Assembly (NCBI GenBank): GCA_038087015.1
Contig: JASBNA010000003.1
Span: 434,001 to 498,000, forward strand
Reading direction: 5' to 3'
DNA length: 64,000 bases
Source of the DNA: Cerrena zonata
Lineage: Eukaryota; Basidiomycota; Agaricomycetes; Polyporales; Cerrenaceae
Positions within the stretch are counted from its first letter, which is position 1; each line of letters opens with the position of its first letter. This document shows positions 1-64,000 of the stretch, piece by piece. A program made the position numbers and the translations under genes. The notes under the pieces were generated by a model that made no database searches, had not been told where the DNA came from, and worked only from the letters and a program-made list of their open reading frames with translations.

Positions 1-611
1 ATGAGGCACTCGATGGTGAGATGGAAAGAGTGTGTGTTGTGAGAACGCTAGGAGTTGAGCTCCCGGGCCATGTACGTACACAGCACAGTACTACTGCGGC
101 GTATGCATTTGGGTATTTGCGTAGCAGGGCAAGTGATGCCCGGGCTAGTAAACGCAGCTTGGTCACGGACAAACTATGGATTCGAATATCAATGCATGTA
201 TGCTATCGAGTGATCATTCGGGACATGGGAGAAGTCTACAAGTAATGGGAGTCCATTAAATAATTACAGATGCGGTTCGCGGAGGGAATGTTTCATGCTA
301 GTACGGTACATGGCAACAACCGTGTGCTCGTGGCGACGAGTATTCGCGAGCAGAGGATGAAGATGTGTTGTACTTTTTGCAGAGGTTGAGGCCTCGTGGC
401 CGGGATGATCCAGTCGCTGGCGCTTTTGGGGGGAGTAAGCAGGACAGCCAGGGCAGGTTTTCCATCATCAACGACCATCTTCCGCTGTTTCTGCTCTCTT
501 TGCTGAGGGCTCTGCTTGCTATCGCATCTTCTCTTCTGACCCTCTTCTTTTTCGCCTAACGAGCTTATTTCTTACGAATATTTCTCACTTGTAGCTCACA
601 CCCAAAACATC
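1..611. other. 5' flank of the RRM/R3H gene
   Basis: No gene recognised. The last 130 bases before the ATG at 612 are pyrimidine-rich on the + strand, as is usual for fungal core promoters and 5' UTRs. Short open frames here have no recognisable protein content. Confidence 0.5.
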
Positions 612-2389
612 ATGACCAGCACTTCTTCCACTCCCCCGGATATCTCATCCCTGTCGCTCTCTTCCCAGCCCTCTCAGCAACGTCTTCATGACACTTATGA
701 CTACGAAGGCGGCGGCGGCAATGGTAGAACTCCGTATCATTATTCTACTTCCCCTCCTATCCCAGCGCAGTCTCAGTACAACCCTCTAAGCATCGGTCAG
801 TCTCCTCTCAAGAACAAACCTGCTCGCGGTGGCCTCCCTTCCGTACGTGTCCCACCCCTTTCCACTTTGTCTGCGCGCGTATTGACTCTGATCGCTCCAG
901 CAATGGATCGATAACGCTGCTGGCATTCAAGACAGCAGGTCCCTGTCCCCACCTCAAAACTCGGATCTGTCCTCTTCTGGTGGCTCTCCTACCATGAGCC
1001 ACATGCTTGGCGGCTCTGGCCTTGGACCTCAAACACCCGGTGGACTCGACGGGGACGAAATTATACCCACCGCAATTGTCATCAAGAACATTCCTTTCAA
1101 CGTAAAGCGTGAGACCCTCCTTGATATCATCGTATGCAATTTTCGTCGCGCGATTTAGTAGCATACATCTAACATTTTGGCTATACAGGCCTCGCTGTCA
1201 ATCCCTACACCCTATGCATTCAACTATCACCTTGATCAGTCCGGTCAGTTCCGTGGACTAGCTTTCGCGAACTTCCGTCAGTCTGTGGACGCAGATGCCG
1301 TCGTCGCAGCATTGAACGGTTTCGATGTTCAAGGACGAAAGCTTCGCGTTGAATACAAGAAAGTGCTCCAGGCCGGAGAAAAGGAGCGCATTGAACGCGA
1401 GAAGGCGATTCGCCGTATGCGTTCCATGCAGCTCGAGAAGGAACACGCTATCCAGACCCCAGGTTACGATGAGTTCGGCCAAATCAACACTCCCGCCGCC
1501 TTCACTCCGTCGCGTTCCTTCTCTGGCAACTCTCCATTCCCTACCCAAGCGTTCTCACCCACTACTGCTCCTCCCATGCCGACCCCCCAGCTTTACGGCT
1601 TGAGCACTTCTCCGATCCCACCTCCAGTGCCCAAGACGCCATCGAACGAGTTGGATCTCAACGATCCCTCGACTCTTGAGATTTACTCTCGTATTCTGCT
1701 GTTCAAGGATGACCCTATGAGAGATGAGCTTGCCTTCTCTAGGACTTTGTCGCCCAAGCAACGTCGTGTAGTGCATTTGGTTGCCCAGAAGCTCGGCGTC
1801 TACCACTACTCCGTGGGTGAAGGTGAGGAGAGATACGCTGTTGTAACCCGTATCGATCCTTCAACAGTGAGTCACTTTGCATTTGATACCAATTCTGTTA
1901 TTAATTTGAATGCGTAATCAGCAACAACAGCCAACCACCCCTGGTCGTCAGACTTTGTCTCGTGCTCCTTCCTCATACTTGAACGCGACCTCTCCCACTG
2001 TGTCGCACTCCTCCTTGCGCATGAAGAAGTCTATGCCGGACATGAAGACTCTTACTTCGCCTGCTCCTCGTCTGACTACACGCGCTTCCAATGGCAACAT
2101 CCGAGAAGGCTTTGCTACCATCGCCTCTCCATCGCGCCGGTCCCCTGGAGGCTTCGCAGCACTGTTCGGTCAAAATTCTGCATTTGCGAATGCTATCCCA
2201 CCTGTTCCCAGCCTTCCTTCCAGCGTTCACGGAGCTATAAATGGAGGCGGCATGGACAGCCCCGGTGGCGTCGTTCGTCAGCCTCGCGGGCCAGGAGTCG
2301 GTGGCTTCGAAAGCAGGCGAGAGAGGCGAGAAAGCCAAACCGCTCGTAACGGATTCGAGGCGCGCTCCCATGAGCCCCTGGAAATCTAA
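612..2389 (+). CDS. RRM and R3H domain RNA-binding protein (Pin4/Cip1-like)
   Basis: Four exons, 612-842, 901-1131, 1189-1866 and 1922-2389, give about 535 aa with every junction in phase and GT-AG. The N-terminus is Ser/Pro-rich. An RRM starts near residue 140 with the RNP2-like stretch TAIVIKNIPF and has the RNP1-like stretch RGLAFANF. A second conserved block near residues 320-375 (LSPKQRRVVHLVAQKLGVYH) looks like an R3H single-strand nucleic-acid binding domain. The tail is low-complexity Ser/Pro/Gly. RRM plus R3H is the architecture of yeast Pin4 and fission yeast Cip1/Cip2, which act in stress and cell-cycle mRNA control. The role in this organism is inferred. No damage is seen, and the start was chosen as the first ATG in frame after the pyrimidine-rich leader. 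Confidence 0.85.
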
Positions 2390-3279
2390 ATCTAAATATG
2401 AATTATCGAGAAGGAGATGAAAGCTAGGCTAACTCATTGTCATTGCTCTCGGTCTTATAATTGCCTATAAGCTATCCTTGTTGTAAAGGTCCTTGAATCG
2501 TTTTCATCGTCCCACTTCCTGCGCCGCTTCTCAAGCATTAGTTTGACATTGCCCCGTCTAGGACTTTCACTCTTTTCCACACTCGGTTGTCTTCCCTTGT
2601 TTCCATTGGTGCTCAACTGCTATTATCCTACTTGAATACCATCCAACGTCTCCCGCCTTTGTTCAAATCTCCATGAATCCTCCCATTTAATCTATATTCT
2701 TCCGTCTCCCCCTACTACCTCACACTTTAGTCTTCCTGCAGTGCAAGAAAATTCGACCCTATGCCTTGGGTTGTTTTCCTTCTATTTTGTCTCCGAATTG
2801 ATTTGCTACATACAGATTATACACCCTTCTTTCCACGCACTCCAGTATTCCCCTCCAACCTGTCCTTCTCTATATCATAACGTTGCTATTATGTTTGGCC
2901 TCAATCCTCCATTTTTCCCTTCTCTCTCACTCTTACCTTGGTTGTATGATCGCACAATTAGAACGAAGTGGATTCTTGCAAATATACCGGACGACGATTC
3001 ATACCTCGCGATCGTTGTGTCCTCTTCAATTGCTGCCGTTTTATGTTGGTGACGGACTAGATGGTGGTGCTGTGGCGGAAAGTGTCATGTCCGCTTTTGG
3101 TAAGGAAGTTGGGTTGCGGAATCGGCCGCTCTTGCTTCTTCACCAACATCCACTGCGTTCACCTCCCGGCGAGGTACCTAAGAAACATATACCCACAAAC
3201 TATCGACTCTGTTCACATTGATTCTTTCATTATATTTCTACACCTCTTCATCATTCTCTAATCAAAAGCCATAAACAAG
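2390..3279. other. Intergenic region, 3' UTR and promoter
   Basis: Pyrimidine-rich on the + strand throughout. Several overlapping open frames of 66-112 codons occur between 2741 and 3261, but they follow the base bias, have no domain-like features and overlap each other in different frames. I see no supported gene. Confidence 0.5.
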
Positions 3280-4250
3280 ATGTTGTTCTCGACACACAGC
3301 AAAAGCACCCATTGTGCTCAAGACCACCCAATGACACATATCAACTCAACTGTCGGAGAACCTTATGGATACTCTCGCTTGGTAACGCTTTACTATATAG
3401 TTGGGTATCTGTAATCATTAATGCTTGCTATTCCGTATAGTTACGATTGCTGGGCTCTACTACTACTTGTGACGCCTACGCTCCGACTAAAGCTTGTGAT
3501 ACCAGTATTTCTAGTCTCACGCCGTGCTTTGCAACTACTCTGCAGCCTGCTTCTCACTGGAACTCGCCTCTAGATAGGGACAGGAACTACCAGACCGAGT
3601 CTGTTCGCAACATAGGTCACTCGCCACCTTTTGGAAGAATCCCTTTTTCTGAGGTACCTGAACAACACCTATTTCTGCCAAGGATGAAGAGTATCCAAGA
3701 CTCTGAACCGGCGGACCCTGTCCTCTCTTCTACTACAGATATAGAGATGGAGACGAAATACACAAATAACGCCAGCCAGGATGGAATCGCGACGACCATT
3801 CAGGCCGAGATTCTCATAGAGGATGTCATCAAAGCCACGAAGGACCGAGCTCGGCTTGCTCCTAATATCAGATTTCTCCGCACTATGGTCCTGAACGACA
3901 AGTGGGCTAATTCGTCACGGCCCATGGCTTGTCCTCCTACATCTCCTACCCCCGCCCCAGTTGTCCCGTCTATACCTCTACTATCTCAGAACGCCTCATC
4001 TTGCCCGGTTAAAGCTTCCCGCATCCGACGACGCATGGGCAGGCAAGCTAGTGTCGCTCCTTCTGGTGACTGGAAGAGCAAGAGAACCGTCAACACTACT
4101 CCCAAGGACAAATCGAGAGCGAGAGCTGCTTTGAAGCGGAATAAATCTGATACTAGTGCCCCGACCCGTGCGACGCCCCAGCCTGATACTATCAGGTTCA
4201 AGGGTCGAGGAGTTCGAAAAGCCCCTCCCATTTACCACAACTATTACTAA
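3280..4250 (+). CDS. Hypothetical protein, basic Ser/Thr/Pro-rich tail
   Basis: I do not recognise this protein. An ATG at 3280 opens a 34-codon exon to 3381. A 59-bp intron (3382-3440) joins it in phase to a long frame 3441-4250, giving about 303 aa. The middle part has a helix-like acidic stretch, and residues 220-300 are rich in Arg/Lys (ASRIRRRMGRQ, KDKSRARAALKRNK), suggesting a nuclear or nucleic-acid-associated protein, though that is only a guess. Downstream, two more short frames (to 4386 and to 4507) look coding-like, so the true 3' end may lie further on through extra splicing (for example a weak donor at 4204 and acceptor at 4261). No homologous domain is visible; possibly lineage-specific. 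Confidence 0.45.
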
Positions 4251-5423
4251 GCTGCTTGCAGCTGAAGACGTTCTGGACTCGCATCTAGGTTCCAACCCAG
4301 AACTTGGCGCCACCCTGGATATACCCGCTTGTTTTTCCCGACTCGAGAAGCTCATCCTCAACCCGATATCTGTTCAACGACACTAAAGGCAACAAGTTTC
4401 CTCTCGAAAAGTTAGTCAACGATCGACTACCAAGGCTTGAACGTTTGAACTCTGGCGTAACCCTCATTACTATGCCAGTTCCCTACAAGTATTCGACTCG
4501 GTACTAGACCGTGATGTATAAATAGAGTAGAAGGCCGTTATTATCATCTCTATTCCTAAAGCTCTCAGCAACTTCAAGTTAAATACTTCTGGTCGTTCTG
4601 TGTATCACACGGCCTTGAACTATATGGTTTGAAACAGATTCCGGGCCGGAGTCCGGAGTGTGAACCTGTGACGAAATTGAAAACTGTACTTGAACTTCCA
4701 CTGTCAGTGTTGGCTTCAAAGCTTTAAGCTCAAGTCTCAATAGCTGTGTCACTCCTAACGTTTTGAACTACAGTATGCCCTTGGCCAATAATCCAATCTT
4801 GGCTGTTCGCCTCTGATATAATCATCTGATCCGTATGCCAGTGATATGGCCACTGGCAGTGCATATCCCTTGGTCTGAATGATGCTTCCCAGATTTTGGC
4901 ATGACAGCGGCACTGTCATCGAGGTACTTGTCAGTGTTTGGTCTCGAAAGCTTGAACGTTAAACCTTGGCTTATCTTTTCAAAGCAGCACTATATAATAG
5001 TCATACCTCTACCAACTTATGCATGCGTCATTCTGACAGACATTGCTCTCACGGATTGTACACTATATACGAGACGGAGACCCGTGGTGTATGAAACTTA
5101 TTTTCGAGTTTCAAACAATGAAACATCTCTGAATCAACATGTGATGGCGATGTATCTCATTGCCGGCTGCCGCTGGGGTAAGTAAAGTTCAAAGCGAGGG
5201 GTACTTACGATATCATGCCACAGGCAGTGAGCAGATATAATTAGTACCTGGACAAATGCTATGGTCTATTTCCCTTGACTTCTTCTCTCAACGCTCATCC
5301 GTCTCCGTGGTGTGCCCTTCACCAAGTCAGTATGTCTTTACATCGGTCAATGACCTTGGCTGACTTATCCCTGAAAGTAGTACACCAAGATCATATTGAA
5401 CTTTTATTGTAAACACGCTAACT
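4251..5423. other. Intergenic region before the reductase
   Basis: The first 250 bases may hold further exons of the orphan gene. Two loosely similar stretches, near 4700-4740 and 4925-4965, share TGTCAGTGTT followed by GGCTTCAAAGCTTT-like or GGTCTCGAAAGCTTG-like sequence and may be an old duplication. A GC-rich patch with repeated CCGGA/CCGGAG words lies near 4640-4662. The rest up to 5423 should contain the promoter of the reductase. No gene seen from about 4510 on. Confidence 0.4.
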
Positions 5424-8400
5424 ATGGAACAGGTTAAGGAGATCCCTCCAAGGGATGGTTCTATACCTGTTATGCCTGGCTTCATCGACTTTCAAGCTCA
5501 ACACCACCCGGACCATCCATGGTTCATATTTCCATCAAAGTCTGACCCACAAAACACGACATCCATAACATTTGCGGAATTTGCAATGGCAACGCATCGA
5601 ATTGCTCATTTTATTAGGCCTGAGAGGTTAGGAAGTGACGACGAAGTCGTTGTCATTCTTGTCAACTGTGACATTGTGCTATATGTCGCTCTCTTAGGAG
5701 GTATCATTAGAGCCGGACTAGTCGTCAGTACCGTTCCCCTAATGCATACAAACGATTTCCTAATCTTGATTATCCCGACAGCCTTTCCCGGTATCCCCCA
5801 GAAACTCACCAGAAGCGATTTGTGCGATGCTACAGAAGGTCAACTGCCATCGTATCATCACCCAACCTTCCGTAGCTTCTGTAATTTCTGCAGTCAATAC
5901 GCAAATGGCCAACCTCGATTATGAATTACAAGTCGACGATCTCCTGCCTCTCTCCAAGGCATTCCCCATGTTCGCCTCGGAAGGGCCAAAGAATAATTAT
6001 GTGGCCCCATATCCACCAAGCACCAGACCAATAAATCCTGACCGTGTTGTAATATACATTCATTCTTCGGGATCTACTGGGTTCCCTAAACCGATACCGC
6101 AGACGGAAAAAATTAATCTACAATGGTGCAAAACTTGTGAGCCATGTCGTTTTCTTAGCAAGAAACAATTACTAATTAGTTGGTAGCTCACGTAGAGGCA
6201 CATATAGAGCATCAATTACGCTCTGCAGGGATGTTGTTACCAACATTCCATCTCATGGGCACTCTTGCTCAGCTCTATTACCCAGCTGCGACAGGGCTTC
6301 CTGTTGCTGTCTTTACTCCACAAGAACCGCTACCTCCACACATTCCCAATCCCCAGAATATACTGGAAGTTGTAAAAGTCGCGAAGTGTACTGCACTAAG
6401 CACAGTTCCTACGTTTCTGGAGGTACGTTATGCATTAGCCCTGTGTAGGATAACCCTATAAACTTATTTCTTAGCAATGGGTGCAATCACCGGAAGCAAT
6501 AGAAGTATTAAAAACCATGAAACTTGTCGTAAGTGTCTTTTTTTTACTCGTAAAGGCATGCGTCTCACTCTCGGAAATAGAGATATGCAGGAGGGCCCTT
6601 GTCTGTGAGAACAGGCGATCAACTTGTTGCAGCAGGTGTACACCTCGCTTCGTCATTTGGGGGTACAGAATTTGGAGCGCCCACCGCAATCATGGATATA
6701 GACTATTCACTACCTCCAGACGCTCCTGTTCGGACAAGAAATGATTGGGCATGGGTACAATTTATTGACAAGGTAAAAATACGATGGATAGATCAAGGCG
6801 ATGGAACTTACGAACTTCAATTCTTGGTATGCAGCCGTTCTTTTCACTGTAGCTACGAATATCATAACTGAAGACTCGGTAGACTTGTGATACTCACCAA
6901 CCAGCTGTTGAAAATCTACCTGATGTACGAGGGTATGCTACAAATGATCTATTCGAACCGCACCCGTGGAAGACAGGGCTATGGCGTCCGTGAGTCTACG
7001 AGCGTAATTTCAATGTGGCGAATGATTCTATGTTACGCCTTCCGCCTAGGGTTGCTCGTCTAGACGATGTCATCGTACTTGGAACAGGTACGTATCTCGC
7101 TCTACGGCTTCGTGGATCTCTGAACGGACATTATTGCAGGCGAGAAAGTCGTTCCACTTCAACAGGAAGCGCATATCACTTCGGTTCCATACGTGACCGG
7201 TGCAGTCATATTCGGTCGCGGAAAAACCCAGTGTGGTGTTCTCATCGAACTATCTGAGAGATCCGCATTCGATCCTAGTGACCAGAGTCTTTTGATAGCA
7301 TTTCGAAACAAGATATGGTATGTATTTCAATTGGGTGGGCTAGTCATTTTTATAGTTCTAACATCCTCCCGAGGCCTCATGTAGAGGAAGCAAATAAATT
7401 AGCCCCTCAATTCGCCAGGATTTTCAAGGAAATGATTCTTGTAACCGACCCTACAAAGCCGATGACGCGTTCTGGTAAGGGAACTGCTCAACGTCGAATG
7501 GTTTTGAATGCATATGCCGACGAAATCGAAAAGCTGTAAGATATCTCTCGTCATTTCGTAACATCACCTCACAAGTCTTTAGGTATCAATTGGTGGAATC
7601 GAGTTCGTCCTTGAAGAATATCGCTTCACCAGTATTCTGGGATGCATTCGAAATTGAGGCGTGGTTGTGCGAACTCGTTGCTTCAATACATGCAGAACGA
7701 AGGCTTAAACCCAACCAGGACTTCTTCGAACAAGGACTTGACAGGTATGTTCATTTCAGTGGATAAACCATCTTTATATTTATTCCAACTACCATCGCGT
7801 TAAAGCCTAAGTGCAACATACCTGCGTAACCGCATTATGACCACTTTACGACTATCTTCTGCAGTACATATCAAGGAGGCAGCTTCCCAAATTTCTCAGG
7901 ACTTCGTATATTCCCATCCCACAATCCGACTACTTGCAAGGGGGATTCGACACCTTCTACAGCACCCTGGAAACTCTGAAAGGCAACAAAAGTCGCTCAT
8001 CCACTCACTGATTGACAAGTACACCCCACGGTTGCCTGACGTAGAGTCGACTGCATTGGCGGTAGACACCCCCGTTGTTGTATTGACAGGTTCGACTGGG
8101 CATCTTGGTTGCCAGATACTTGCATCTCTACTAAGTCAACAGAAAGTGACTAGGGTGTATACTTTCAACCGCGGGGAAGAGGTATCGAAACGACAGAAGA
8201 TTTCTTTCAAAGCTGTAGGACTTCCCCTCACACTGCTGGAAGACCCAAGGTTGGTACAGTTGCAATGTGAGCTGGGTGCCGAAGGCTTAGGTCTGTCGGG
8301 TGAGCTCTTGCAAGAAGTAAGTAACGATGCGCGTAATCACTGTCTACGCTAATTTTGTTGACTGACAAATCTGCTCTCAGGTAAGATCCACGGCGACCCA

Positions 8401-9433
8401 CATCATACATAACGCTTGGAAAGTGGACTTCAATCTTTCATTACTTTCGTATGAAAGCCAGATTGCGAGTACTGTAAACCTTCTGGAGTTTGCACTGTCT
8501 TTCTTGCATGAACCCCATTTCCTTTTCACATCCTCCATCTCTGTTGCGTCATACTGGGATACCCGCCTAGGGTCTGTGCCAGAATCGGTGCTTGAGATAA
8601 CAGATAGCATAGAAGAGCATGGAAATGGGTACGCTGGATCGAAATATGTTATCGAACACGTGAGCTAGGATAAAACACCTTACTCATACTCGCGTTGCTT
8701 AACATCCCTGTCAGATTCTCGCAAGAATAAATCGCACTGGTGTCATCAAGACTACGTCTCTTCGCGTTGGACAGCTGTCAGGCTCAACACAAACCGGCGC
8801 TTGGAACCCAAATGAATGGGTACCGAGCATTATCAAGTCTGGTATCGCACTGAGTTGTTTGCCCACTCGGGATGAGGAAAGCTGACAAACTGTCTTTAAT
8901 TCTTTATGGCCTGTACTGATTGAGATAATCTAGGCCGTTTACTGGATTCCTATCGATATCGCAGCACAAACGATAACCGAAATCACGCTTTCAGGCTCAA
9001 AATGTGATCTCATGAACATTGTCCATCCACACCCCGTCTCGTGGAATGATATTTTTACTCATGCTGCTACATCGTCTCTATCGTTATTAGGGCTTCCGGT
9101 AGAGCTCGAACCTTATGTTGCGTGGTTGTCTAAACTGGAACAACTCACCACAGTACCGACTGAACATGACCTTCGAAGTGTGGTGAGTGTTCATTTCGCC
9201 TCTGCGTTTTTGTATAGTCGTTTAAGCCAAACCCTCAACAGCCCGGTTTGAAGATTCTTCGCTTCTTGAATAATCTGGAAAAACGATCTACGAATGGCGT
9301 TTCCAACCCTCTCCAGTTCTCCACCTCTAACACTAAAACAAGTAGCACGACCTTCAGAAATGCACCTCAACTCGATGCTCAACAAGTGATGAATTGGTTT
9401 TCATACTGGCAAAAAATTGGCTACGTAGGTTGA
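5424..9433 (+). CDS. NRPS-like adenylate-forming reductase (A-T-R)
   Basis: Fifteen exons sum to 3,231 nt (1,076 aa) with all phases consistent. The adenylation domain (about residues 15-530) shows SSGSTGFPKPI (A3-type P-loop), PTFHLMG, and GVLIEL near its end. The carrier domain shows FFEQGLDSLSATYLR near residues 600-620, with the phosphopantetheine Ser codon split by an intron (7744/7806). The terminal reductase has GSTGHLG for NADPH and the catalytic YAGSK (near 8632). Such enzymes activate a carboxylic acid as AMP ester, load it on the carrier and release it reduced as aldehyde or alcohol. Substrate unknown; a fatty acid is inferred from the neighbours. Odd point: the intron 8877-8933 has GA instead of GT at its 5' end. 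If it is not spliced, translation stops at 8883. Confidence 0.9.
8877..8933 (+). other. Non-canonical GA-AG intron in the reductase gene
   Basis: The exon before (to GAG at 8876) and the exon after (from 8934) are in phase and restore the conserved reductase sequence across the junction. The 57-bp gap has a normal acceptor (TCTAG) but begins GAAAGC where GTAAGC would be expected. A T-to-A change in the donor is the simplest reading; a base-calling error is possible. Confidence 0.65.
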
Positions 9434-9938
9434 CGAATTTGTAGACCCCGTATGTACCATATCCAATATGAGATCATCATAACCCGGCGCACGAAGAGTC
9501 ACTGTCGACTCCGATGGCAGTAACAACAGTCACCACTCTACGCCGCTGGGGTTCCCCGGTCTTGGTACGGATCTCAGATCAGGTCTCGGATCAGACGCTG
9601 GAAGCTCACATGACATTAAAAGGATGATAGCTAGGAGAACTACGATAGAGGAGCAACTTGAATAACTAGTGATGCACAGCAACGTGTGGAAAGCAGGTGA
9701 AGGAGTGATAAATATCAGAAGGGAAGCATGGAATAAAAAAGAGGGAAGCGATAAATGTGAGTGGGAGAAGGTCCGACAGGACCTCCCGACGCTAGCGCAG
9801 ATAAGTGTTGACCTGTCATTGAGAGTGCGATACCCAGAGAGTTAGGAGTGCACTGAGCGACGCATGCAATCGATGATGACATACCCATAATGTTAGTCGA
9901 CAGTGTGGGGCTGACTCTCAGGAGGCAGGAGGTCAAGG
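9434..9938. other. 3' flank of the reductase / left flank of the retrotransposon
   Basis: No gene. Holds the reductase 3' UTR and, at an undetermined point, the 3' end of the retroelement (which runs on the minus strand). A short inverted repeat AGGTCC-GACA-GGACCT lies near 9767-9784. I could not recognise split direct repeats or terminal inverted repeats here by eye. Confidence 0.4.
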
Positions 9939-11720
9939 CTAGGATCGAGCTGGAGGAATGGGTAGAAATTGCCATTGAAGGAACTCCTCATGGACAGCGG
10001 GCCGGGCCTGGATGAAAGGGGCCATTGTATCACAGTTCTTGCGGAGATACGTACGAAAGGCATCACTAGCCCAACGGCCCTTTGACTTTACAATTTCAAA
10101 CTGCACTCCACGCAAAAGGAATTCCAGTGTTCCTCCAATGCGGAAAGAATGGCCATGTAGGGAGAGGTTTTTCGGCTCCCAGGCGCCATTGATAGTTTCC
10201 ATGAGTACCTTCTTGAGTAGTGGGCAGCGTTTGCCTTTCTTATCCGTGTAGCTAAAAAGGTGCTCGCCTACTGCTGGGACGTTGATCTGCAGTTGGTTCT
10301 GAAGGGCCGCCTCCGGGTCAGAGTCATCGTTCTGTTTAGCCCAGAAAATCTCTTCGCCATCTTTTCTACCTTCACGTTTACTGGCCTTGGTAGAGGGTAA
10401 GCGGATCACTGTGACTTGGAAGCCATGCCGTGTTTGATGAGTGTGGACACAGGAGACATCCGGATGTAGGTTTGCACGGAAAGCTTTTTGTGAGGGAACT
10501 GTTAGCTCACCTGAGCGAGCCATACCCCAGAACAGGGACGTTACGCAGGCCCAAACTGCAGCATGCAGTGGTGTCGAGAGGTCAAGCTGACCGCGAGCAA
10601 GTAGGAGATATTCGACTAGGCAGGGGGCACGCGGCTTTTTGATGGAGGTGCTGGGTTCTAGTTGGCGGGATCCCTTAAGGGCCGCTAGGTAATGATGCTC
10701 TTCGATGTTCCATGGGAGGCAGTGTAAGATATGCCAAGCACGGACACCTGCGACGTAGTTAGCAACTGCACTTCCCGAGTACCCTCCTGTGAGAGCAGCA
10801 ATGAAGAGAAGAATGGTTAGATTGGACGCTGGGGCTCTGTCCGCCTCGCTGATTCCTTCGGCATCGCACCAGACATGGTAGACTAGGAGGCCAGCTCCAT
10901 AGACCCTCTTGGTGTCGTCCCCCCAAGCACCACCAAGTACCTGCTGTAGGCGATCGATGTTCTGTGGTGAGAGTAGCTCGCTTTCTGAGATCGTTGATTT
11001 TTGTGGATACCAACGGCCCATCCGGTCTTCTGCCAGGCAGTGTGGGCGTAATGACGAGCAGTTAGGGGTGAGGCTTGGAGGATAGGGGCGAGGCTTTCTG
11101 GCGATTGTAGTGGTCAGAGGCAGTGGCCGGTAAAGCCTTGAGTTAGGATGAAGAGCGGAACTGCTTGGAGAGGTAGTAGTGGTCAGTGTTCGACTGCTCG
11201 TTGGAAGAGAGGTTGGGCTCAGAGTGGATTCCACGGTTGTGGGAGCGAGGGGAGGACAGGTTGATTGATGGTTGATCAAAGCTGACCCGATCAAAGTCGA
11301 AAGGTTCGACCCATCGTTGAGCTTCAAGGGGGACTTCGATTGCGGGAAGTAGGAGGGAGCGAGGTGGAAATTTGCCTCGAGATGGGGCATCGGCTGGGTT
11401 GTGTTTGCTGGGGATATAGATGGTCTGTACGTCGTGGCCTGAGTCATCAAGGAAGAGGCGAAGTCGTTTGAAAATGTCATTGACTGGAACAGATCGGCTT
11501 CGTCCGTTCTTCCAACCCCCGATGACACCTTGGTTGTCTCCAAAGACAACGAAGTTTGCAGTGCTTCTGCAGCAGGTGATAACAGATCGCACCAAGAGCT
11601 CGAATCCAATAGCCTCTGCCCATGCGATGTTCCTCCCCTCGGATTCCCATCCCTCAATGAGTCTCCATGCTCTCCATCGATTGTTGATGCATATTCCAAT
11701 GCCCACTCCGGAACTTGCAT
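9939..11720 (-). CDS. Retrotransposon tyrosine recombinase
   Basis: Open frame of up to 593 codons; the recombinase domain fills roughly its last 370 residues. Active-site features read directly: an Arg in GMARSGELTV (box I), the HxxR motif in HGHSFRIGG (box II), and a Trp and probable nucleophilic Tyr in GRWASDAFRTYLRKN. This is the pattern of phage-integrase-like recombinases found in DIRS, Ngaro and Crypton elements, which join circular element DNA to the genome. The first part of the frame overlaps the reverse transcriptase frame in another register and is Ser/Thr/Pro-rich, so the true start is uncertain. A start within the overlap or expression by frameshift or re-initiation is possible. 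Confidence 0.85.
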   Translation of the reverse strand: MQVPEWALEYASTIDGEHGDSLRDGNPRGGTSHGQRLLDSSSWCDLLSPAAEALQTSLSLETTKVSSGVGRTDEADLFQSMTFSNDFASSLMTQATTYRPSISPANTTQPMPHLEANFHLAPSYFPQSKSPLKLNDGSNLSTLIGSALINHQSTCPPLAPTTVESTLSPTSLPTSSRTLTTTTSPSSSALHPNSRLYRPLPLTTTIARKPRPYPPSLTPNCSSLRPHCLAEDRMGRWYPQKSTISESELLSPQNIDRLQQVLGGAWGDDTKRVYGAGLLVYHVWCDAEGISEADRAPASNLTILLFIAALTGGYSGSAVANYVAGVRAWHILHCLPWNIEEHHYLAALKGSRQLEPSTSIKKPRAPCLVEYLLLARGQLDLSTPLHAAVWACVTSLFWGMARSGELTVPSQKAFRANLHPDVSCVHTHQTRHGFQVTVIRLPSTKASKREGRKDGEEIFWAKQNDDSDPEAALQNQLQINVPAVGEHLFSYTDKKGKRCPLLKKVLMETINGAWEPKNLSLHGHSFRIGGTLEFLLRGVQFEIVKSKGRWASDAFRTYLRKNCDTMAPFIQARPAVHEEFLQWQFLPIPPARS

Positions 11721-13440
11721 CTGAGAAAGCAGCTAGGTGAACGTATGAGTCTGGGTCTGTGAGTTGACGAGGGGGCGGAGGTGAGGAGAGGGTTGTATGC
11801 CACCATCGAAGATCATCGATTGAGCGTCGGGGAGGCGTGCGAGGCATGAAAGGAGCGTCGTGGAAAACTCCGAGCATGGCTTCTAGATGAATAAGGAAAG
11901 CACGGCCCGCTCTTATCACCAGGGAGGCATGTAAGAGCTTGCCGTATAGCTTCTGGAGTTCTTTCAGGTCGTGAGTACGACGTGACTGCCAGGCTTCAAT
12001 CGCTTTGAGATATTTGAGTCTCTTTGGTTCGCTAATCATGACCGTTTTTTGCTCGATGTCCCAGACTAGTCCAGTGAAGAGAACAGAAGAGCTCCAGGGT
12101 TGATCTTTTTCAGTTTCCCATGGGATACCTAGCTCATTCGACAGTCTGTCTATGTCTTCCAGGTTGCAGGTATATTGAGCATCTTCGGGTGAGCGAGGGG
12201 ATTCTGCAGAGAGGTCTCTGATCGGGAACGTCATATCTTCATGGAATTCTTCCACTGAGCCATCCGCTCTGACTCGCCCACCGTACCAGATTCGCCCACC
12301 TGTCTGATGTTCCCCTCCATGTTCTTGGATAGATGCTCTCCATTTCTTCCGCTTTAGGTTGTACTCTTCTAAGTGCTCGCGCAGGATGCGAAAAAAGTTA
12401 TGGTCATCCACCCATTTGATCACCGGACCAATGCCTCGAAATCGCATAATGTCCGTACCTGCATCAGCAATGAAGCCGAAGGTTCCTGCACAGCCGGAAC
12501 CACCAAAAAAGCCCTGTGTGTCAAGGACGAACTCATCTCGGTCGTTGGACAGTCTTAATACCATTCCTGGCCACTGCTCAGCTTTCACTGGAAAGTTACG
12601 ATATGCTTCTGAGACATCACGCACTGCTCCTTGGGAGCCTGGCGGAAGGTGTAGGATGAGTTGGACCATTGCATTGAATGTGCCCCAGGTGCATGGAAAT
12701 TCATCGGAGTTAACAAAAGAGTTTATAGAGCGGTAATCGGCAGATGGATTATGAGGGAAAGAATAGTTTTGAACAAGACGGAATACGTGAGGTTTATGGG
12801 GTTTTGGGACAAGGGAAAGGGGGGAGGATTGGAAAGGGCCAATTAAAGATTCTAGTTCCTGCCTAGAGAAAGGCCCAATATAGCGGCCGCGATTAAACTC
12901 ATGCTGTATGATACGGTCAAACTCCTGCTTATGCAGATTAATAGATGAACTATTCGCCGGGGTGCGAGTGGTGTGAATAGGCAGAATACCGACATCAAAG
13001 CCGGTCCGAAGACTATGTACAATAGTGGGATGCTTGACGTCCAGGCTAGCTTTCGTGAGCCAGTGTTCCCAGGCGTCTGGCTTGAAGGGAGTGAGGGTGT
13101 TAGACCCTCTCGACAAGATGGCATTGCTGAGCACCATGAGCCTTTGATCCACATCCTGAGCACTCGTGGATATGTCGCTTGTTGCCTGCACGACAGCCAC
13201 TAAGGTTGAAGTCAATACAGACGTAGAGACCTTTGATGGTGACAATCCTGCCCTTGGCGTCTCGTTTGGAGTAAGAGGGCACGGTCGGGTCGGATGCGAT
13301 GTGGTCTTTGGTGCAACGTCGCTTGTCGTGGTCTGTGACCCCAAGACAGATGAGACATGCCGCGCTGGAGTTTGAAGAGCCATGAAAGTGGTTCTGAGAT
13401 GAGAAGGTACGTTTGTGGGAGGGCGGGTTGGTGTCCTCAC
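11143..13440 (-). CDS. Retrotransposon reverse transcriptase / RNase H
   Basis: Open frame of 765 codons. The RT core shows FRLVQNYSFP, DVSEAYRNFPV and the active-site box WVDDHNF (a variant of YxDD). An RNase H-like domain follows with FSDASSGVGIGI, AWAEAIGFELL, FGDNQGVIGGW and IPSKHNPADAPSRG, giving the acidic residues and the terminal block of this family. Together they would copy element RNA into DNA and remove the RNA strand. The frame overlaps the gag-like frame at its start and the recombinase frame at its end, as is usual in DIRS-type elements. No stop codons interrupt it. The exact start is unknown because the first 340 bases overlap gag. Confidence 0.87.
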   Translation of the reverse strand: MRTPTRPPTNVPSHLRTTFMALQTPARHVSSVLGSQTTTSDVAPKTTSHPTRPCPLTPNETPRAGLSPSKVSTSVLTSTLVAVVQATSDISTSAQDVDQRLMVLSNAILSRGSNTLTPFKPDAWEHWLTKASLDVKHPTIVHSLRTGFDVGILPIHTTRTPANSSSINLHKQEFDRIIQHEFNRGRYIGPFSRQELESLIGPFQSSPLSLVPKPHKPHVFRLVQNYSFPHNPSADYRSINSFVNSDEFPCTWGTFNAMVQLILHLPPGSQGAVRDVSEAYRNFPVKAEQWPGMVLRLSNDRDEFVLDTQGFFGGSGCAGTFGFIADAGTDIMRFRGIGPVIKWVDDHNFFRILREHLEEYNLKRKKWRASIQEHGGEHQTGGRIWYGGRVRADGSVEEFHEDMTFPIRDLSAESPRSPEDAQYTCNLEDIDRLSNELGIPWETEKDQPWSSSVLFTGLVWDIEQKTVMISEPKRLKYLKAIEAWQSRRTHDLKELQKLYGKLLHASLVIRAGRAFLIHLEAMLGVFHDAPFMPRTPPRRSIDDLRWWHTTLSSPPPPRQLTDPDSYVHLAAFSDASSGVGIGICINNRWRAWRLIEGWESEGRNIAWAEAIGFELLVRSVITCCRSTANFVVFGDNQGVIGGWKNGRSRSVPVNDIFKRLRLFLDDSGHDVQTIYIPSKHNPADAPSRGKFPPRSLLLPAIEVPLEAQRWVEPFDFDRVSFDQPSINLSSPRSHNRGIHSEPNLSSNEQSNTDHYYLSKQFRSSS

Positions 13441-14992
13441 TAAGTGAGGGGGAACGACGACACTTTGGATCTTTTCGTTCAGGCTGGTGTGAGTTACGGG
13501 AACCTCTGGTCCGCTTCGAAATCTCTAGGTCTTGTTTCAGGCGGTCCACCTGGACTTTGACCAACCAGACATAGAGAGTCACGGTAAGGTGCATGAAGCA
13601 GGATGGAAGGTGTATGGTGAGGCGCGGCGGGGACGCATGGAATACAGCGAGGCAAGGCAGGTGCGTTAAGCACAGCGAGGCAAGGCAAGGCAGGTGCATA
13701 TAGCACGGCGAGGCAAGGCAAGGTAAGGGTGCGTGAGGCACGGCAGGGATAGGCAGAGGCAGACGTGCATGAAGCACAGTAGGATAGGCAGAGGTGCGAG
13801 TGGCGCAGGCAGTAATAGATGCAGAGCGTGGTGGGCAAATGTGATAGGTCGGGTGAAGGGGAAGGAGAGAAGGTGCTGTTAGTATGACGTTACATGTCGA
13901 GGAGGCAGAAGATCGTACCTCTTGACGCAGCTGATCAGTATGAGTATTTTCAACGTAGCGCAGGCAATCATCTACAATGTGCTCTTGGATCTGGGAGATG
14001 TCCCACACCCGGACTTCTGGGTTTGCTGTCGCCGATTGCAGCGTTTCATGGAACTTATGTCTCATGATGGCTTGGTATCGGATAAGGGCAGGCTTGCCGG
14101 AGAATGGTTTCTCGAAGGTAAAAGGATGGTTCTCGATGCGGATGAAGAAGGTTGTCAGAGCCTGGATGTACTCTACCGGCCAGCCCGTGATCGAGAGGTA
14201 GCGAAGATACAGCGATTTGGCGGCTGCAAGCTGCTCCCAGGTGAGGTTGAGGTCGGGCACAAACTTCTTGCCTGGTCGAGCCGATTCCTGGGTTTTGATG
14301 GCTATCGCCCCCGAATCAGAACCTCTGACGAGGCTGAGAGCCTGGTCGTCGCTTGAGCGGAAAGAGGAGGCAGCTTCGGCACATGCTTCAGGAGTGAAAG
14401 GGTACAGTTCGACATATTTTCGCTCTCGTAGTCGATTGATGTATGCTTGCTGAGGGATGGGATCGATCTTCGACGGGGGCGGTGCCATTCTGTCTATGGG
14501 AGGGAGAGCCGTCTTACCCGTCCCTGCAGCGATCGCTGGGGCGGGAATGGGTTGCTCGGGTTGCTGCTGTGGATTCGTAGCTCCAGCGCCACCATTACCT
14601 GCTGCTGCCCCCGCTGGAGGTTGTTCTGGAGGAGGTTGCTGCTGGGCATCCCAGGCATCGCGTTGGGCTTGGTTGTCGTCCTTCCAGCTGCTAAGGAGGT
14701 GCTGTACAACCTCGTCGTCACTGTGAAACTGGCCTGAGTCAATGAGGAGCTGTCGAACTCCCGCATATATCGGACTCGCGAAGTTCAGGGCCACTTGAGT
14801 GTGCGGGTTTACGGGAGGATGCTGGGAACTATTTCCAAATCGAGTATGTTTGAGTATGTTTGTTGAAGAAGGCGCTGGGCCTAGTCCAGCGACTCGGATT
14901 TGCCGAAAGGACTTCGTTATTGCAACACCATGAAAAAATCGGTACATCATCGGTGGGCTTGTAATACCAGGACTCCGATATGTAGTGTACAA
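13100..14992 (-). CDS. Retrotransposon gag-like protein with Cys/His fingers
   Basis: Open frame of 630 codons. The N-terminal part is Gln/Pro/Ala/Gly-rich (around residues 110-165). The middle resembles a structural gag-like helical region. A C-terminal Cys/His-rich segment (CLICLGVTDHDKRRC, then CIDFNLSGC and CSGCGSKAHGAQQC) looks like zinc fingers for nucleic-acid binding. About residues 359-481 (13550-13918) are low-complexity Leu/Pro/Cys/His and interrupt what would otherwise be a continuous coiled coil (LRQE joined to VDRLKQDLEISKR). That stretch has GT at its start and AG at its end and is 369 bp, a multiple of three. Confidence 0.75.
   Translation of the reverse strand: MYTTYRSPGITSPPMMYRFFHGVAITKSFRQIRVAGLGPAPSSTNILKHTRFGNSSQHPPVNPHTQVALNFASPIYAGVRQLLIDSGQFHSDDEVVQHLLSSWKDDNQAQRDAWDAQQQPPPEQPPAGAAAGNGGAGATNPQQQPEQPIPAPAIAAGTGKTALPPIDRMAPPPSKIDPIPQQAYINRLRERKYVELYPFTPEACAEAASSFRSSDDQALSLVRGSDSGAIAIKTQESARPGKKFVPDLNLTWEQLAAAKSLYLRYLSITGWPVEYIQALTTFFIRIENHPFTFEKPFSGKPALIRYQAIMRHKFHETLQSATANPEVRVWDISQIQEHIVDDCLRYVENTHTDQLRQEVRSSASSTCNVILTAPSLLPLHPTYHICPPRSASITACATRTSAYPTVLHARLPLPIPAVPHAPLPCLASPCYMHLPCLASLCLTHLPCLAVFHASPPRLTIHLPSCFMHLTVTLYVWLVKVQVDRLKQDLEISKRTRGSRNSHQPERKDPKCRRSPSLSEDTNPPSHKRTFSSQNHFHGSSNSSAACLICLGVTDHDKRRCTKDHIASDPTVPSYSKRDAKGRIVTIKGLYVCIDFNLSGCRAGNKRHIHECSGCGSKAHGAQQCHLVERV
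13550..13918 (-). repeat. In-phase intron-like low-complexity tandem repeat within gag
   Basis: On the + strand this stretch contains repeated words such as GCGAGGCAAGGCAAGG and AGGCAGAGG between about 13620 and 13800, in degenerate tandem units of some 25-30 bp. Read on the element's strand, it begins GTACGA and ends TCCAG. Removing 369 bases keeps the frame and joins two coiled-coil halves. It may be a spliceosomal intron or a repeat expansion. Confidence 0.55.
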
Positions 14993-15738
14993 CGTATCTT
15001 ACCCCCTGCACTGGCTCGCTTTTCCTTACTATATTTCGAACTTCCTTCGGCTTCAACCCTTTCTCATGGAGTCTTGAGAAAACTCGGCGGGGTCATACAT
15101 CTGAATCCGATCACACTCTTGGGTATGCTAGAGGCTACTTATGTCCTACGGATACTGAAATCTCCGATGGTACCGCATGCTTGAACACTTGATTGTTCTT
15201 CAGGTCGCAGATCATGAAAAACCTGGGCGTGTAAGTGAGTGAACGTAGCTAATAATTCCCACCATCTGCACTGACGGTCCCCGATCTCTACGGACTATGA
15301 AGCGGAATGTGTGCACTACGATCCAGAATACAGGGATTACTAGCAACTTTGTGGTCTCGTTTGGTAGCCTTCTGCCACTTGAGGTCCATCTTTCGGGGGC
15401 ATTCACACCAACATTCTCACATGATTTCTTGTCATAAAGCTTCTATTACAACACTATTCTTATGGTATCTATATGCTCTTCATATCAGGACCCCGGACTG
15501 ACGGACCCGTGGCGGAGAGCTTTACTTTTTGGTTCGTTCACTCAAGATTCCGCAACAGAAATACTCCCCACACCCACTTCCTGTTGACACGCTGTTTGTG
15601 TGCTGCTTTCTGCTTACAGATGTTCTATCAGAATGAGTTGGGCCTTATGCTTGGCCTTTTAATCCCTTGTCGTCAATAGGGCTTGCCTGACGCACAACCT
15701 TAGTTTTTAAGGAGGCCATAACTCATACGAAGTTTGCC
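14993..15738. other. Right flank of the retroelement and promoter of desaturase A
   Basis: Should hold the untranslated 5' end of the retroelement and the promoter of desaturase A. A patch with CGGACTGACGGACCCG near 15494-15509 resembles paired CGG-type sites, but this is only a visual impression. No coding sequence recognised. Confidence 0.4.
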
Positions 15739-17446
15739 ATGCACTCTTGTCAGAACATTGCGTCTCCAATGCCTTCTTCATGCCACTCCCCGCAGAAATA
15801 TTCCGAAGATGTTCTGCCGGAATTTACACCTATGAGCTGGTATGTCATAGTGTATTTTCACCTCGCAAACTCATTGAGGGATCTCAGGTCGTTACAGGAT
15901 ATCCGTAATGCGATACCCGACCACTTATTTGTCAGGGATACTGCTCGTGGTCTCTCTTACCTTGCGCGAGATATCCTTATGGCAGGAGCTCTCTGGAAAG
16001 TCGGAGCTTGCATTGATCCCTACTTCCAAAGTACAGCGCTCGAGTTTGGTTGTCACCGTCGTTGTTAGAAGTAGGACGCTGGATCGCGTGGATGATTTAG
16101 TAAGTGATATATCACTAACATCTCCTATTCTCACTTTAACTCGTCTATATAGTTGGTGGTTCCAAGGTTTAATATTCACTGGGGTATGGGTTATCGGGCA
16201 TGAGGTAGGCTTGAATAATCTAATCAGGTTACCTATGCTGAATTATTGATACCACTAGTGCGGCCATGGCGCCTTTTCTTCCTCTAATATAGTTTGCAAT
16301 GTTGTAGGCTTCGTAAGACTTTCACCTTCATTGACATTGACACTGAGATTAAGTCATTTCGTATAAAGATCACCCACACATTACTATGGACCCCATACTT
16401 CAGCTGGAAAATCTCGCATCATCGACACCACATGAGCCACGCATCCATGGAACGCGACGAAGTTTATGTGCCCAAGACTCGAAGCGATCTCGGTATTCCA
16501 AACCTCCCGAATAACGAAATAGATTGGGATGAGTATTTCGGGGATACACCTATCTACACCCTATACATGCTCTGCAGACAACAGCTGTTGGCTTTCCCGG
16601 CCTATCTAGGTATATTACCGTTCAATCATCTATTTGTTGAGCCGCTGATTGATACTTTTACTTTATTTCAGTGATGAATGTCTCCGGTCAGAAGAACTAT
16701 CCTAAGTGGACCAATCACTTCGATCGTATGTCTTGCTACTATTTTATAGAGTTTTCTGCCTGAAGGTTTTCTGAACAGCAAACTCTATCCTTTTCATTAA
16801 GGGACAACGCAAGCAGGTAATGGCCTCCAATGCTGGCCTCATGTTTATGGCATACCTTGTCATGTTAGCTTGTACAAGGTGGCACTGGAGCGAAGTGGTT
16901 AAATACTATGGCATACCCTGGCTGCTCGTAACCCACTGGTTCATCATGATCACATATCTCCATCATACTGACCCTATTCTTCCGCACTATCGAGAGAAAG
17001 AATGGAGTTATCCACGAGGAGCCGCTGCAACTGTTGATCGGAACTTCTTGGGATGGCAAGGGCGATTTTTCCTTCACGATGTTGCACACTACCATGTGAT
17101 CCATCACTTCTTCCCCAAGATGCCGTTCTGTGAGTATCTTAAGTGATGTCTATGCTATTTTTTCAGACTGACTATCGGCCCTAATTGTAGACCATGGTGC
17201 AGAAGCGACGGACTATTTGAAAGCGTTTATTGGAGAGCATTATAACTTCTCCGAAAAGCCTATCTTCAGAGCACTATGGGAAAGCTATAACAAGTGCCAG
17301 TTCGTTGAGGATGAGGGTGAGTTAGAAGCAAACTCCTCTTTACTATATTTTCCGATGCGTCCATTTATGTGCTAGGTGCAATTTTATTTTACCGTGGTAA
17401 AGACGGTAAGGCTGAGCGTCGTTCCGCTAAGTTGCTCTCGACTTAG
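15739..17446 (+). CDS. FAD2-like fatty acid desaturase A (frameshift in exon 2)
   Basis: Nine exons match desaturase B almost exon for exon: 15739-15839, 15888-16099, 16153-16204, 16259-16312, 16369-16609, 16672-16725, 16779-17129, 17191-17316, 17376-17446. The three membrane-desaturase histidine boxes are present: HECGHGAF, HHRHH and HVIHH, plus the ITYLHHTDP stretch typical of delta-12 enzymes. These di-iron ER enzymes desaturate (or, in diverged members, acetylenate or conjugate) C18 acyl chains. Exon 2 is 212 nt against 213 in desaturase B. Reading breaks near 16042-16047 beside TTT, where the frame must shift by one base to reach WIAWMIY. As given, translation stops at 16068. Either a pseudogene or a one-base assembly error; every other exon and splice site is intact. 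Confidence 0.85.
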
Positions 17447-17970
17447 AGTATATATCAATTATGACCCTTTGACTCACAATTCGAATGGCATTATGTCTGG
17501 TTTCTGTGCCAGTCCAAGTGTCTGTACGGTGGGACTTGCGATGAGGGTACAGGATCCAAGTCTATTGTATTTGTTTCTGAACGGAAATGATGCTAGAGGC
17601 TAGAGTGCGCGTGTTTGCGACTCACATAAAATTAGTTTTATCAGGTGAACATATTCTCAGGTTGACGGCCGACTACTACATATCTTCTACAGCCATCTCA
17701 CAAGTGCTTGGTCGTCTGATAGCCTATTATGATGGGCCCGGATTCTTTCTTTGCCCAATATGGTCTCTGTTCCGATGACCAAACTGAATCAAGTGACTAC
17801 CGCCGTTGTACTGAACTCGGATCAAATCCATTGGTACCTTCAATAAGCGAGTAACAAAGAACTCTCATACTTACCTCCAAGTGTACAGACTTTTACCGTG
17901 CCAAATATGCATCGAAGGTGCGTTCATTTCCGGTCGGCCTCTGATTGGTTACCTAACTAAATCCGTGGTC
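17447..17970. other. Spacer between desaturase A and the stand-alone reductase
   Basis: No full gene. Translated from 17741, a short stretch reads DSFFAQYGLCSDD, faintly like the carrier-domain motif DFFEQGLDS of the upstream reductase, and the frame entering 17971 looks like a diverged carrier-to-reductase linker (17881-17970). This suggests the next gene descends from a longer A-T-R enzyme. Weak evidence. Confidence 0.35.
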
Positions 17971-19506
17971 ATGTATAGCGACAATCCGTCTAGTATCCGC
18001 GGGAATGGAGCGCAGAAGTTCGCATCCACTGATATCGGTATCATGATAGAGAAATGGTCTTCTTTGTTACCGCCTGCTAGTCTTGTACCCCGTCAATCCT
18101 CCACTTTGGAGCCAATTGAAATAGTCGTCTTACTCACAGGTTCAACCGGCGCTTTGGGAGCAGACTTCCTTGATGCCTTAGTCCGCGATGACCGGGTTGG
18201 TCACATATACACATTGAACCGTGCCCCCTCGGTCGTGGACAGGCAACGGGCTGCCTTGAATCTTCGCGAACTGGATCCTGAGATAGTCTCCTCCGATAAG
18301 GTCACATCCTTGGAAGGAGACGTTTCTCGGGCTGGTCTTGGATTGAATACTCATATCCTGAATAAAGTAAGATCACCATCCTAGTATGGTAGAACAATTT
18401 TGACGATTGACGCGACGACATCATCATTCTAGCTGAAACAATCTGTAACGCACATTATTCACAATGCATGGTTGGTCCGCTTCATAGCTCCGTTGAGCGA
18501 ATTTGAGGGATATATCGAGGGCGCATTTAGCTTGCTCGATATTGCAGCATCGTCCCCTCATGGTGCTCAATTCATTTATACCTCCTCAGTCGGTATTGCA
18601 CACTTCTGGGACTTTGAGAAACATGGCAGTGTGGTACCCGAGGAGGCTCACGAGTTTCCTGAAGCTTCGAGTGGCCTTGGATACATTGAGTCGAAGTATG
18701 TCATGGAACGTGTACGCAGACTTAAAATTCCAACTACGGATAGTTCTTGCTTATCGTGTCTGTCTAGCTCCTGGATAGAGCAGCTCAAATAGGACATCGG
18801 GCATCTGTGTTACGATTAGGCCAAATATGTGGTTCCACAGAAACTGGGGTTTGGCCTACTTCCGAGTGGATCCCAATTATGATCAAGACAAGCTTTGCGT
18901 TGGGTTGTCTGCCGCTCAGAGACACAGTTTGTACTAACGTCTTCCGCGGTTACCTTGTATCTGATTTATTCTGTCAAGGATTTGCTCTGGGTGCCAGACA
19001 ATATTCTGGCTGGTGCTTTGCTCGACTATATCACAGCTTCGGAGCCACTTCCCGACCTGATGACCTTCGTTCATCCTCAGCCTTCAACATGGAGTAAGGT
19101 GTTTAATGACATCGGTGCTGCTCTCGGTGGCATACCGGTCGTGCCGATTACGGACTGGATGGCTAAGCTAGAAGCTTTGGCAAAGATTGCAACTGCGGAG
19201 GATTACAGGCGAGCAGTGAGTCCAATTTTCTGGCCAGCCGAATCTAAGATAACCAAGTATGTTTGACATCGGAAGCCTGCCTTAAAAATCCTTCCGTTAT
19301 TTCGTGCGATGGTGGAGGACAGTCGGAGGGATCGACCCGGTAAGCCATTACAGTTTGCAAGCGATAAGGCAAGAAGGTTCAGTCCTACGTTGAGGAACGT
19401 GCCACCTATCCAGCATGAGCATGCGCGCGCGTGGGTCAGGTACTGGGAAAAACAGGGATTTATTCAGCCTAATAAGCCCGTGAACCCTACGCAGAGCAGA
19501 TTGTAA
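17971..19506 (+). CDS. Stand-alone thioester reductase domain (SDR, NRPS-like R domain)
   Basis: Five exons, 17971-18366, 18433-18711, 18768-18926, 18979-19215 and 19276-19506, sum to 1,302 nt (433 aa), all in phase with canonical splice sites. It aligns along its length with the R domain of the 5,424-9,433 gene: GSTGALG for NADPH, HIIHNAW, and the catalytic YIESK. Exon 2 here and the matching exon there are both 279 nt. No adenylation or carrier domain is present. The ATG at 17971 is the first in frame; sequence just upstream still resembles a carrier-reductase linker but lacks a start. It could reduce an acyl thioester or act with the full-length enzyme in trans, or be a truncated relic that is still open. 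Function is inferred only. Confidence 0.75.
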
Positions 19507-19870
19507 TAGCATATAACGTCTAGAAATCAGCAAATCACAGTCCATTTTTTGGTTATAGAAGCAAGAACAGCGCGGATATAAAATCAGAAGAACATGCCGT
19601 AAAGGCATGATGACAGGTTGACAGATAACACTATAAACGACAGGTATGATCGGGGATATCCTGCATAGCAGCGCCATGCATCCCTACATACCACATCATT
19701 ACAAGCCAAGCGAGTTTGAGGACAGCGATTATGCAAGAAAGAGCAAAGCAGAAAGAAAAAGCCATGAAAGCAAGGTGGATAGCTTGAAGCAGATTATTGG
19801 GGAGTATGACGTTACGATGAGCAGTAAAAGATGGCAAGGTCGTCAAATGAGTCGCGTAGAGGTATTAGGA
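19507..19870. other. Tail-to-tail spacer
   Basis: Lies between the 3' ends of the free reductase (+) and the small heat-shock protein (-). Purine-rich near 19735-19790. Nothing else seen. Confidence 0.5.
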
Positions 19871-21125
19871 TTAGCTGATCTGGATGTCGACGGGACGGGC
19901 ACCAGCTGGAAAGGCGGAGGGATGAACCGTCAATTTTAAAATTCCATCTCGTAGTTCCACAGTCACATCCTCAGGCTGGAAGACGGTGATTAGGTCGATA
20001 TGGAAGCAAAATGTATATGAGCTACTCACTTTGGTTCCAAGTGGAACAGGTAGGGTACGTGCCAGTTCACCATGTTTTCTCTCCTGTACAACCCAATCAC
20101 CACTGGCCAGATGACTTGATCCAATCACTGACAGTACCTGAACACCAGTTCGTTGACAAATGCCCAGAGAGATTTTGATATCGGATTTTTGTAAGCCGGG
20201 GACCTCCAGAAGAGCAATCATCAAGCCAGAAACTTTGTCAAACCGTAAGTCAGTACGAATAGAAAAGCGTTGGGGAGCTTTAGGCTGGGGCTCTTCTAAG
20301 ATAGGTTGAGGCACTCCGGAAGAGGACCCAGCTACAGCGTGAGAGTGAGACATCGAGATAGACCTATAATGTAATGACAGCGGGTTAGAAAATGATTCGT
20401 GCTCGGGAGGAAGCTTGCCACTCACTTCGTTGTCTCAAGTGGTGTATTAGGTTCAGAAGTACGAGCAGGCGTCTTGTCGGGTGGCCAGCGGGGTAGTGCA
20501 GACTGAGGGCGCGGAGCAGCTGGTGTACAGCTCGCCAGGGGACTGAGGAAGAAGGTGTGTACTCCTTCGTCGTAGCCTCGTGTCATGTTGGTACTAGGAA
20601 CAGGGTGGGTAGGTCCGGTGTCGAAGGTTGAGATCGGTGGCAAGCGAGCACGGGTGACGGCCTGCAAAGATTGCGTCTTTTGCAGCTGTGGCGCGTATTG
20701 AACAGGCTGTTGGGAGGATATTGAGGAAGATGCCTGGCCAGAGCCTGCAGACTCTGAACGAACTGGTCTATTGGACCGTCTGATCAATGGTAATCAACCT
20801 CAATCAGCCCAATGACTATGACAAATGATATCCAAATATCCTACCCTCGCGGATCCTGTCGATGTCTCGGTATTTCTTGGAGCTCGGCTGGATTGCTGGT
20901 GTACCTCGGACGTTGGTTGGGATTGTCATTGTCGGGGGACATATCCTTTCGCTGGCGTCGGACACCATGGGCCACTGGTAGCGATGAAAGGGATGATTGG
21001 GAGGACGGGGGTGTTGGATGATGAACAGTCGAGGCATCCTCTTCCTCACTGGAAGGTCTCATGGTCCCGTTGGGTCGGAAGTTGTGAGGACCTTCTACTG
21101 ACCATGAAAAGGTGATGGGTGTCAT
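19871..21125 (-). CDS. Small heat-shock protein (Hsp20/alpha-crystallin domain)
   Basis: The C-terminal part has an alpha-crystallin domain: RFDKVSGLMIALLEVPGLQK, KHGELARTLPVPLGTK, then after a 54-bp intron PEDVTVELRDGILKLTVHP, ending in an IQIS tail. This is an ATP-independent chaperone fold. At least three further upstream exons (about 20422-20764 and 20841-21125) carry a long Ser/Pro/Gln-rich leader with no recognised domain, so the protein is longer than typical yeast Hsp26/Hsp42-like proteins. The ATG at 21125 or the one at 21062 may be the start, and still earlier exons (an ATG at 21467 opens a coding-like frame) cannot be excluded. It sits inside the putative cluster, but a pathway role is not shown. 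Confidence 0.7.
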
Positions 21126-21740
21126 TGACTAACCAGTGGTAAGTAGTGCGGGATGTTGAATTTTTGGGTCGTAACATCAGCACATTCAAAAGGTGGGAAC
21201 AGTGTTGCACATCACCGAAATGGGAGGTAGGGACCAAGGGCGCCTGCATTTCGCCGTCAGAATAAATTTCGTCGGCAATGGGAATGCCTATTTCGCGGAC
21301 TTCGTGTTGCGTCTGTTCCTGCCTATCCGAGAACAAGGGATCGAAAACGATACTTTGCCACGTTTCTCATAAACTTTAGAACTTGCAGATAAGCCGTCTT
21401 GCGCGAGAATCATTTCCTTTTCATCACAAACCTCCAATTCCATTTTGTCAACAGTCAAATTCGACATCCTGAAGGAACATTACCTAAATTCTCGTGAGTC
21501 CTAGGGTGAGTCAGTTGGTGTCTCGTGCCACCCAGTGTAAGGGTCCTCCTGTCCGGAAACTGCTATAGTGAGCCTCTCGCTTACGATATTTTCTCGGCCT
21601 TCATATGGCGATCAAAATCCCAGGGTACGTACGACTCGAGGCTAGAACATATTTTGATCGCTTGCAGCAAAATAGATACAAGAGCGTGGCGATGTCAGCC
21701 GCGTGCAGTAAGCATAGTCAAGTGCTCATTTCCTGAAGAT
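21126..21740. other. Upstream of the Hsp20 gene and 3' flank of MFS transporter 1
   Basis: Could contain the promoter and possible 5' exons of the small heat-shock gene (minus-strand frames at 21046-21336 and from ATG 21467). I could not join them with confidence. No other gene seen. Confidence 0.4.
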
Positions 21741-23800
21741 CTAAACAGCATGTTTCCCCTTGCGCCTTGCTACAATTGTTCTGGACGTCGCCATGAATGT
21801 CCCACCACAAGCCATAGCGACCTGATAAGAAAGTGGTTTCAATAGGAATGAGACGCTCAGGGTCAGATAACCACTTACGCCTGCGTAGATCGATGGTTTC
21901 CACCACGTGGGGTTACTAGAGCCCAAGAGGGCACCTTCAATAGGTGGACCTGCAGGGATTGAGACACGACGCTCATTATAAAGATAAGCTGATATTATGA
22001 CTCACCGGCCAATCCACCGAGACCAAGTAACGTGAACGCGATGCCCATACGTGCTCTGGACACATGATTCAATGATCATGCAGGGTCTGATAAAACCTTA
22101 TTCACATACCCTATTTCGGACACATCTCTCGCTAACGACGAGTAGACCGGGGCAAGGAGTGTTACAACTTCGAATAAAGTTTAGTAGTCTGGATAATGAC
22201 TTATGAAAGTGAGACTTACGAGAACCGCCGAAAAGCCCGAAAACTACGGAAAAGGCTACTTCACCGCCGACATTCTTCACGCCTAACCACCCGAAGACAA
22301 GGATGGCACACGAGTACATCGAGGCAGCGAGCATGTTTATGACACCAAAGCGTGCCGCTACGAAAGTAGGCACGATACGGCCAATCACAGATACGCCGTT
22401 CAAAATAGTCACCTACGTACATCATCAGAGGGATAATTGGGGCTAATTGGTGACCTGAATGGTATTGCGACTTACGGTATAGAAAGCGAATGTGGTGTTC
22501 AGTCCATGAGTGATTGCGTGAAATTGGAGATAGAAGATGGGGAAATAGAATCCAGAAGTAGACAGAACACCGCTAGAGAAAACAGTAACTATCAACAGTG
22601 CTCCAATCAAACGATTATCAGTTAGAACGTACCCGCAGACAGCGCATACATACGCCCAATCGCGGGAGAACCTCGTTGCACTACTCCAGATACCTAAGAA
22701 ACCTACTGCCTTCTTCGGCGGCAGTCTAGTGCGCATCATAGCAAAGGCGATCACTAGTAGACCTAAAATAAGACCGGCGCTAGCCCGGACACCAGTAGCA
22801 AACCCGACTTTTGGATTGTTGAACAAGTTGTTCAGCATGATAGGATGTAAAGTGGCTCCGAGGGAAGAACCTGCGGCGACAAGTCCCATCGCAATCGGAC
22901 GCCTTCGGCTGAAGTAATGTGATACAATGCTCAAGGAGGGTATATATGTCATTCCCATTGCAAGACCGGCTCCTAGACCTTGGGCAAGGAAAATCTAGGT
23001 ACCTGTTAGCTACAATAGACAGAGGAAGACACGCTAACATACTTGATAATACTGTTCTGGTTTTGCTAAAGAAAGCATGAATAGACAGAAAGCGAGCAAG
23101 ATTGTTCCGCCTGCAATGAGGAAATAGCTGTGAAGATACACCATGAATTATCAACACGATTGTCATTATAGGTTTGGACTGACAAGTATCCTCGATCAAA
23201 GGCCGCTCCCGAGATGAAACCCGTAGACAGAACGAGAAGCAACTGAACGCTTCCAATCCAGCTAGAAGGAAACATGTGAGCTATCCGGGTATGACAATAG
23301 GATGCCTAAGATACCTGATCTGTGATGACGTAAATTTGGTCAAGTAGTGTCGTTCGTAGAAGTCTGCATAAGGATTGTCGGTAAACGGTTACTTTGCATC
23401 GAAAATAGGTATACCTTGGTATACAGCAAACGAGTTGGTATATCTTCGTAGATTTAGATGAATAAGGGCTCATTTAACATTGAGATAAGCATCAACTTAC
23501 CCAAATGTACAAAATTGCACTAACGCGCTGCAAGAGGGGGATATTAGGAGGAACATTGGGTGACATGACTGAGTAACATACGCGCCGGCAACAGTGAGCC
23601 ATGCTTGAGCACCACCTTCAGGAAAGGTGGGACCAGGAGGAGGTTTCGGAACCTCGGATACAGGAATGTCGGGCGAGATTTGCACAACGGGCTCGCCCAC
23701 ACCCTTTTCATTCACTGCGACAGAGCTTCCCTTGCTTTCAGACTATGCAAGACATGATGAGCATGATCCTCATGCGGCTGAACAAAATAGGACTGACCAT
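21741..23800 (-). CDS. MFS transporter 1, monocarboxylate-transporter-like
   Basis: A many-exon gene. The N-terminus after a short Pro-rich cytosolic tail reads FPEGGAQAWLTVAGA and LVQFCTFG; later MGMTYIPSLSIVSHYFSRRR and GLVAAGSSLGATLHP, and a C-terminal stretch NPTWWKPSIYAG. This is the fungal MCT-like (SLC16-type) branch of the major facilitator superfamily with about 12 helices, whose members move monocarboxylates and other small molecules across membranes. The start codon ATG (23800-23798) stands alone before a 55-bp intron (23743-23797) and the reading frame resumes with SESKG. The stop is at 21741-21743. Inference: export or uptake of the cluster product. It shares the start-codon intron and sequence with transporter 2, so the two are paralogues. 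Confidence 0.8.
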
Positions 23801-25076
23801 GTGGAGGGATTGGGTATGCAAGTGCGTATGCTGGTTGAACGGAAAGGAGAAGCGGACCAGGCATAAAGGTGACTACCTTACAGCTTCCCACAGGTAGGGT
23901 GGTGCTGAGGCATGGAACCATCGCGTGTTGGTCGGCGTGTTGCATTGGATCGTAGTTCGGAAGATGTGATTCCTTCTTTGAACTCTGTTTAGGATTCTGC
24001 CGTATCAGCCGAAGCGGATGCAGTCCTGCCTTCAGGGTATAGAGGTCATTTTATGGAGTATCTCCGATGGATGCAGTTCTGTGAATATCATTTGTCAATG
24101 TGAGCTTCGCTGAAACGAAACGCTCCCTGGATTAGCGTAGCGTCGAGTGAGTACAGTAGTGCAAGTTGTTGCAAGATCAATGTCGTGGGAATACCATCGT
24201 GGCGTTGCTCAATTTTTTGCCGATCTCGATTGCAGTTACCGGGGTCCTTGTCCATCATTGTTTGGGACGGCGAGATCGCACCTCCTCTCAGTGACCACAC
24301 TTGCCAGGACTTTTGCCTATTCCTAGTCATTCTGTTGGAAGCATAGTGAAGGTAATACAATACGAACTAACTCGCAAACCACGTAAGCTCAGCTACTCTC
24401 GGAGTTTCGTGGGGCGAGCATGCGTGGTCAGCTGAGCTGAACGAAACGATAATCATAGCACACCAACCTAATTAAACAATCCTCACCAAAAGGACAGCTT
24501 TCAATCTTTGATCTGTGACAAGAACATAGTGTCTAGATTGAACTGCTGCTAACAACGCTGCCCAACAATTTCTGTATGTGAACCATATTCTTTTCATGGA
24601 AACCTGTTCTCATACTGTGGTACTTCTGCAGGGATATCATTCTTGATTCCTCTTTCGAAGTCAGCGTCCGGCCCTAACATTTTGCTTGCATCGTAGCGGT
24701 CTAGGTTCTTCTCGAAAATCCGATGTGGCGTTTGGATACCGGAAACTATCCACCCCCTCATTCTCTAGTAGGGCATCTTAGCTCTGGTGCTTCTGTCGCC
24801 GCTGCCTTGTGGCCGGTCTTCATGGCGCTCTTTCTTCCCAGCACGTTTTACTATTTGAATACGCGCTTTGCGATTGACTGAAGGAAGTCCACCAACCGAG
24901 CTCTACGCCACATTCGTTGCCCGCTTGGCACGTACACTAACTCGATTGAGACATATTCGACTCTTGACGTCATACCATATATTTCCTGCACCTCGCTATT
25001 CTTGTATCCGAGGAGCTTCAAAAGAGTTGAAGCTATCAAACCCTGCATCGATCTTTCTTGGCGTCTACACTCCACG
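23801..25076. other. Divergent promoter region, MFS transporter 1 / desaturase B
   Basis: 1.3 kb between two divergently transcribed cluster genes. Frames found in it are short and without recognisable content. Likely a shared regulatory region; no specific site can be named. Confidence 0.45.
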
Positions 25077-26793
25077 ATGCCGGACAGCAAGTCGCAAACT
25101 ACTTACAACGAAGATGACCTCCCTCAATTCACCCCTATGAAATGGTACATTATCATATCTTTCATTTGTCCAATAGAGCATGAACTGACCGTGAAACGCA
25201 GGACCTACCAAGAAATTCGCTCTGCCATTCCATCACACCTTTTCGTTGCTGATCACACTCGCGGTTTCCTCTATCTGGCACGCGATATTTCATTGGCAAT
25301 GCTGGCATGGAAGTTGGCTACTCTGATTGACCCATTATTTCTGGACCCTGCTGCCCTAAATTCTCTGACGCCTCTTGGAGCGAAGACGCTTCGATGGTGT
25401 GCCTGGGCTATATAGTAAGCTTGTGAAATTTCTAGCTCAACAACGATAGCTTCTAAACTCTGGCTCATAGTTGGTGGTTCCAAAGTCTCATCTTCACCGG
25501 TCTTTGGGTTATAGGGCACGAAGTACGTTGCCTATCTCTATCCTGTATCGTTATAGTCGCTTATCTTGGCATTAGTGTGGTCATAAAGCATTCCATCGAA
25601 ATGCCGTACTCTGCGACGCAATCGGTTTTGTAAGCTTCTCAAAAAGATTGTAGCAATCCCTCCTACAACATATTAAATGCTCGCTTTCCACAGGGACTTC
25701 ACACTTTCGTCTGGATGCCTTACTTCAGTGCTAAGATCATTCATCACCGCCATCACACTGGCAATGGGTCCATGGAAAAGTCAGAACTTTGGGTTCCAAA
25801 GACTAGAAGTGAGAGAGGGATCCCCAATAAACCTCATCACGAGATAGACTGGGACGACTACCTGGGTGATACCCCAATCTATTCCCTCTTACTTTTAATT
25901 CGGCACCAACTCCTTGCTTTCCCTGTCTACATCAGTGAGTCATTCCTTTACGTTATCGTGTCTACTATTCGCATAACTGATCGCCTCTCAGTGTTCAATA
26001 TGTCTGGTCAGAAACGCTACCCGAAGTGGTCGAACCATCTCAATCGTAAGTATTTGTACATTGTCACTGTCTCGCAGGAACCGGGTATCCATTGTATTTC
26101 TTAGCAAATTCCATCTGGTTCAAAACCGAAGAACAACGACGTGCCGTAGTTCTCTCTGATCTCGGTCTACTCATAATGGGTCTCCTTATTCGGATGGCGG
26201 GGCATCATTACGGCTGGTCTGCTGTTACCAAGTACTACGGAATCCCTTGGCTCGCAGTCACACACTGGATCACCATGTTCACATTCATACAGCACACCGA
26301 TCCCGTCATACCCCATTATCGGGATAGAACATGGAACTTCCAAAGAGGGGCAGCATGCACAGTTGACCGAGATTTCCTCGGCTGGCAAGGTCGATTCTTC
26401 CTGCACAATGTTGCGCACGACCATGTGGTACACCACTTTTTCCCCAAGATCCCATTTTGTAAGTAATGTTTCCCTTGCCGCCTCGAGGCTAGCCGACGTC
26501 CACTTCTAATTCTTAAATTTTCCTCAGATAATGGCCCTGAGGCAACCCGCCATCTAAAGGCGTTTATCGGAGATCACTACGTATACTCGGATGAGCCGGT
26601 GTTCAAGACCCTCTGGAACACCTTCAATAATTGTCAATTTGTTGAAGATGAAGGCACGTAGACGTGGCCTGCTTTCTATCTCCGATCACAGTCGGTCTAA
26701 CATTGGTATCTCTACATAGGCTCCATTTTATTCTACCGCGACAAGCACGGACAAGCCAGAAGAAGACCGGCTTCTTCCACAATCTCCCAATAG
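25077..26793 (+). CDS. FAD2-like fatty acid desaturase B
   Basis: Nine exons: 25077-25144, 25202-25414, 25471-25522, 25576-25629, 25694-25934, 25992-26045, 26105-26458, 26528-26653 and 26720-26793, sum 1,236 nt, 411 aa, intact. Histidine boxes: HECGHKAF, HHRHH, HVVHH; also THWITMFTFIQHTDP. An ER membrane di-iron desaturase of the delta-12 family; whether it makes a cis double bond, a triple bond or a conjugated system cannot be read from sequence by eye. The last intron (26654-26719) starts with GC rather than GT. The paralogue has GT at the same place and the frame needs this splice. Transcribed divergently from MFS transporter 1. Confidence 0.92.
26654..26719 (+). other. GC-AG intron in desaturase B
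   Basis: Exon 8 ends GATGAAG and the intron begins GCACGT. The equivalent intron of desaturase A begins GTGAGT at the same codon phase. GC-AG introns are a known minor class spliced by the major spliceosome. Confidence 0.7.
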
Positions 26794-27430
26794 GAGGCTC
26801 GGTAAATCAGTCACCTATCAAACGAACCCAGGCTGCGACGTACACGTCCTTAAAGGACACATATGATCCATGTTTACTCCACCTATAGAGATAACCTATG
26901 TGCTTTCATCTCAGTTGTCCACGACGTGGGTACAGGGTGATGCAGAAGACAAAGATCGGTATATCTCAACACACCTACCGCGCGTGGCGTTCCGGCACCA
27001 TTGTCACAACGTGAGAGCTGAGCGCTGAGCGCTGATCTGCCCTATTCTTAAAACACAAGGTATCTCTGCAAGCAGCTTGCACTGCTATCTACATGTATCT
27101 CTTCAATTGATTTGAGTGCAATGACGTCCTAAATCAGATACTGATGCTTTAACGATGATCGCGGAAAGGTCGCAGGACTGTGATATATGGGGTTGCTTTC
27201 TACGGCGGTTCTCTGACTTGCCTTGTGCCTCGATTCTGGAGCTATTGAAATCATGAAGGGGTAGAAGAAGGAGAAGACGCATTTGGGGTATTACTCACCC
27301 GCGCTCTCCGGAGAACTTGAGCTTATCCAATGGCCTTCCGAAAAACTGAGGATCCGGACGCAAGGCATCTGTGTATTGGAACCGTTCTACATGCAGCTAC
27401 GGTGACATTGAACAGCATGGTGCCTACGAT
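26794..27430. other. Tail-to-tail spacer between desaturases B and C
   Basis: 3' flanks of two convergent genes. A short repeat GAGCGCTGAGCGCTGA occurs near 27013-27035. No gene seen. Confidence 0.5.
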
Positions 27431-29016
27431 CTATATGTCCGATTTCACCGCTCGCATCGCCTGACCCTTTCTATCCTTGTAAAATAGAATTCCGCCGCTG
27501 TCTTCAACGAACATGCATCTGTAAAAAGTGCGATAGAGAGCGTAAAAGGTGTTCTATTTCCCATATGATCTATCAGGTGTCCAGATATGAGGAGAAGAAG
27601 GACTGGCTGGACGTACGGTTGAGTCATAATTGTAGTCATCCTTGAGAATAGGTTTAATTGCGTTGGTCACTTCAGGTTGATTATCTGGTGGGAGAAAGTC
27701 AAGGTTGGCAAGTTGTGGACTGCACTGATTTACACGTACAAAAAGGGATGTTAGGAAACAGGTGATGAGCAACATGGTCATGGGAAATCTAGAAAGGATT
27801 TGAAGTTAGTTTTGTAAAACAATCGGAGTGATGTATAACTTACGTTATGCAAGAAAAAGCGGCCTACCCAACCCAACAAGGGTCGATCTACAGTGGCGAG
27901 AGCACCCCGTAACCAGTTCCATTCTCCCGAACGATAATGTGGAATCGTAGGGTCAGAATGTTGCAAGTAAGTTAACATCACTATCCAATGATTTGTGATC
28001 TTCCATTCATATTTAGTACCGAGAGAGATATACAAGAGCATCAACTGAGAACTCACAAGATATGGGATGAAGTATAACTTCACAACGTTGAGAAAACCAG
28101 AAGTACGGGACCATTGTATGAGCACAAGGGACATGATGAGGACCCCAACGTCTGAGAGAATTATCAGATGGCGATCTTTTGGTCTGAATAGGGGAGACAT
28201 TGGAGAGAAATGCTACGATAGGAGTTAGCACGATGAGAAATGTTGAACGGAAAGCCGACCTACGTTTGTTCCTTTCGGATATGCACGAGACCCCATTGCA
28301 TTGTAGAAAATATAGCTGTGCCATCCGAGTAGTTGCATGAACACAAGGCGAATTAAAACGAAAAGTGGCGCATCCTCCAAAAGCTCTGTGTAGTCCATCG
28401 GAGTGGCTTTAGACTCCTCTGGCAGCTTAAGTTCTGAGCGAGTTGGAGGCACAAAATTCTCATCTCTTTCGAGCGAGTTAGTGAATTTCTTCAGAGATAG
28501 GGGTATTAGGTAAATACGTAGGGATAAAATTCGAGAACGTACGTGATGCATATAATGTGTGTACCTCCATGCAAAGTGTGGCACTAGTAGGAAGGAGTGT
28601 AATACGAAGCCGATTGTGTAATTCGCTTCGTAGTACTCAGAGAGATTCCCATGGCCTGCTTCGTGCGCTGTGGAGTAGCCATGTTAGAATGCTCTAGAGA
28701 AGGAGAAACATGAATGCATACCTAAACACCAAAAGCCAGCCCAAGCGATGCTTTGCCAGTACCAGTAGAAGACCCAGAGCGTCCCTCGTGTCAAGGGTGG
28801 CGCCGCTAGAAGTGCTTCTGAATTGATATACCCAGCAGCATAGTAGAGCAAAGCCGAAAACGCTAGGTCCCTTGCGATGTAAATAAGCGAGCGGCCGAGC
28901 CTCTTTGACCTAAGATGGGGAGGAATGGCTGCTTGTATATCAGAGAACCTGACAGACGTAGGCGCAAATGGCTGCGCTCTACGTGCGTCGTATATGGGGT
29001 CCACAACCACTGCCAT
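27431..29016 (-). CDS. FAD2-like fatty acid desaturase C (diverged)
   Basis: Eight exons on the minus strand: 28722-29016, 28543-28667, 28264-28488, 28057-28212, 27844-27999, 27740-27788, 27617-27684 and 27431-27553, sum 1,197 nt, 398 aa, intact. Histidine boxes differ from A and B: HEAGHG, HYMHH and HVAHH, with MLTYLQHSDPTIPHY. The family and fold are clear. The changed first two boxes show it is a separate branch and may have another regio- or chemoselectivity (inference). An in-frame ATG 14 codons upstream (29058) is an alternative start. The tail FVEDSGGILFYKDRKGQA matches A and B, but the last intron of those genes is absent here. Confidence 0.9.
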
Positions 29017-29058
29017 TGGAGCTAAAGGAGGTGATAGAAGATGGAGAATTAGATGCAT

Positions 29059-29697
29059 GCAAAGAAGTTTAAAGAGCAGAGGCTATCATAGCCGCAGTCT
29101 TCTTCGGAACAGGCCATTCCTAGAAACTGTCATTCGAGGAAGGTCAGTTTCCGCGATGTAACATCTTCAAACGGAGTATACGGGCAAGGGAAAACCTATT
29201 ATAAGCTCAAACTCAGTGCCAGTTATTGGTATGTAGAGTTGAGCATGAATGATATGGTGACCTCGATCCAACCGCAGTGACATAGGTCTCAGGTTAAGAT
29301 CAAAGAATAGCATTATGTACAGTATGGCAGTTGGATAACAAGTACCGGCAGTCACGGTGCTATTTTTAGAAGAGGATAACATTCGATGGGACCCCTGGTA
29401 CCACCGGTATGAAGAACTGCAGCCGATGGAATGGAAATCGAGTTAGTTATAGCGTTATAACTTACTTCAAGGATATGCAAATTTGGGGTAATTGGATATC
29501 GATGACACGCACGTATTGACAATTGCTTTCAAGTTATAATTAGTACGGCCCTAGTGAACGAAGATAGTGTATTAAGTGTACAACAAATTGCATAGTACAG
29601 TACGAGTACAGCTAATAAAGCATAGTACAAAGTCCCACCAATGATAACAAATAAACATCCCAATCACAAGGAATCTGATAGACAAGAAATTCCGCGA
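29059..29697. other. Promoter of desaturase C and 3' flank of the DUF6534 gene
   Basis: AT-rich spacer. No coding or RNA gene recognised. Confidence 0.5.
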
Positions 29698-31731
29698 CTA
29701 CAGAGGAGGGTATTTTCCAGAGAGTCCGTCTTCCACATCATGCTCTTCCGCAGGCGTGTCTATCTGATGCGACTGATTATAAGGTAAGAATGATCATCAG
29801 CAGAGGTTGACAATATATGAACATGTCCGAGTCCTACCTTGTTACTAATGTCATGCATACTATCATCGTGGTCGACCACCTTGGACGTTTCCTGGAATAT
29901 TTCTATGTGACGCTGTACATGACAAATCAGAATGAGGCGTGTTAATCATTATTGTCATGTCACTTGCCATAGTAGTGGGCGGAGCAGGATTTGATCGCAC
30001 CCTGTCAGATAATTCGGTTGAGTTCAAGGTGTTGATCTTCTTCCGAAGAATTTGGCGGGCATTGAGCCTATTTAGTGCAAAATCGGTCTGCTGCGATCAA
30101 TTGGGGTTGAAGTGGAGTACGTACGTTCCGAGGAATGAATTTGCATATACTGTAATATGCAGTCAGCGAGCCATATTGAGCAAGCAAAATATGATGCTTG
30201 AGATAGTGTACTCACGTTTACTGGATAATTGAACAAGTCCGGCAAACAGTAGACTTTCTTTCAAGAATACAAACTAGAAAATATGAGTTTTGACCGTACT
30301 TTATTACACATATTACTATCTTGGACTTACCGTCAATACAATTGTAATGGAAACCAGCCTAGAAAATTGACATTATTTTCTGAAAGAATTATAAGACTCT
30401 AAAAATAACCCACATAGTAATCGCTCCAGTGTTAACAGCATACGCGATGAGCGAATGAATAAGATGGTCTGTTCTGTATTGCCATCAGTGACATCCTGGT
30501 GTGATGCGCATGAACTACGTACTCCTTGAAACCGCTACGACCTCTGCGAAGATAATACATGAGTGTCAAGGCGATCAGCAAATCCACTGCAGCAGAAAGC
30601 CCGAGCCCGGTACTAAGCGTGAACTACAGAGCATCGTGTCAAGAATGTAACAGGCGTAGCGAGTAATAGATCAAAACGCACCAGAGGTCCCACTTTGGCA
30701 CGGAAGACACTCCATGTACCGAGTCTGTATGTCAGGGCCGACGTGGCTAAAAGGATAGTGATAATGTTCATATCAAACCCACAGAACAGGACGACAATGA
30801 ATTACCTAGACCGAATGCTGAGAGGTGGGTGTTAGCGTCGGTGCATATAAAAAAATTAAATGGGACTTACAAATTCGAAGCAGAAGCATAAAGCCCTAAA
30901 GAGCATTGTTGGTCAAAGTAATTCATAGATTTAAAGCGACTCACGATCAGGACAGTGAGGGCGATATTCCTCTTGCTCACTAGGGTCAAGGATCAACAAC
31001 GTGTTGACAGTACAACTTAGCTTGGCACTTACGCATGTAGATCCGCATCACATAGAACCTACAGAATCTTCAGAACAGACCGATCATTCATCAAGTTTAA
31101 GCTACTCACCCCTGAGCGAATGCAACAATGACCATCTGAACGGGTCGGACATAAGTCATCAAGCCACCGTCAATAGACGCGAAACCCACTTACTCCTGAG
31201 GTAACACATGCCTATCATCCGAGATGATCGTTAGTGTTAGCTAAGTGTGTATTGTAATCCGGCCAGTAGACTTACCCCCGCGCTCCTGCAAGTGTGCGAT
31301 CAGCGAAGATCATCGGAGGTATCGTGTCATGGCTGTATACTCACCAAATGATATGCCCAATTGCACCGACTTGTCCGAAGTCAGTAATGAGATAGAAATA
31401 TGTCATATGAATCGTAAAGACGGTATGCGCCGTTTCCAGCACCCTGAAATCATGGTGTCAACATACCGATCCTGATTGTTCGTCAAAGAAACAAAGGACT
31501 TACATCACACAGGCAACAACGCCCCGAAGGAACCGAGTATCCTCGTGGCCATAATTTAAATAGTAAATGTACGTTTGTGCGACTGTGATTCCATACAGTC
31601 TATAGGAAGGAGTCGGTTAATCAAAGATTCATACAGAAGCCAGTTAAAGGTTGTGGCTCTCACATAAGAGATATACATATCTCTATAAAGAAGCCGCTCA
31701 TGAGCTCTTGAATGGTAGGACCTTCAGCCAT
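29698..31731 (-). CDS. DUF6534-type seven-helix membrane protein
   Basis: Many short exons on the minus strand. Starting at ATG 31731: MAEGPTIQELMSG, then LYGITVAQTYIYYLNYGHED, VLETAHTVFTIHMTYFYL, FYVMRIYM, LSKRNIALTVLI, ATSALTYRLGTWSVF, TLSTGLGLSAAVDLLIALTLMYYLRR, and a tail ending LSGKYPPL. This is the layout of a basidiomycete integral membrane family (DUF6533/6534, about seven helices) of unknown function. Exons of the core are in phase. The joint near 29930-30160, just before the cytosolic tail, was not fully resolved. It lies within the candidate cluster between desaturase C and transporter 2, but this family is large in mushrooms and often unlinked to metabolism. Confidence 0.75.
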
Positions 31732-33477
31732 CGTGATCGCAGGGAGGAGCGAATGTGAGAGGGGAAGTTTTCTAGAGCACAAAACTTAGTACAGAGAACA
31801 TCAATCTAGGTATAAATACATAGAAAGACTCACAGTACTCGCAAGGTGCTTCCGTCTACCACAAACGCCACAAAGCTGGCGCCTCAAATAAATGATGATG
31901 TGAATTCAAACCTCAAACAGCGAAGACGCAAAAGTGATTGTTACAGGATCAGCCCAGGAGTCTTCTTCGAATGGTTGTCAGTGTCAACCGAGTCATAGAC
32001 ACGTCTGATCACCAAAAAAAGCACGCCGGTATAGCCCTCACAGAAAGGACGGGGATCCTTGCAAGATAATTTTGAAATATCGTCCTTACAAAGAAGGGTC
32101 CGAGAAGAAGCGGGAAGAAGTAAGGGAACAAGCGTAGTCAACACTGCCCTCTTCAAGTCTCATAGGGGGCCCGGAGTCAGACTAGAATGCGACCTCCTGC
32201 CGCTCACCGCAATGCTTCCTTCACCCTTGTCCACGCGCGGCTGTCAGTTGCTCCATTGATACGGCGAAGTGCGCATTACCACCCATTCACCGGTTGACAC
32301 GGCATCAGGCGTCCGACTGATTGGAGGTTGTTGCTGGTCAATGACTCGCGACCCCGACAAAGTTTGATCATCGGGGTTGAAGAACATGACATGACCCACC
32401 TACGGCCAAATGCTGAGTAAAAGGCTGTAAAAAAAACTTCACCTGCAGGAGCGGAGGGATTAGCTATGTGCCTCACAGTGGATATGAAATTTAGTTTCTT
32501 CTTCGGCTAAGAATAGATTTGAGTGTTGGCATCATCTGATAAGAAAGAAGTCCAACCTGCAATGCCTTCAGTCCTCACGAGGCCTCATAAGTGGTCACGA
32601 TTCCAGCCACTTATCGCATAATCTGCGGAAATTTACAGACAGTAAGTGTAATGAATCGATCTGAGTCGCCACAAGTACCAATTATGAATGTCAGTTGGGA
32701 TATCGTAGAGTTGAAGTGGAAGGTGACGTACCAGAATTAACGAGGACGGACCACGCATCTCCGATTTGGCTGCAGCATCGTGATGGTTCACAGTAGGAGG
32801 GGAGTAATCCCGTTGCCTCTCATGGATGTATGTGCAGATATCAAAGAATTTGGAAGTTAGATGTCAAGGTAAGTTACGTTGGGTAAATATACATTTGGCA
32901 GTTCACATGGTCCAAAAGGCAACAGGAACCTTTCCTGTCCGTCCCTGTTAAGTGTGCCCCTATTCCGTGTCGAGGACGGACGGTTGTAAGTTTCAAGTTA
33001 TCTGCCAGTGGTGGCAGGGAATGATGATTGTGACGATGACCGTGTCGGCAACAAACCATTTTCAATTTTGATCGCCAAGGCTCGGCAACTTGATCAATGA
33101 CGATCGGTACCTTTGGTCTCAGTTGGTCTCATTCGGTCTCATCATTCGGGAAGAACGGATGCACTTTGTTTTGTTTTGAATCCGTCTTTATTTCTCCCAA
33201 GACATGTCAGACATAGCACATGCTTTTACGTACCACCACTTGATGATGAGCCACAACCTCTGTCTGTGTCATGGAGATAACGATAATAATATTTCTAGAA
33301 AAATATCGTATGATCATTTCAAAAACACGGCGTACACCTATCACGAAAATACATGAGCGTAACAAAACCCAATACTACCATTATACTATGAAGACATTAA
33401 AAGGACTATACAAGCAAAGTCTCTTCGCGCCATTATCGTAACCTAAAACTTGAAAGTTCAAGGACATTGACATCGCC
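31732..33477. other. Intergenic region, 1.7 kb
   Basis: Contains the DUF6534 promoter, the 3' flank of MFS transporter 2 and a 3 x 10 bp tandem repeat at 33113-33142. Open frames of 63-71 codons occur but show no coding character. Nothing else identified. Confidence 0.45.
33113..33142. repeat. Short tandem repeat, 3 x 10 bp
   Basis: Three copies of a TTGGTCTCAT-like unit (TTGGTCTCAG, TTGGTCTCAT, TCGGTCTCAT) lie head to tail. Could be a chance microsatellite or clustered binding sites. Confidence 0.8.
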
Positions 33478-35575
33478 TTAAATCCAGAAGCTATCCCTGC
33501 GCCGTGCGAAGATAATTCGAGCAATTCCAAAGAAGATGGCTCCGGCTGCGACAACACACTGGAACACGTAAGGGAGTTAGATGCGTTTCGTGAAAAGTTG
33601 GCAATGAATACACGTACGCCGCTGAAAACGACTGGTTTCCACCAGATGTTATCGGGGCCGAGTAGTGCAGCACCGATTGGGACACCTGAAATGGACATTA
33701 GCGAATAGGTCTAAAGGTGCATTACTATTGCCTGTACATACCAATAAACCCAGCGATACCTGAACATGATTACGTTTAATACAGGTACTCAAGAAGAATG
33801 TGTATCAACATACCGTTCAAGAAGTGACATATTCCCATGCGCACTCTGGTAAGAGGCAGGAACATCAGAATCGGGACTTTTTCTGTTCTGACGATTCGAC
33901 TTACCCAATTTCTGATACGTCTTCAGCAAACGTCGCGGTTAAAGGAGCAATCAAAGCAACAACTGTGAAACGTAATCAGTGACGCGGGTTAAAATACTAT
34001 GGTGTCATAGAACTCACATCCGCCGGAGAAGAAGCCATAAAGAAGTGCGAATACAACAGTGCCTGGTACCGTTTTGATACCAGCCATCCCGAATAACACC
34101 GCGGCGGTTCCGGTGGAAATAATGATCATCATGTTGAAAACCCCAGTACGATGACTCAACCAATTGGGAATGATTCGTCCGAAGAATGAACCGGCATACA
34201 AGATGGGGAGCTGAAAACGGACATCAATCAGTTTAGGTAGGTTTCATAAATAAATTCGATGGACGTACAGTATCGAAAGCGAAATCGGGACTAAGGCCAC
34301 GCGTGATAGCATTAAGTTGAAGGAAGAAGATTGGGAAGAATGCTCCGAGGACAAGGCAGAAAGACCTGGGTACGAAAAATAAAGATCACTACAACCTGAC
34401 TCTGAACAACTTGTAGTACTCACCCGATGATTGTGGGAATATAAGCTGGGTCCCGAATAAAGCGTTTGGTCTGTGTGTAGAGCAAACTAGCACTGACATG
34501 CTTCTCCTTGGGTGGCAATCGGGTCCTCATGATAGAGCAAGCAATGACTAAGAGGCCGAGATTGAACCCAGCACTGGCTCGTATAGCCTTTGAAAACCCA
34601 ATGGACTCAATGAGGTGATTGAGCATGAACGGGTGAACGATAGTCCCAATACAGGATCCGGACGAAGCAATACCCATGGCCAACGCGCGACGCTTGTCAA
34701 AGTAATGGGAGAGAATACCAAAGGACGGCACGTAGGTTAAGCCGACACCTAAGCCGCCTGCCAAACCGTGTGACAGGAAGACCTGTTGTACTGTTAGAGT
34801 GTATCAGAGGAATGGTCATACTGAACGAACCTGATAATACTGGTGGGGATGGGCTAGGGAAAGCATAAACAAAGCAAGCACGAATAGCACACATCCTGTT
34901 GTGTTTAGGGCATAGCTATAGATGGAGAATTAGGGAGGTTTCGTTCGGGATAAGGAAGTAATGGGATACATACAAGTAGCCTCTATCGAGACCATAACCA
35001 GTGAGAAAACCCGTAGATAGCACTAGTAGGACTTGGATACTTCCAATCCAACTATCATAGCAACGTCCATTCAATACATTTGATCACAACCGCATCATAG
35101 TGCGGGATCATACCTGATTTCAGAAGCAGTCTTATTACTCAAGAACCCTCGAAGATAGAACTCTGCAGACCGAATGAGAAGAATTCAAGAAGACGAATAA
35201 AGATTCTGTACCTTGGAAAACACCGAACGACTGTGTATAGCTGATCACGAACCACCGGTAAGTAAACTACCATCACTGTAACTGGTCTAGAAGACTCACC
35301 CGAACGCGCAGAATTGGACCAGCCAACTGTTGCAAAGTCAAAAAGGTAAATCCCATCGGCGAAGAGAAGCACTTACGCTCCGAGGACTGTCAGCCAAGCT
35401 TGCAACCCACCCTCAGGGAATGCAGGTTGGGGAGTACCAGACCGCTCAGAAGGCGGGGCAGACGTAGCTGCCTTCTCGATGCTGCTAAGAGTATCAACCT
35501 TCACGTCGGACTAACGGGAACGAAGGTTATCAGCATGAGGAGTTCTCTGTCGTGAGGAATATCAAAGTTTACCAT
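33478..35575 (-). CDS. MFS transporter 2, monocarboxylate-transporter-like
   Basis: Paralogue of transporter 1. Blocks in order: FPEGGLQAWLTVLGA, VGLTYVPSFGILSHYFDKRR, GIASSGSCIGTIVHP, IRASAGFNLGLLVIA, IPNWLSHRTGVFNMM, PIGAALLGPDNIWWKPVVFSG and a final helix CVVAAGAIFFGIARIIFARRR. MCT-like branch of the major facilitator superfamily, predicted in plasma or organelle membrane. The ATG at 35575 is followed at once by a 62-bp intron (35511-35572), then SDVKVDTLSS. The stop is at 33478-33480. The N-terminal tail is short and Ser/Pro-rich. Marks the right end of the candidate cluster. Substrate unknown. Confidence 0.8.
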
Positions 35576-36652
35576 GGTAGGACTGACGGATCGAAAGAAA
35601 GCCTTGCATCAGGACACAACGAGTTCAACCATTAAATGGAAGAGCCATTTGGAGCCATCTTCACACATCTTTCAGCTATCAGGGGGCTGCCAACATAAGG
35701 TTCAGAAGTTCCTTCAGCAATCTGACGGTAAGGAACTGATTGCCCCGCAGATACGGTCCACGCTTGCTATGATGCGCACACACATTGCTAAGGACGTTTT
35801 GCGACCGGTGAATTAGATGAATCGCCCTGTCATGTGTCGCTAAAGAATTTCACATAAGCTACGCTGGGGGAAGTCTGGGCCGTTGTTTGAGTGAAAGTTC
35901 ATTCCTGCTTCATGACACACAGCCGACGTGTGCCTGTACACCCAAGCAATTTTTGCTTTCCATCAGGATGGAAGACCTTTTCTTCAATTATTCCGTCAGT
36001 GGATGGGTTTGACAGATGGCTATAGAAAGCAAGCATACGTTAGAGATAACCATGGGAGCAAGGTACTACTACGTTTTTTATGGTTTCGCGTCTCTCGTAT
36101 CTCTATACTCCAAGCTCTTCAAGCGGCGCCCGTAGACACAATCCGATGGACATGTGAACGTAGGGCAGAGGACGGTGAACACTGTACTGCTTGGGGCTAT
36201 TTCTGTTCTCGTGTATCAAAGAGAAGGATAGAGTTCATACAACGGGATCAGCATGGGAGATTTTCAGCGACTGTGAGTATGGGCTTTACGTAGAAGTCCG
36301 AGCAGCTAGAGTACACAAAGCCATAGTGAGTAAGTGGCCACTTTACTCCAAATTTCATTCTCACCGAGTCCGAGTCGAGTCGCCGAGAAGTTCATCGGTT
36401 TCAAAATGAACGAAGACAAATGAAGGTGTACACATGCAAAGGAGTTTCACGGCGATATATAGAATAGAAGGATCACTATCGGATTTTCGACCTTCGTATG
36501 CGCATGGTTAGGCCGAGTAGGCCTTAGACAAGTTCCTCGGGGTAGACGTCAAGGCCACACAGCCTGAGCAAATTCAGACAGTCCAGTGAGCTACGCCTTT
36601 GTGGCGTCGGACCGTGCGAATGACCTTCCTATTTTGTCCAAATACAGGCGAA
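35576..36652. other. Intergenic region at the cluster's right edge
   Basis: About 1.1 kb between transporter 2 (-) and the V-ATPase gene (+), with the divergent promoters. Frames of 72-121 codons in it overlap each other and have no recognisable features. The promoter side of transporter 2 has GGACTGACGGA at 35580-35590, also found upstream of desaturase A. Confidence 0.45.
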
Positions 36653-38641
36653 ATGCAGTGAGCTCATCGACCAAGACGACTTCAATAGCACTTTCGTATC
36701 GGACTTACGACCTCCAGGTGCTGCCAACGACCTACCATCTAGACCATGTCTCTCTCATTAATATCCAACACATATCTGGACGACCACTCCTCCAAGATTC
36801 GCGCCAAACCTGTGCCATGGGAGGTACAGCCTACTTAACTTTATCGTTATAACAACATTCGATTGAGAACGCATACGATTGACAGGCATACCAACGTGCG
36901 GGTCTAGTCACGTCGGACGAGTTGACCCTCATCAAGAAGGTTGATAGGCAACCTCGGGCCAAGATCGAGAATTTGCTTCTGTCAGATGGTCCAACTTATG
37001 CGCAACTGTACCTCCGGTTGTTGCAGAAGCTGCAGCGAGTTGACACTCAGCAGTGCATCCTCGTCCTCATTGCCGATGCACTCACCGGTATGTGTCCCGC
37101 CGTGCCCGAGGGCTATGAGATACAATGTCCGTCTTATGCTTCTTCATACTGTAGATCACGAAGAACGGATACCTCTATTCACTCGAGTGTCAGAAACCGA
37201 CCCCGAGCTACCCTATGGACCCCTCTTACGGTATGCTTGGCTATTGTTGTACTACTGGTGATTCGTCTGATAGCGTCGAAGGATGTTGGAAGCACAGGAT
37301 GACTTCGTACAAATCAAATCGGTCCAAATTCTTACGATACTACTGAGGTACAGTACAAGCGCAGTCATGAATGAGTAACATGACTTACTGTTTGCGTATT
37401 GTTTTAGCGCAGAAAAGACAGCAATCCCTCAGCAGAGACTCCAACCTTTCTTGACCACATTGGCCGCATTCATATCACATACCCAACAACACAAACAAGA
37501 TATCGCTGTACAATGCTTAGAAGCACTTCTTCCTCGCTCCGAATGCAGAAAGGCCATATGGGCTAACCCGTCACTAATTCCAGGGTAAGTTATAGCTTTT
37601 TCTATGTATATCCTATTCCTCAGTATGACAAAATTGATTTTGGCAAATACAGACTGGTAGAGATTCTCAAACAGAACCCTGGCCCCCAGATGTCATACCA
37701 AGTCGGATTCTGCTTCTGGCTGCTAACATTTGAGCAGGAGATTGCGGAACAAATTAACAAGAAGTTCGACATTATTCCGCTATTGACTAATGTCGCTCAG
37801 AGCGCGGTGAAGGAGAAAGTTATTCGTGTCGTTGTTGCTACCTTCAGAGTATATATTGAACTGTTTTCAACGTACAGATTTCGCTGCTGACGATTTTTCA
37901 TCATGCAGAATTTAGTTGCCAAAGCACCTGCACAGAACTTACCTTCTATGTTGGTAGCCAAGCTCTTGCCTTTCGTGAAGAACTTGGGTACCAGGAAGTG
38001 GTCCGATGAAGACGTCATCGAAGACGTGCAATTCCTCAAAGATGAGCTGAATGCACGCTTCGAGAGTCTAACGTACGTAACACCCCTTTCACCCCTCTCG
38101 CCCATCTCAATTTCAACGTCAATCTTCATAATCTCCGATATTCAGGACGTACGACGAATACACCTCGGAACTTCTTTCAGGCCATCTTTCATGGTCACCT
38201 GTACACGAGTCAGATATGTTCTGGAAGGAGAACGCAATTAAGTTGAATGACAAGGATTTCGAACAACTCAGGTACCTCTTATTTCTAGTGTCTGATCCGT
38301 TTCATTTTTGCCTGATGAGTCGCCCCCTTAGGATCCTCATCCGCTTATTGCAAGAATCTCCCGATCCTCTTGTCCTCGCTGTAGCAGCACATGACCTTGG
38401 ACAATATGTTAAACATTACGAGCGCGGCAAGAAGTACGTGTTTTTCCTATTTTTGCTCCCTCTCCAGTGTTTGTTGTGACATATCCAACTGATGTTGCTC
38501 TTCATGGTGACTAGGATCTTGACCGACCTCGGAGCTAAAACTCGGGTCATGGAGCTCATGGCCCATGCAAACCCGGATGTACGCTACCAAGCCTTGATCT
38601 CCGTGCAAAGGCTTGTCAGCCATCCGTGGAGTACCATGTAA
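36653..38641 (+). CDS. VMA13: V-type H+-ATPase subunit H (V1 regulatory subunit)
   Basis: The peripheral-sector subunit H of the vacuolar proton pump. Read in order across about ten exons: [132 protein letters not shown], and at the end [19 protein letters not shown]-like helical repeats are typical. The C-terminus is complete at 38641. The start is uncertain: an ATG at 36746 is one base out of frame with the first conserved block, but an ATG at 36653 followed by an 85-bp intron (36658-36742) restores it. Housekeeping gene bordering the cluster. Confidence 0.9.
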
Positions 38642-38970
38642 ACGACTCCAGCCTATGGCAATATTTGTGCACAACGGACTTTCGCAGGTGTTTACAGTTT
38701 AGAGGCGACCATTGACCGTAGTATATATATACTGCCTCTAAAATTATCACCTTGACATTACATAGCAGCCAATTGTATAATGGAAACCGATTTCGGTCAT
38801 TTTTTATCTTCCATCCTATTTCAGCTTCTTGCACGGAGGTGACTACTCGATTTTGACTACTCAAGTCAAGTGCTTCGTCAGTATAGGTAAGGACACCAAT
38901 CAAATCAATCCAACGAGCACGTAGAGACTCGAGAGCGACTAAACATGAGCGCGACTTCTGATGGTAGACT

Positions 38971-39197
38971 TTAAAAAGTCTGCTGCGGAAACCGAGTTTC
39001 AAGGTTGTTCGCCATGACGAACCTATCAATTCCCGCGAATCCCGCAAACCAACCACACACTTCCTCATCCGACTCGCAACAACCCAGCGACCAATAACGG
39101 CATTGATGAAGTTCGGACGATGCAACGTACCTTCGAGAAATGTTACGGGTTTCCAAAGGAGGGATGTCGGCTCAAGAATGGACGCGCCCAAGGGATA
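38971..39197 (-). pseudogene. Relic of the C-terminus of a third MCT-like MFS transporter
   Basis: On the minus strand, 39197 downward encodes YPLGASILEPTSLLWKPV, which matches PIGAALLGPDNIWWKPV of transporter 2 and the WWKP stretch of transporter 1. After a possible intron (GTACGT to GGAAG) an in-phase segment CGWFAGFAGIDRF resembles the last transmembrane helix of transporter 2 and ends at a stop at 38971. No earlier exons are present; purine-rich repeats lie where they would be. Best read as a decayed gene copy. Confidence 0.55.
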
Positions 39198-39299
39198 TGA
39201 TTTCGTTCGGCCCCCAGCCCTTTATTGAATTTCCACCGACGGCTAGCGTAGTATGTATGTGTTTATGTACAAGAGGATATATAACCATGTTATATATAT

Positions 39300-39495
39300 C
39301 AACACACCAAACGAGAAGAGAGAGAAAAAATGAATGAGTTGCCCTGAAATGGAATCACCTGGAGGAGGGAGAGAGATGACAGAGGAGAGAGTGGATAACG
39401 GGAGGAGGGTAGAGGTGGTGATGGGAGGGATAAACACACATAACCAAATTACAGAAAAGAATAGGCTGATTGAGAGCGAGAGAGAGAGATCTATC
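39300..39495. repeat. Purine-rich (GA/GGA) low-complexity tracts
   Basis: The + strand is almost pure purine in two blocks, about 39350-39440 and 39472-39490, with GGAGGAGGG and (GA)n runs. Such tracts can form triplex DNA or mark old microsatellites. No gene. Confidence 0.7.
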
Positions 39496-39901
39496 CACCA
39501 TGGTCCTTAAATTCCATTGAGGTTACAAGTTGACAAGGGCAGCTAGAGATGAAAAAATGGACGACAGGGTGGTTGCGGAGTAATTGGGATGTGTATGTGT
39601 GTGGAGGGTGTCACATATCCAAATGTGAGTTTGCGGGTGTGGGTGTGGAGGTGGGTGAGGCGAGGCGGTTGTTGGAATGAAAGCGGGAGAAGAAAGGGAA
39701 GGGAGAAAAATGATGGGCCAAAGCCATCCCAAAGACTTGGAAAGCTGAACAATCAGAACAAACATATGCTAAGAGAATACAACGGCTTGGGTGTGACGGG
39801 GATCGACAACGATAGCGGCGGCGGAATGGGCTTGGTCTTTTTGCATTGCGACTTGAACAATGCTGGGACCGTTGGCTCGTGATCCTGAGGTGCAATACGG
39901 T

Positions 39902-40934
39902 TTAGACAAAGCCGCGGCCACCTCGTTTGGCGTCGATTCTCTTGAAACGTTCTGCTTCCATCCTCTGTAAGGGGATACGAAAATTGGCACAGGTCATTAA
40001 TCCGTCGGACATAATTATAATAATGGTACGAACCTTATTAATAACGCAGACGGACGCTAGGAACAGGCAGATTACGATGGCCATGAAGCCAAACATCTAA
40101 TTATCATGATTCAGATTAGACTCCATCAAACCGCGCGAGTTTCAAGTAAGGACAAAACTTACAGTCCTACACAGCAAAACATACAGAATCAGTACACTGT
40201 GATATGATTAAGATTAAAATGAACCCAATACGCACGTGAAGATGTTGTTCAGCGTCATATCCGTAAACGAGGTGATAGGTGCAACACAACGGTTCTGGTC
40301 GATGGCCGAATCATTCTGCAAGGTAGCGACGAATGCCGGGTCCCTGCAGAAGCCAGTGAACTCGGTCGTGTCGTTCGCAAAGAAGTATCCGCAGCATGAG
40401 AACTATTTATCAAATCAAATCACATCGCGTAAGATGGGCCAATTACAGATAAGATGAGTTGGTATCCATTTACTATCCAGTGGGATGGTAACGTACCTTG
40501 TCCTGGATCTGACTACGGACATCCGGAGTGGTATCGAGCCAGACTTGGTGGAAGTTGTTGCGCATCTTCAGAGTGAAGAACCAGACGTAGACTCCGATGA
40601 CAAGAATCGCGATGCTGTCCGCAATGAGCATCCAGTTGAGGAGGACGAGACCGATCGTGACATGGTTTCTTTGAACGATGGCGAAAATGGAAGGCCGAAG
40701 GTCATTAGTAGCATTATGCCCAATGCAGTTCCGGCTGTAGGGATAGAGGGTTAACAGGTTGTGGTGGACGGGAATAACGGGAGACTCACCAGTCAAGTCA
40801 TTTCGGCTCAACGTAAAGTTTAGCATGAGGTTGGGAGCTTTCCATACTATTGAGAGGACGAGAGAAAGAATGCCAGCTGCTAGCAGCCAGATGTCGACGA
40901 ATGCCCAGCATCCCAAAAGTTTCTTGGAAACCAT
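39902..40934 (-). CDS. Tetraspanin, fungal Tsp2-like (probable frameshift)
   Basis: Starts MVSKKLLGCWAFVD at 40934. Transmembrane helix 1 is followed, after a 55-bp intron, by AGTALGIMLLMTFG (helix 2), then AIVQRNHVTIGLVLLNW and helix 3 (IAILVIGVYVWFFTL), the extracellular loop with the tetraspanin CCG motif (FSCCGYFFAND) and paired Cys residues, and helix 4 (FGFMAIVICLFLASVCVIN). It ends GGRGFV at 39902. Tetraspanins organise membrane proteins; Tsp2 is a basidiomycete form. Between LMTFG and FAIVQ the frame must shift by one base near 40684-40698 beside a TTTT run. Without splicing the first intron the frame stays open but helix 2 is lost. A base-call error is likely. Confidence 0.75.
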
Positions 40935-41721
40935 GGTGTTCTGTGTGTTTGGCTACGGTCTGTGAAATCTGTCAAGTTTGTGCTGCGAGAGGTGGCGAGA
41001 AAGAGTCTTACGAATGTCGGGATTAAGGAAGGGTTTGGTGATTCAGATAGAGACAACTCGAATCGGCGGTGGGAAGGGAACTCTTCCAGAGAGAGGACGC
41101 AACAGAGGAGGCTGCAGCACCAGTATGCAGGAAAGGAAAGGAAAAACCAGGACGGTCAACGTCTAAAGACGACAAGAGTCAGTGAAGACCCAAAAGGCGA
41201 GCGAGTCCGAACGAAAAAAGGAAAGGAGGTGGAGAGAAGGAGAGAAAGGGGTCGTACCGATGCGCTATGTAACGTTTCAACGGTGGCCTGCCTTGGACGG
41301 GAGGGATTGATGATCAAGAGCCTGCTAGCGTCCTGTAATATCTTCAGACAGCACTGCCGTCGCTATGGCCACAATTTCCCTCTCTCCCTGCCTTCAAAGG
41401 CCACGGCCGGTCTAGAGCGCTCGTAACAATGCCCTTTTCCGCGCTCCTACGCAGACAAAGCGCAGTCGACGCCCACAATGCGTGCATCCAAAGACCATAA
41501 TTGCTTGTATACAGTGTACAGCTGCCATGTATTCTGCACTACTCGACTTGTGTATCCTCTCTGGAACCTAACCTAAATTACCCTGCAAGTGATCGGCACC
41601 CGTACGGAATCCCCGTGGGACCCAAAAACATCTTGCCGACCCTGCCGACACCTGCTTCTGGTTACCTCTGGGCTGCAAACTCGCTATTTGACAACTTGTA
41701 ATTGCTCATTCAAGATCGAAT
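40935..41721. other. Divergent promoter region, tetraspanin / MET8
   Basis: About 0.8 kb. Purine-rich on the + strand near 41080-41260 (that is, pyrimidine-rich upstream of the tetraspanin gene on its own strand). No gene identified; frames of up to 154 codons follow the base bias. Confidence 0.5.
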
Positions 41722-42558
41722 ATGCCCATTCCAAACACAGACTCCCTCACAGCTGGCTCGCTCCTCCTCGCCTGGCAGCTTAAAGGCAAAAACGTCCTAA
41801 TCGTGGGCGGTGGCGACGTCGCATCAGGCCGAATCGAATCTGTCTTGGTCGCAGACGCACACATCACTCTCATTTCTCCATCCAACGGTCTCCATCCACT
41901 AACAAAGCATTTTATTGATGCCACAGACCGCATTGCTTATCATGACCGTGCCTTTGCTGGACCCTCCGACCTCGAGGGCATGGACATGGTCCTCACTGCT
42001 ATAGACGATGTCGAAGAGTCCCGTCGCATTTGCGCTCTCTGCAGGGAACGCAAAATCCCAATCAACGTCGCCGACATCCCTCCATCATGCGATTTCTATT
42101 TTGGATCTCAGATTCGCAGTGGACCGCTCCAGATCATGATCTCAACAAACGGTCAGAGCCCCAAACTCGCCAACCTCATCAGGAAACGCATAGAAAAATG
42201 CCTCCCGGACCACGCAGGGGAAGCTATAGAGAAAGTAGGGGAGTTGAGAACCAAGTTGCGTGAACGTGCGCCAGGTGTTGGGGGCGAGCTGGGAAAGAAG
42301 AGGATGCGTTGGATGGTGGATGTATGCACCTCTTGGGACTTGGAAGATCTCGCGCTTCTCAACGATGAGATGATGAACAAGCTCCTCGACAACGGATGGG
42401 AGAAGAACGCGGTTCCGAAACCTGAAGATGTTGGTCTCCAATCACCCAGTGTTATCCCATCTTGGTCCTCGTTGAAAGCGCTCCTACCACCGACATTTGG
42501 TTTCCTGACTGGTGTCGCGCTTACCACTGGACTCCTCTTAACTCGGAGGAGACATTGA
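41722..42558 (+). CDS. MET8: Precorrin-2 dehydrogenase / sirohydrochlorin ferrochelatase
   Basis: Single exon, 278 aa. The N-terminal Rossmann part has LKGKNVLIVGGGDVASGRIES for NAD, followed by ADAHITLISP and the acidic stretch MDMVLTAIDDVEESR. The middle shows INVADIPPSCDFYFGS and ISTNGQSPKLANLIRKRIE, both typical of Met8/CysG-N. It oxidises precorrin-2 and inserts iron to give siroheme, the cofactor of sulfite and nitrite reductases. A hydrophobic segment at the C-terminus (FGFLTGVALTTGLLL) followed by RRRH suggests a membrane tail, which the yeast enzyme lacks as far as I recall. No introns and no damage. Confidence 0.93.
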   Translation: MPIPNTDSLTAGSLLLAWQLKGKNVLIVGGGDVASGRIESVLVADAHITLISPSNGLHPLTKHFIDATDRIAYHDRAFAGPSDLEGMDMVLTAIDDVEESRRICALCRERKIPINVADIPPSCDFYFGSQIRSGPLQIMISTNGQSPKLANLIRKRIEKCLPDHAGEAIEKVGELRTKLRERAPGVGGELGKKRMRWMVDVCTSWDLEDLALLNDEMMNKLLDNGWEKNAVPKPEDVGLQSPSVIPSWSSLKALLPPTFGFLTGVALTTGLLLTRRRH

Positions 42559-43050
42559 GTTTTCATGTCCGGTGTCGGGGTGAAGTTAGCGAGAGGGGTC
42601 ATATTTCCGGAAGAGACGGACAAAGTCGCGCACATACATAGACATACTAGACATACCCATGCATCCCATAACTGAACAGGAACTAATAGTTGGCACATCT
42701 AACACCATTCTCCAAAAGATCTGCGCTTGAAACTTGAATAGCTGGAATTGACCACGAATATTCGAAGGTGAAAGGTTAAAGTTGACTGCAACTTTATAAA
42801 AGCACCGAAAGCTGTAACTGTATGGAGTAGACCACGAACCGATGGAATCTCAAAGAACGACCGACGTAAAGCAGTAGACGCGCCCCCGGAGGCGGTCCAC
42901 TTCGCTGACTCAATCGTGTGACCGTATATAAACCAACGTCACTCACTTTCGCGTCTGCAACCCAGTTCCCCACATATCTTCCACCCAACACCCAACCCTC
43001 ACACTAGACTTTCTTATTTTTACACGTACACGAAATACCCATAGACGATC
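42559..43050. other. MET8 3' flank and MBF1 promoter
   Basis: Holds a TATATAAA box at 42925-42932, then a C/T-rich leader up to the MBF1 ATG at 43051. No gene. Confidence 0.6.
42925..42932 (+). promoter_or_regulatory. TATA box of MBF1
   Basis: TATATAAA lies 119 bp before the ATG and is followed by a C/T-rich leader, a usual arrangement for a strongly expressed fungal gene. Confidence 0.55.
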
Positions 43051-43836
43051 ATGAGTAACCTTGAGTGGGATGCTAAAACCGTTATTGGCTCGAAGGGCAA
43101 GGTCCCGAAAGTGACGAGGGGTACATCTGATTTGAATGGTGAGTTTGACTTGGGAGGTTCCTTGGTTGGTGAGATGGAACTAATGTGTGCGGTTGTTTAG
43201 CTGTATGTTTGAAATAGTTTGGCGTAGAGGTTTGTTGTACTGATTGAATGATTCAGGCTAGGAGAGCAGGTGCCGTTGTTGCGACTGACAAGAAGATGAC
43301 TGCTGGAGGCAATAAAGCCCACCAAGGTATGTAACACAACCTATGCCAACTGTACATTCATCTGAATTTGCTGTCTATTAATGTAGGCACCGACCACCAA
43401 AGAATAGCGAAACTTGACCGAGAAAACGAGGTTGCGCCTCCCCCCAAAGTGCTTCCCTCTGTCGGAAAGGTACGGCATATACTTTTACCTAACGTATGAT
43501 TTACCTAAACATCTGACTCCTCTCTCTCCGCCTCATTCCTCAAATCACCTGAATCCCTCACCTCGTCCTAATCCTTTAATCACTCAATCTAAATCACCGA
43601 ACCCATAATCACCTACCTCCACCCTCAAGGCTATCCAAACCGCCCGCCAAGAGAAACAATTCTCCCAAAAGGACCTCGCTCAAAAAGTGAACGAGAAGCC
43701 TTCGGTCATCCAAGACTACGAATCCGGGAAAGCCATCCCCAATCCCCAGATCCTCAGTAAACTCGAGCGTGCGCTAGGCGTGAAACTCCGCGGGGCGAAC
43801 ATTGGAGAAAAGCTTGGGGGGCCAAAGAAGTCGTAG
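43051..43836 (+). CDS. MBF1: Multiprotein bridging factor 1
   Basis: Exons 43051-43138, 43201-43202, 43257-43326, 43387-43469 and 43630-43836 sum to 450 nt (149 aa), the usual length. The N-terminal MBF1 domain reads [12 protein letters not shown], then [16 protein letters not shown]. The C-terminal Cro-type helix-turn-helix reads [20 protein letters not shown] and [21 protein letters not shown]. It is a coactivator linking activators to TBP and acts in ribosome-collision quality control. The conserved NAARRAG stretch needs a 2-nt exon (CT at 43201-43202). Joining the flanking exons directly creates a TAG stop. Confidence 0.93.
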
Positions 43837-44300
43837 ATTGACCTCCCTCTTTCAAGGCGTTCCTTTAAATGTTGCCTTTGCACATCATCTCGTCGTGTGT
43901 TATCAGGATTCGGAGAGGTTTCTCTGGTGACGCGGATGTTAGCGGTGTTGCGATATGGGAGATTATTGGCGCTTTTTGCTTTTTGAAAGTCTACGGCTGT
44001 TGTCTGTGATTTGTTTGCTCGTTTTCTGCACCCATTAGTTTGGGGTTGTATGTTTTATAAATCCATTTTTTGCATTTGTTGCTATCGATTTACGAATTTC
44101 AGCTGAGCTGTGCGAGCATGAACACAGGTTTGTTGTGACAATGATTGACTTGATACATGACAGATGAGAATCCCTGTACGAGATGTGCCTCACCATTGGC
44201 CATCATGGCCAGGCATGACATTTTGTGAAATACAAGATAAGGAGGAAATGCAAATATAGAGTACAAGACAAGAAAATGACGCAATAAAACGACGAATAAG
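43837..44300. other. Tail-to-tail spacer MBF1 / gamma-tubulin
   Basis: 3' flanks of convergent genes. No other feature seen. Confidence 0.55.
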
Positions 44301-46142
44301 CTACGACCCTTGTTCACCTTCTGGTGCACCCTAAACAAATCATCGAGATATCAAAATTAATAACTCCACCATAACGCGAGGAACAGACAACGCACATATG
44401 TGATATAATCAGGACTTTCACAGGCCTTGTACTCTCTCAAGAGTTCCTCGGCAGTTGCGCTGAAGAGTGTCAGTTTAGACATACGTACGCCACATGTGCA
44501 CGTCAATCATGGAACTTACCGGGCGTCGTCAAACTCCTCTAATCCATTCTCGAACATCTTTTCTTTCTTGTATTGTTCGACGAATGCATTTCGTCGACGG
44601 AGTCGGTCGAATTGGTCAATCATTCGCTTGAATAGCTACAACCACATATAGTTAGCATTGGTTATCCAGTATCTTAGCCTTTGAGTAGGAGATAAGGGAA
44701 CGTACTGAGGCAATACTCGTGTGGTTCGCGAGCATCAACCCGCTAACACGATGACTCGTAGTGACGTAGGGTGATTTGCGTGTGAGTGCCACTTGTATTG
44801 AGGCGGGTCCCCATGGAATGAAATTGGCGAGTTGACGTTCTCGGATTCGGAGAAGAGATTGATGGACCTGTTAAAATGAAATATGAGTATTTATCGGTAA
44901 TATAATGTGGAGATCGTACATCGGTTGGGTCGACATCTCCTTGGATGATGTTTAATATCGAAATATAGCATGCTGTCTTGCTTGGTGTGGTGGATACCAT
45001 TCGGTTCTTGGGTTGTAATAGACGACGCATGACGTCTAGGACAGTGGTTCTGCGGACTACTCTTGCCTACATGATTGAAATCTCATTAGCAATCTGTTAA
45101 TATCATATCGTGAGTTAGATCCGGTACTTACTGCATCGACTTGATCACTTGTGTGTGGCGTGTATGAAGTCATAAGGAAATGGCATCGAGGCGTAGGAAT
45201 CAGAGAAGCAATAATCCCAACAAGATCATTATTCATATATCCGGGGTATCGTAATGTTTGGGTACTAGCAGCCATAACTGTTGACACCAATGCATTCGTT
45301 TGGTCGAATGTGGGTGATTGAACATGTAAACGATCCGCGGATATTCGTGCAAGTGCCCCATTATCAAGCACAACAACGGAATCGGCGTGGTTAGTCAATC
45401 GCTTCAATGTCAAGAGTGCGTTGTATGGTTGCACGACGACGTCTCCTTCTTGCGCATTTGGGAATACGGAGTACGTTTGGATGAGCTTCTTGGGGAATTT
45501 GTCGTTGAGTCGTTCGAGGAGGAATGAACCGAGTCCTGAGCCTGTCCCGCCTGCTATTGAGTGCATAAGCATGAAGCCCTATCGTCTCGTGAGTGATATT
45601 GTTTGAGAGCGCGGAACGATGGAGCAATACCTCCAATGAATCGCTTCCCTCTGCCTCTCGGTCGACCATTTCCATTACTTCCTCATAGATCCTTTCTCCG
45701 GCAGCATACCCTTGTGCCCAATTGTTTCCGGCACCTCCACCATCCTCAGAGACAAAGATATTTTCTGGGTTGTACAGATTTCTGTACGGTGAAGCAAGAA
45801 TATTATTGATGACCTATTCACAAAAAGAGTTGAGTACAATAAAGCGAGTCGCTTCACCAAGCAACGCACACGAGGTTCAAGATCGACAAGAATAGCTCTT
45901 GGAATATAATGTTCGTCGTCTGCTTGGTAAAAGAAGACATCTTTACGATCGCCACCTTCTGTGGCCCACTCTTCGAGAATTCCTTCTTTATTGATGCCAT
46001 GTTCAGCGCACAACCGCTGCCAATAGACCGAACCCACTTTAACCCTTCAGTCAGATATAGTCCGGGACGGCGCATGTATCGATGGAACCGCACTTTGGTT
46101 GCCGCATTGTCCCAGTTGGACGGTGACTATCTCGCGAGGCAT
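44301..46142 (-). CDS. Gamma-tubulin
   Basis: Starts at ATG 46142: [15 protein letters not shown], then after a 57-bp intron [19 protein letters not shown]. Further blocks: [30 protein letters not shown], the tubulin signature [15 protein letters not shown] (GTP binding), [79 protein letters not shown], and the C-terminal tail ending GAPEGEQGS at 44301. It nucleates microtubules at spindle pole bodies within the gamma-tubulin complex. About eight exons, all in phase; no damage seen. It shares a short promoter region with the nucleoporin gene. Confidence 0.95.
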
Positions 46143-46418
46143 TTCCTATAGCCCAAAGCGGGGCTAGTTCCACAATTACAATAGAGACGGGAGGAGAGAA
46201 AGTGTGCAATGGGATGTATATGCTATTGTGCGGCGGAACAAGAGGGACGCGTCTGTGACAGGAGAGATCGCGCGTGTCACAGAGAGCGTGATGGTACCAG
46301 AGTGATGGGCGGCTATGGATGAGGGAACGGTGGGTCCTGGCTTCGTCGGCTCTCCAGTCACGACTCATCCAAGCCCCGCCCCTCGGTGGCTATTCCTCAT
46401 TCTTTCCTCCTCACCTTC
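46143..46418. other. Bidirectional promoter gamma-tubulin / nucleoporin
   Basis: Only about 276 bp between the two start codons, so a shared promoter is likely. No clear site recognised. Confidence 0.5.
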
Positions 46419-49400
46419 ATGGCCACTAGACCTCAGTATGCTAGGAATCGCAATGGCAGGATACCTAAAACCCCGCAACGCTCAAACTCAGTCCTAGGCA
46501 GACTGAAAAGTTTGTTTATCAATCCCTTTGGAGCTTGGGTTGGATCCGATCTCGAGAACGAGCAGGGAAAGCGACCGAGACATACAGATACAGGTTATGG
46601 AGCTGATCAAGACGATGATAGTGTACGCCGGTCCAAGAGAAAACGTCTGGATGCCTCTCTAGACGATACCGATCAGCTCTTCGAACAACCTACGTTCCAC
46701 CCTGTCACGAATGGCTACCTTGACCCCCCTCAGGAAGCGTTCAATCCCCCATTAACAAGTCCGCTCAGCGATTGTCACCGCTTGAGACCATCCAAGCCTC
46801 AGGGAGGTTACAGCCCCCGCAGAATGGCCATTATTCGCTGTCACCACAGCCTACCGCGTCTCTTAGGTCGATGAGGACCCATATTGGAAGAGACCAATAG
46901 GACATCGCGCAGATCAGACTTTGCCGATGCTACGAATGTCCCACTACCTCTATCTCGCGATGTATCTATGGAGTCTATCGGTGGTCCCGTTCGCGACTCA
47001 TCCAAGTCCCCCTCTAGATCCCGCTTTCGTATGCGGACATCTATGACACCTCAACCGAGTGGACAGAATTTTGGTCCAAGTCGTAAAGAGCGAGAGAGGT
47101 CTGAGCCACCGCCTCTGGCATCCCTGGCTACTAAACCGATGTTTGTTAAACCTCCTACTCAATTATCTACCGTATCGGAGGAACCAGTGAGACATTCAAC
47201 TGTACCTCTTGGTTCAGTCGCAGAGACACGTCGAAAGGTAAGCTTAAATGCCTCATCTCAGCACACTCGTGGCTTACTTATGGCGAAACAGGGCGTTTCA
47301 TACCCGTGAACGCAGTGCTTTTGTCCCTGTCGCGACAATTTACGGAAAGTGAACTAGATGCGCTTCGTAAGTCAAGCTGTCCTAAGAACTGTATATTTTA
47401 TTTATGTGCTAATATGACTACAGCTCAACGCCCCTTGAGTGCCGCTGAAAAGGCTTACAAGAGCTGGAGATGTACAAGACACCTCTCTTGCCAAGCAGAC
47501 TTCGAGGAGCGCCGTCAATCCAGACATGTTCAAAACGAAGCCTGTTCATTCCTTGGCTGTCATGCATGACGATCGAGACGATATGCCTCGATTGGGTACT
47601 TCGGATAAACAAAGCGCCAAGAAGAGGCCAGCGAAAGGCAAACCCTATTCAGGCAGTGGTGGTGTGAAGAAATTGATTCAGCGCCGTAAACGGGAAGAGA
47701 AAGAGGAAAGGCAGAAAGAGAAAGAAGCCGCGATCGTGACTGATGCGGAAGAAGAGGAAGCAAGAGCGGCTGAGAAAAAGGTGGAGGAATTGCCAAAGGA
47801 GAACGAGGCAAACATGCAGGAACGTCGTGGGTTCACTGTGGTTCCAAGTGGTGGAGGACGTGAGCGATCGTCTCTTCGGGTTGGTCGCAACAAGACGAAT
47901 GTCTACCATGAGGCTGCTGCTTCACGATCCAAGAAGGCGTTCTCAGCTAGGTACGATGAGGATGAAGCAGATGACGAGGAGGAAGAACCGCAAGAGGTTC
48001 CTAGGCTCAAGCCAATGTTCCAGCCCCCTCCAAACTTCAGTTTCTCGACTAATGTGAGTTGTATTAAGTCCTGCAAGATCGATAGTGATACTGATATGCC
48101 TTTCCAGGTCTCACCTATCAAGCATGACTCTTCTACAGCGAAAGAACCACCGATTGCTGCTCTTCCGTTCTCACTGAGCAAATCTCAGACGCCTTCCAGC
48201 ACAGCACCCACTCCGTCGGAGACCAGCAAGTCTTCTTCCCCCTTCCAGGAGACCGTTGCGAGCAATTCCGCGGTACCAGCTGCAACTCCTTCGGAGGCCG
48301 TCCCGGTGTCTGCACCAGCTCCCACATCTTTGTTTGCGAATACGCCGCCATTTTCACTAGCTCCGGCTGCTCCGGTTACTCCAGCGAAACCTGCAGAGTC
48401 ATCCACCTCCAACTCTGGCTCCTCAATCCCTAATTTCTTTGCCAACTCAGCGATAATCAACAATGCGCCGAAATTAGTCACCACTCCATTCGTTCTGCCC
48501 GGTTCGCCCAAGCCTACGCCTATAATCCCGGTAGCAGGAGGTTCGTTGTTTGGAGGTGTACAGAAACCTGCGGATACAGCTGCATCATCGACGTCTTTGT
48601 TTGGTGATAAGCCAGTCATTCCTTCGCTAGCAAGTGCAGCACCTATTCAGGAGAAGGCTAAGGTACCCGAGAACTCTACTACAGAAACTGGGAAGCCCCC
48701 CGTTGGATCTCTATTTGGATCGACTCCAGCAACTGGTGGTTTCTCGTTTGGTACACCCCCTGCTAGCACCAATACGGCACCTGCGCCCCCAGCTGCTCCG
48801 TTCTCTTTGTTTGGCACTTCTAAGCCTGCTGAAACAGCTCCTGCACCTCCAGCTGCGCCTGCTTCAGCCTTTAGTTTTGGTGCCCCTTCGAAACCAACGG
48901 AGCAACCCAAGGAAAATGCTCCTCAAACATCATCAGCATTCAGCTTCGGTGCTCCTGCCAAACAACCAGAAGCCCCCAAACCTTCCACTTCGTTGCCCTT
49001 CTCATTTGGTGCACCCAAAGCAGATGCTCAGAAGGAACCAGAGGTCAAGCCTGTTGCTAGCACACCCAGTCCCGCGCCACTCTTTGGAGCTCCTGCAGCG
49101 TCTGCACCCTCGGCAGCTCCCGCCACCGAACAACCGAAATCTCTATTCAACTTTGGAGCATCGGCAGCAAGTTCTACGGGTTCGTCTGCCCCTACGATTG
49201 AGGCCCCGAAACCTCTCTTTGGCGGAAACAATGGCTCTCCTTTCAGCTTTGGTCAACCGTCCAGCTCTCCTGCACCAGAAGCACCGAAGTCTCTATTCAC
49301 TTTCGGAGCTTCTCCTTCTCCTGCACCTCCGTCTGCGACTGAAAACAAAGCACCGTTCACTTTCGGAAGCACACCTTCTCCTGCACCACCTGCTGCGACA

Positions 49401-50266
49401 AATAGTCTGTTCTCTGGACCCGGCGACTACTGAGCACCGAAAGCAACGTTCTCGTTTGGTGCTCCAAGCACACCAGTCAGGCCGGTTACGCCACCTCAGA
49501 GGGACAATGAGATTGCGATGGATGAGAGTCCAACGCGGAGCACGATGGACGTCAGTGGAAAGCCTGACCTGAAGTTACCAACTTTCTCGTTCTCTGCTCC
49601 TAGTTCCTCGCCTTTCGGACAGCCCACGACGCCTGTTAATAACAGTACATCGCCTTTCGCATTCGGTGCACCATCATCGAATCTTTCGGAGCGAAACCGA
49701 GTGAACCAAAACCAGAGGAGAAGCCGCCTGCAACGTCATTTGCAAGTTTCGGAACCTCTTCTGGCCCTGGATTCTCGTTTGGTAAACCCGCTGAAGCTCC
49801 GAGGCCTTCTACAGCCTCCGGAGCATTTTCGTTCTCTCAACCATCCGTCCCACCGATCAACACGGCTCCATCCTTTGGTTTCGGACCGTCGACCTCGTCT
49901 ACCAATGGTTTCGGTGGGTCATCCACACCTGCCAGTCCGTCGACGTTCAACCAGCCGTCTGCTTTCAATTTTGGATCCTCGAATCCTACACCAGCATCTG
50001 CTACTGCCCCGTCAATGCCATTCGGATTCGGCAGCAGTCAACCTGCTTCTCCTGCCGCTGGTACTTCTGGCCTTCCTAACGCTCCTGCTGGATCCACGTT
50101 TGCCTTTGGCACTCCAAGCCCAGCAACCCCAACCTTCGGTGCACCAGCACCGACTCCCGGTGGTGGACCTCAGTTTACTCTAGGTGCCGCCCCACCCCAG
50201 ACTACGGCCAGTTCAGGTGGTCGTCAAATTAAGAAATTGCCGAGCCGTCGAGCTGGCAAACGTTGA
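46419..50266 (+). CDS. FG-repeat nucleoporin (Nup1/Nup60/Nup153-like), several frameshifts
   Basis: The N-terminus MATRPQYARNRNG followed by LGRLKSLFINPFG suggests a membrane-binding amphipathic helix, as in Nup1/Nup60. Basic patches follow, then a long FG-rich region (47900-50200) with FSFG, SLFG and FGAP units, ending KKLPSRRAGKR. Such proteins line the nuclear basket and bind importins. Introns are near 47237-47291, 47368-47426 and 48054-48107. The frame breaks repeatedly: near the C5 run at 46746-46750, the CCC at 46878-46880, the AAA at 47234-47236, around 47460-47510, an in-frame TGA at 49431 with compensating local shifts, and at TTT near 49684. Sequence on both sides of each break is coherent FG-Nup protein. 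Homopolymer errors are the likely cause; true decay would be surprising for a basket Nup. Confidence 0.75.
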
Positions 50267-50875
50267 ATGAGACTTTCATGCGTCAGACTCATTGCGAGTC
50301 TCGATTTCTACTCTCTTCCGACACACGGACGTATTATTTGCATAACTCATATGCTATCTCTCTATTGACGCTAGGTCTCCGGTTACCCTCTACATCCCCC
50401 ACACAATCCGCATACTTCGTTGTTTATTATTTCATTCGTCTCTCCTCATCTCTTTTCTTTGCATCCCATTGATCTCAGTCTCAGTCGCATATCTTTTTAC
50501 TGGCCGTTACAGGCCCTCATTGACTCATTCCATAGTCACATCATACACCTGGCTTAAGGCCAGGTTCCCCATACTGCATTGTTGTTAGGTAGTAGCTAGG
50601 TAGTTTTCTCTTTATCTTTTTCTGGTCGTTGTCAGGCTAAAGGCCTATGCATTGCGTATTATTTTTGCACGCAGAGGTGCGTAGGTAGGTATCTATCCAA
50701 AATAGCCACTAGCTTTAGGATTACATAGTCGTAGGTAGGCATTTCATTCTAGACTGTTGTCATTATACAATGTCGTCGGCAAAGCAACATAAATGAGGGG
50801 TGTGAGTGGTGTGTCTAACTAATGAAAGGAGAAGAGCAAAAAGGGAACAAAGAATGATACAAAGTACATAATGGA
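50267..50875. other. Tail-to-tail spacer nucleoporin / YME2
   Basis: No gene. Contains several GTAGGTAG-like words (50590-50740) and a short palindrome CTGGCTTAAGGCCAG near 50551-50565, which could act in 3' end formation. Confidence 0.5.
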
Positions 50876-53800
50876 TCAAGAGGATTTCGACAGAAGCTTC
50901 TTCAAAGCGATATTCTGCTTCTCCAAATTCTCGATCTTCACTCCTGCAGCATGAAGGTTCTTGAGGACATGTTCACGTCTTTGCTTGACGGCTCTGTTCG
51001 GTCCCCACCATGTGGAGGTGCCAGCATCGATGTTATTCAGCGCAACGAGCTCGTCCTCGCACGTCTTCACAACGCTCTCCGCCGAAGCAAGTAGTTTCAT
51101 GTTAAATGCGATGTCTTGGGTTGCTTGGAAGACAGTATCTATGCAAAGATAGTTTGAACGCGGTCTATTATGTTGGACCATGAAAACGCTTACCATGTAC
51201 AAGTCTTTCGAACACGTATCGGTAAACAGGTTTACCAGGCTTGATGGTGGAAGGACGTCCTACAGAACCAACAGAACATCAGTCACGATGATTGGCGGAT
51301 GAGATTCAGAGTCTATGTACCATTATGAGTCGCGATAGAGATAAGTTCAGCATGCTCCATGTTGCGCAGGGCCGTCTCGTCCCCCTTGAAGGGGAACTCC
51401 AACAAGAGATCGTGATACGAAATCTGTCCATCTCCGTTAGTACCTGACAACATCATTGCGAAAAGAGCTCATTACCTCAGTTTTATTAGCCAACTGCTTC
51501 ATAATCATCCAAGCTTGCTCTCGTGTCCAAGATAGACTCTTTGCGTCTTCAAGATCGTCACCGAATGCATTTTTGCGTAGTTCGCTAGTTCCTCGAGAGA
51601 TAATGTCCTCTACAGCCTCTTCGACTGACTGTCCGCTTCGAACCTTGTGAATCAACTAGTCAAAGCCCGATGATTAATGTTGTGTTTCAAGCATTTGCAC
51701 AGTCACACGGTGCTTACGCTTTCAAGATCACTGGCACGACCGCCGAGACGTTGGATATAAGAAACCTGTTCGCTATGGAAATTGAGGTCGATCCCAACAT
51801 CGTGAAGTTTCTGCTTCACGAATGTGAGGGAGCTGGCACTGTCCGCGTCAGAAAGTGCGATATTGTTTAGAGGTTTCTGAGGAAGGGCTTTCAAAACATG
51901 CGTCAGGACCGTTCAATGAATTCTGAATCAACTTCATACTCATACCTTTCGCGATACGCTTCGCGTTCTCTCTATTTGCACTTATAACGATCACATGCGC
52001 AACCTGGGAACACCAGTCAGTATTATTATTTTGAATAAATGAGGGTCATTGTCGCATACCTGGTTTTCAGCCAGTGTAGCAGCCCACTGTGACAAAACAT
52101 CGAGTAACTCCTCGCGCCGAGTTCCTCCACCTTTCGACTCGAAGTTCTTGATGATCACAACCGGCATCGACTCGATAGGCCTGCAAATCTGCTGTATTCT
52201 GCTGTCTTCTCTTCGCCTCTTCAGCAGATGTCAGATACTCGCTTCTATCTCCCTTTTCATCTACAGACGCGATTGAAGGCGCATCTGCATCCTGAGCACT
52301 GAACCATTCATCTCCGATTCCTAGTTCGCTCATGATACCATTTCCAGCCAGGCAGTCTAATCGACCGTCGTGCCAAGTACCTTCTTTGATACGTCTCGAT
52401 ATATGAGCTTCTTGCTCCCTTCGTACCTGGTCGAGCTCTTCTTTCTTGCGTTTATCTTCCTGTTGTTGCTTATACGATGTATTGACTCGTTTCAGCCCGG
52501 TCCCAACGACCTCCAAGATCTGTTTGAGTTGGTCACTGATTGAGGAACTGAGACCCGCTACATTGAAGTAATGGAATCAGTAGGACATAAACGGGAATGA
52601 TGGAGACGCTTACTCTTTTGCCCAATAACACCAACGCTTGCAAGATCAATGAGGTTGTTCATTGAGTTCAGGAATGAGAATACAGGCCAGTAACCAGTCT
52701 GACTAGCAAGGCCCGTAACCAAGGCTGACTCTGACGTAGCTTTCGAAAGTGCACCGACGTCGATAATTAGAGTTTTGCTGTAAGCGACGTGTGAGTTTCA
52801 AGAAGAAGAGAAATATTCAATTTCATACCGTCCATTCTCTCGAAGTATGTTACCCAACATGGAAGACTTGCCACTACCTTGAGGGCCGTGTAAGAATACT
52901 ATTGTGTCTAAAAGCAATGTCAGTAAGCGATATTCAACACTTTATTAAGTCTAGACGTACTTGGCATGTCGGAAAGATATCTTTGGAGTGCATCTTGTGC
53001 ATCCATACGTTCCTTCCAGGTCTGTTGTTGACTGGGCTTCTTTTCGCCATCATCAGCAGCATGGTCGTCAGTGAAGCGGTCAACGGTGTTGGTGCGAAGC
53101 CATTGATAGAGTTTGAATTCTACATAGTTTATAATTGTGAGCATACCATCGTCACATCAAAAACACTTTATAACCTACGTCTGATGTCAAACCAGTCTTG
53201 CATCTTGCCTTCCACCATAAATACTCGAATAGGATCAAATATCTGAGAAAAAATGAGTACAGCATGGAGGTCAAAAAGTACATGCAACTTACTGTGTATG
53301 TGAAGGTACCCAGTATGAAGAATAAAACAGGCAGGAATATACGAGGATGGCTGGTGATATAATTTCTTATAGCATGGGCTTGTACCGGTGCCTGGTAGCT
53401 CGTTTTCAGTCGTGTTTTGGTGGTGGAGTTTGGTGAAGAGATCATTAGTCCGTGAAGAGTATTCCGCGCCCTCACAGCTCCTCGAATATTACGGAATAGT
53501 ACGGTACTAGAGCGCAGAGTTCCGGCGGGGACCGGTGAAGGGGGTACTATGTCACCCATGCGACCGTAGGGCTATTAAATCACAAGTTAGGTCTATGAAT
53601 TTGCCTGAACGGAAATAACGCACTCGTAGAAGCGAATAAAGTGTTTCTTCGTCAACATCCGGACCTTCAAACGTGATTTTGACAATTGGGGAAGGATATC
53701 GCATCAAGTCCTTCAACATTACTGTGAACAAGAAACAATATAGATCATAAATGAGTACTGACCTCTCTCCATGGGTTCCCTTTCACCAGCCAAACATCTC

Positions 53801-54416
53801 CCAATGACATCCCAGCCCAAGACGGTACACCTCCGCCTTGCGCTACAGTGTTACGCACATCCGACAGTATCTCTTCAAGGGCAACATCCGCGTTGCCGGA
53901 GTCGTACCCAAATTTGATGAACACACCACCATCTTTCAATTGGGGTTCCAGTTCAATTATCCGAAAGCCGTGGTTGTTGACGTCTTTCAATAGAGCGTGG
54001 AGTCTTTCAAGTAGGGTTTCCTCTCGGAAGTATCCAAGGTAATAACGAACACTAAAGGCGAGTTAGACTTGGAGCGTACTGGGTTGGATTTAAGTTGCAC
54101 CAACGTACTCCCATGTCCCTAGCTTGACCGGGAAAACAGAGTCGACAAACAACCAGCCTTCGCGGTTCGTCTACAGAATGACGAGTAAGTTATAAGTGTG
54201 TACCCGTAATTCCATATTGCACCAATAAAGACAAACGTTTCTTTCCGAGGGATCAGTGCTTTCACTGCTGGTGCTTGCTAGTGCTTCGGAGTATTGCCTG
54301 GTTTGATGCCGTAAATGGGATAGTTGCACACGAGACTTGCTCGTGTGTCTCGCTGCCAGCCGTGCTGTTTGTAGTATATTGTGCGATATCGCCACCGAGC
54401 TCTTCGACAACGACAT
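50876..54416 (-). CDS. YME2: Mitochondrial inner-membrane protein YME2 (RNA12 family)
   Basis: Start MSLSKSSVAISHNILQTARL (54416) is a mitochondrial presequence. Blocks: TNREGWLFVDSVFPVKLG, YLGYFREETLLERLH, an RRM-like region with MRYPSPIVKITFEGPDVDEE, a transmembrane helix IFLPVLFFILGTFTY, RVFMVEGKMQDWFDIR, the Walker A HGPQGSGKSS (GxxGSGKS), IESMPVVIIKNFE, ADSASSLTFVKQKL, YIQRLGGRASDLE, and a C-terminal coiled coil ending LLSKSS. The family affects mitochondrial DNA escape and nucleoid structure in yeast. The acidic linker before IESMP is joined in phase if a 58-bp intron (GTATCT to TTGCAG, about 52186-52243) is removed. About fourteen exons; intact. Confidence 0.9.
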
Positions 54417-54837
54417 AGTAGATACAGCGATGTAGTAAGTTCAGAAGGAGCAGAGTTATATTCAGACAGAATCGCTCATAGGAGAGAGAGAGTCCAATAC
54501 TCGCCGGAATGCCGAGGAGATTTTGGTTATGACGTACATTCATCCCTCTTGACTAAAATGGAAGGCGGAGGCTTTAGAATCTAACATGTGCAAACAACCG
54601 TCGGCGTTTTGCGACAATATCCTTCCTGTCGAGTCTGTTCCTCATTCACTGTACATGTCACAGATATATCGGTATTGATTGAGTTGTATACCGGCCTAAC
54701 CCAGCTCTATCCGCTCCTCCTAGGATTACACCTTCGCTACCTAGACCTCTTCAATAGAGCCTTCAAATTCTTGGGCATAATACTACCAAACCCCACTTAC
54801 TCCGAGTCGTAGCCTAGCACATACTTCAAGCGGAATC
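54417..54837. other. Divergent promoter YME2 / TRAPPC13
   Basis: About 420 bp between the start codons; no distinct motif recognised. Confidence 0.5.
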
Positions 54838-57230
54838 ATGACTTCCACGGAAGGCCCTCCTCATCTCTTGTCCCTCAAAGTGATGCGCGTCTCAGTGCGT
54901 GGTTAGGTCCTTAGCTTTTCCTTTGCTATGTACATATCGTGACTATTAGCGACCGGCATTGGCTTCATCATGGGAGCCATTCTACTCAAGTTCGCCCTCG
55001 TTCTCTGCTCGATCAACAGCTTTGCTCGTGTCATTGCAGACAAAAGAAGCTCTGCCTGGACATCCCAAGACCCTCCGTGATTTCAATCTCGGCGAGATCC
55101 TCATGCTTCCAGCTGCGTTTGGTGCAATTCAGTTGGGCGAAACATTCTCTAGCTGCATAGCTGTAAATAATGATACAGCAGTGGATATTGAGGGTGTTAC
55201 ACTCCGTATCGAGATGCAGTCGACAACAACGAAATTGGTTCTCGCTGAATTTGGAGGACCCAACTCTACCCTTGCACCTGGTGATACAATGGAGAATGTT
55301 GTACACCATGAGATCAAGGAACTCGGCCAGCATGTCCTCGCTTGCTCTGTGTTTTATCGTTTACCCCCTGGTGCTCGTCCTCATCCGTCTTCCTCGGAAT
55401 CTCAGGATCCTTCGATTCAATCATTCCGCAAATTTTACAAGTTCCAAGTACGCCATACATACTTTCATATATAACGCATCTCATTTTTATGTTTGTAACT
55501 ACAGGTAACAAACCCCCTGTCAGTGAAGACGAAAGTTCATCTCCCACGCTCACCATCCGCGATGTTGTCTGTCGCCGAAAGGGAGAAGGTTTTCCTTGAG
55601 GTCCATATCCAGAATCTGACACAGGACGCTATGTGGCTGCAACGTATGCATTTCGAAAGTACCGATGGATGGCAGGTTGTAGATGCTAATGGTGGAAATG
55701 TTGCTGGAAAGGACCCTGGAGAATCTTTATTTTCTGGAGCAATGGCTCTTATGCAGCCACAAGATATGCGACAGTATATCTACATCTTGACTCCTTCCAT
55801 TATTCCACCGTTCCCAGCGACCCATACCCCAGGCGCTGTTATACCCCTTGGACGCCTCGATATCTCATGGCGCTCATCCTTTGGTGAACCGGGACGCTTG
55901 TTGACATCAGTAAGTCTTCCGCATAGAACATAAGTGTCATGACTTAATCATCAACGCAGATGCTTTCTCGTCGGATACCATTAGTACAGCCTATGGCAGT
56001 TCCTGCTCCTCCACCAAAGCAAGCTGCTTCCGCTCTACCTTTACACCTTCAGCGCAGTGCGTCAGTCGCATCAGCTCCATCCCGTATGCAGTCACCGCAT
56101 CTTGCACAAAGGCCTATGAGCCCACCTGCTGCACCCGGTTCTCCTCAACCGTACCGACCTGGCTCACCGTTCCGCAATAGGCAAAGTACTATAGGTGTAC
56201 CACCTAGAGTAGGCTCCCCAGCACCTGTGTCACCCCAGCCACCTACTCCCACGCCTCAAAAGCCAGTTCCGGATATTGAAATCGACCTGGTAGTTAGATC
56301 AATACCTCGTGATGATCTCTCTATTGAGAAGCCCTTCCGAGTAGCGTTCACACTGAACGTCTCCGCACTCGTTCCCTTAGCTCCTACTGGGCAATCTCGC
56401 CGAAGGCGCAACTTAACATTTGCTATTCAACATGTTCAACCTCCGCGCATACGGGCTGCTGTCCTACCTAAAGCCGTAACTCAAACACAAACTGAACCTT
56501 GGAGTCCACGCTTACCCTCGTCTGGATTCTCTACGCCGTCACCTTATGCTACACCTCTCAGGGCGGACTTTCATGACACCTTGGCTCGTAAACTGCTCGT
56601 AGCGTCGCCTCGAGCTACTTCCTCTGAGATAGGGAGCGACTCCGGTTTTGATGCCGAAGGTCGAGAATCCGCAAGGGAGACGCCCTTACCAGGAGGCCTC
56701 CGTAAGGCTCCTGAGGCAATCACTCTCCCACCGCCTTTCGCTGCTATTGCCGATCCTAACGCGGAACCGAGGCAGCACTCTCATGATGTCGTGTCGCAAG
56801 GACCTTCTGCACTATTCCTCCCTGCGATGCAGTTCTCCATTATTGACGGACAGGTTTTGGAACACGCCACAGTGGCTGAAGGTTGGTCGCGCTGCGCGAC
56901 ATGATCGAAATTGGAGCGAAAGTACTATTACCACCACGGATAGTGAGGCGGATAGTGAGCTTGATGTGCCGTTGGGGCTTGTTCAGCGTTCCGTCAGAAC
57001 GATATCCTCACACGAGTTTGAGCTAGAATATCTGCCGCTTCGATCCGGGTTCCTCACTATCGGCGGCATTCGCGTTGTCTTAGGTAGATGACAAACTGTT
57101 CGACGAGTCTGATGACTCTGTAATTGAAACAGGCAAACCGAAGGGGTCAGACATTGTACGAAGTGTCAAGGAGTACGATGTTGTTGGGGAGGTGTGGGTC
57201 AAAGCGAGTGCAGCTCAGGCGAGCGTATAG
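54838..57230 (+). CDS. TRAPP complex subunit 13 (DUF974), probable frameshifts
   Basis: Start ATG 54838: TSTEGPPHLLSLKVMRVS, then RPALASSWEPF after a 58-bp intron. Conserved blocks: LMLPAAFGAIQLGETFSSCI, DIEGVTLRIEMQ, ENVVHHEIKELGQHVLACSV, RKFYKFQ, FLEVHIQNLTQDAMWLQ, DISWRSSFGEPGRLLTS. A long Pro/Ser-rich insert follows (55985-56270), then VVRSIPRDDLSIEKPFRVAF, and near the end FELEYLPLRSGFLTIGGIRV and EYDVVGEVWVK. It is a subunit of the TRAPP complex, which tethers vesicles in ER-Golgi and autophagy traffic. The reading frame shifts by one near 56885-56900 (before HDRNWSES) and again at GG 57083-57084 (VVL to VDDKLFDESDD). Both are beside short homopolymers, so base-call errors are likely. 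Confidence 0.8.
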
Positions 57231-57701
57231 TCTGTGATTGTTTCTTCCTTCTGATCTGCGATGCCCGTTGCTACTGGTGGACGTAACTCGGGAGATCTTT
57301 GGCTTGGAGACTGTATATAGACTAGTCCGTAGGCATTAATACGGGCTGTCACTGGCAGGATGCTTATTGTTTCCGAACCATTGTGACTGTTTTTCCGAAC
57401 ACGAGGTAGGGAATCTTTGTAAAGGGAAGGGGACGATGTTACGAGTGGACTTTCATGTAATCTTGTCTCCGGCGTGAATTGAAAGAGAGATAATTGAGAC
57501 GAAATACACTATCATGATGTGGGTATTATATCATGAGAGCAAACGACAGAACCTACCAATTTTGGCGGACAATGATCGATCCGCTTCGATCGGGACGGAG
57601 GTGCAAAATCGATTCGGAGGGAGCGCGAGTTTCACTTGCGCTCTTCTGCATGGCCGACCGTCTGGATAGTCTATGCAGTTCCTAATGGTCTTGTCTGCGC
57701 A
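57231..57701. other. TRAPPC13 3' flank and BMT2 promoter
   Basis: No gene or RNA seen. Confidence 0.5.
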
Positions 57702-58759
57702 ATGCCAAAGGCGAAGAAAACAAAACGCAAAGCTCCGGTAACCCTTTCCGTAACTGCTGTCCCTCCCGAAGGGGGAAGCAAACCCACTACTACACGCACT
57801 GTCATCCGTCGATTCCACGTCCTTATCAAGAGAAAGACACAACTACAGAAACTACTTTCTGAGGCTAGGACTACTGAGGCTGACCAGGATGCTACTAAGA
57901 AGGAGCTTCAAGCTGTTGAAGATGATATCGTCGATCTAGGTGGTCTAGAGACCTATCAGAGGATGTCGAATATAGGGCAAGGAAATGATAGGGGAGGGGG
58001 CAGTGAGAAGATCTTTGTCGGCTGGCTCAATGAGCTGTCTGAACCGCAGAGGTTGCGCGAGGCAAAGCGACAATTCAAGTACGTGGACATCGGTCGGATC
58101 ATCCTCCTTTAGTCTCTCACCATTCATTCGTATGCTTACAGATTGCTCGAGGTGGGGGCATTAAGACATGACAACTATACGCCATATACAACCTGGATAG
58201 ATAATACCCCAATCGACCTACATTCTCGTCATCCTGATATCCTTGAGCAAGATTTCTTGCGATTGAATGAGGAAGAGAACAGGGGCCGATGGGACTTGAT
58301 TAGCTTGAGCCTCGTTGTCAACTTTGTCCCAGATGCGAAAGATCGAGGTATGTTTAATATTTTCTTTTCTTTTCTTTTTTCTGCCGCTCACATGAGGCTG
58401 TCCATTTAGGCCGTATGTTGCGACTTTCGCACGATATGCTACGGGCGGATGGCTACTTATTCCTCGCTGTAAGACGCTTTCTCTTTTCTTGTCGCTGACT
58501 GATTCCGTCTGCTTACGAACGTCTTCAGCTCCCGCTACCATGTGTGCTCAACTCGAGATATATGACCACAGAGCATCTACAGGGACTCATGAATGTGCTG
58601 GGGTTCACCCAAATTCGATCCAGATGGAGAGAAGGGGGGAAGATGGCATATTGGCTTTACAAGAAGGCCAACATCCCCCTTCGACCAAATACATCACTCT
58701 ACGAGAAGAAAGTCGTTCTGAGAACCGGCAATCGCAATAATTTCTGCGTATTGTTATAG
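57702..58759 (+). CDS. BMT2: 25S rRNA adenine-N(1) methyltransferase, Bmt2-like
   Basis: Start at 57702 with a basic leader (PKAKKTKRKAP), then RTVIRRFHVLIKRKTQLQKL and LGGLETYQRMS. A Rossmann-like part follows: KLLEVGALRHDNY (SAM-binding), IDLHSRHPDILEQDFL, WDLISLSLVVNFVPDAKDRG, MLRLSHDMLRADGYLFLALP, CVLNSRYMT, and MNVLGFTQIRSRWREGGKMAYW, ending at 58759. Four exons in phase. The family methylates N1 of an adenine in 25S rRNA (A2142 in yeast) in the nucleolus. No damage seen. Confidence 0.9.
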
Positions 58760-58848
58760 CATTTTCTATTCTCGCTTGAAGGAATTATGGCAGTATGAAA
58801 TCATATGCAATGTATGAAATGTAAATATAAAGTTTACATGACGCAATA

Positions 58849-61215
58849 TCAATGGTCCTTCGGAATAGTTTCGTCCCCTGGGTAAAGCTGTCATGAACGA
58901 CGTTAGCAATGACGTAAGTTTATGCATGGTTCGGTTCCTTAAATTTACCTTTGAAGGGTTCATGATATTCAAAGGATCGATCGCATTCTTCACAGAACGC
59001 ATGAGTGCGACCGTATCAGGGCCTAGTTCATCGACGAGATATTCTTTCTTGCCAATGCCAACACCATGCTCTCCTGTGCATGTTCCGTCCAAAGCAATCG
59101 CGCGATGGACAAGCCTGTGTACGGCTGCACTCACGAGAGGGAGATCTTCCTCGCCCTTGAATGGAATGATCGCATGGAAATTACCTATAAACATTTAAGG
59201 TTAGCGAAAATCGTTGATGCAACTCTGAATACACCGACCATCTCCCACATGGCCCACAATGGTCGACGTAAGACCAGACTGGGCTAGATCCTTCTTGGTC
59301 TCGTAAACCAATTCGGGTAGACGAGACACAGGTACACTAAAGAAAATGAGGTCAAACCGTATGCAAATAAGGTGACCAAGAAATAAATATACCAAACATC
59401 AGTGGTCCAAACTTTACTTGAGTCACCAGCAGCCGCAATGGTGCTCATGAGTGCGTATTTGCGATTCTCCCACAACTCATCTGCTTGTTGTTGAGTAGCA
59501 GCGAATTCAAAGTTGCTACTTCCATGCTTTTGGAAGATCTTTTTTATCGCATTGGCTGTTTCTTTGATGGATGAATCCGTCCCTTGAAGTTTGAGGAAAA
59601 GTGTATCGCTGACGGGGAGCACCTTTGAGGTGAGGCCTGCCTTGTTGATTGCAATTATCACTGTTACAAAGCTCGAGAATGGGTTGAGTTTCCGAAGATT
59701 AGACGAAGATACATACTTTTATCGTCCAACAATTCCACACATTCTATGGAAAGTTAGGATAAGAGAAGTGATACTGGACGATATATGACACGTACGGATG
59801 TGAGAACCATTGGGATTGTTCAGGATCTCTTGTACCGCACTGACAGCATGTTCTACACTAGGGAACTGTGACATTGCTACTTTTGTAGGAACCACAGGGG
59901 CTAGACGGAGTGTCGCTAGAGACAATTTGTAAGCAGAACGTCCATATAATGTGAACGTTGGCCTTACCCTCCGTAACAATACCCAGAGTGCCCTCGGCAC
60001 CAATAAACAACTTCGTCGTGTCGAATCCTGCAGCCGACTTTCGAGCCCGTCGTCGTGTTTTTATGACTTTCCCATTTGGAAGGACTACAGTCTTAGTGCA
60101 ACGTCAGCGAGACTGAAGCCGTTATACATAATGAGTGAACCTACCAGGTTCAAGAACCATTCCGCTTTAGCAGTGCCATATCGTACGGCATTTGCTATAG
60201 TGATATAAGTGATAGTAATCTCCTGATAAATAATGAATACCCACTTCCAGAGCATCCTGTCCCAACCATTCCGCCAATAGTCTAAACAGTGAATTAGCTG
60301 TATTGATGTACGACGAGATTTCCTACACTTACGGCACCAGGTCCTGGATCAAGCTGATAGAGTGGCACCTCAATAGGGATATTCGGTAGGGGATAAAAGA
60401 ATAATGCTTACTGGGAAGAAGAGAGGGATGCCCTTCTCTTTCAGTGTTGAGTTAATATCTTCCCAACGAGCCCCAGCTTGACAAACCAGGTCTCCGTCGT
60501 CCTCTATGGATATTCCTTAATTGCAAAGTTATCATGCACATGATTGTGTGCGTACCATGAATCTCAATAATTTTATTCATGGCAGATATATCGATACAGA
60601 TGTCACCACTGGAGACCTACATGATAGGACACTTCAGTAAACATACTGGTCAAATTCGTAGAATTATGAACTCACCCCGGAGAAATGACCTTCCAGACTG
60701 GTAGCACCGCCATATGGCACGATCGGTACACGATATTTCCTAGCAATGTCGACAACCTTCACGACATCATCCGTACTCTGTGCATGCACAACGACTGAGT
60801 GGGGATGAGATGGGTGGTAAGAGTTGGAAGAAGAGCCATAGCTGTCGAGCGCAATTGTTTCAGTGGTAACCTTTCCTGGCAAAGCCTCACGAAGCTCAGA
60901 AATAGCCTGTTGCAGCTCCTTTGCAGAGGCATACGCTGTTTCCGGGCCTTGCAAACTGCTGATGATATCAGACTTGGCGAGCCCAAAGCCAACTGCAACA
61001 AGAAGAACAGCAGAAAGCATCTGTAGGGGCCATTTTGACTTCGCACTAGGAGATTCGGTTGTTGTTGAATACGCTCGAAAACGACTCGGAGCCGAGGTTC
61101 CATTCAAGTTGTGGCTGGGAGGTTGAGAAGTCCTCCTATTCGGAGTCAAGGTCCTACTTAAGCATCTAGAAGAGCCACAAAGTCTAGATGTACTATGAGC
61201 AATCCTGGGTAACAT
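58849..61215 (-). CDS. DLD1: D-lactate dehydrogenase (cytochrome c), mitochondrial
   Basis: The start [21 protein letters not shown] (61215) is a mitochondrial targeting peptide, followed by a hydrophobic inner-membrane anchor ([14 protein letters not shown]). The FAD-binding PCMH part has [25 protein letters not shown] and [15 protein letters not shown]. The C-terminal FAD oxidase part has [15 protein letters not shown] and [20 protein letters not shown], and ends [12 protein letters not shown] at 58849. It oxidises D-lactate to pyruvate and feeds electrons to cytochrome c. About a dozen exons; no break noticed. An upstream ATG at 61362 is open but adds sequence before the targeting peptide, so 61215 is preferred. 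Confidence 0.9.
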
Positions 61216-61858
61216 GATCAAAGTCGTCAAAGGGTAGCGAATAGTGACAGCGAAACTCCAGTTAGAGAATAGTAAGGATGTGGTCACAAGTGTAAGGTCG
61301 TGAGAGATATCCACAAGCAAGAAGTTAGTTATATGTAGGTGACAGAGAGTATATAGCGACACTACTAGTTCATTGGTCTAGATTGTACATTGGCTCGGAC
61401 TCTTCACCGACAAGTCTAACAGGTCAGATAGACTCGGAACGATTATGTCCAAATTTAAACATATGGCGTCACATTGACGCCGGAGTCAATAAAGATGGCG
61501 TACTACTGTAGTACGGGTTGTTGCTGTTGCAAAAAGACCTTCCCTCCGATGATCCCGAATTGTCGACAGTGAATTGTATAGGTTTACTGCTCCATACCTT
61601 GGCACGAGCTAACCTCCGGTACTCTCCCACTGGCACATTGATAACCATTCACGTAAGTGGGCTTACCAACATCTTCGCCCGATGTCGTAGTACTCGCCGA
61701 TCGATCTAGCGGAGATCGGTTCCATCGGGCTGCGATCTTGCCTAACTTGAACGTCGGCCAGTAATCCATCACGTCCTACTGGCTCTCTTGATTCGAACTT
61801 GAACTTGAAAGTGAACGTATTACCCTAAACTCAGTCGTGGTATACTTGACGAAGAAAT
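61216..61858. other. Divergent promoter DLD1 / 5'-nucleotidase
   Basis: No coding sequence recognised. Two facing words GAACTTGAACTTGAAAG near 61795-61812 form a small direct repeat just before the nucleotidase start. Confidence 0.45.
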
Positions 61859-64000
61859 ATGGTATCCCTCCCTATCCTGCATTTCAACGATGTATATCGT
61901 GTGCAACCTTTCAAATTTATTCCGACATCGCCAGAGACCATCGATGTCACCCAGTTTGCTGCCATGCTAGACGATATACGCGATCAATGGCCCAATAGAG
62001 ATGATGGAAAGAAGGAAGGATTGGTACTCTTTTCAGGCGATGTCTTTGCACCATCAGTGGAAAGCTCAGTGACAAGAGGTAGTCATATGGTTCGTGGTAG
62101 ATTGACTCGGACGGACGGTGGTCCGAATTCGGTATTATATTCACTATGTTCACACATATTGTAAACATACTAGGTGCCGGTGATGAATGCGTTCTCCCCG
62201 GATGTGTCCATGACAGGTCCGTATCTGTGTCATATCTTCCCATAGCGAAGACTCATTCAGGGTCCGACGCATAAGGCAACCACGACTTCGACTTCGGTGA
62301 GTGTTTTACTAAGTACATATGCATAGGATATTGTTAAGTGCTATGTATATGTGCAGGGTTTCCTCATCTTTCGAACTTGATTAAGGATACAACATTTGTA
62401 AGTTCAAATGACTTTGCTTGAAATAAGATAGTATCGGAAATAATGTCGTTGGTTCCGCAGCCATGGCTTCTGAGTAATATTATTGATACCAGCACCAACA
62501 AAGTTCCGGAACATCTGTTTGAATTCCAAGTACTAGAGCGCTGCGGTATCCGTATCGGTGTTGTTGGTCTTGTGGAGAAGTAAGCTCGTATATTGACCAA
62601 AATTTATCATCTAATTAACCCATACGTGTATTCTCAAGGGAGTGGATCGGTACTGTCTCTTCATGGCCACCCAACTTCGAATATAGAGATGTAACTGAGG
62701 TCGGGTTGGATCTTTCGAAACGACTTCGTGATCCGGAAGGTGAATATAAATGCGATATAATCATCGCCTTGACCCATGCTAGGTGAGATGGTGGGCATCC
62801 TTGAAATTACCTAGATATTGATTTCATATATTCACAGGATACCGAACGTATGTCATACCACGACATCTCTAAGATGAATGACCTTGTTGAACGTCTTCAC
62901 TAGGACATTACCTTCGCGAAATCGCTGTTCGCGCACCCTCCTGCAGTGCAGGAATCCCTATCCACAGCTTCAAAACACGGCGTTGACATTATTTTAGGTG
63001 GTCATGATCATCTCTATTATATCTCAAAAGGTGTTACTTCTTGGGATGGTTACGACATCAACGAAAAAGTGCTTGGTGCCGAGAAAGATGAGGGTGATGT
63101 CCTCATTGTCAAAAGTGGTACAGATTTCAGAGATTTGAGCGAGTTCATCTTGGACCTAGAAGATACTCCTGAGGGAAGCGTCAGGAAGAAATTGATCAAA
63201 AGTGTGCGGGGTGAGTTAATACGCAATCGCGGGATCTCTTGGATTATGACAATGTATTCTACAGGAAAACACCACGAAACCAAACCTGGTTCGAAGAAAA
63301 GTGAACATATAGCCAAAATACTCGAAAAGGTTATTTCCTCCGTCTCTTCCTCGCTGAAAGCACCCGTATGCCAGACGTCGATCGAACTAGATTGCCGATC
63401 TGCTCTCGTCCGAACACAAGAAGTCCGTCTGACATTCCTTTTTTGCTTCGTTGCGTCATTACTGACACTATTCCTAGACCGCGTCTGGAAACTGGTTCGC
63501 CGACGTCCTTCGACACGCTTACGATGACATGCTTTGTCTGAAAGGTTGCGGGGGGTCCGATGGAGTATTCATTTGTGGTGGTACAATTCGAGGAGATTCA
63601 ATTTATGGACCAGGCGCGTTCAGTATCCACATATTCACAATTTATCTGCAACAGAAGCTTACTGTACTCTGCGCACAGGAAACGTCACTCTAGGCGATAT
63701 TCTCGAGATATTGCCTTTTGAAGACCCCATTGTCGTAATTGAAGTGGACGGCGCTGCCATTTGGGACGCACTGGAAGCTGCTTTATCTACCTTCCCCGCA
63801 CAGGAAGGTCGATTCCCCATTATCTCGGGTTTCCGTGCCGTTTGGGATTCGCGTCGTCCACCAGGGCAGCGAGTCCTCGGAGTCTGGTTAACCAAAGAAC
63901 CTTCAGGCAGTACTACTAACACTCCTTTGCACAGTGGTAGCACTACACCTGCCGCTGCCTCCATGTCAAACTTGCTGCAAACTCTTAGCGGTAGTACTTC
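61859..64000 (+). CDS. 5'-nucleotidase family metallophosphoesterase (3' end beyond window)
   Basis: Starts MVSLPILHFNDVYRVQPF at 61859. Metal-binding motifs in order: HFNDVYRV, LFSGDVFAPS (GDxxxPS), GNHDFDFG (assembled across introns near 62260-62300), IIIALTHAR and ILGGHDHLYY. The C-terminal 5'-nucleotidase part follows with NWFADVLRHAY, CGGTIRGDSIYGPG, VTLGDILEILPFEDPIVVIEVDG and FRAVWDSRRPPGQRV. These enzymes hydrolyse nucleotides or UDP-sugars; without a clear signal peptide or lipid anchor site in view, an intracellular form is possible. The gene runs off the right edge at 64000, so its end is unknown. Confidence 0.85.

What the first reader, a model, noticed from the sequence alone, without database searches (positions are those of the whole stretch)
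5424..35575. Candidate polyacetylene or polyunsaturated-aldehyde/alcohol gene cluster
Seen: one A-T-R carboxylate reductase, one free R domain, three FAD2-like desaturases (two sister-like, one diverged), two paralogous MCT-like transporters and a DUF6534 protein within 30 kb, flanked by housekeeping genes. Known: diverged FAD2-type enzymes in plants act as acetylenases and conjugases, and mushrooms make C8-C14 polyyne alcohols, acids and amides from linoleic/crepenynic acid. Inference: stepwise desaturation followed by reductive release. I know of no described cluster with this make-up.
Basis: partly seen in the sequence, partly recalled or inferred. Interest (0 to 1): 0.9.

Follow-up and report, generated by a model that had tools for sequence, protein, structure and literature searches.

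The report
Fungal desaturase and carboxylate-reductase gene cluster
A wood-decay fungus carries a gene cluster, echoed elsewhere in its genome and apparently in related fungi, that pairs unusual fatty-acid desaturases with an aldehyde-forming reductase; it may make a lipid-derived defence chemical, but the product is unknown and part of this copy is broken.

Summary
The window is Cerrena zonata (Polyporales): my models of desaturases B and C equal QCA50_002732 and QCA50_002733 letter for letter. The reported genes exist. Corrections: a ~5-kb mobile element sits between reductase and desaturase A; desaturase A has one frameshift; the A-T-R gene lacks a splice donor and stops inside its R domain; the 'free R' is a T-R remnant without an A domain. 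B, C, both MCT-like transporters and the DUF6534 gene are open.

Co-localisation looks real. A-T-R, type-I desaturase, MCT and DUF6534 recur at C9:628-671k of this genome; A-T-R, MCT and DUF6534 again at C9:503-518k. C-clade desaturases share a contig with an A-T-R gene in 5 of 7 testable hits (Cerrena, Somion, Cristinia, Amylocystis, Steccherinum) against 1 of 13 other type-II hits, Fisher p=0.007. B departs from its family at 23 conserved positions, shared with Somion.

Best reading: a lipid-derived metabolite ending in an aldehyde or alcohol. Polyacetylene is possible, unproven: plant acetylenase signatures fail or do not discriminate. My ten library searches listed no described cluster of this make-up.

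The parts
5424..8885 (+). A-T-R carboxylate reductase (adenylate-forming reductase), reading up to an in-frame TGA; = QCA50_002724, 932 aa
   Evidence: Pfam AMP-binding, AMP-binding_C_3, PP-binding, NAD_binding_4 on P0241; my model 99% to P0241
8877..9433 (+). Damaged 3' part of the A-T-R gene: no GT donor at the conserved phase-0 intron place; homologous R-domain C-terminus continues at 8934-9433 beyond the stop
   Evidence: Somion P0242 continues here
9939..14947 (-). Mobile element between A-T-R and desaturase A (recombinase-like and RT/RNase-H-like reading frames by eye; Pfam finds only one sub-threshold match, DNA_pol_viral_C)
   Evidence: 11 other matches at 65-70% identity in the genome
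15739..17446 (+). Desaturase A, type-I FAD2-like, with one frameshift between 16048 and 16053; His boxes HECGH, HHRHH, HVIHH kept
   Evidence: sister of Somion P0046 (UFBoot 99)
17818..19506 (+). Free R gene: T-R remnant of an A-T-R enzyme, no A domain; R domain open over 5 exons from 18010
   Evidence: 39-44% to A-T-R reductase domains
19871..20779 (-). HSP20 (small heat-shock) gene inside the cluster; probably a bystander
   Evidence: PF00011, E=2.6e-9 on a 142-aa piece; gene bounds approximate
21741..23800 (-). MCT-like MFS transporter 1, 447 aa
   Evidence: PF07690; open model; relatives beside two other A-T-R loci, but also at C25, C48, C78
25077..26793 (+). Desaturase B, intact, strongly diverged type-I FAD2-like; = QCA50_002732; 9 exons, last intron GC-AG
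   Evidence: 100% to P0001; 78% to Somion P0002; 23 conserved positions changed in both
27431..29058 (-). Desaturase C, intact, type-II FAD2-like; = QCA50_002733
   Evidence: 100% to P0121; 10-member clade, UFBoot 100 / SH-aLRT 99
29698..31731 (-). DUF6534 multi-spanning membrane protein (family called possibly GPCR-like by machine learning in PMC12842992); about 19 exons
   Evidence: PF20152 E=5.4e-21; 57% to the DUF6534 gene at C9:631k
33478..35575 (-). MCT-like MFS transporter 2, 436 aa
   Evidence: PF07690; open model; 52% to transporter 1

Best explanation
This is one copy of a recurring cluster for a lipid-derived specialised metabolite in polypore fungi. Proposed working: type-I and type-II FAD2-like desaturases (B, C and, where intact, A) further desaturate an acyl chain drawn from oleate or linoleate, with B and perhaps C doing an altered reaction (a new double-bond position, conjugation or a triple bond). 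The acid is then freed, possibly shortened, loaded by the A domain onto the T domain of an A-T-R enzyme and released by the R domain as an aldehyde or alcohol. The MCT-like transporters move acid precursor or product; the DUF6534 membrane protein senses or handles it. Shown: gene content, recurrence in this genome, contig sharing with A-T-R genes in relatives, divergence of B, and damage to A and the A-T-R gene here. Inferred: that desaturases and reductase act in one pathway, the substrate, the order, the product, and that C9 copies supply the damaged steps.
For: Second cluster at C9:628-671k: P450, DUF6534, alpha/beta-hydrolase, MCT, type-I desaturase, A-T-R, two more hydrolase-like genes, A-T-R, three more DUF6534-like genes. 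Third locus C9:503-518k: DUF6534-like, degenerate-looking A-T-R, MCT, DUF6534. The window's A-T-R, Somion P0242 and the C9:657k A-T-R form one clade (local support 100). C-clade desaturases share a contig with an A-T-R gene in 5 of 7 cases, other type-II in 1 of 13 (p=0.007); without Cerrena and Somion 3 of 5 against 0 of 11 (p=0.018); the Steccherinum contig is only 58.8 kb. A, B and C each pair with a Somion protein (UFBoot 99, 100, 100; bootstrap not settled). B changes 23 positions that are over 90% conserved among 118 type-I relatives, shared with Somion P0002; 14 of them are fixed in 117 or 118 of 118, and many lie near His boxes 2 and 3. Counted singly B departs at 32 such positions and Somion P0002 at 28, against 2-12 in ten other type-I proteins, A included. 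One fungal A-T-R, Fub8, reduces an unsaturated aliphatic acid, trans-2-hexenoic acid (PMC9605436, passages).
Against: Nothing shows that the desaturases and the reductase share a substrate. Fungal A-T-R enzymes of known function reduce aryl, amino, aryl-aliphatic or aliphatic acids (PMC9605436, passages); 'fatty' does not occur in that paper's main text. A-T-R, MCT and DUF6534 occur without a desaturase at C9:503-518k. The other A-T-R loci in this genome (C8, C41, C68:148k, C84) have no desaturase match close by. In single-exon scores the window's DUF6534 matches C8:383k, far from any A-T-R match, at least as well as C9, and MCT relatives also lie at C25, C48 and C78. The A-T-R gene and desaturase A are damaged here. 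Type-I and type-II desaturases on one contig are common in mushrooms (29 of 51 type-II hits), so B beside C need not mean specialised metabolism. Somion linkage rests on a 3.3-Mb contig, so it is weak evidence of tight clustering.
Confidence: 0.5

Rival explanations
1. One reading: a polyacetylene pathway, with B and/or C acting as acetylenase or conjugase on linoleate or crepenynate, then reductive release as polyyne alcohol or aldehyde.
For: Diverged FAD2-type desaturases make such bonds in plants (PMC3554562, passages) and a basidiomycete culture makes dehydrocrepenynate (PMC10744906, passages). B is diverged as expected for changed chemistry. C-clade enzymes have Pro at +3 behind His box 3 (10 of 10; Ser in 100 of 108 other type-II), as plant conjugases do (PMC3554562, passages). 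Three desaturases with an adenylating enzyme and a carrier parallel bacterial polyyne clusters (PMC8406139, passages).
Against: Sequence signatures do not discriminate: 117 and 113 of 118 type-I enzymes share Gly before box 1 and the (D/N)VX(H/N) motif, C lacks both, and Pro at +3 is also usual in type I (115 of 118). The mushroom alkyne review PMC10636002 does not mention Cerrena (0 occurrences in the main text).
Confidence: 0.22
2. The A-T-R enzymes reduce a non-fatty acid (aryl, keto or amino acid), with MCT and DUF6534 as their true partners; the desaturases are separate lipid genes that landed and duplicated in the same region.
For: A-T-R, MCT and DUF6534 occur together without a desaturase at C9:503-518k, and further A-T-R loci have no desaturase near. 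Known fungal A-T-R substrates include many aryl and amino acids (PMC9605436, passages). A splicing-factor-like gene and HSP20 interrupt the clusters.
Against: Contig sharing of one particular desaturase clade with A-T-R genes in four further genera, and a desaturase 3-4 kb from an A-T-R gene at C9.
Confidence: 0.25
3. Extra copies of ordinary Delta-12/Delta-15 desaturases raise linoleate or linolenate, for membranes or C8 oxylipins, and are only loosely tied to the reductase.
For: A is close to ordinary type-I enzymes (2 departures). Type-I and type-II genes share contigs in 29 of 51 type-II hits.
Against: An ordinary type-I/type-II pair is at C30:444-449k; B has 32 departures from conserved positions, 23 of them shared with Somion; B and C are kept across genera at 78% and 77% identity.
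Confidence: 0.18
4. A relic: the cluster is decaying in this strain and makes nothing by itself.
For: Frameshift in A, missing donor and stop in the A-T-R gene, T-R remnant, mobile element between them; the third A-T-R locus also looks degenerate.
Against: B, C, both transporters and DUF6534 are open, with almost all introns canonical. Two A-T-R genes and a type-I desaturase (= P0004) remain at C9; the A-T-R models run to the end of the R domain, though some of their junctions are uncertain. Assembly error at the two single-site lesions is not excluded.
Confidence: 0.2

Closest known systems
Fungal adenylate-forming reductases / carboxylate reductases (A-T-R, NRPS-like)
   Same: Domain order AMP-binding, PP-binding, NAD_binding_4; the three best PDB sequence matches lie on the R domain, 8aep first
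   Different: No characterised enzyme noticed among the 120 listed relatives; known substrates are aryl, amino, aryl-aliphatic and aliphatic acids (PMC9605436, passages); no C18 substrate seen there
Plant diverged FAD2 acetylenases, conjugases and epoxygenases
   Same: Membrane diiron desaturase with three His boxes; B is a diverged paralogue of ordinary type-I enzymes
   Different: Plant acetylenase signatures are absent in C and non-diagnostic in B; no activity data
Cantharellus formosus acetylenase (Blacklock 2010; only its reference-list entry was seen; full text not held)
   Same: Basidiomycete acetylenase (from the paper's title)
Bacterial polyyne cassette (FAAL, ACP, three desaturases, thioesterase, rubredoxin; PMC8406139, passages)
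   Same: Adenylating enzyme, carrier domain and three desaturases together
   Different: Here adenylation, carrier and release are fused in A-T-R; release is reductive; no thioesterase or rubredoxin noticed in the window; desaturases are eukaryotic FAD2-like
Phlebia radiata adenylate-forming reductase genes Nrl1-8 (PMC6540522, passages)
   Same: Polyporales A-T-R genes of unknown function, several beside other metabolite genes
   Different: Passages seen name terpene cyclase, PKS and P450 neighbours, no desaturase

Membership tests
Fungal A-T-R adenylate-forming reductase | A, T and R domains in one chain | tested here: met
   Pfam on P0241; R domain truncated by the TGA at 8883
Fungal A-T-R adenylate-forming reductase | Complete reductase C-terminus | tested here: not met
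   Stop after ...LPTRDEES; Somion P0242 continues well beyond. The C9 A-T-R models run to the R-domain end
Fungal A-T-R adenylate-forming reductase | ATP- and NADPH-dependent reduction of an acid | not testable with these tools
   Needs enzyme assay
FAD2-type desaturase | Three His boxes HxxxH, HxxHH, HxxHH | tested here: met
   A, B and C keep them
FAD2-type acetylenase (plant signatures) | Gly before His box 1 | tested here: inconclusive
   B has Gly, but so do 117 of 118 type-I; C clade 0 of 10
FAD2-type acetylenase (plant signatures) | (D/N)VX(H/N) at -5 to -2 of box 3 | tested here: inconclusive
   B meets it, as do 113 of 118 type-I and 94 of 108 type-II; C (NISH) does not; C clade 3 of 10
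FAD2-type acetylenase (plant signatures) | Asn inside box 2 (position 3 of HRRHH, my reading of PMC3554562) | tested here: not met
   B HHRHH, C HYMHH; C clade 0 of 10
FAD2-type acetylenase | Makes a triple bond | not testable with these tools
   Needs heterologous expression
Bacterial-type polyyne cluster | Adenylating enzyme plus carrier plus three desaturases | tested here: inconclusive
   Present as A-T-R plus A, B, C, but A is frameshifted and the A-T-R gene truncated
Bacterial-type polyyne cluster | Thioesterase and rubredoxin genes | tested here: inconclusive
   None noticed among the models, which were read by eye; only selected proteins went through Pfam
Conserved biosynthetic cluster | Co-localisation repeated beyond this locus | tested here: met
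   C9:628-671k; 5 of 7 C-clade desaturases share an A-T-R contig against 1 of 13; gene order in other genomes not seen
Conserved biosynthetic cluster | Co-expression | not testable with these tools
   No expression data here

The most novel reading that the evidence does not exclude
A eukaryotic counterpart of the bacterial polyyne cassette: the A-T part of the A-T-R enzyme loads and carries the fatty acyl chain, diverged FAD2-type desaturases B and C install triple or conjugated bonds on it, the R domain releases it as an aldehyde, and the co-clustered DUF6534 membrane protein is a receptor for the product, so that maker and sensor of a lipid signal travel together.
Probability: 0.07. Interest if true: 0.9.

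Novelty: new variant of a known kind. Interest (0 to 1): 0.6.

Why it matters
Mushroom acetylenic compounds are well known chemically, but my searches listed no described gene cluster for them; the feldin paper still speaks of identifying polyyne genes in Fistulina as future work (PMC7692509, passages). A recurring desaturase/A-T-R cluster gives named, testable genes (B, C, the C9 A-T-R genes). It would also be a lead to the substrate of a large A-T-R family of unknown function in Polyporales and to a role for DUF6534 proteins.

Tried and rejected
Idea that A is the catalytically altered copy: rejected; its His-box-3 region (DVAHYHVIHH) is the usual type-I form and it departs at only 2 conserved positions. 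Idea that B falls outside the other type-I enzymes: seen with FastTree, not with the site-mixture model, where B joins A, C9 P0004, Somion P0002/P0003/P0046, Cristinia P0059 and Hermanssonia P0012 (8 rows; SH-aLRT 93, UFBoot 98 but SH-aLRT 27, bootstrap not settled); the join is moderate at best. Idea of a young retroelement insertion: the 11 other genomic matches are only 65-70% identical and no terminal repeats stood out, so age is undecided. Asn at residue 153 of B, three positions behind His box 2 (0 of 118 type-I), looked like the plant acetylenase Asn, but that paper most likely means a position inside the box, so I do not use it. AlphaFold model of B (pLDDT 86.8) and Foldseek (two PDB hits with E<=0.001, 8xqw and 8xks; one search names that molecule a fatty acid desaturase domain protein, FADL) agree with the desaturase fold; no coordinates were at hand to map the substitutions. 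First gene-finder settings over-predicted introns and were replaced. Stretches L036-L039 were fetched but not analysed.

Limits: only the best 120 of 405, 1228 and 523 hits were listed, so contig sharing may be missed. In one search I used 104 of 120, 99 of 120 and 90 of 120 rows; dropped were metagenome or contig-less rows and A-T-R rows from organisms absent from the desaturase tables. Contig lengths were typed from those tables. Genome sizes of 35-45 Mb in the Poisson check are assumed. The C clade was defined after seeing the window gene. Paper searches were judged from listings: all listed, none found, 20 of 24, 20 of 79, 15 of 482. One search was a submission turned down for its format.
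Full report
Identity and gene models. The window lies in a 55.5-Mb assembly at C3:434001-498000. My models of desaturases B and C equal the NCBI proteins QCA50_002732 and QCA50_002733 of Cerrena zonata letter for letter, and the A-T-R model is 99% identical to QCA50_002724; contig lengths agree for C9 and C30 proteins too. Gene structures come from a small gene finder written here and hand checking.

What is there. Pfam supports the A-T-R gene, B, C, both transporters, DUF6534 and the free R and HSP20. The mobile element was recognised by eye; Pfam gave one sub-threshold hit.

Damage. Desaturase A reads openly in two pieces that need a frame change near 16050. In the A-T-R gene, both C9 paralogues have a phase-0 intron behind LPLRNE/LPALEG; the window has no GT donor there and meets TGA at 8883, which is where the NCBI protein ends. 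The free R shows homology to A-T-R enzymes from the T domain on, and no A domain is found for it. Two single-site lesions could be assembly errors; I could not test that. B, C, the transporters and DUF6534 are open, with canonical introns apart from a GC-AG intron each in B and DUF6534.

Is the grouping chance? In this genome the window A-T-R protein finds A-T-R loci at C9:645-648k and C9:657-660k beside a type-I desaturase. Annotating C9:625-675k gave P450, DUF6534, alpha/beta-hydrolase, MCT (fused to the desaturase in the raw model), desaturase (= P0004), a splicing-factor-like gene, A-T-R, a small membrane protein, two hydrolase-like genes, A-T-R and three DUF6534-like genes (Pfam for five of them, one A-T-R among them; the rest by similarity or by eye). 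The A-T-R models there contain some uncertain junctions. The window's DUF6534 is 57% identical to the one at C9:631k and the MCTs are 41-42% identical to the C9 MCT. A third locus, C9:503-518k, has two DUF6534-type genes (Pfam for one), a degenerate-looking A-T-R and an MCT but no desaturase. Against: further A-T-R loci on C8, C41, C68 and C84 have no desaturase match close by; single exons of the window's DUF6534 match C8:383k and C35:357k with E-values as good as those for C9:669k and C9:633k; MCT relatives also occur at C25, C48 and C78.

Other genomes. Of named listed hits whose genome also has a listed A-T-R, C-clade desaturases share its contig in 5 of 7 cases (Cerrena, Somion, Cristinia, Amylocystis, Steccherinum; misses: a second copy each in Steccherinum and Cristinia), other type-II desaturases in 1 of 13; Fisher p=0.007. 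Without Cerrena and Somion it is 3 of 5 against 0 of 11, p=0.018. The contigs are 58.8 kb (Steccherinum), 190 kb (Amylocystis) and 892 kb with two A-T-R genes (Cristinia); with assumed genome sizes of 35-45 Mb the Poisson chances are about 0.01, 0.03 and 0.01. Somion's contig is 3.3 Mb and says little about tight linkage. Antrodiella P0130 had no listed A-T-R. Of 104 named type-I rows, 6 share a contig with an A-T-R gene (Cerrena, Somion three times, Cristinia, Heliocybe). Contig sharing is not gene order, which I could not read.

The desaturases. Two old paralogous families are common in mushrooms, and type II shares a contig with type I in 29 of 51 testable type-II hits; in Cerrena such a pair is at C30:444-449k. 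A and B are type I, C is type II. A, B and C each pair with a Somion protein (UFBoot 99, 100, 100, bootstrap not settled). C sits in a clade of ten (UFBoot 100 / SH-aLRT 99). B changes 23 positions that are over 90% conserved in 118 type-I relatives, shared with Somion P0002; many lie around His box 2 (W142A, S145I, H153N, D159S, Y162W) and before or in box 3 (H290Q, D329N). Counted singly, B departs at 32 and Somion P0002 at 28 conserved positions; ten other type-I proteins, A and the C9 enzyme included, depart at 2-12. Some of B's residues are those usual in type II (for example N329). The pattern argues for a changed, maintained function. Plant acetylenase signatures were tested and do not settle the chemistry (PMC3554562 passages).

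The reductase. The window A-T-R, C9:657k and Somion P0242 form a clade (local support 100) within eight Cerrena/Somion/Panus sequences (99) and 24 sequences from Cerrena, Somion, Panus, Steccherinum, Cristinia and one metagenome (99). The Amylocystis A-T-R on the desaturase contig belongs to another branch, so the partner A-T-R is not one strict orthologue. I noticed no characterised member among the 120 listed relatives. Known fungal substrates include aryl, amino, aryl-aliphatic and aliphatic acids, among them trans-2-hexenoic acid for Fub8 (PMC9605436 passages); Phlebia radiata has eight such genes of unknown function, several beside other metabolite genes (PMC6540522 passages).

DUF6534. 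One paper calls the family a possible new GPCR class on machine-learning evidence (PMC12842992 passages). At least 27 matches exist in this genome, so a single neighbour would mean little; recurrence at three A-T-R loci, and a fourth on C8, means more.

Interpretation. The best reading is a lipid-derived pathway in which desaturated, perhaps unusually desaturated, fatty acids are reduced by an A-T-R enzyme to aldehyde or alcohol. Polyacetylene is one possible product (0.22). The main rival is an A-T-R pathway on a non-fatty acid with unrelated desaturases nearby (0.25). In this strain the window copy alone probably cannot complete the A-T-R step. Extracts of C. zonata ICMP 16347 show modest antibacterial activity (PMC12825035 and PMC8450596, passages); whether that is the sequenced strain is not known to me, and no compound is tied to these genes.

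Literature. Searches of the held library for a mushroom polyacetylene or desaturase cluster, A-T-R enzymes, DUF6534 and Cerrena zonata listed no such cluster. Several listings were capped, and subscription papers, among them the Cantharellus acetylenase paper, are largely not held, so absence in print is not established.

Noticed in passing
window 9939-14947 (-): About 5-kb mobile element with recombinase-like and RT/RNase-H-like reading frames (by eye); 11 other matches in the genome at 65-70% identity.
   Followed up: partly
Loci L026-L030 (C9:628-671k): A second, larger cluster with two A-T-R genes, type-I desaturase, P450, three hydrolase-like genes, MCT and four DUF6534-type genes; it may be the better target for bench work.
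   Followed up: partly
Loci L035 and L040 (C9:503-518k): A third A-T-R locus with MCT and two DUF6534-type genes; its A-T-R gene looks degenerate.
   Followed up: partly
Proteins P0059, P0124, P0131, P0252: Cristinia sonorae is filed by NCBI in Agaricales, yet its desaturases and A-T-R proteins group with Steccherinum and Cerrena: a misnamed genome or gene transfer.
   Followed up: no
C30:441.7-449.2k (loci L032 and neighbours): Three desaturase genes: two on the minus strand (type II by similarity) and a type-I on the plus strand, head to head with the nearer type-II gene.
   Followed up: partly
   Followed up: no
window 26654-26719 and the DUF6534 gene near 29.8 kb: GC-AG introns in desaturase B (last intron) and in the DUF6534 model.
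   Followed up: no
window 23743-23797 and 35511-35572: Both MCT-like genes have the start codon alone in the first exon, split from the rest by an intron.
   Followed up: no
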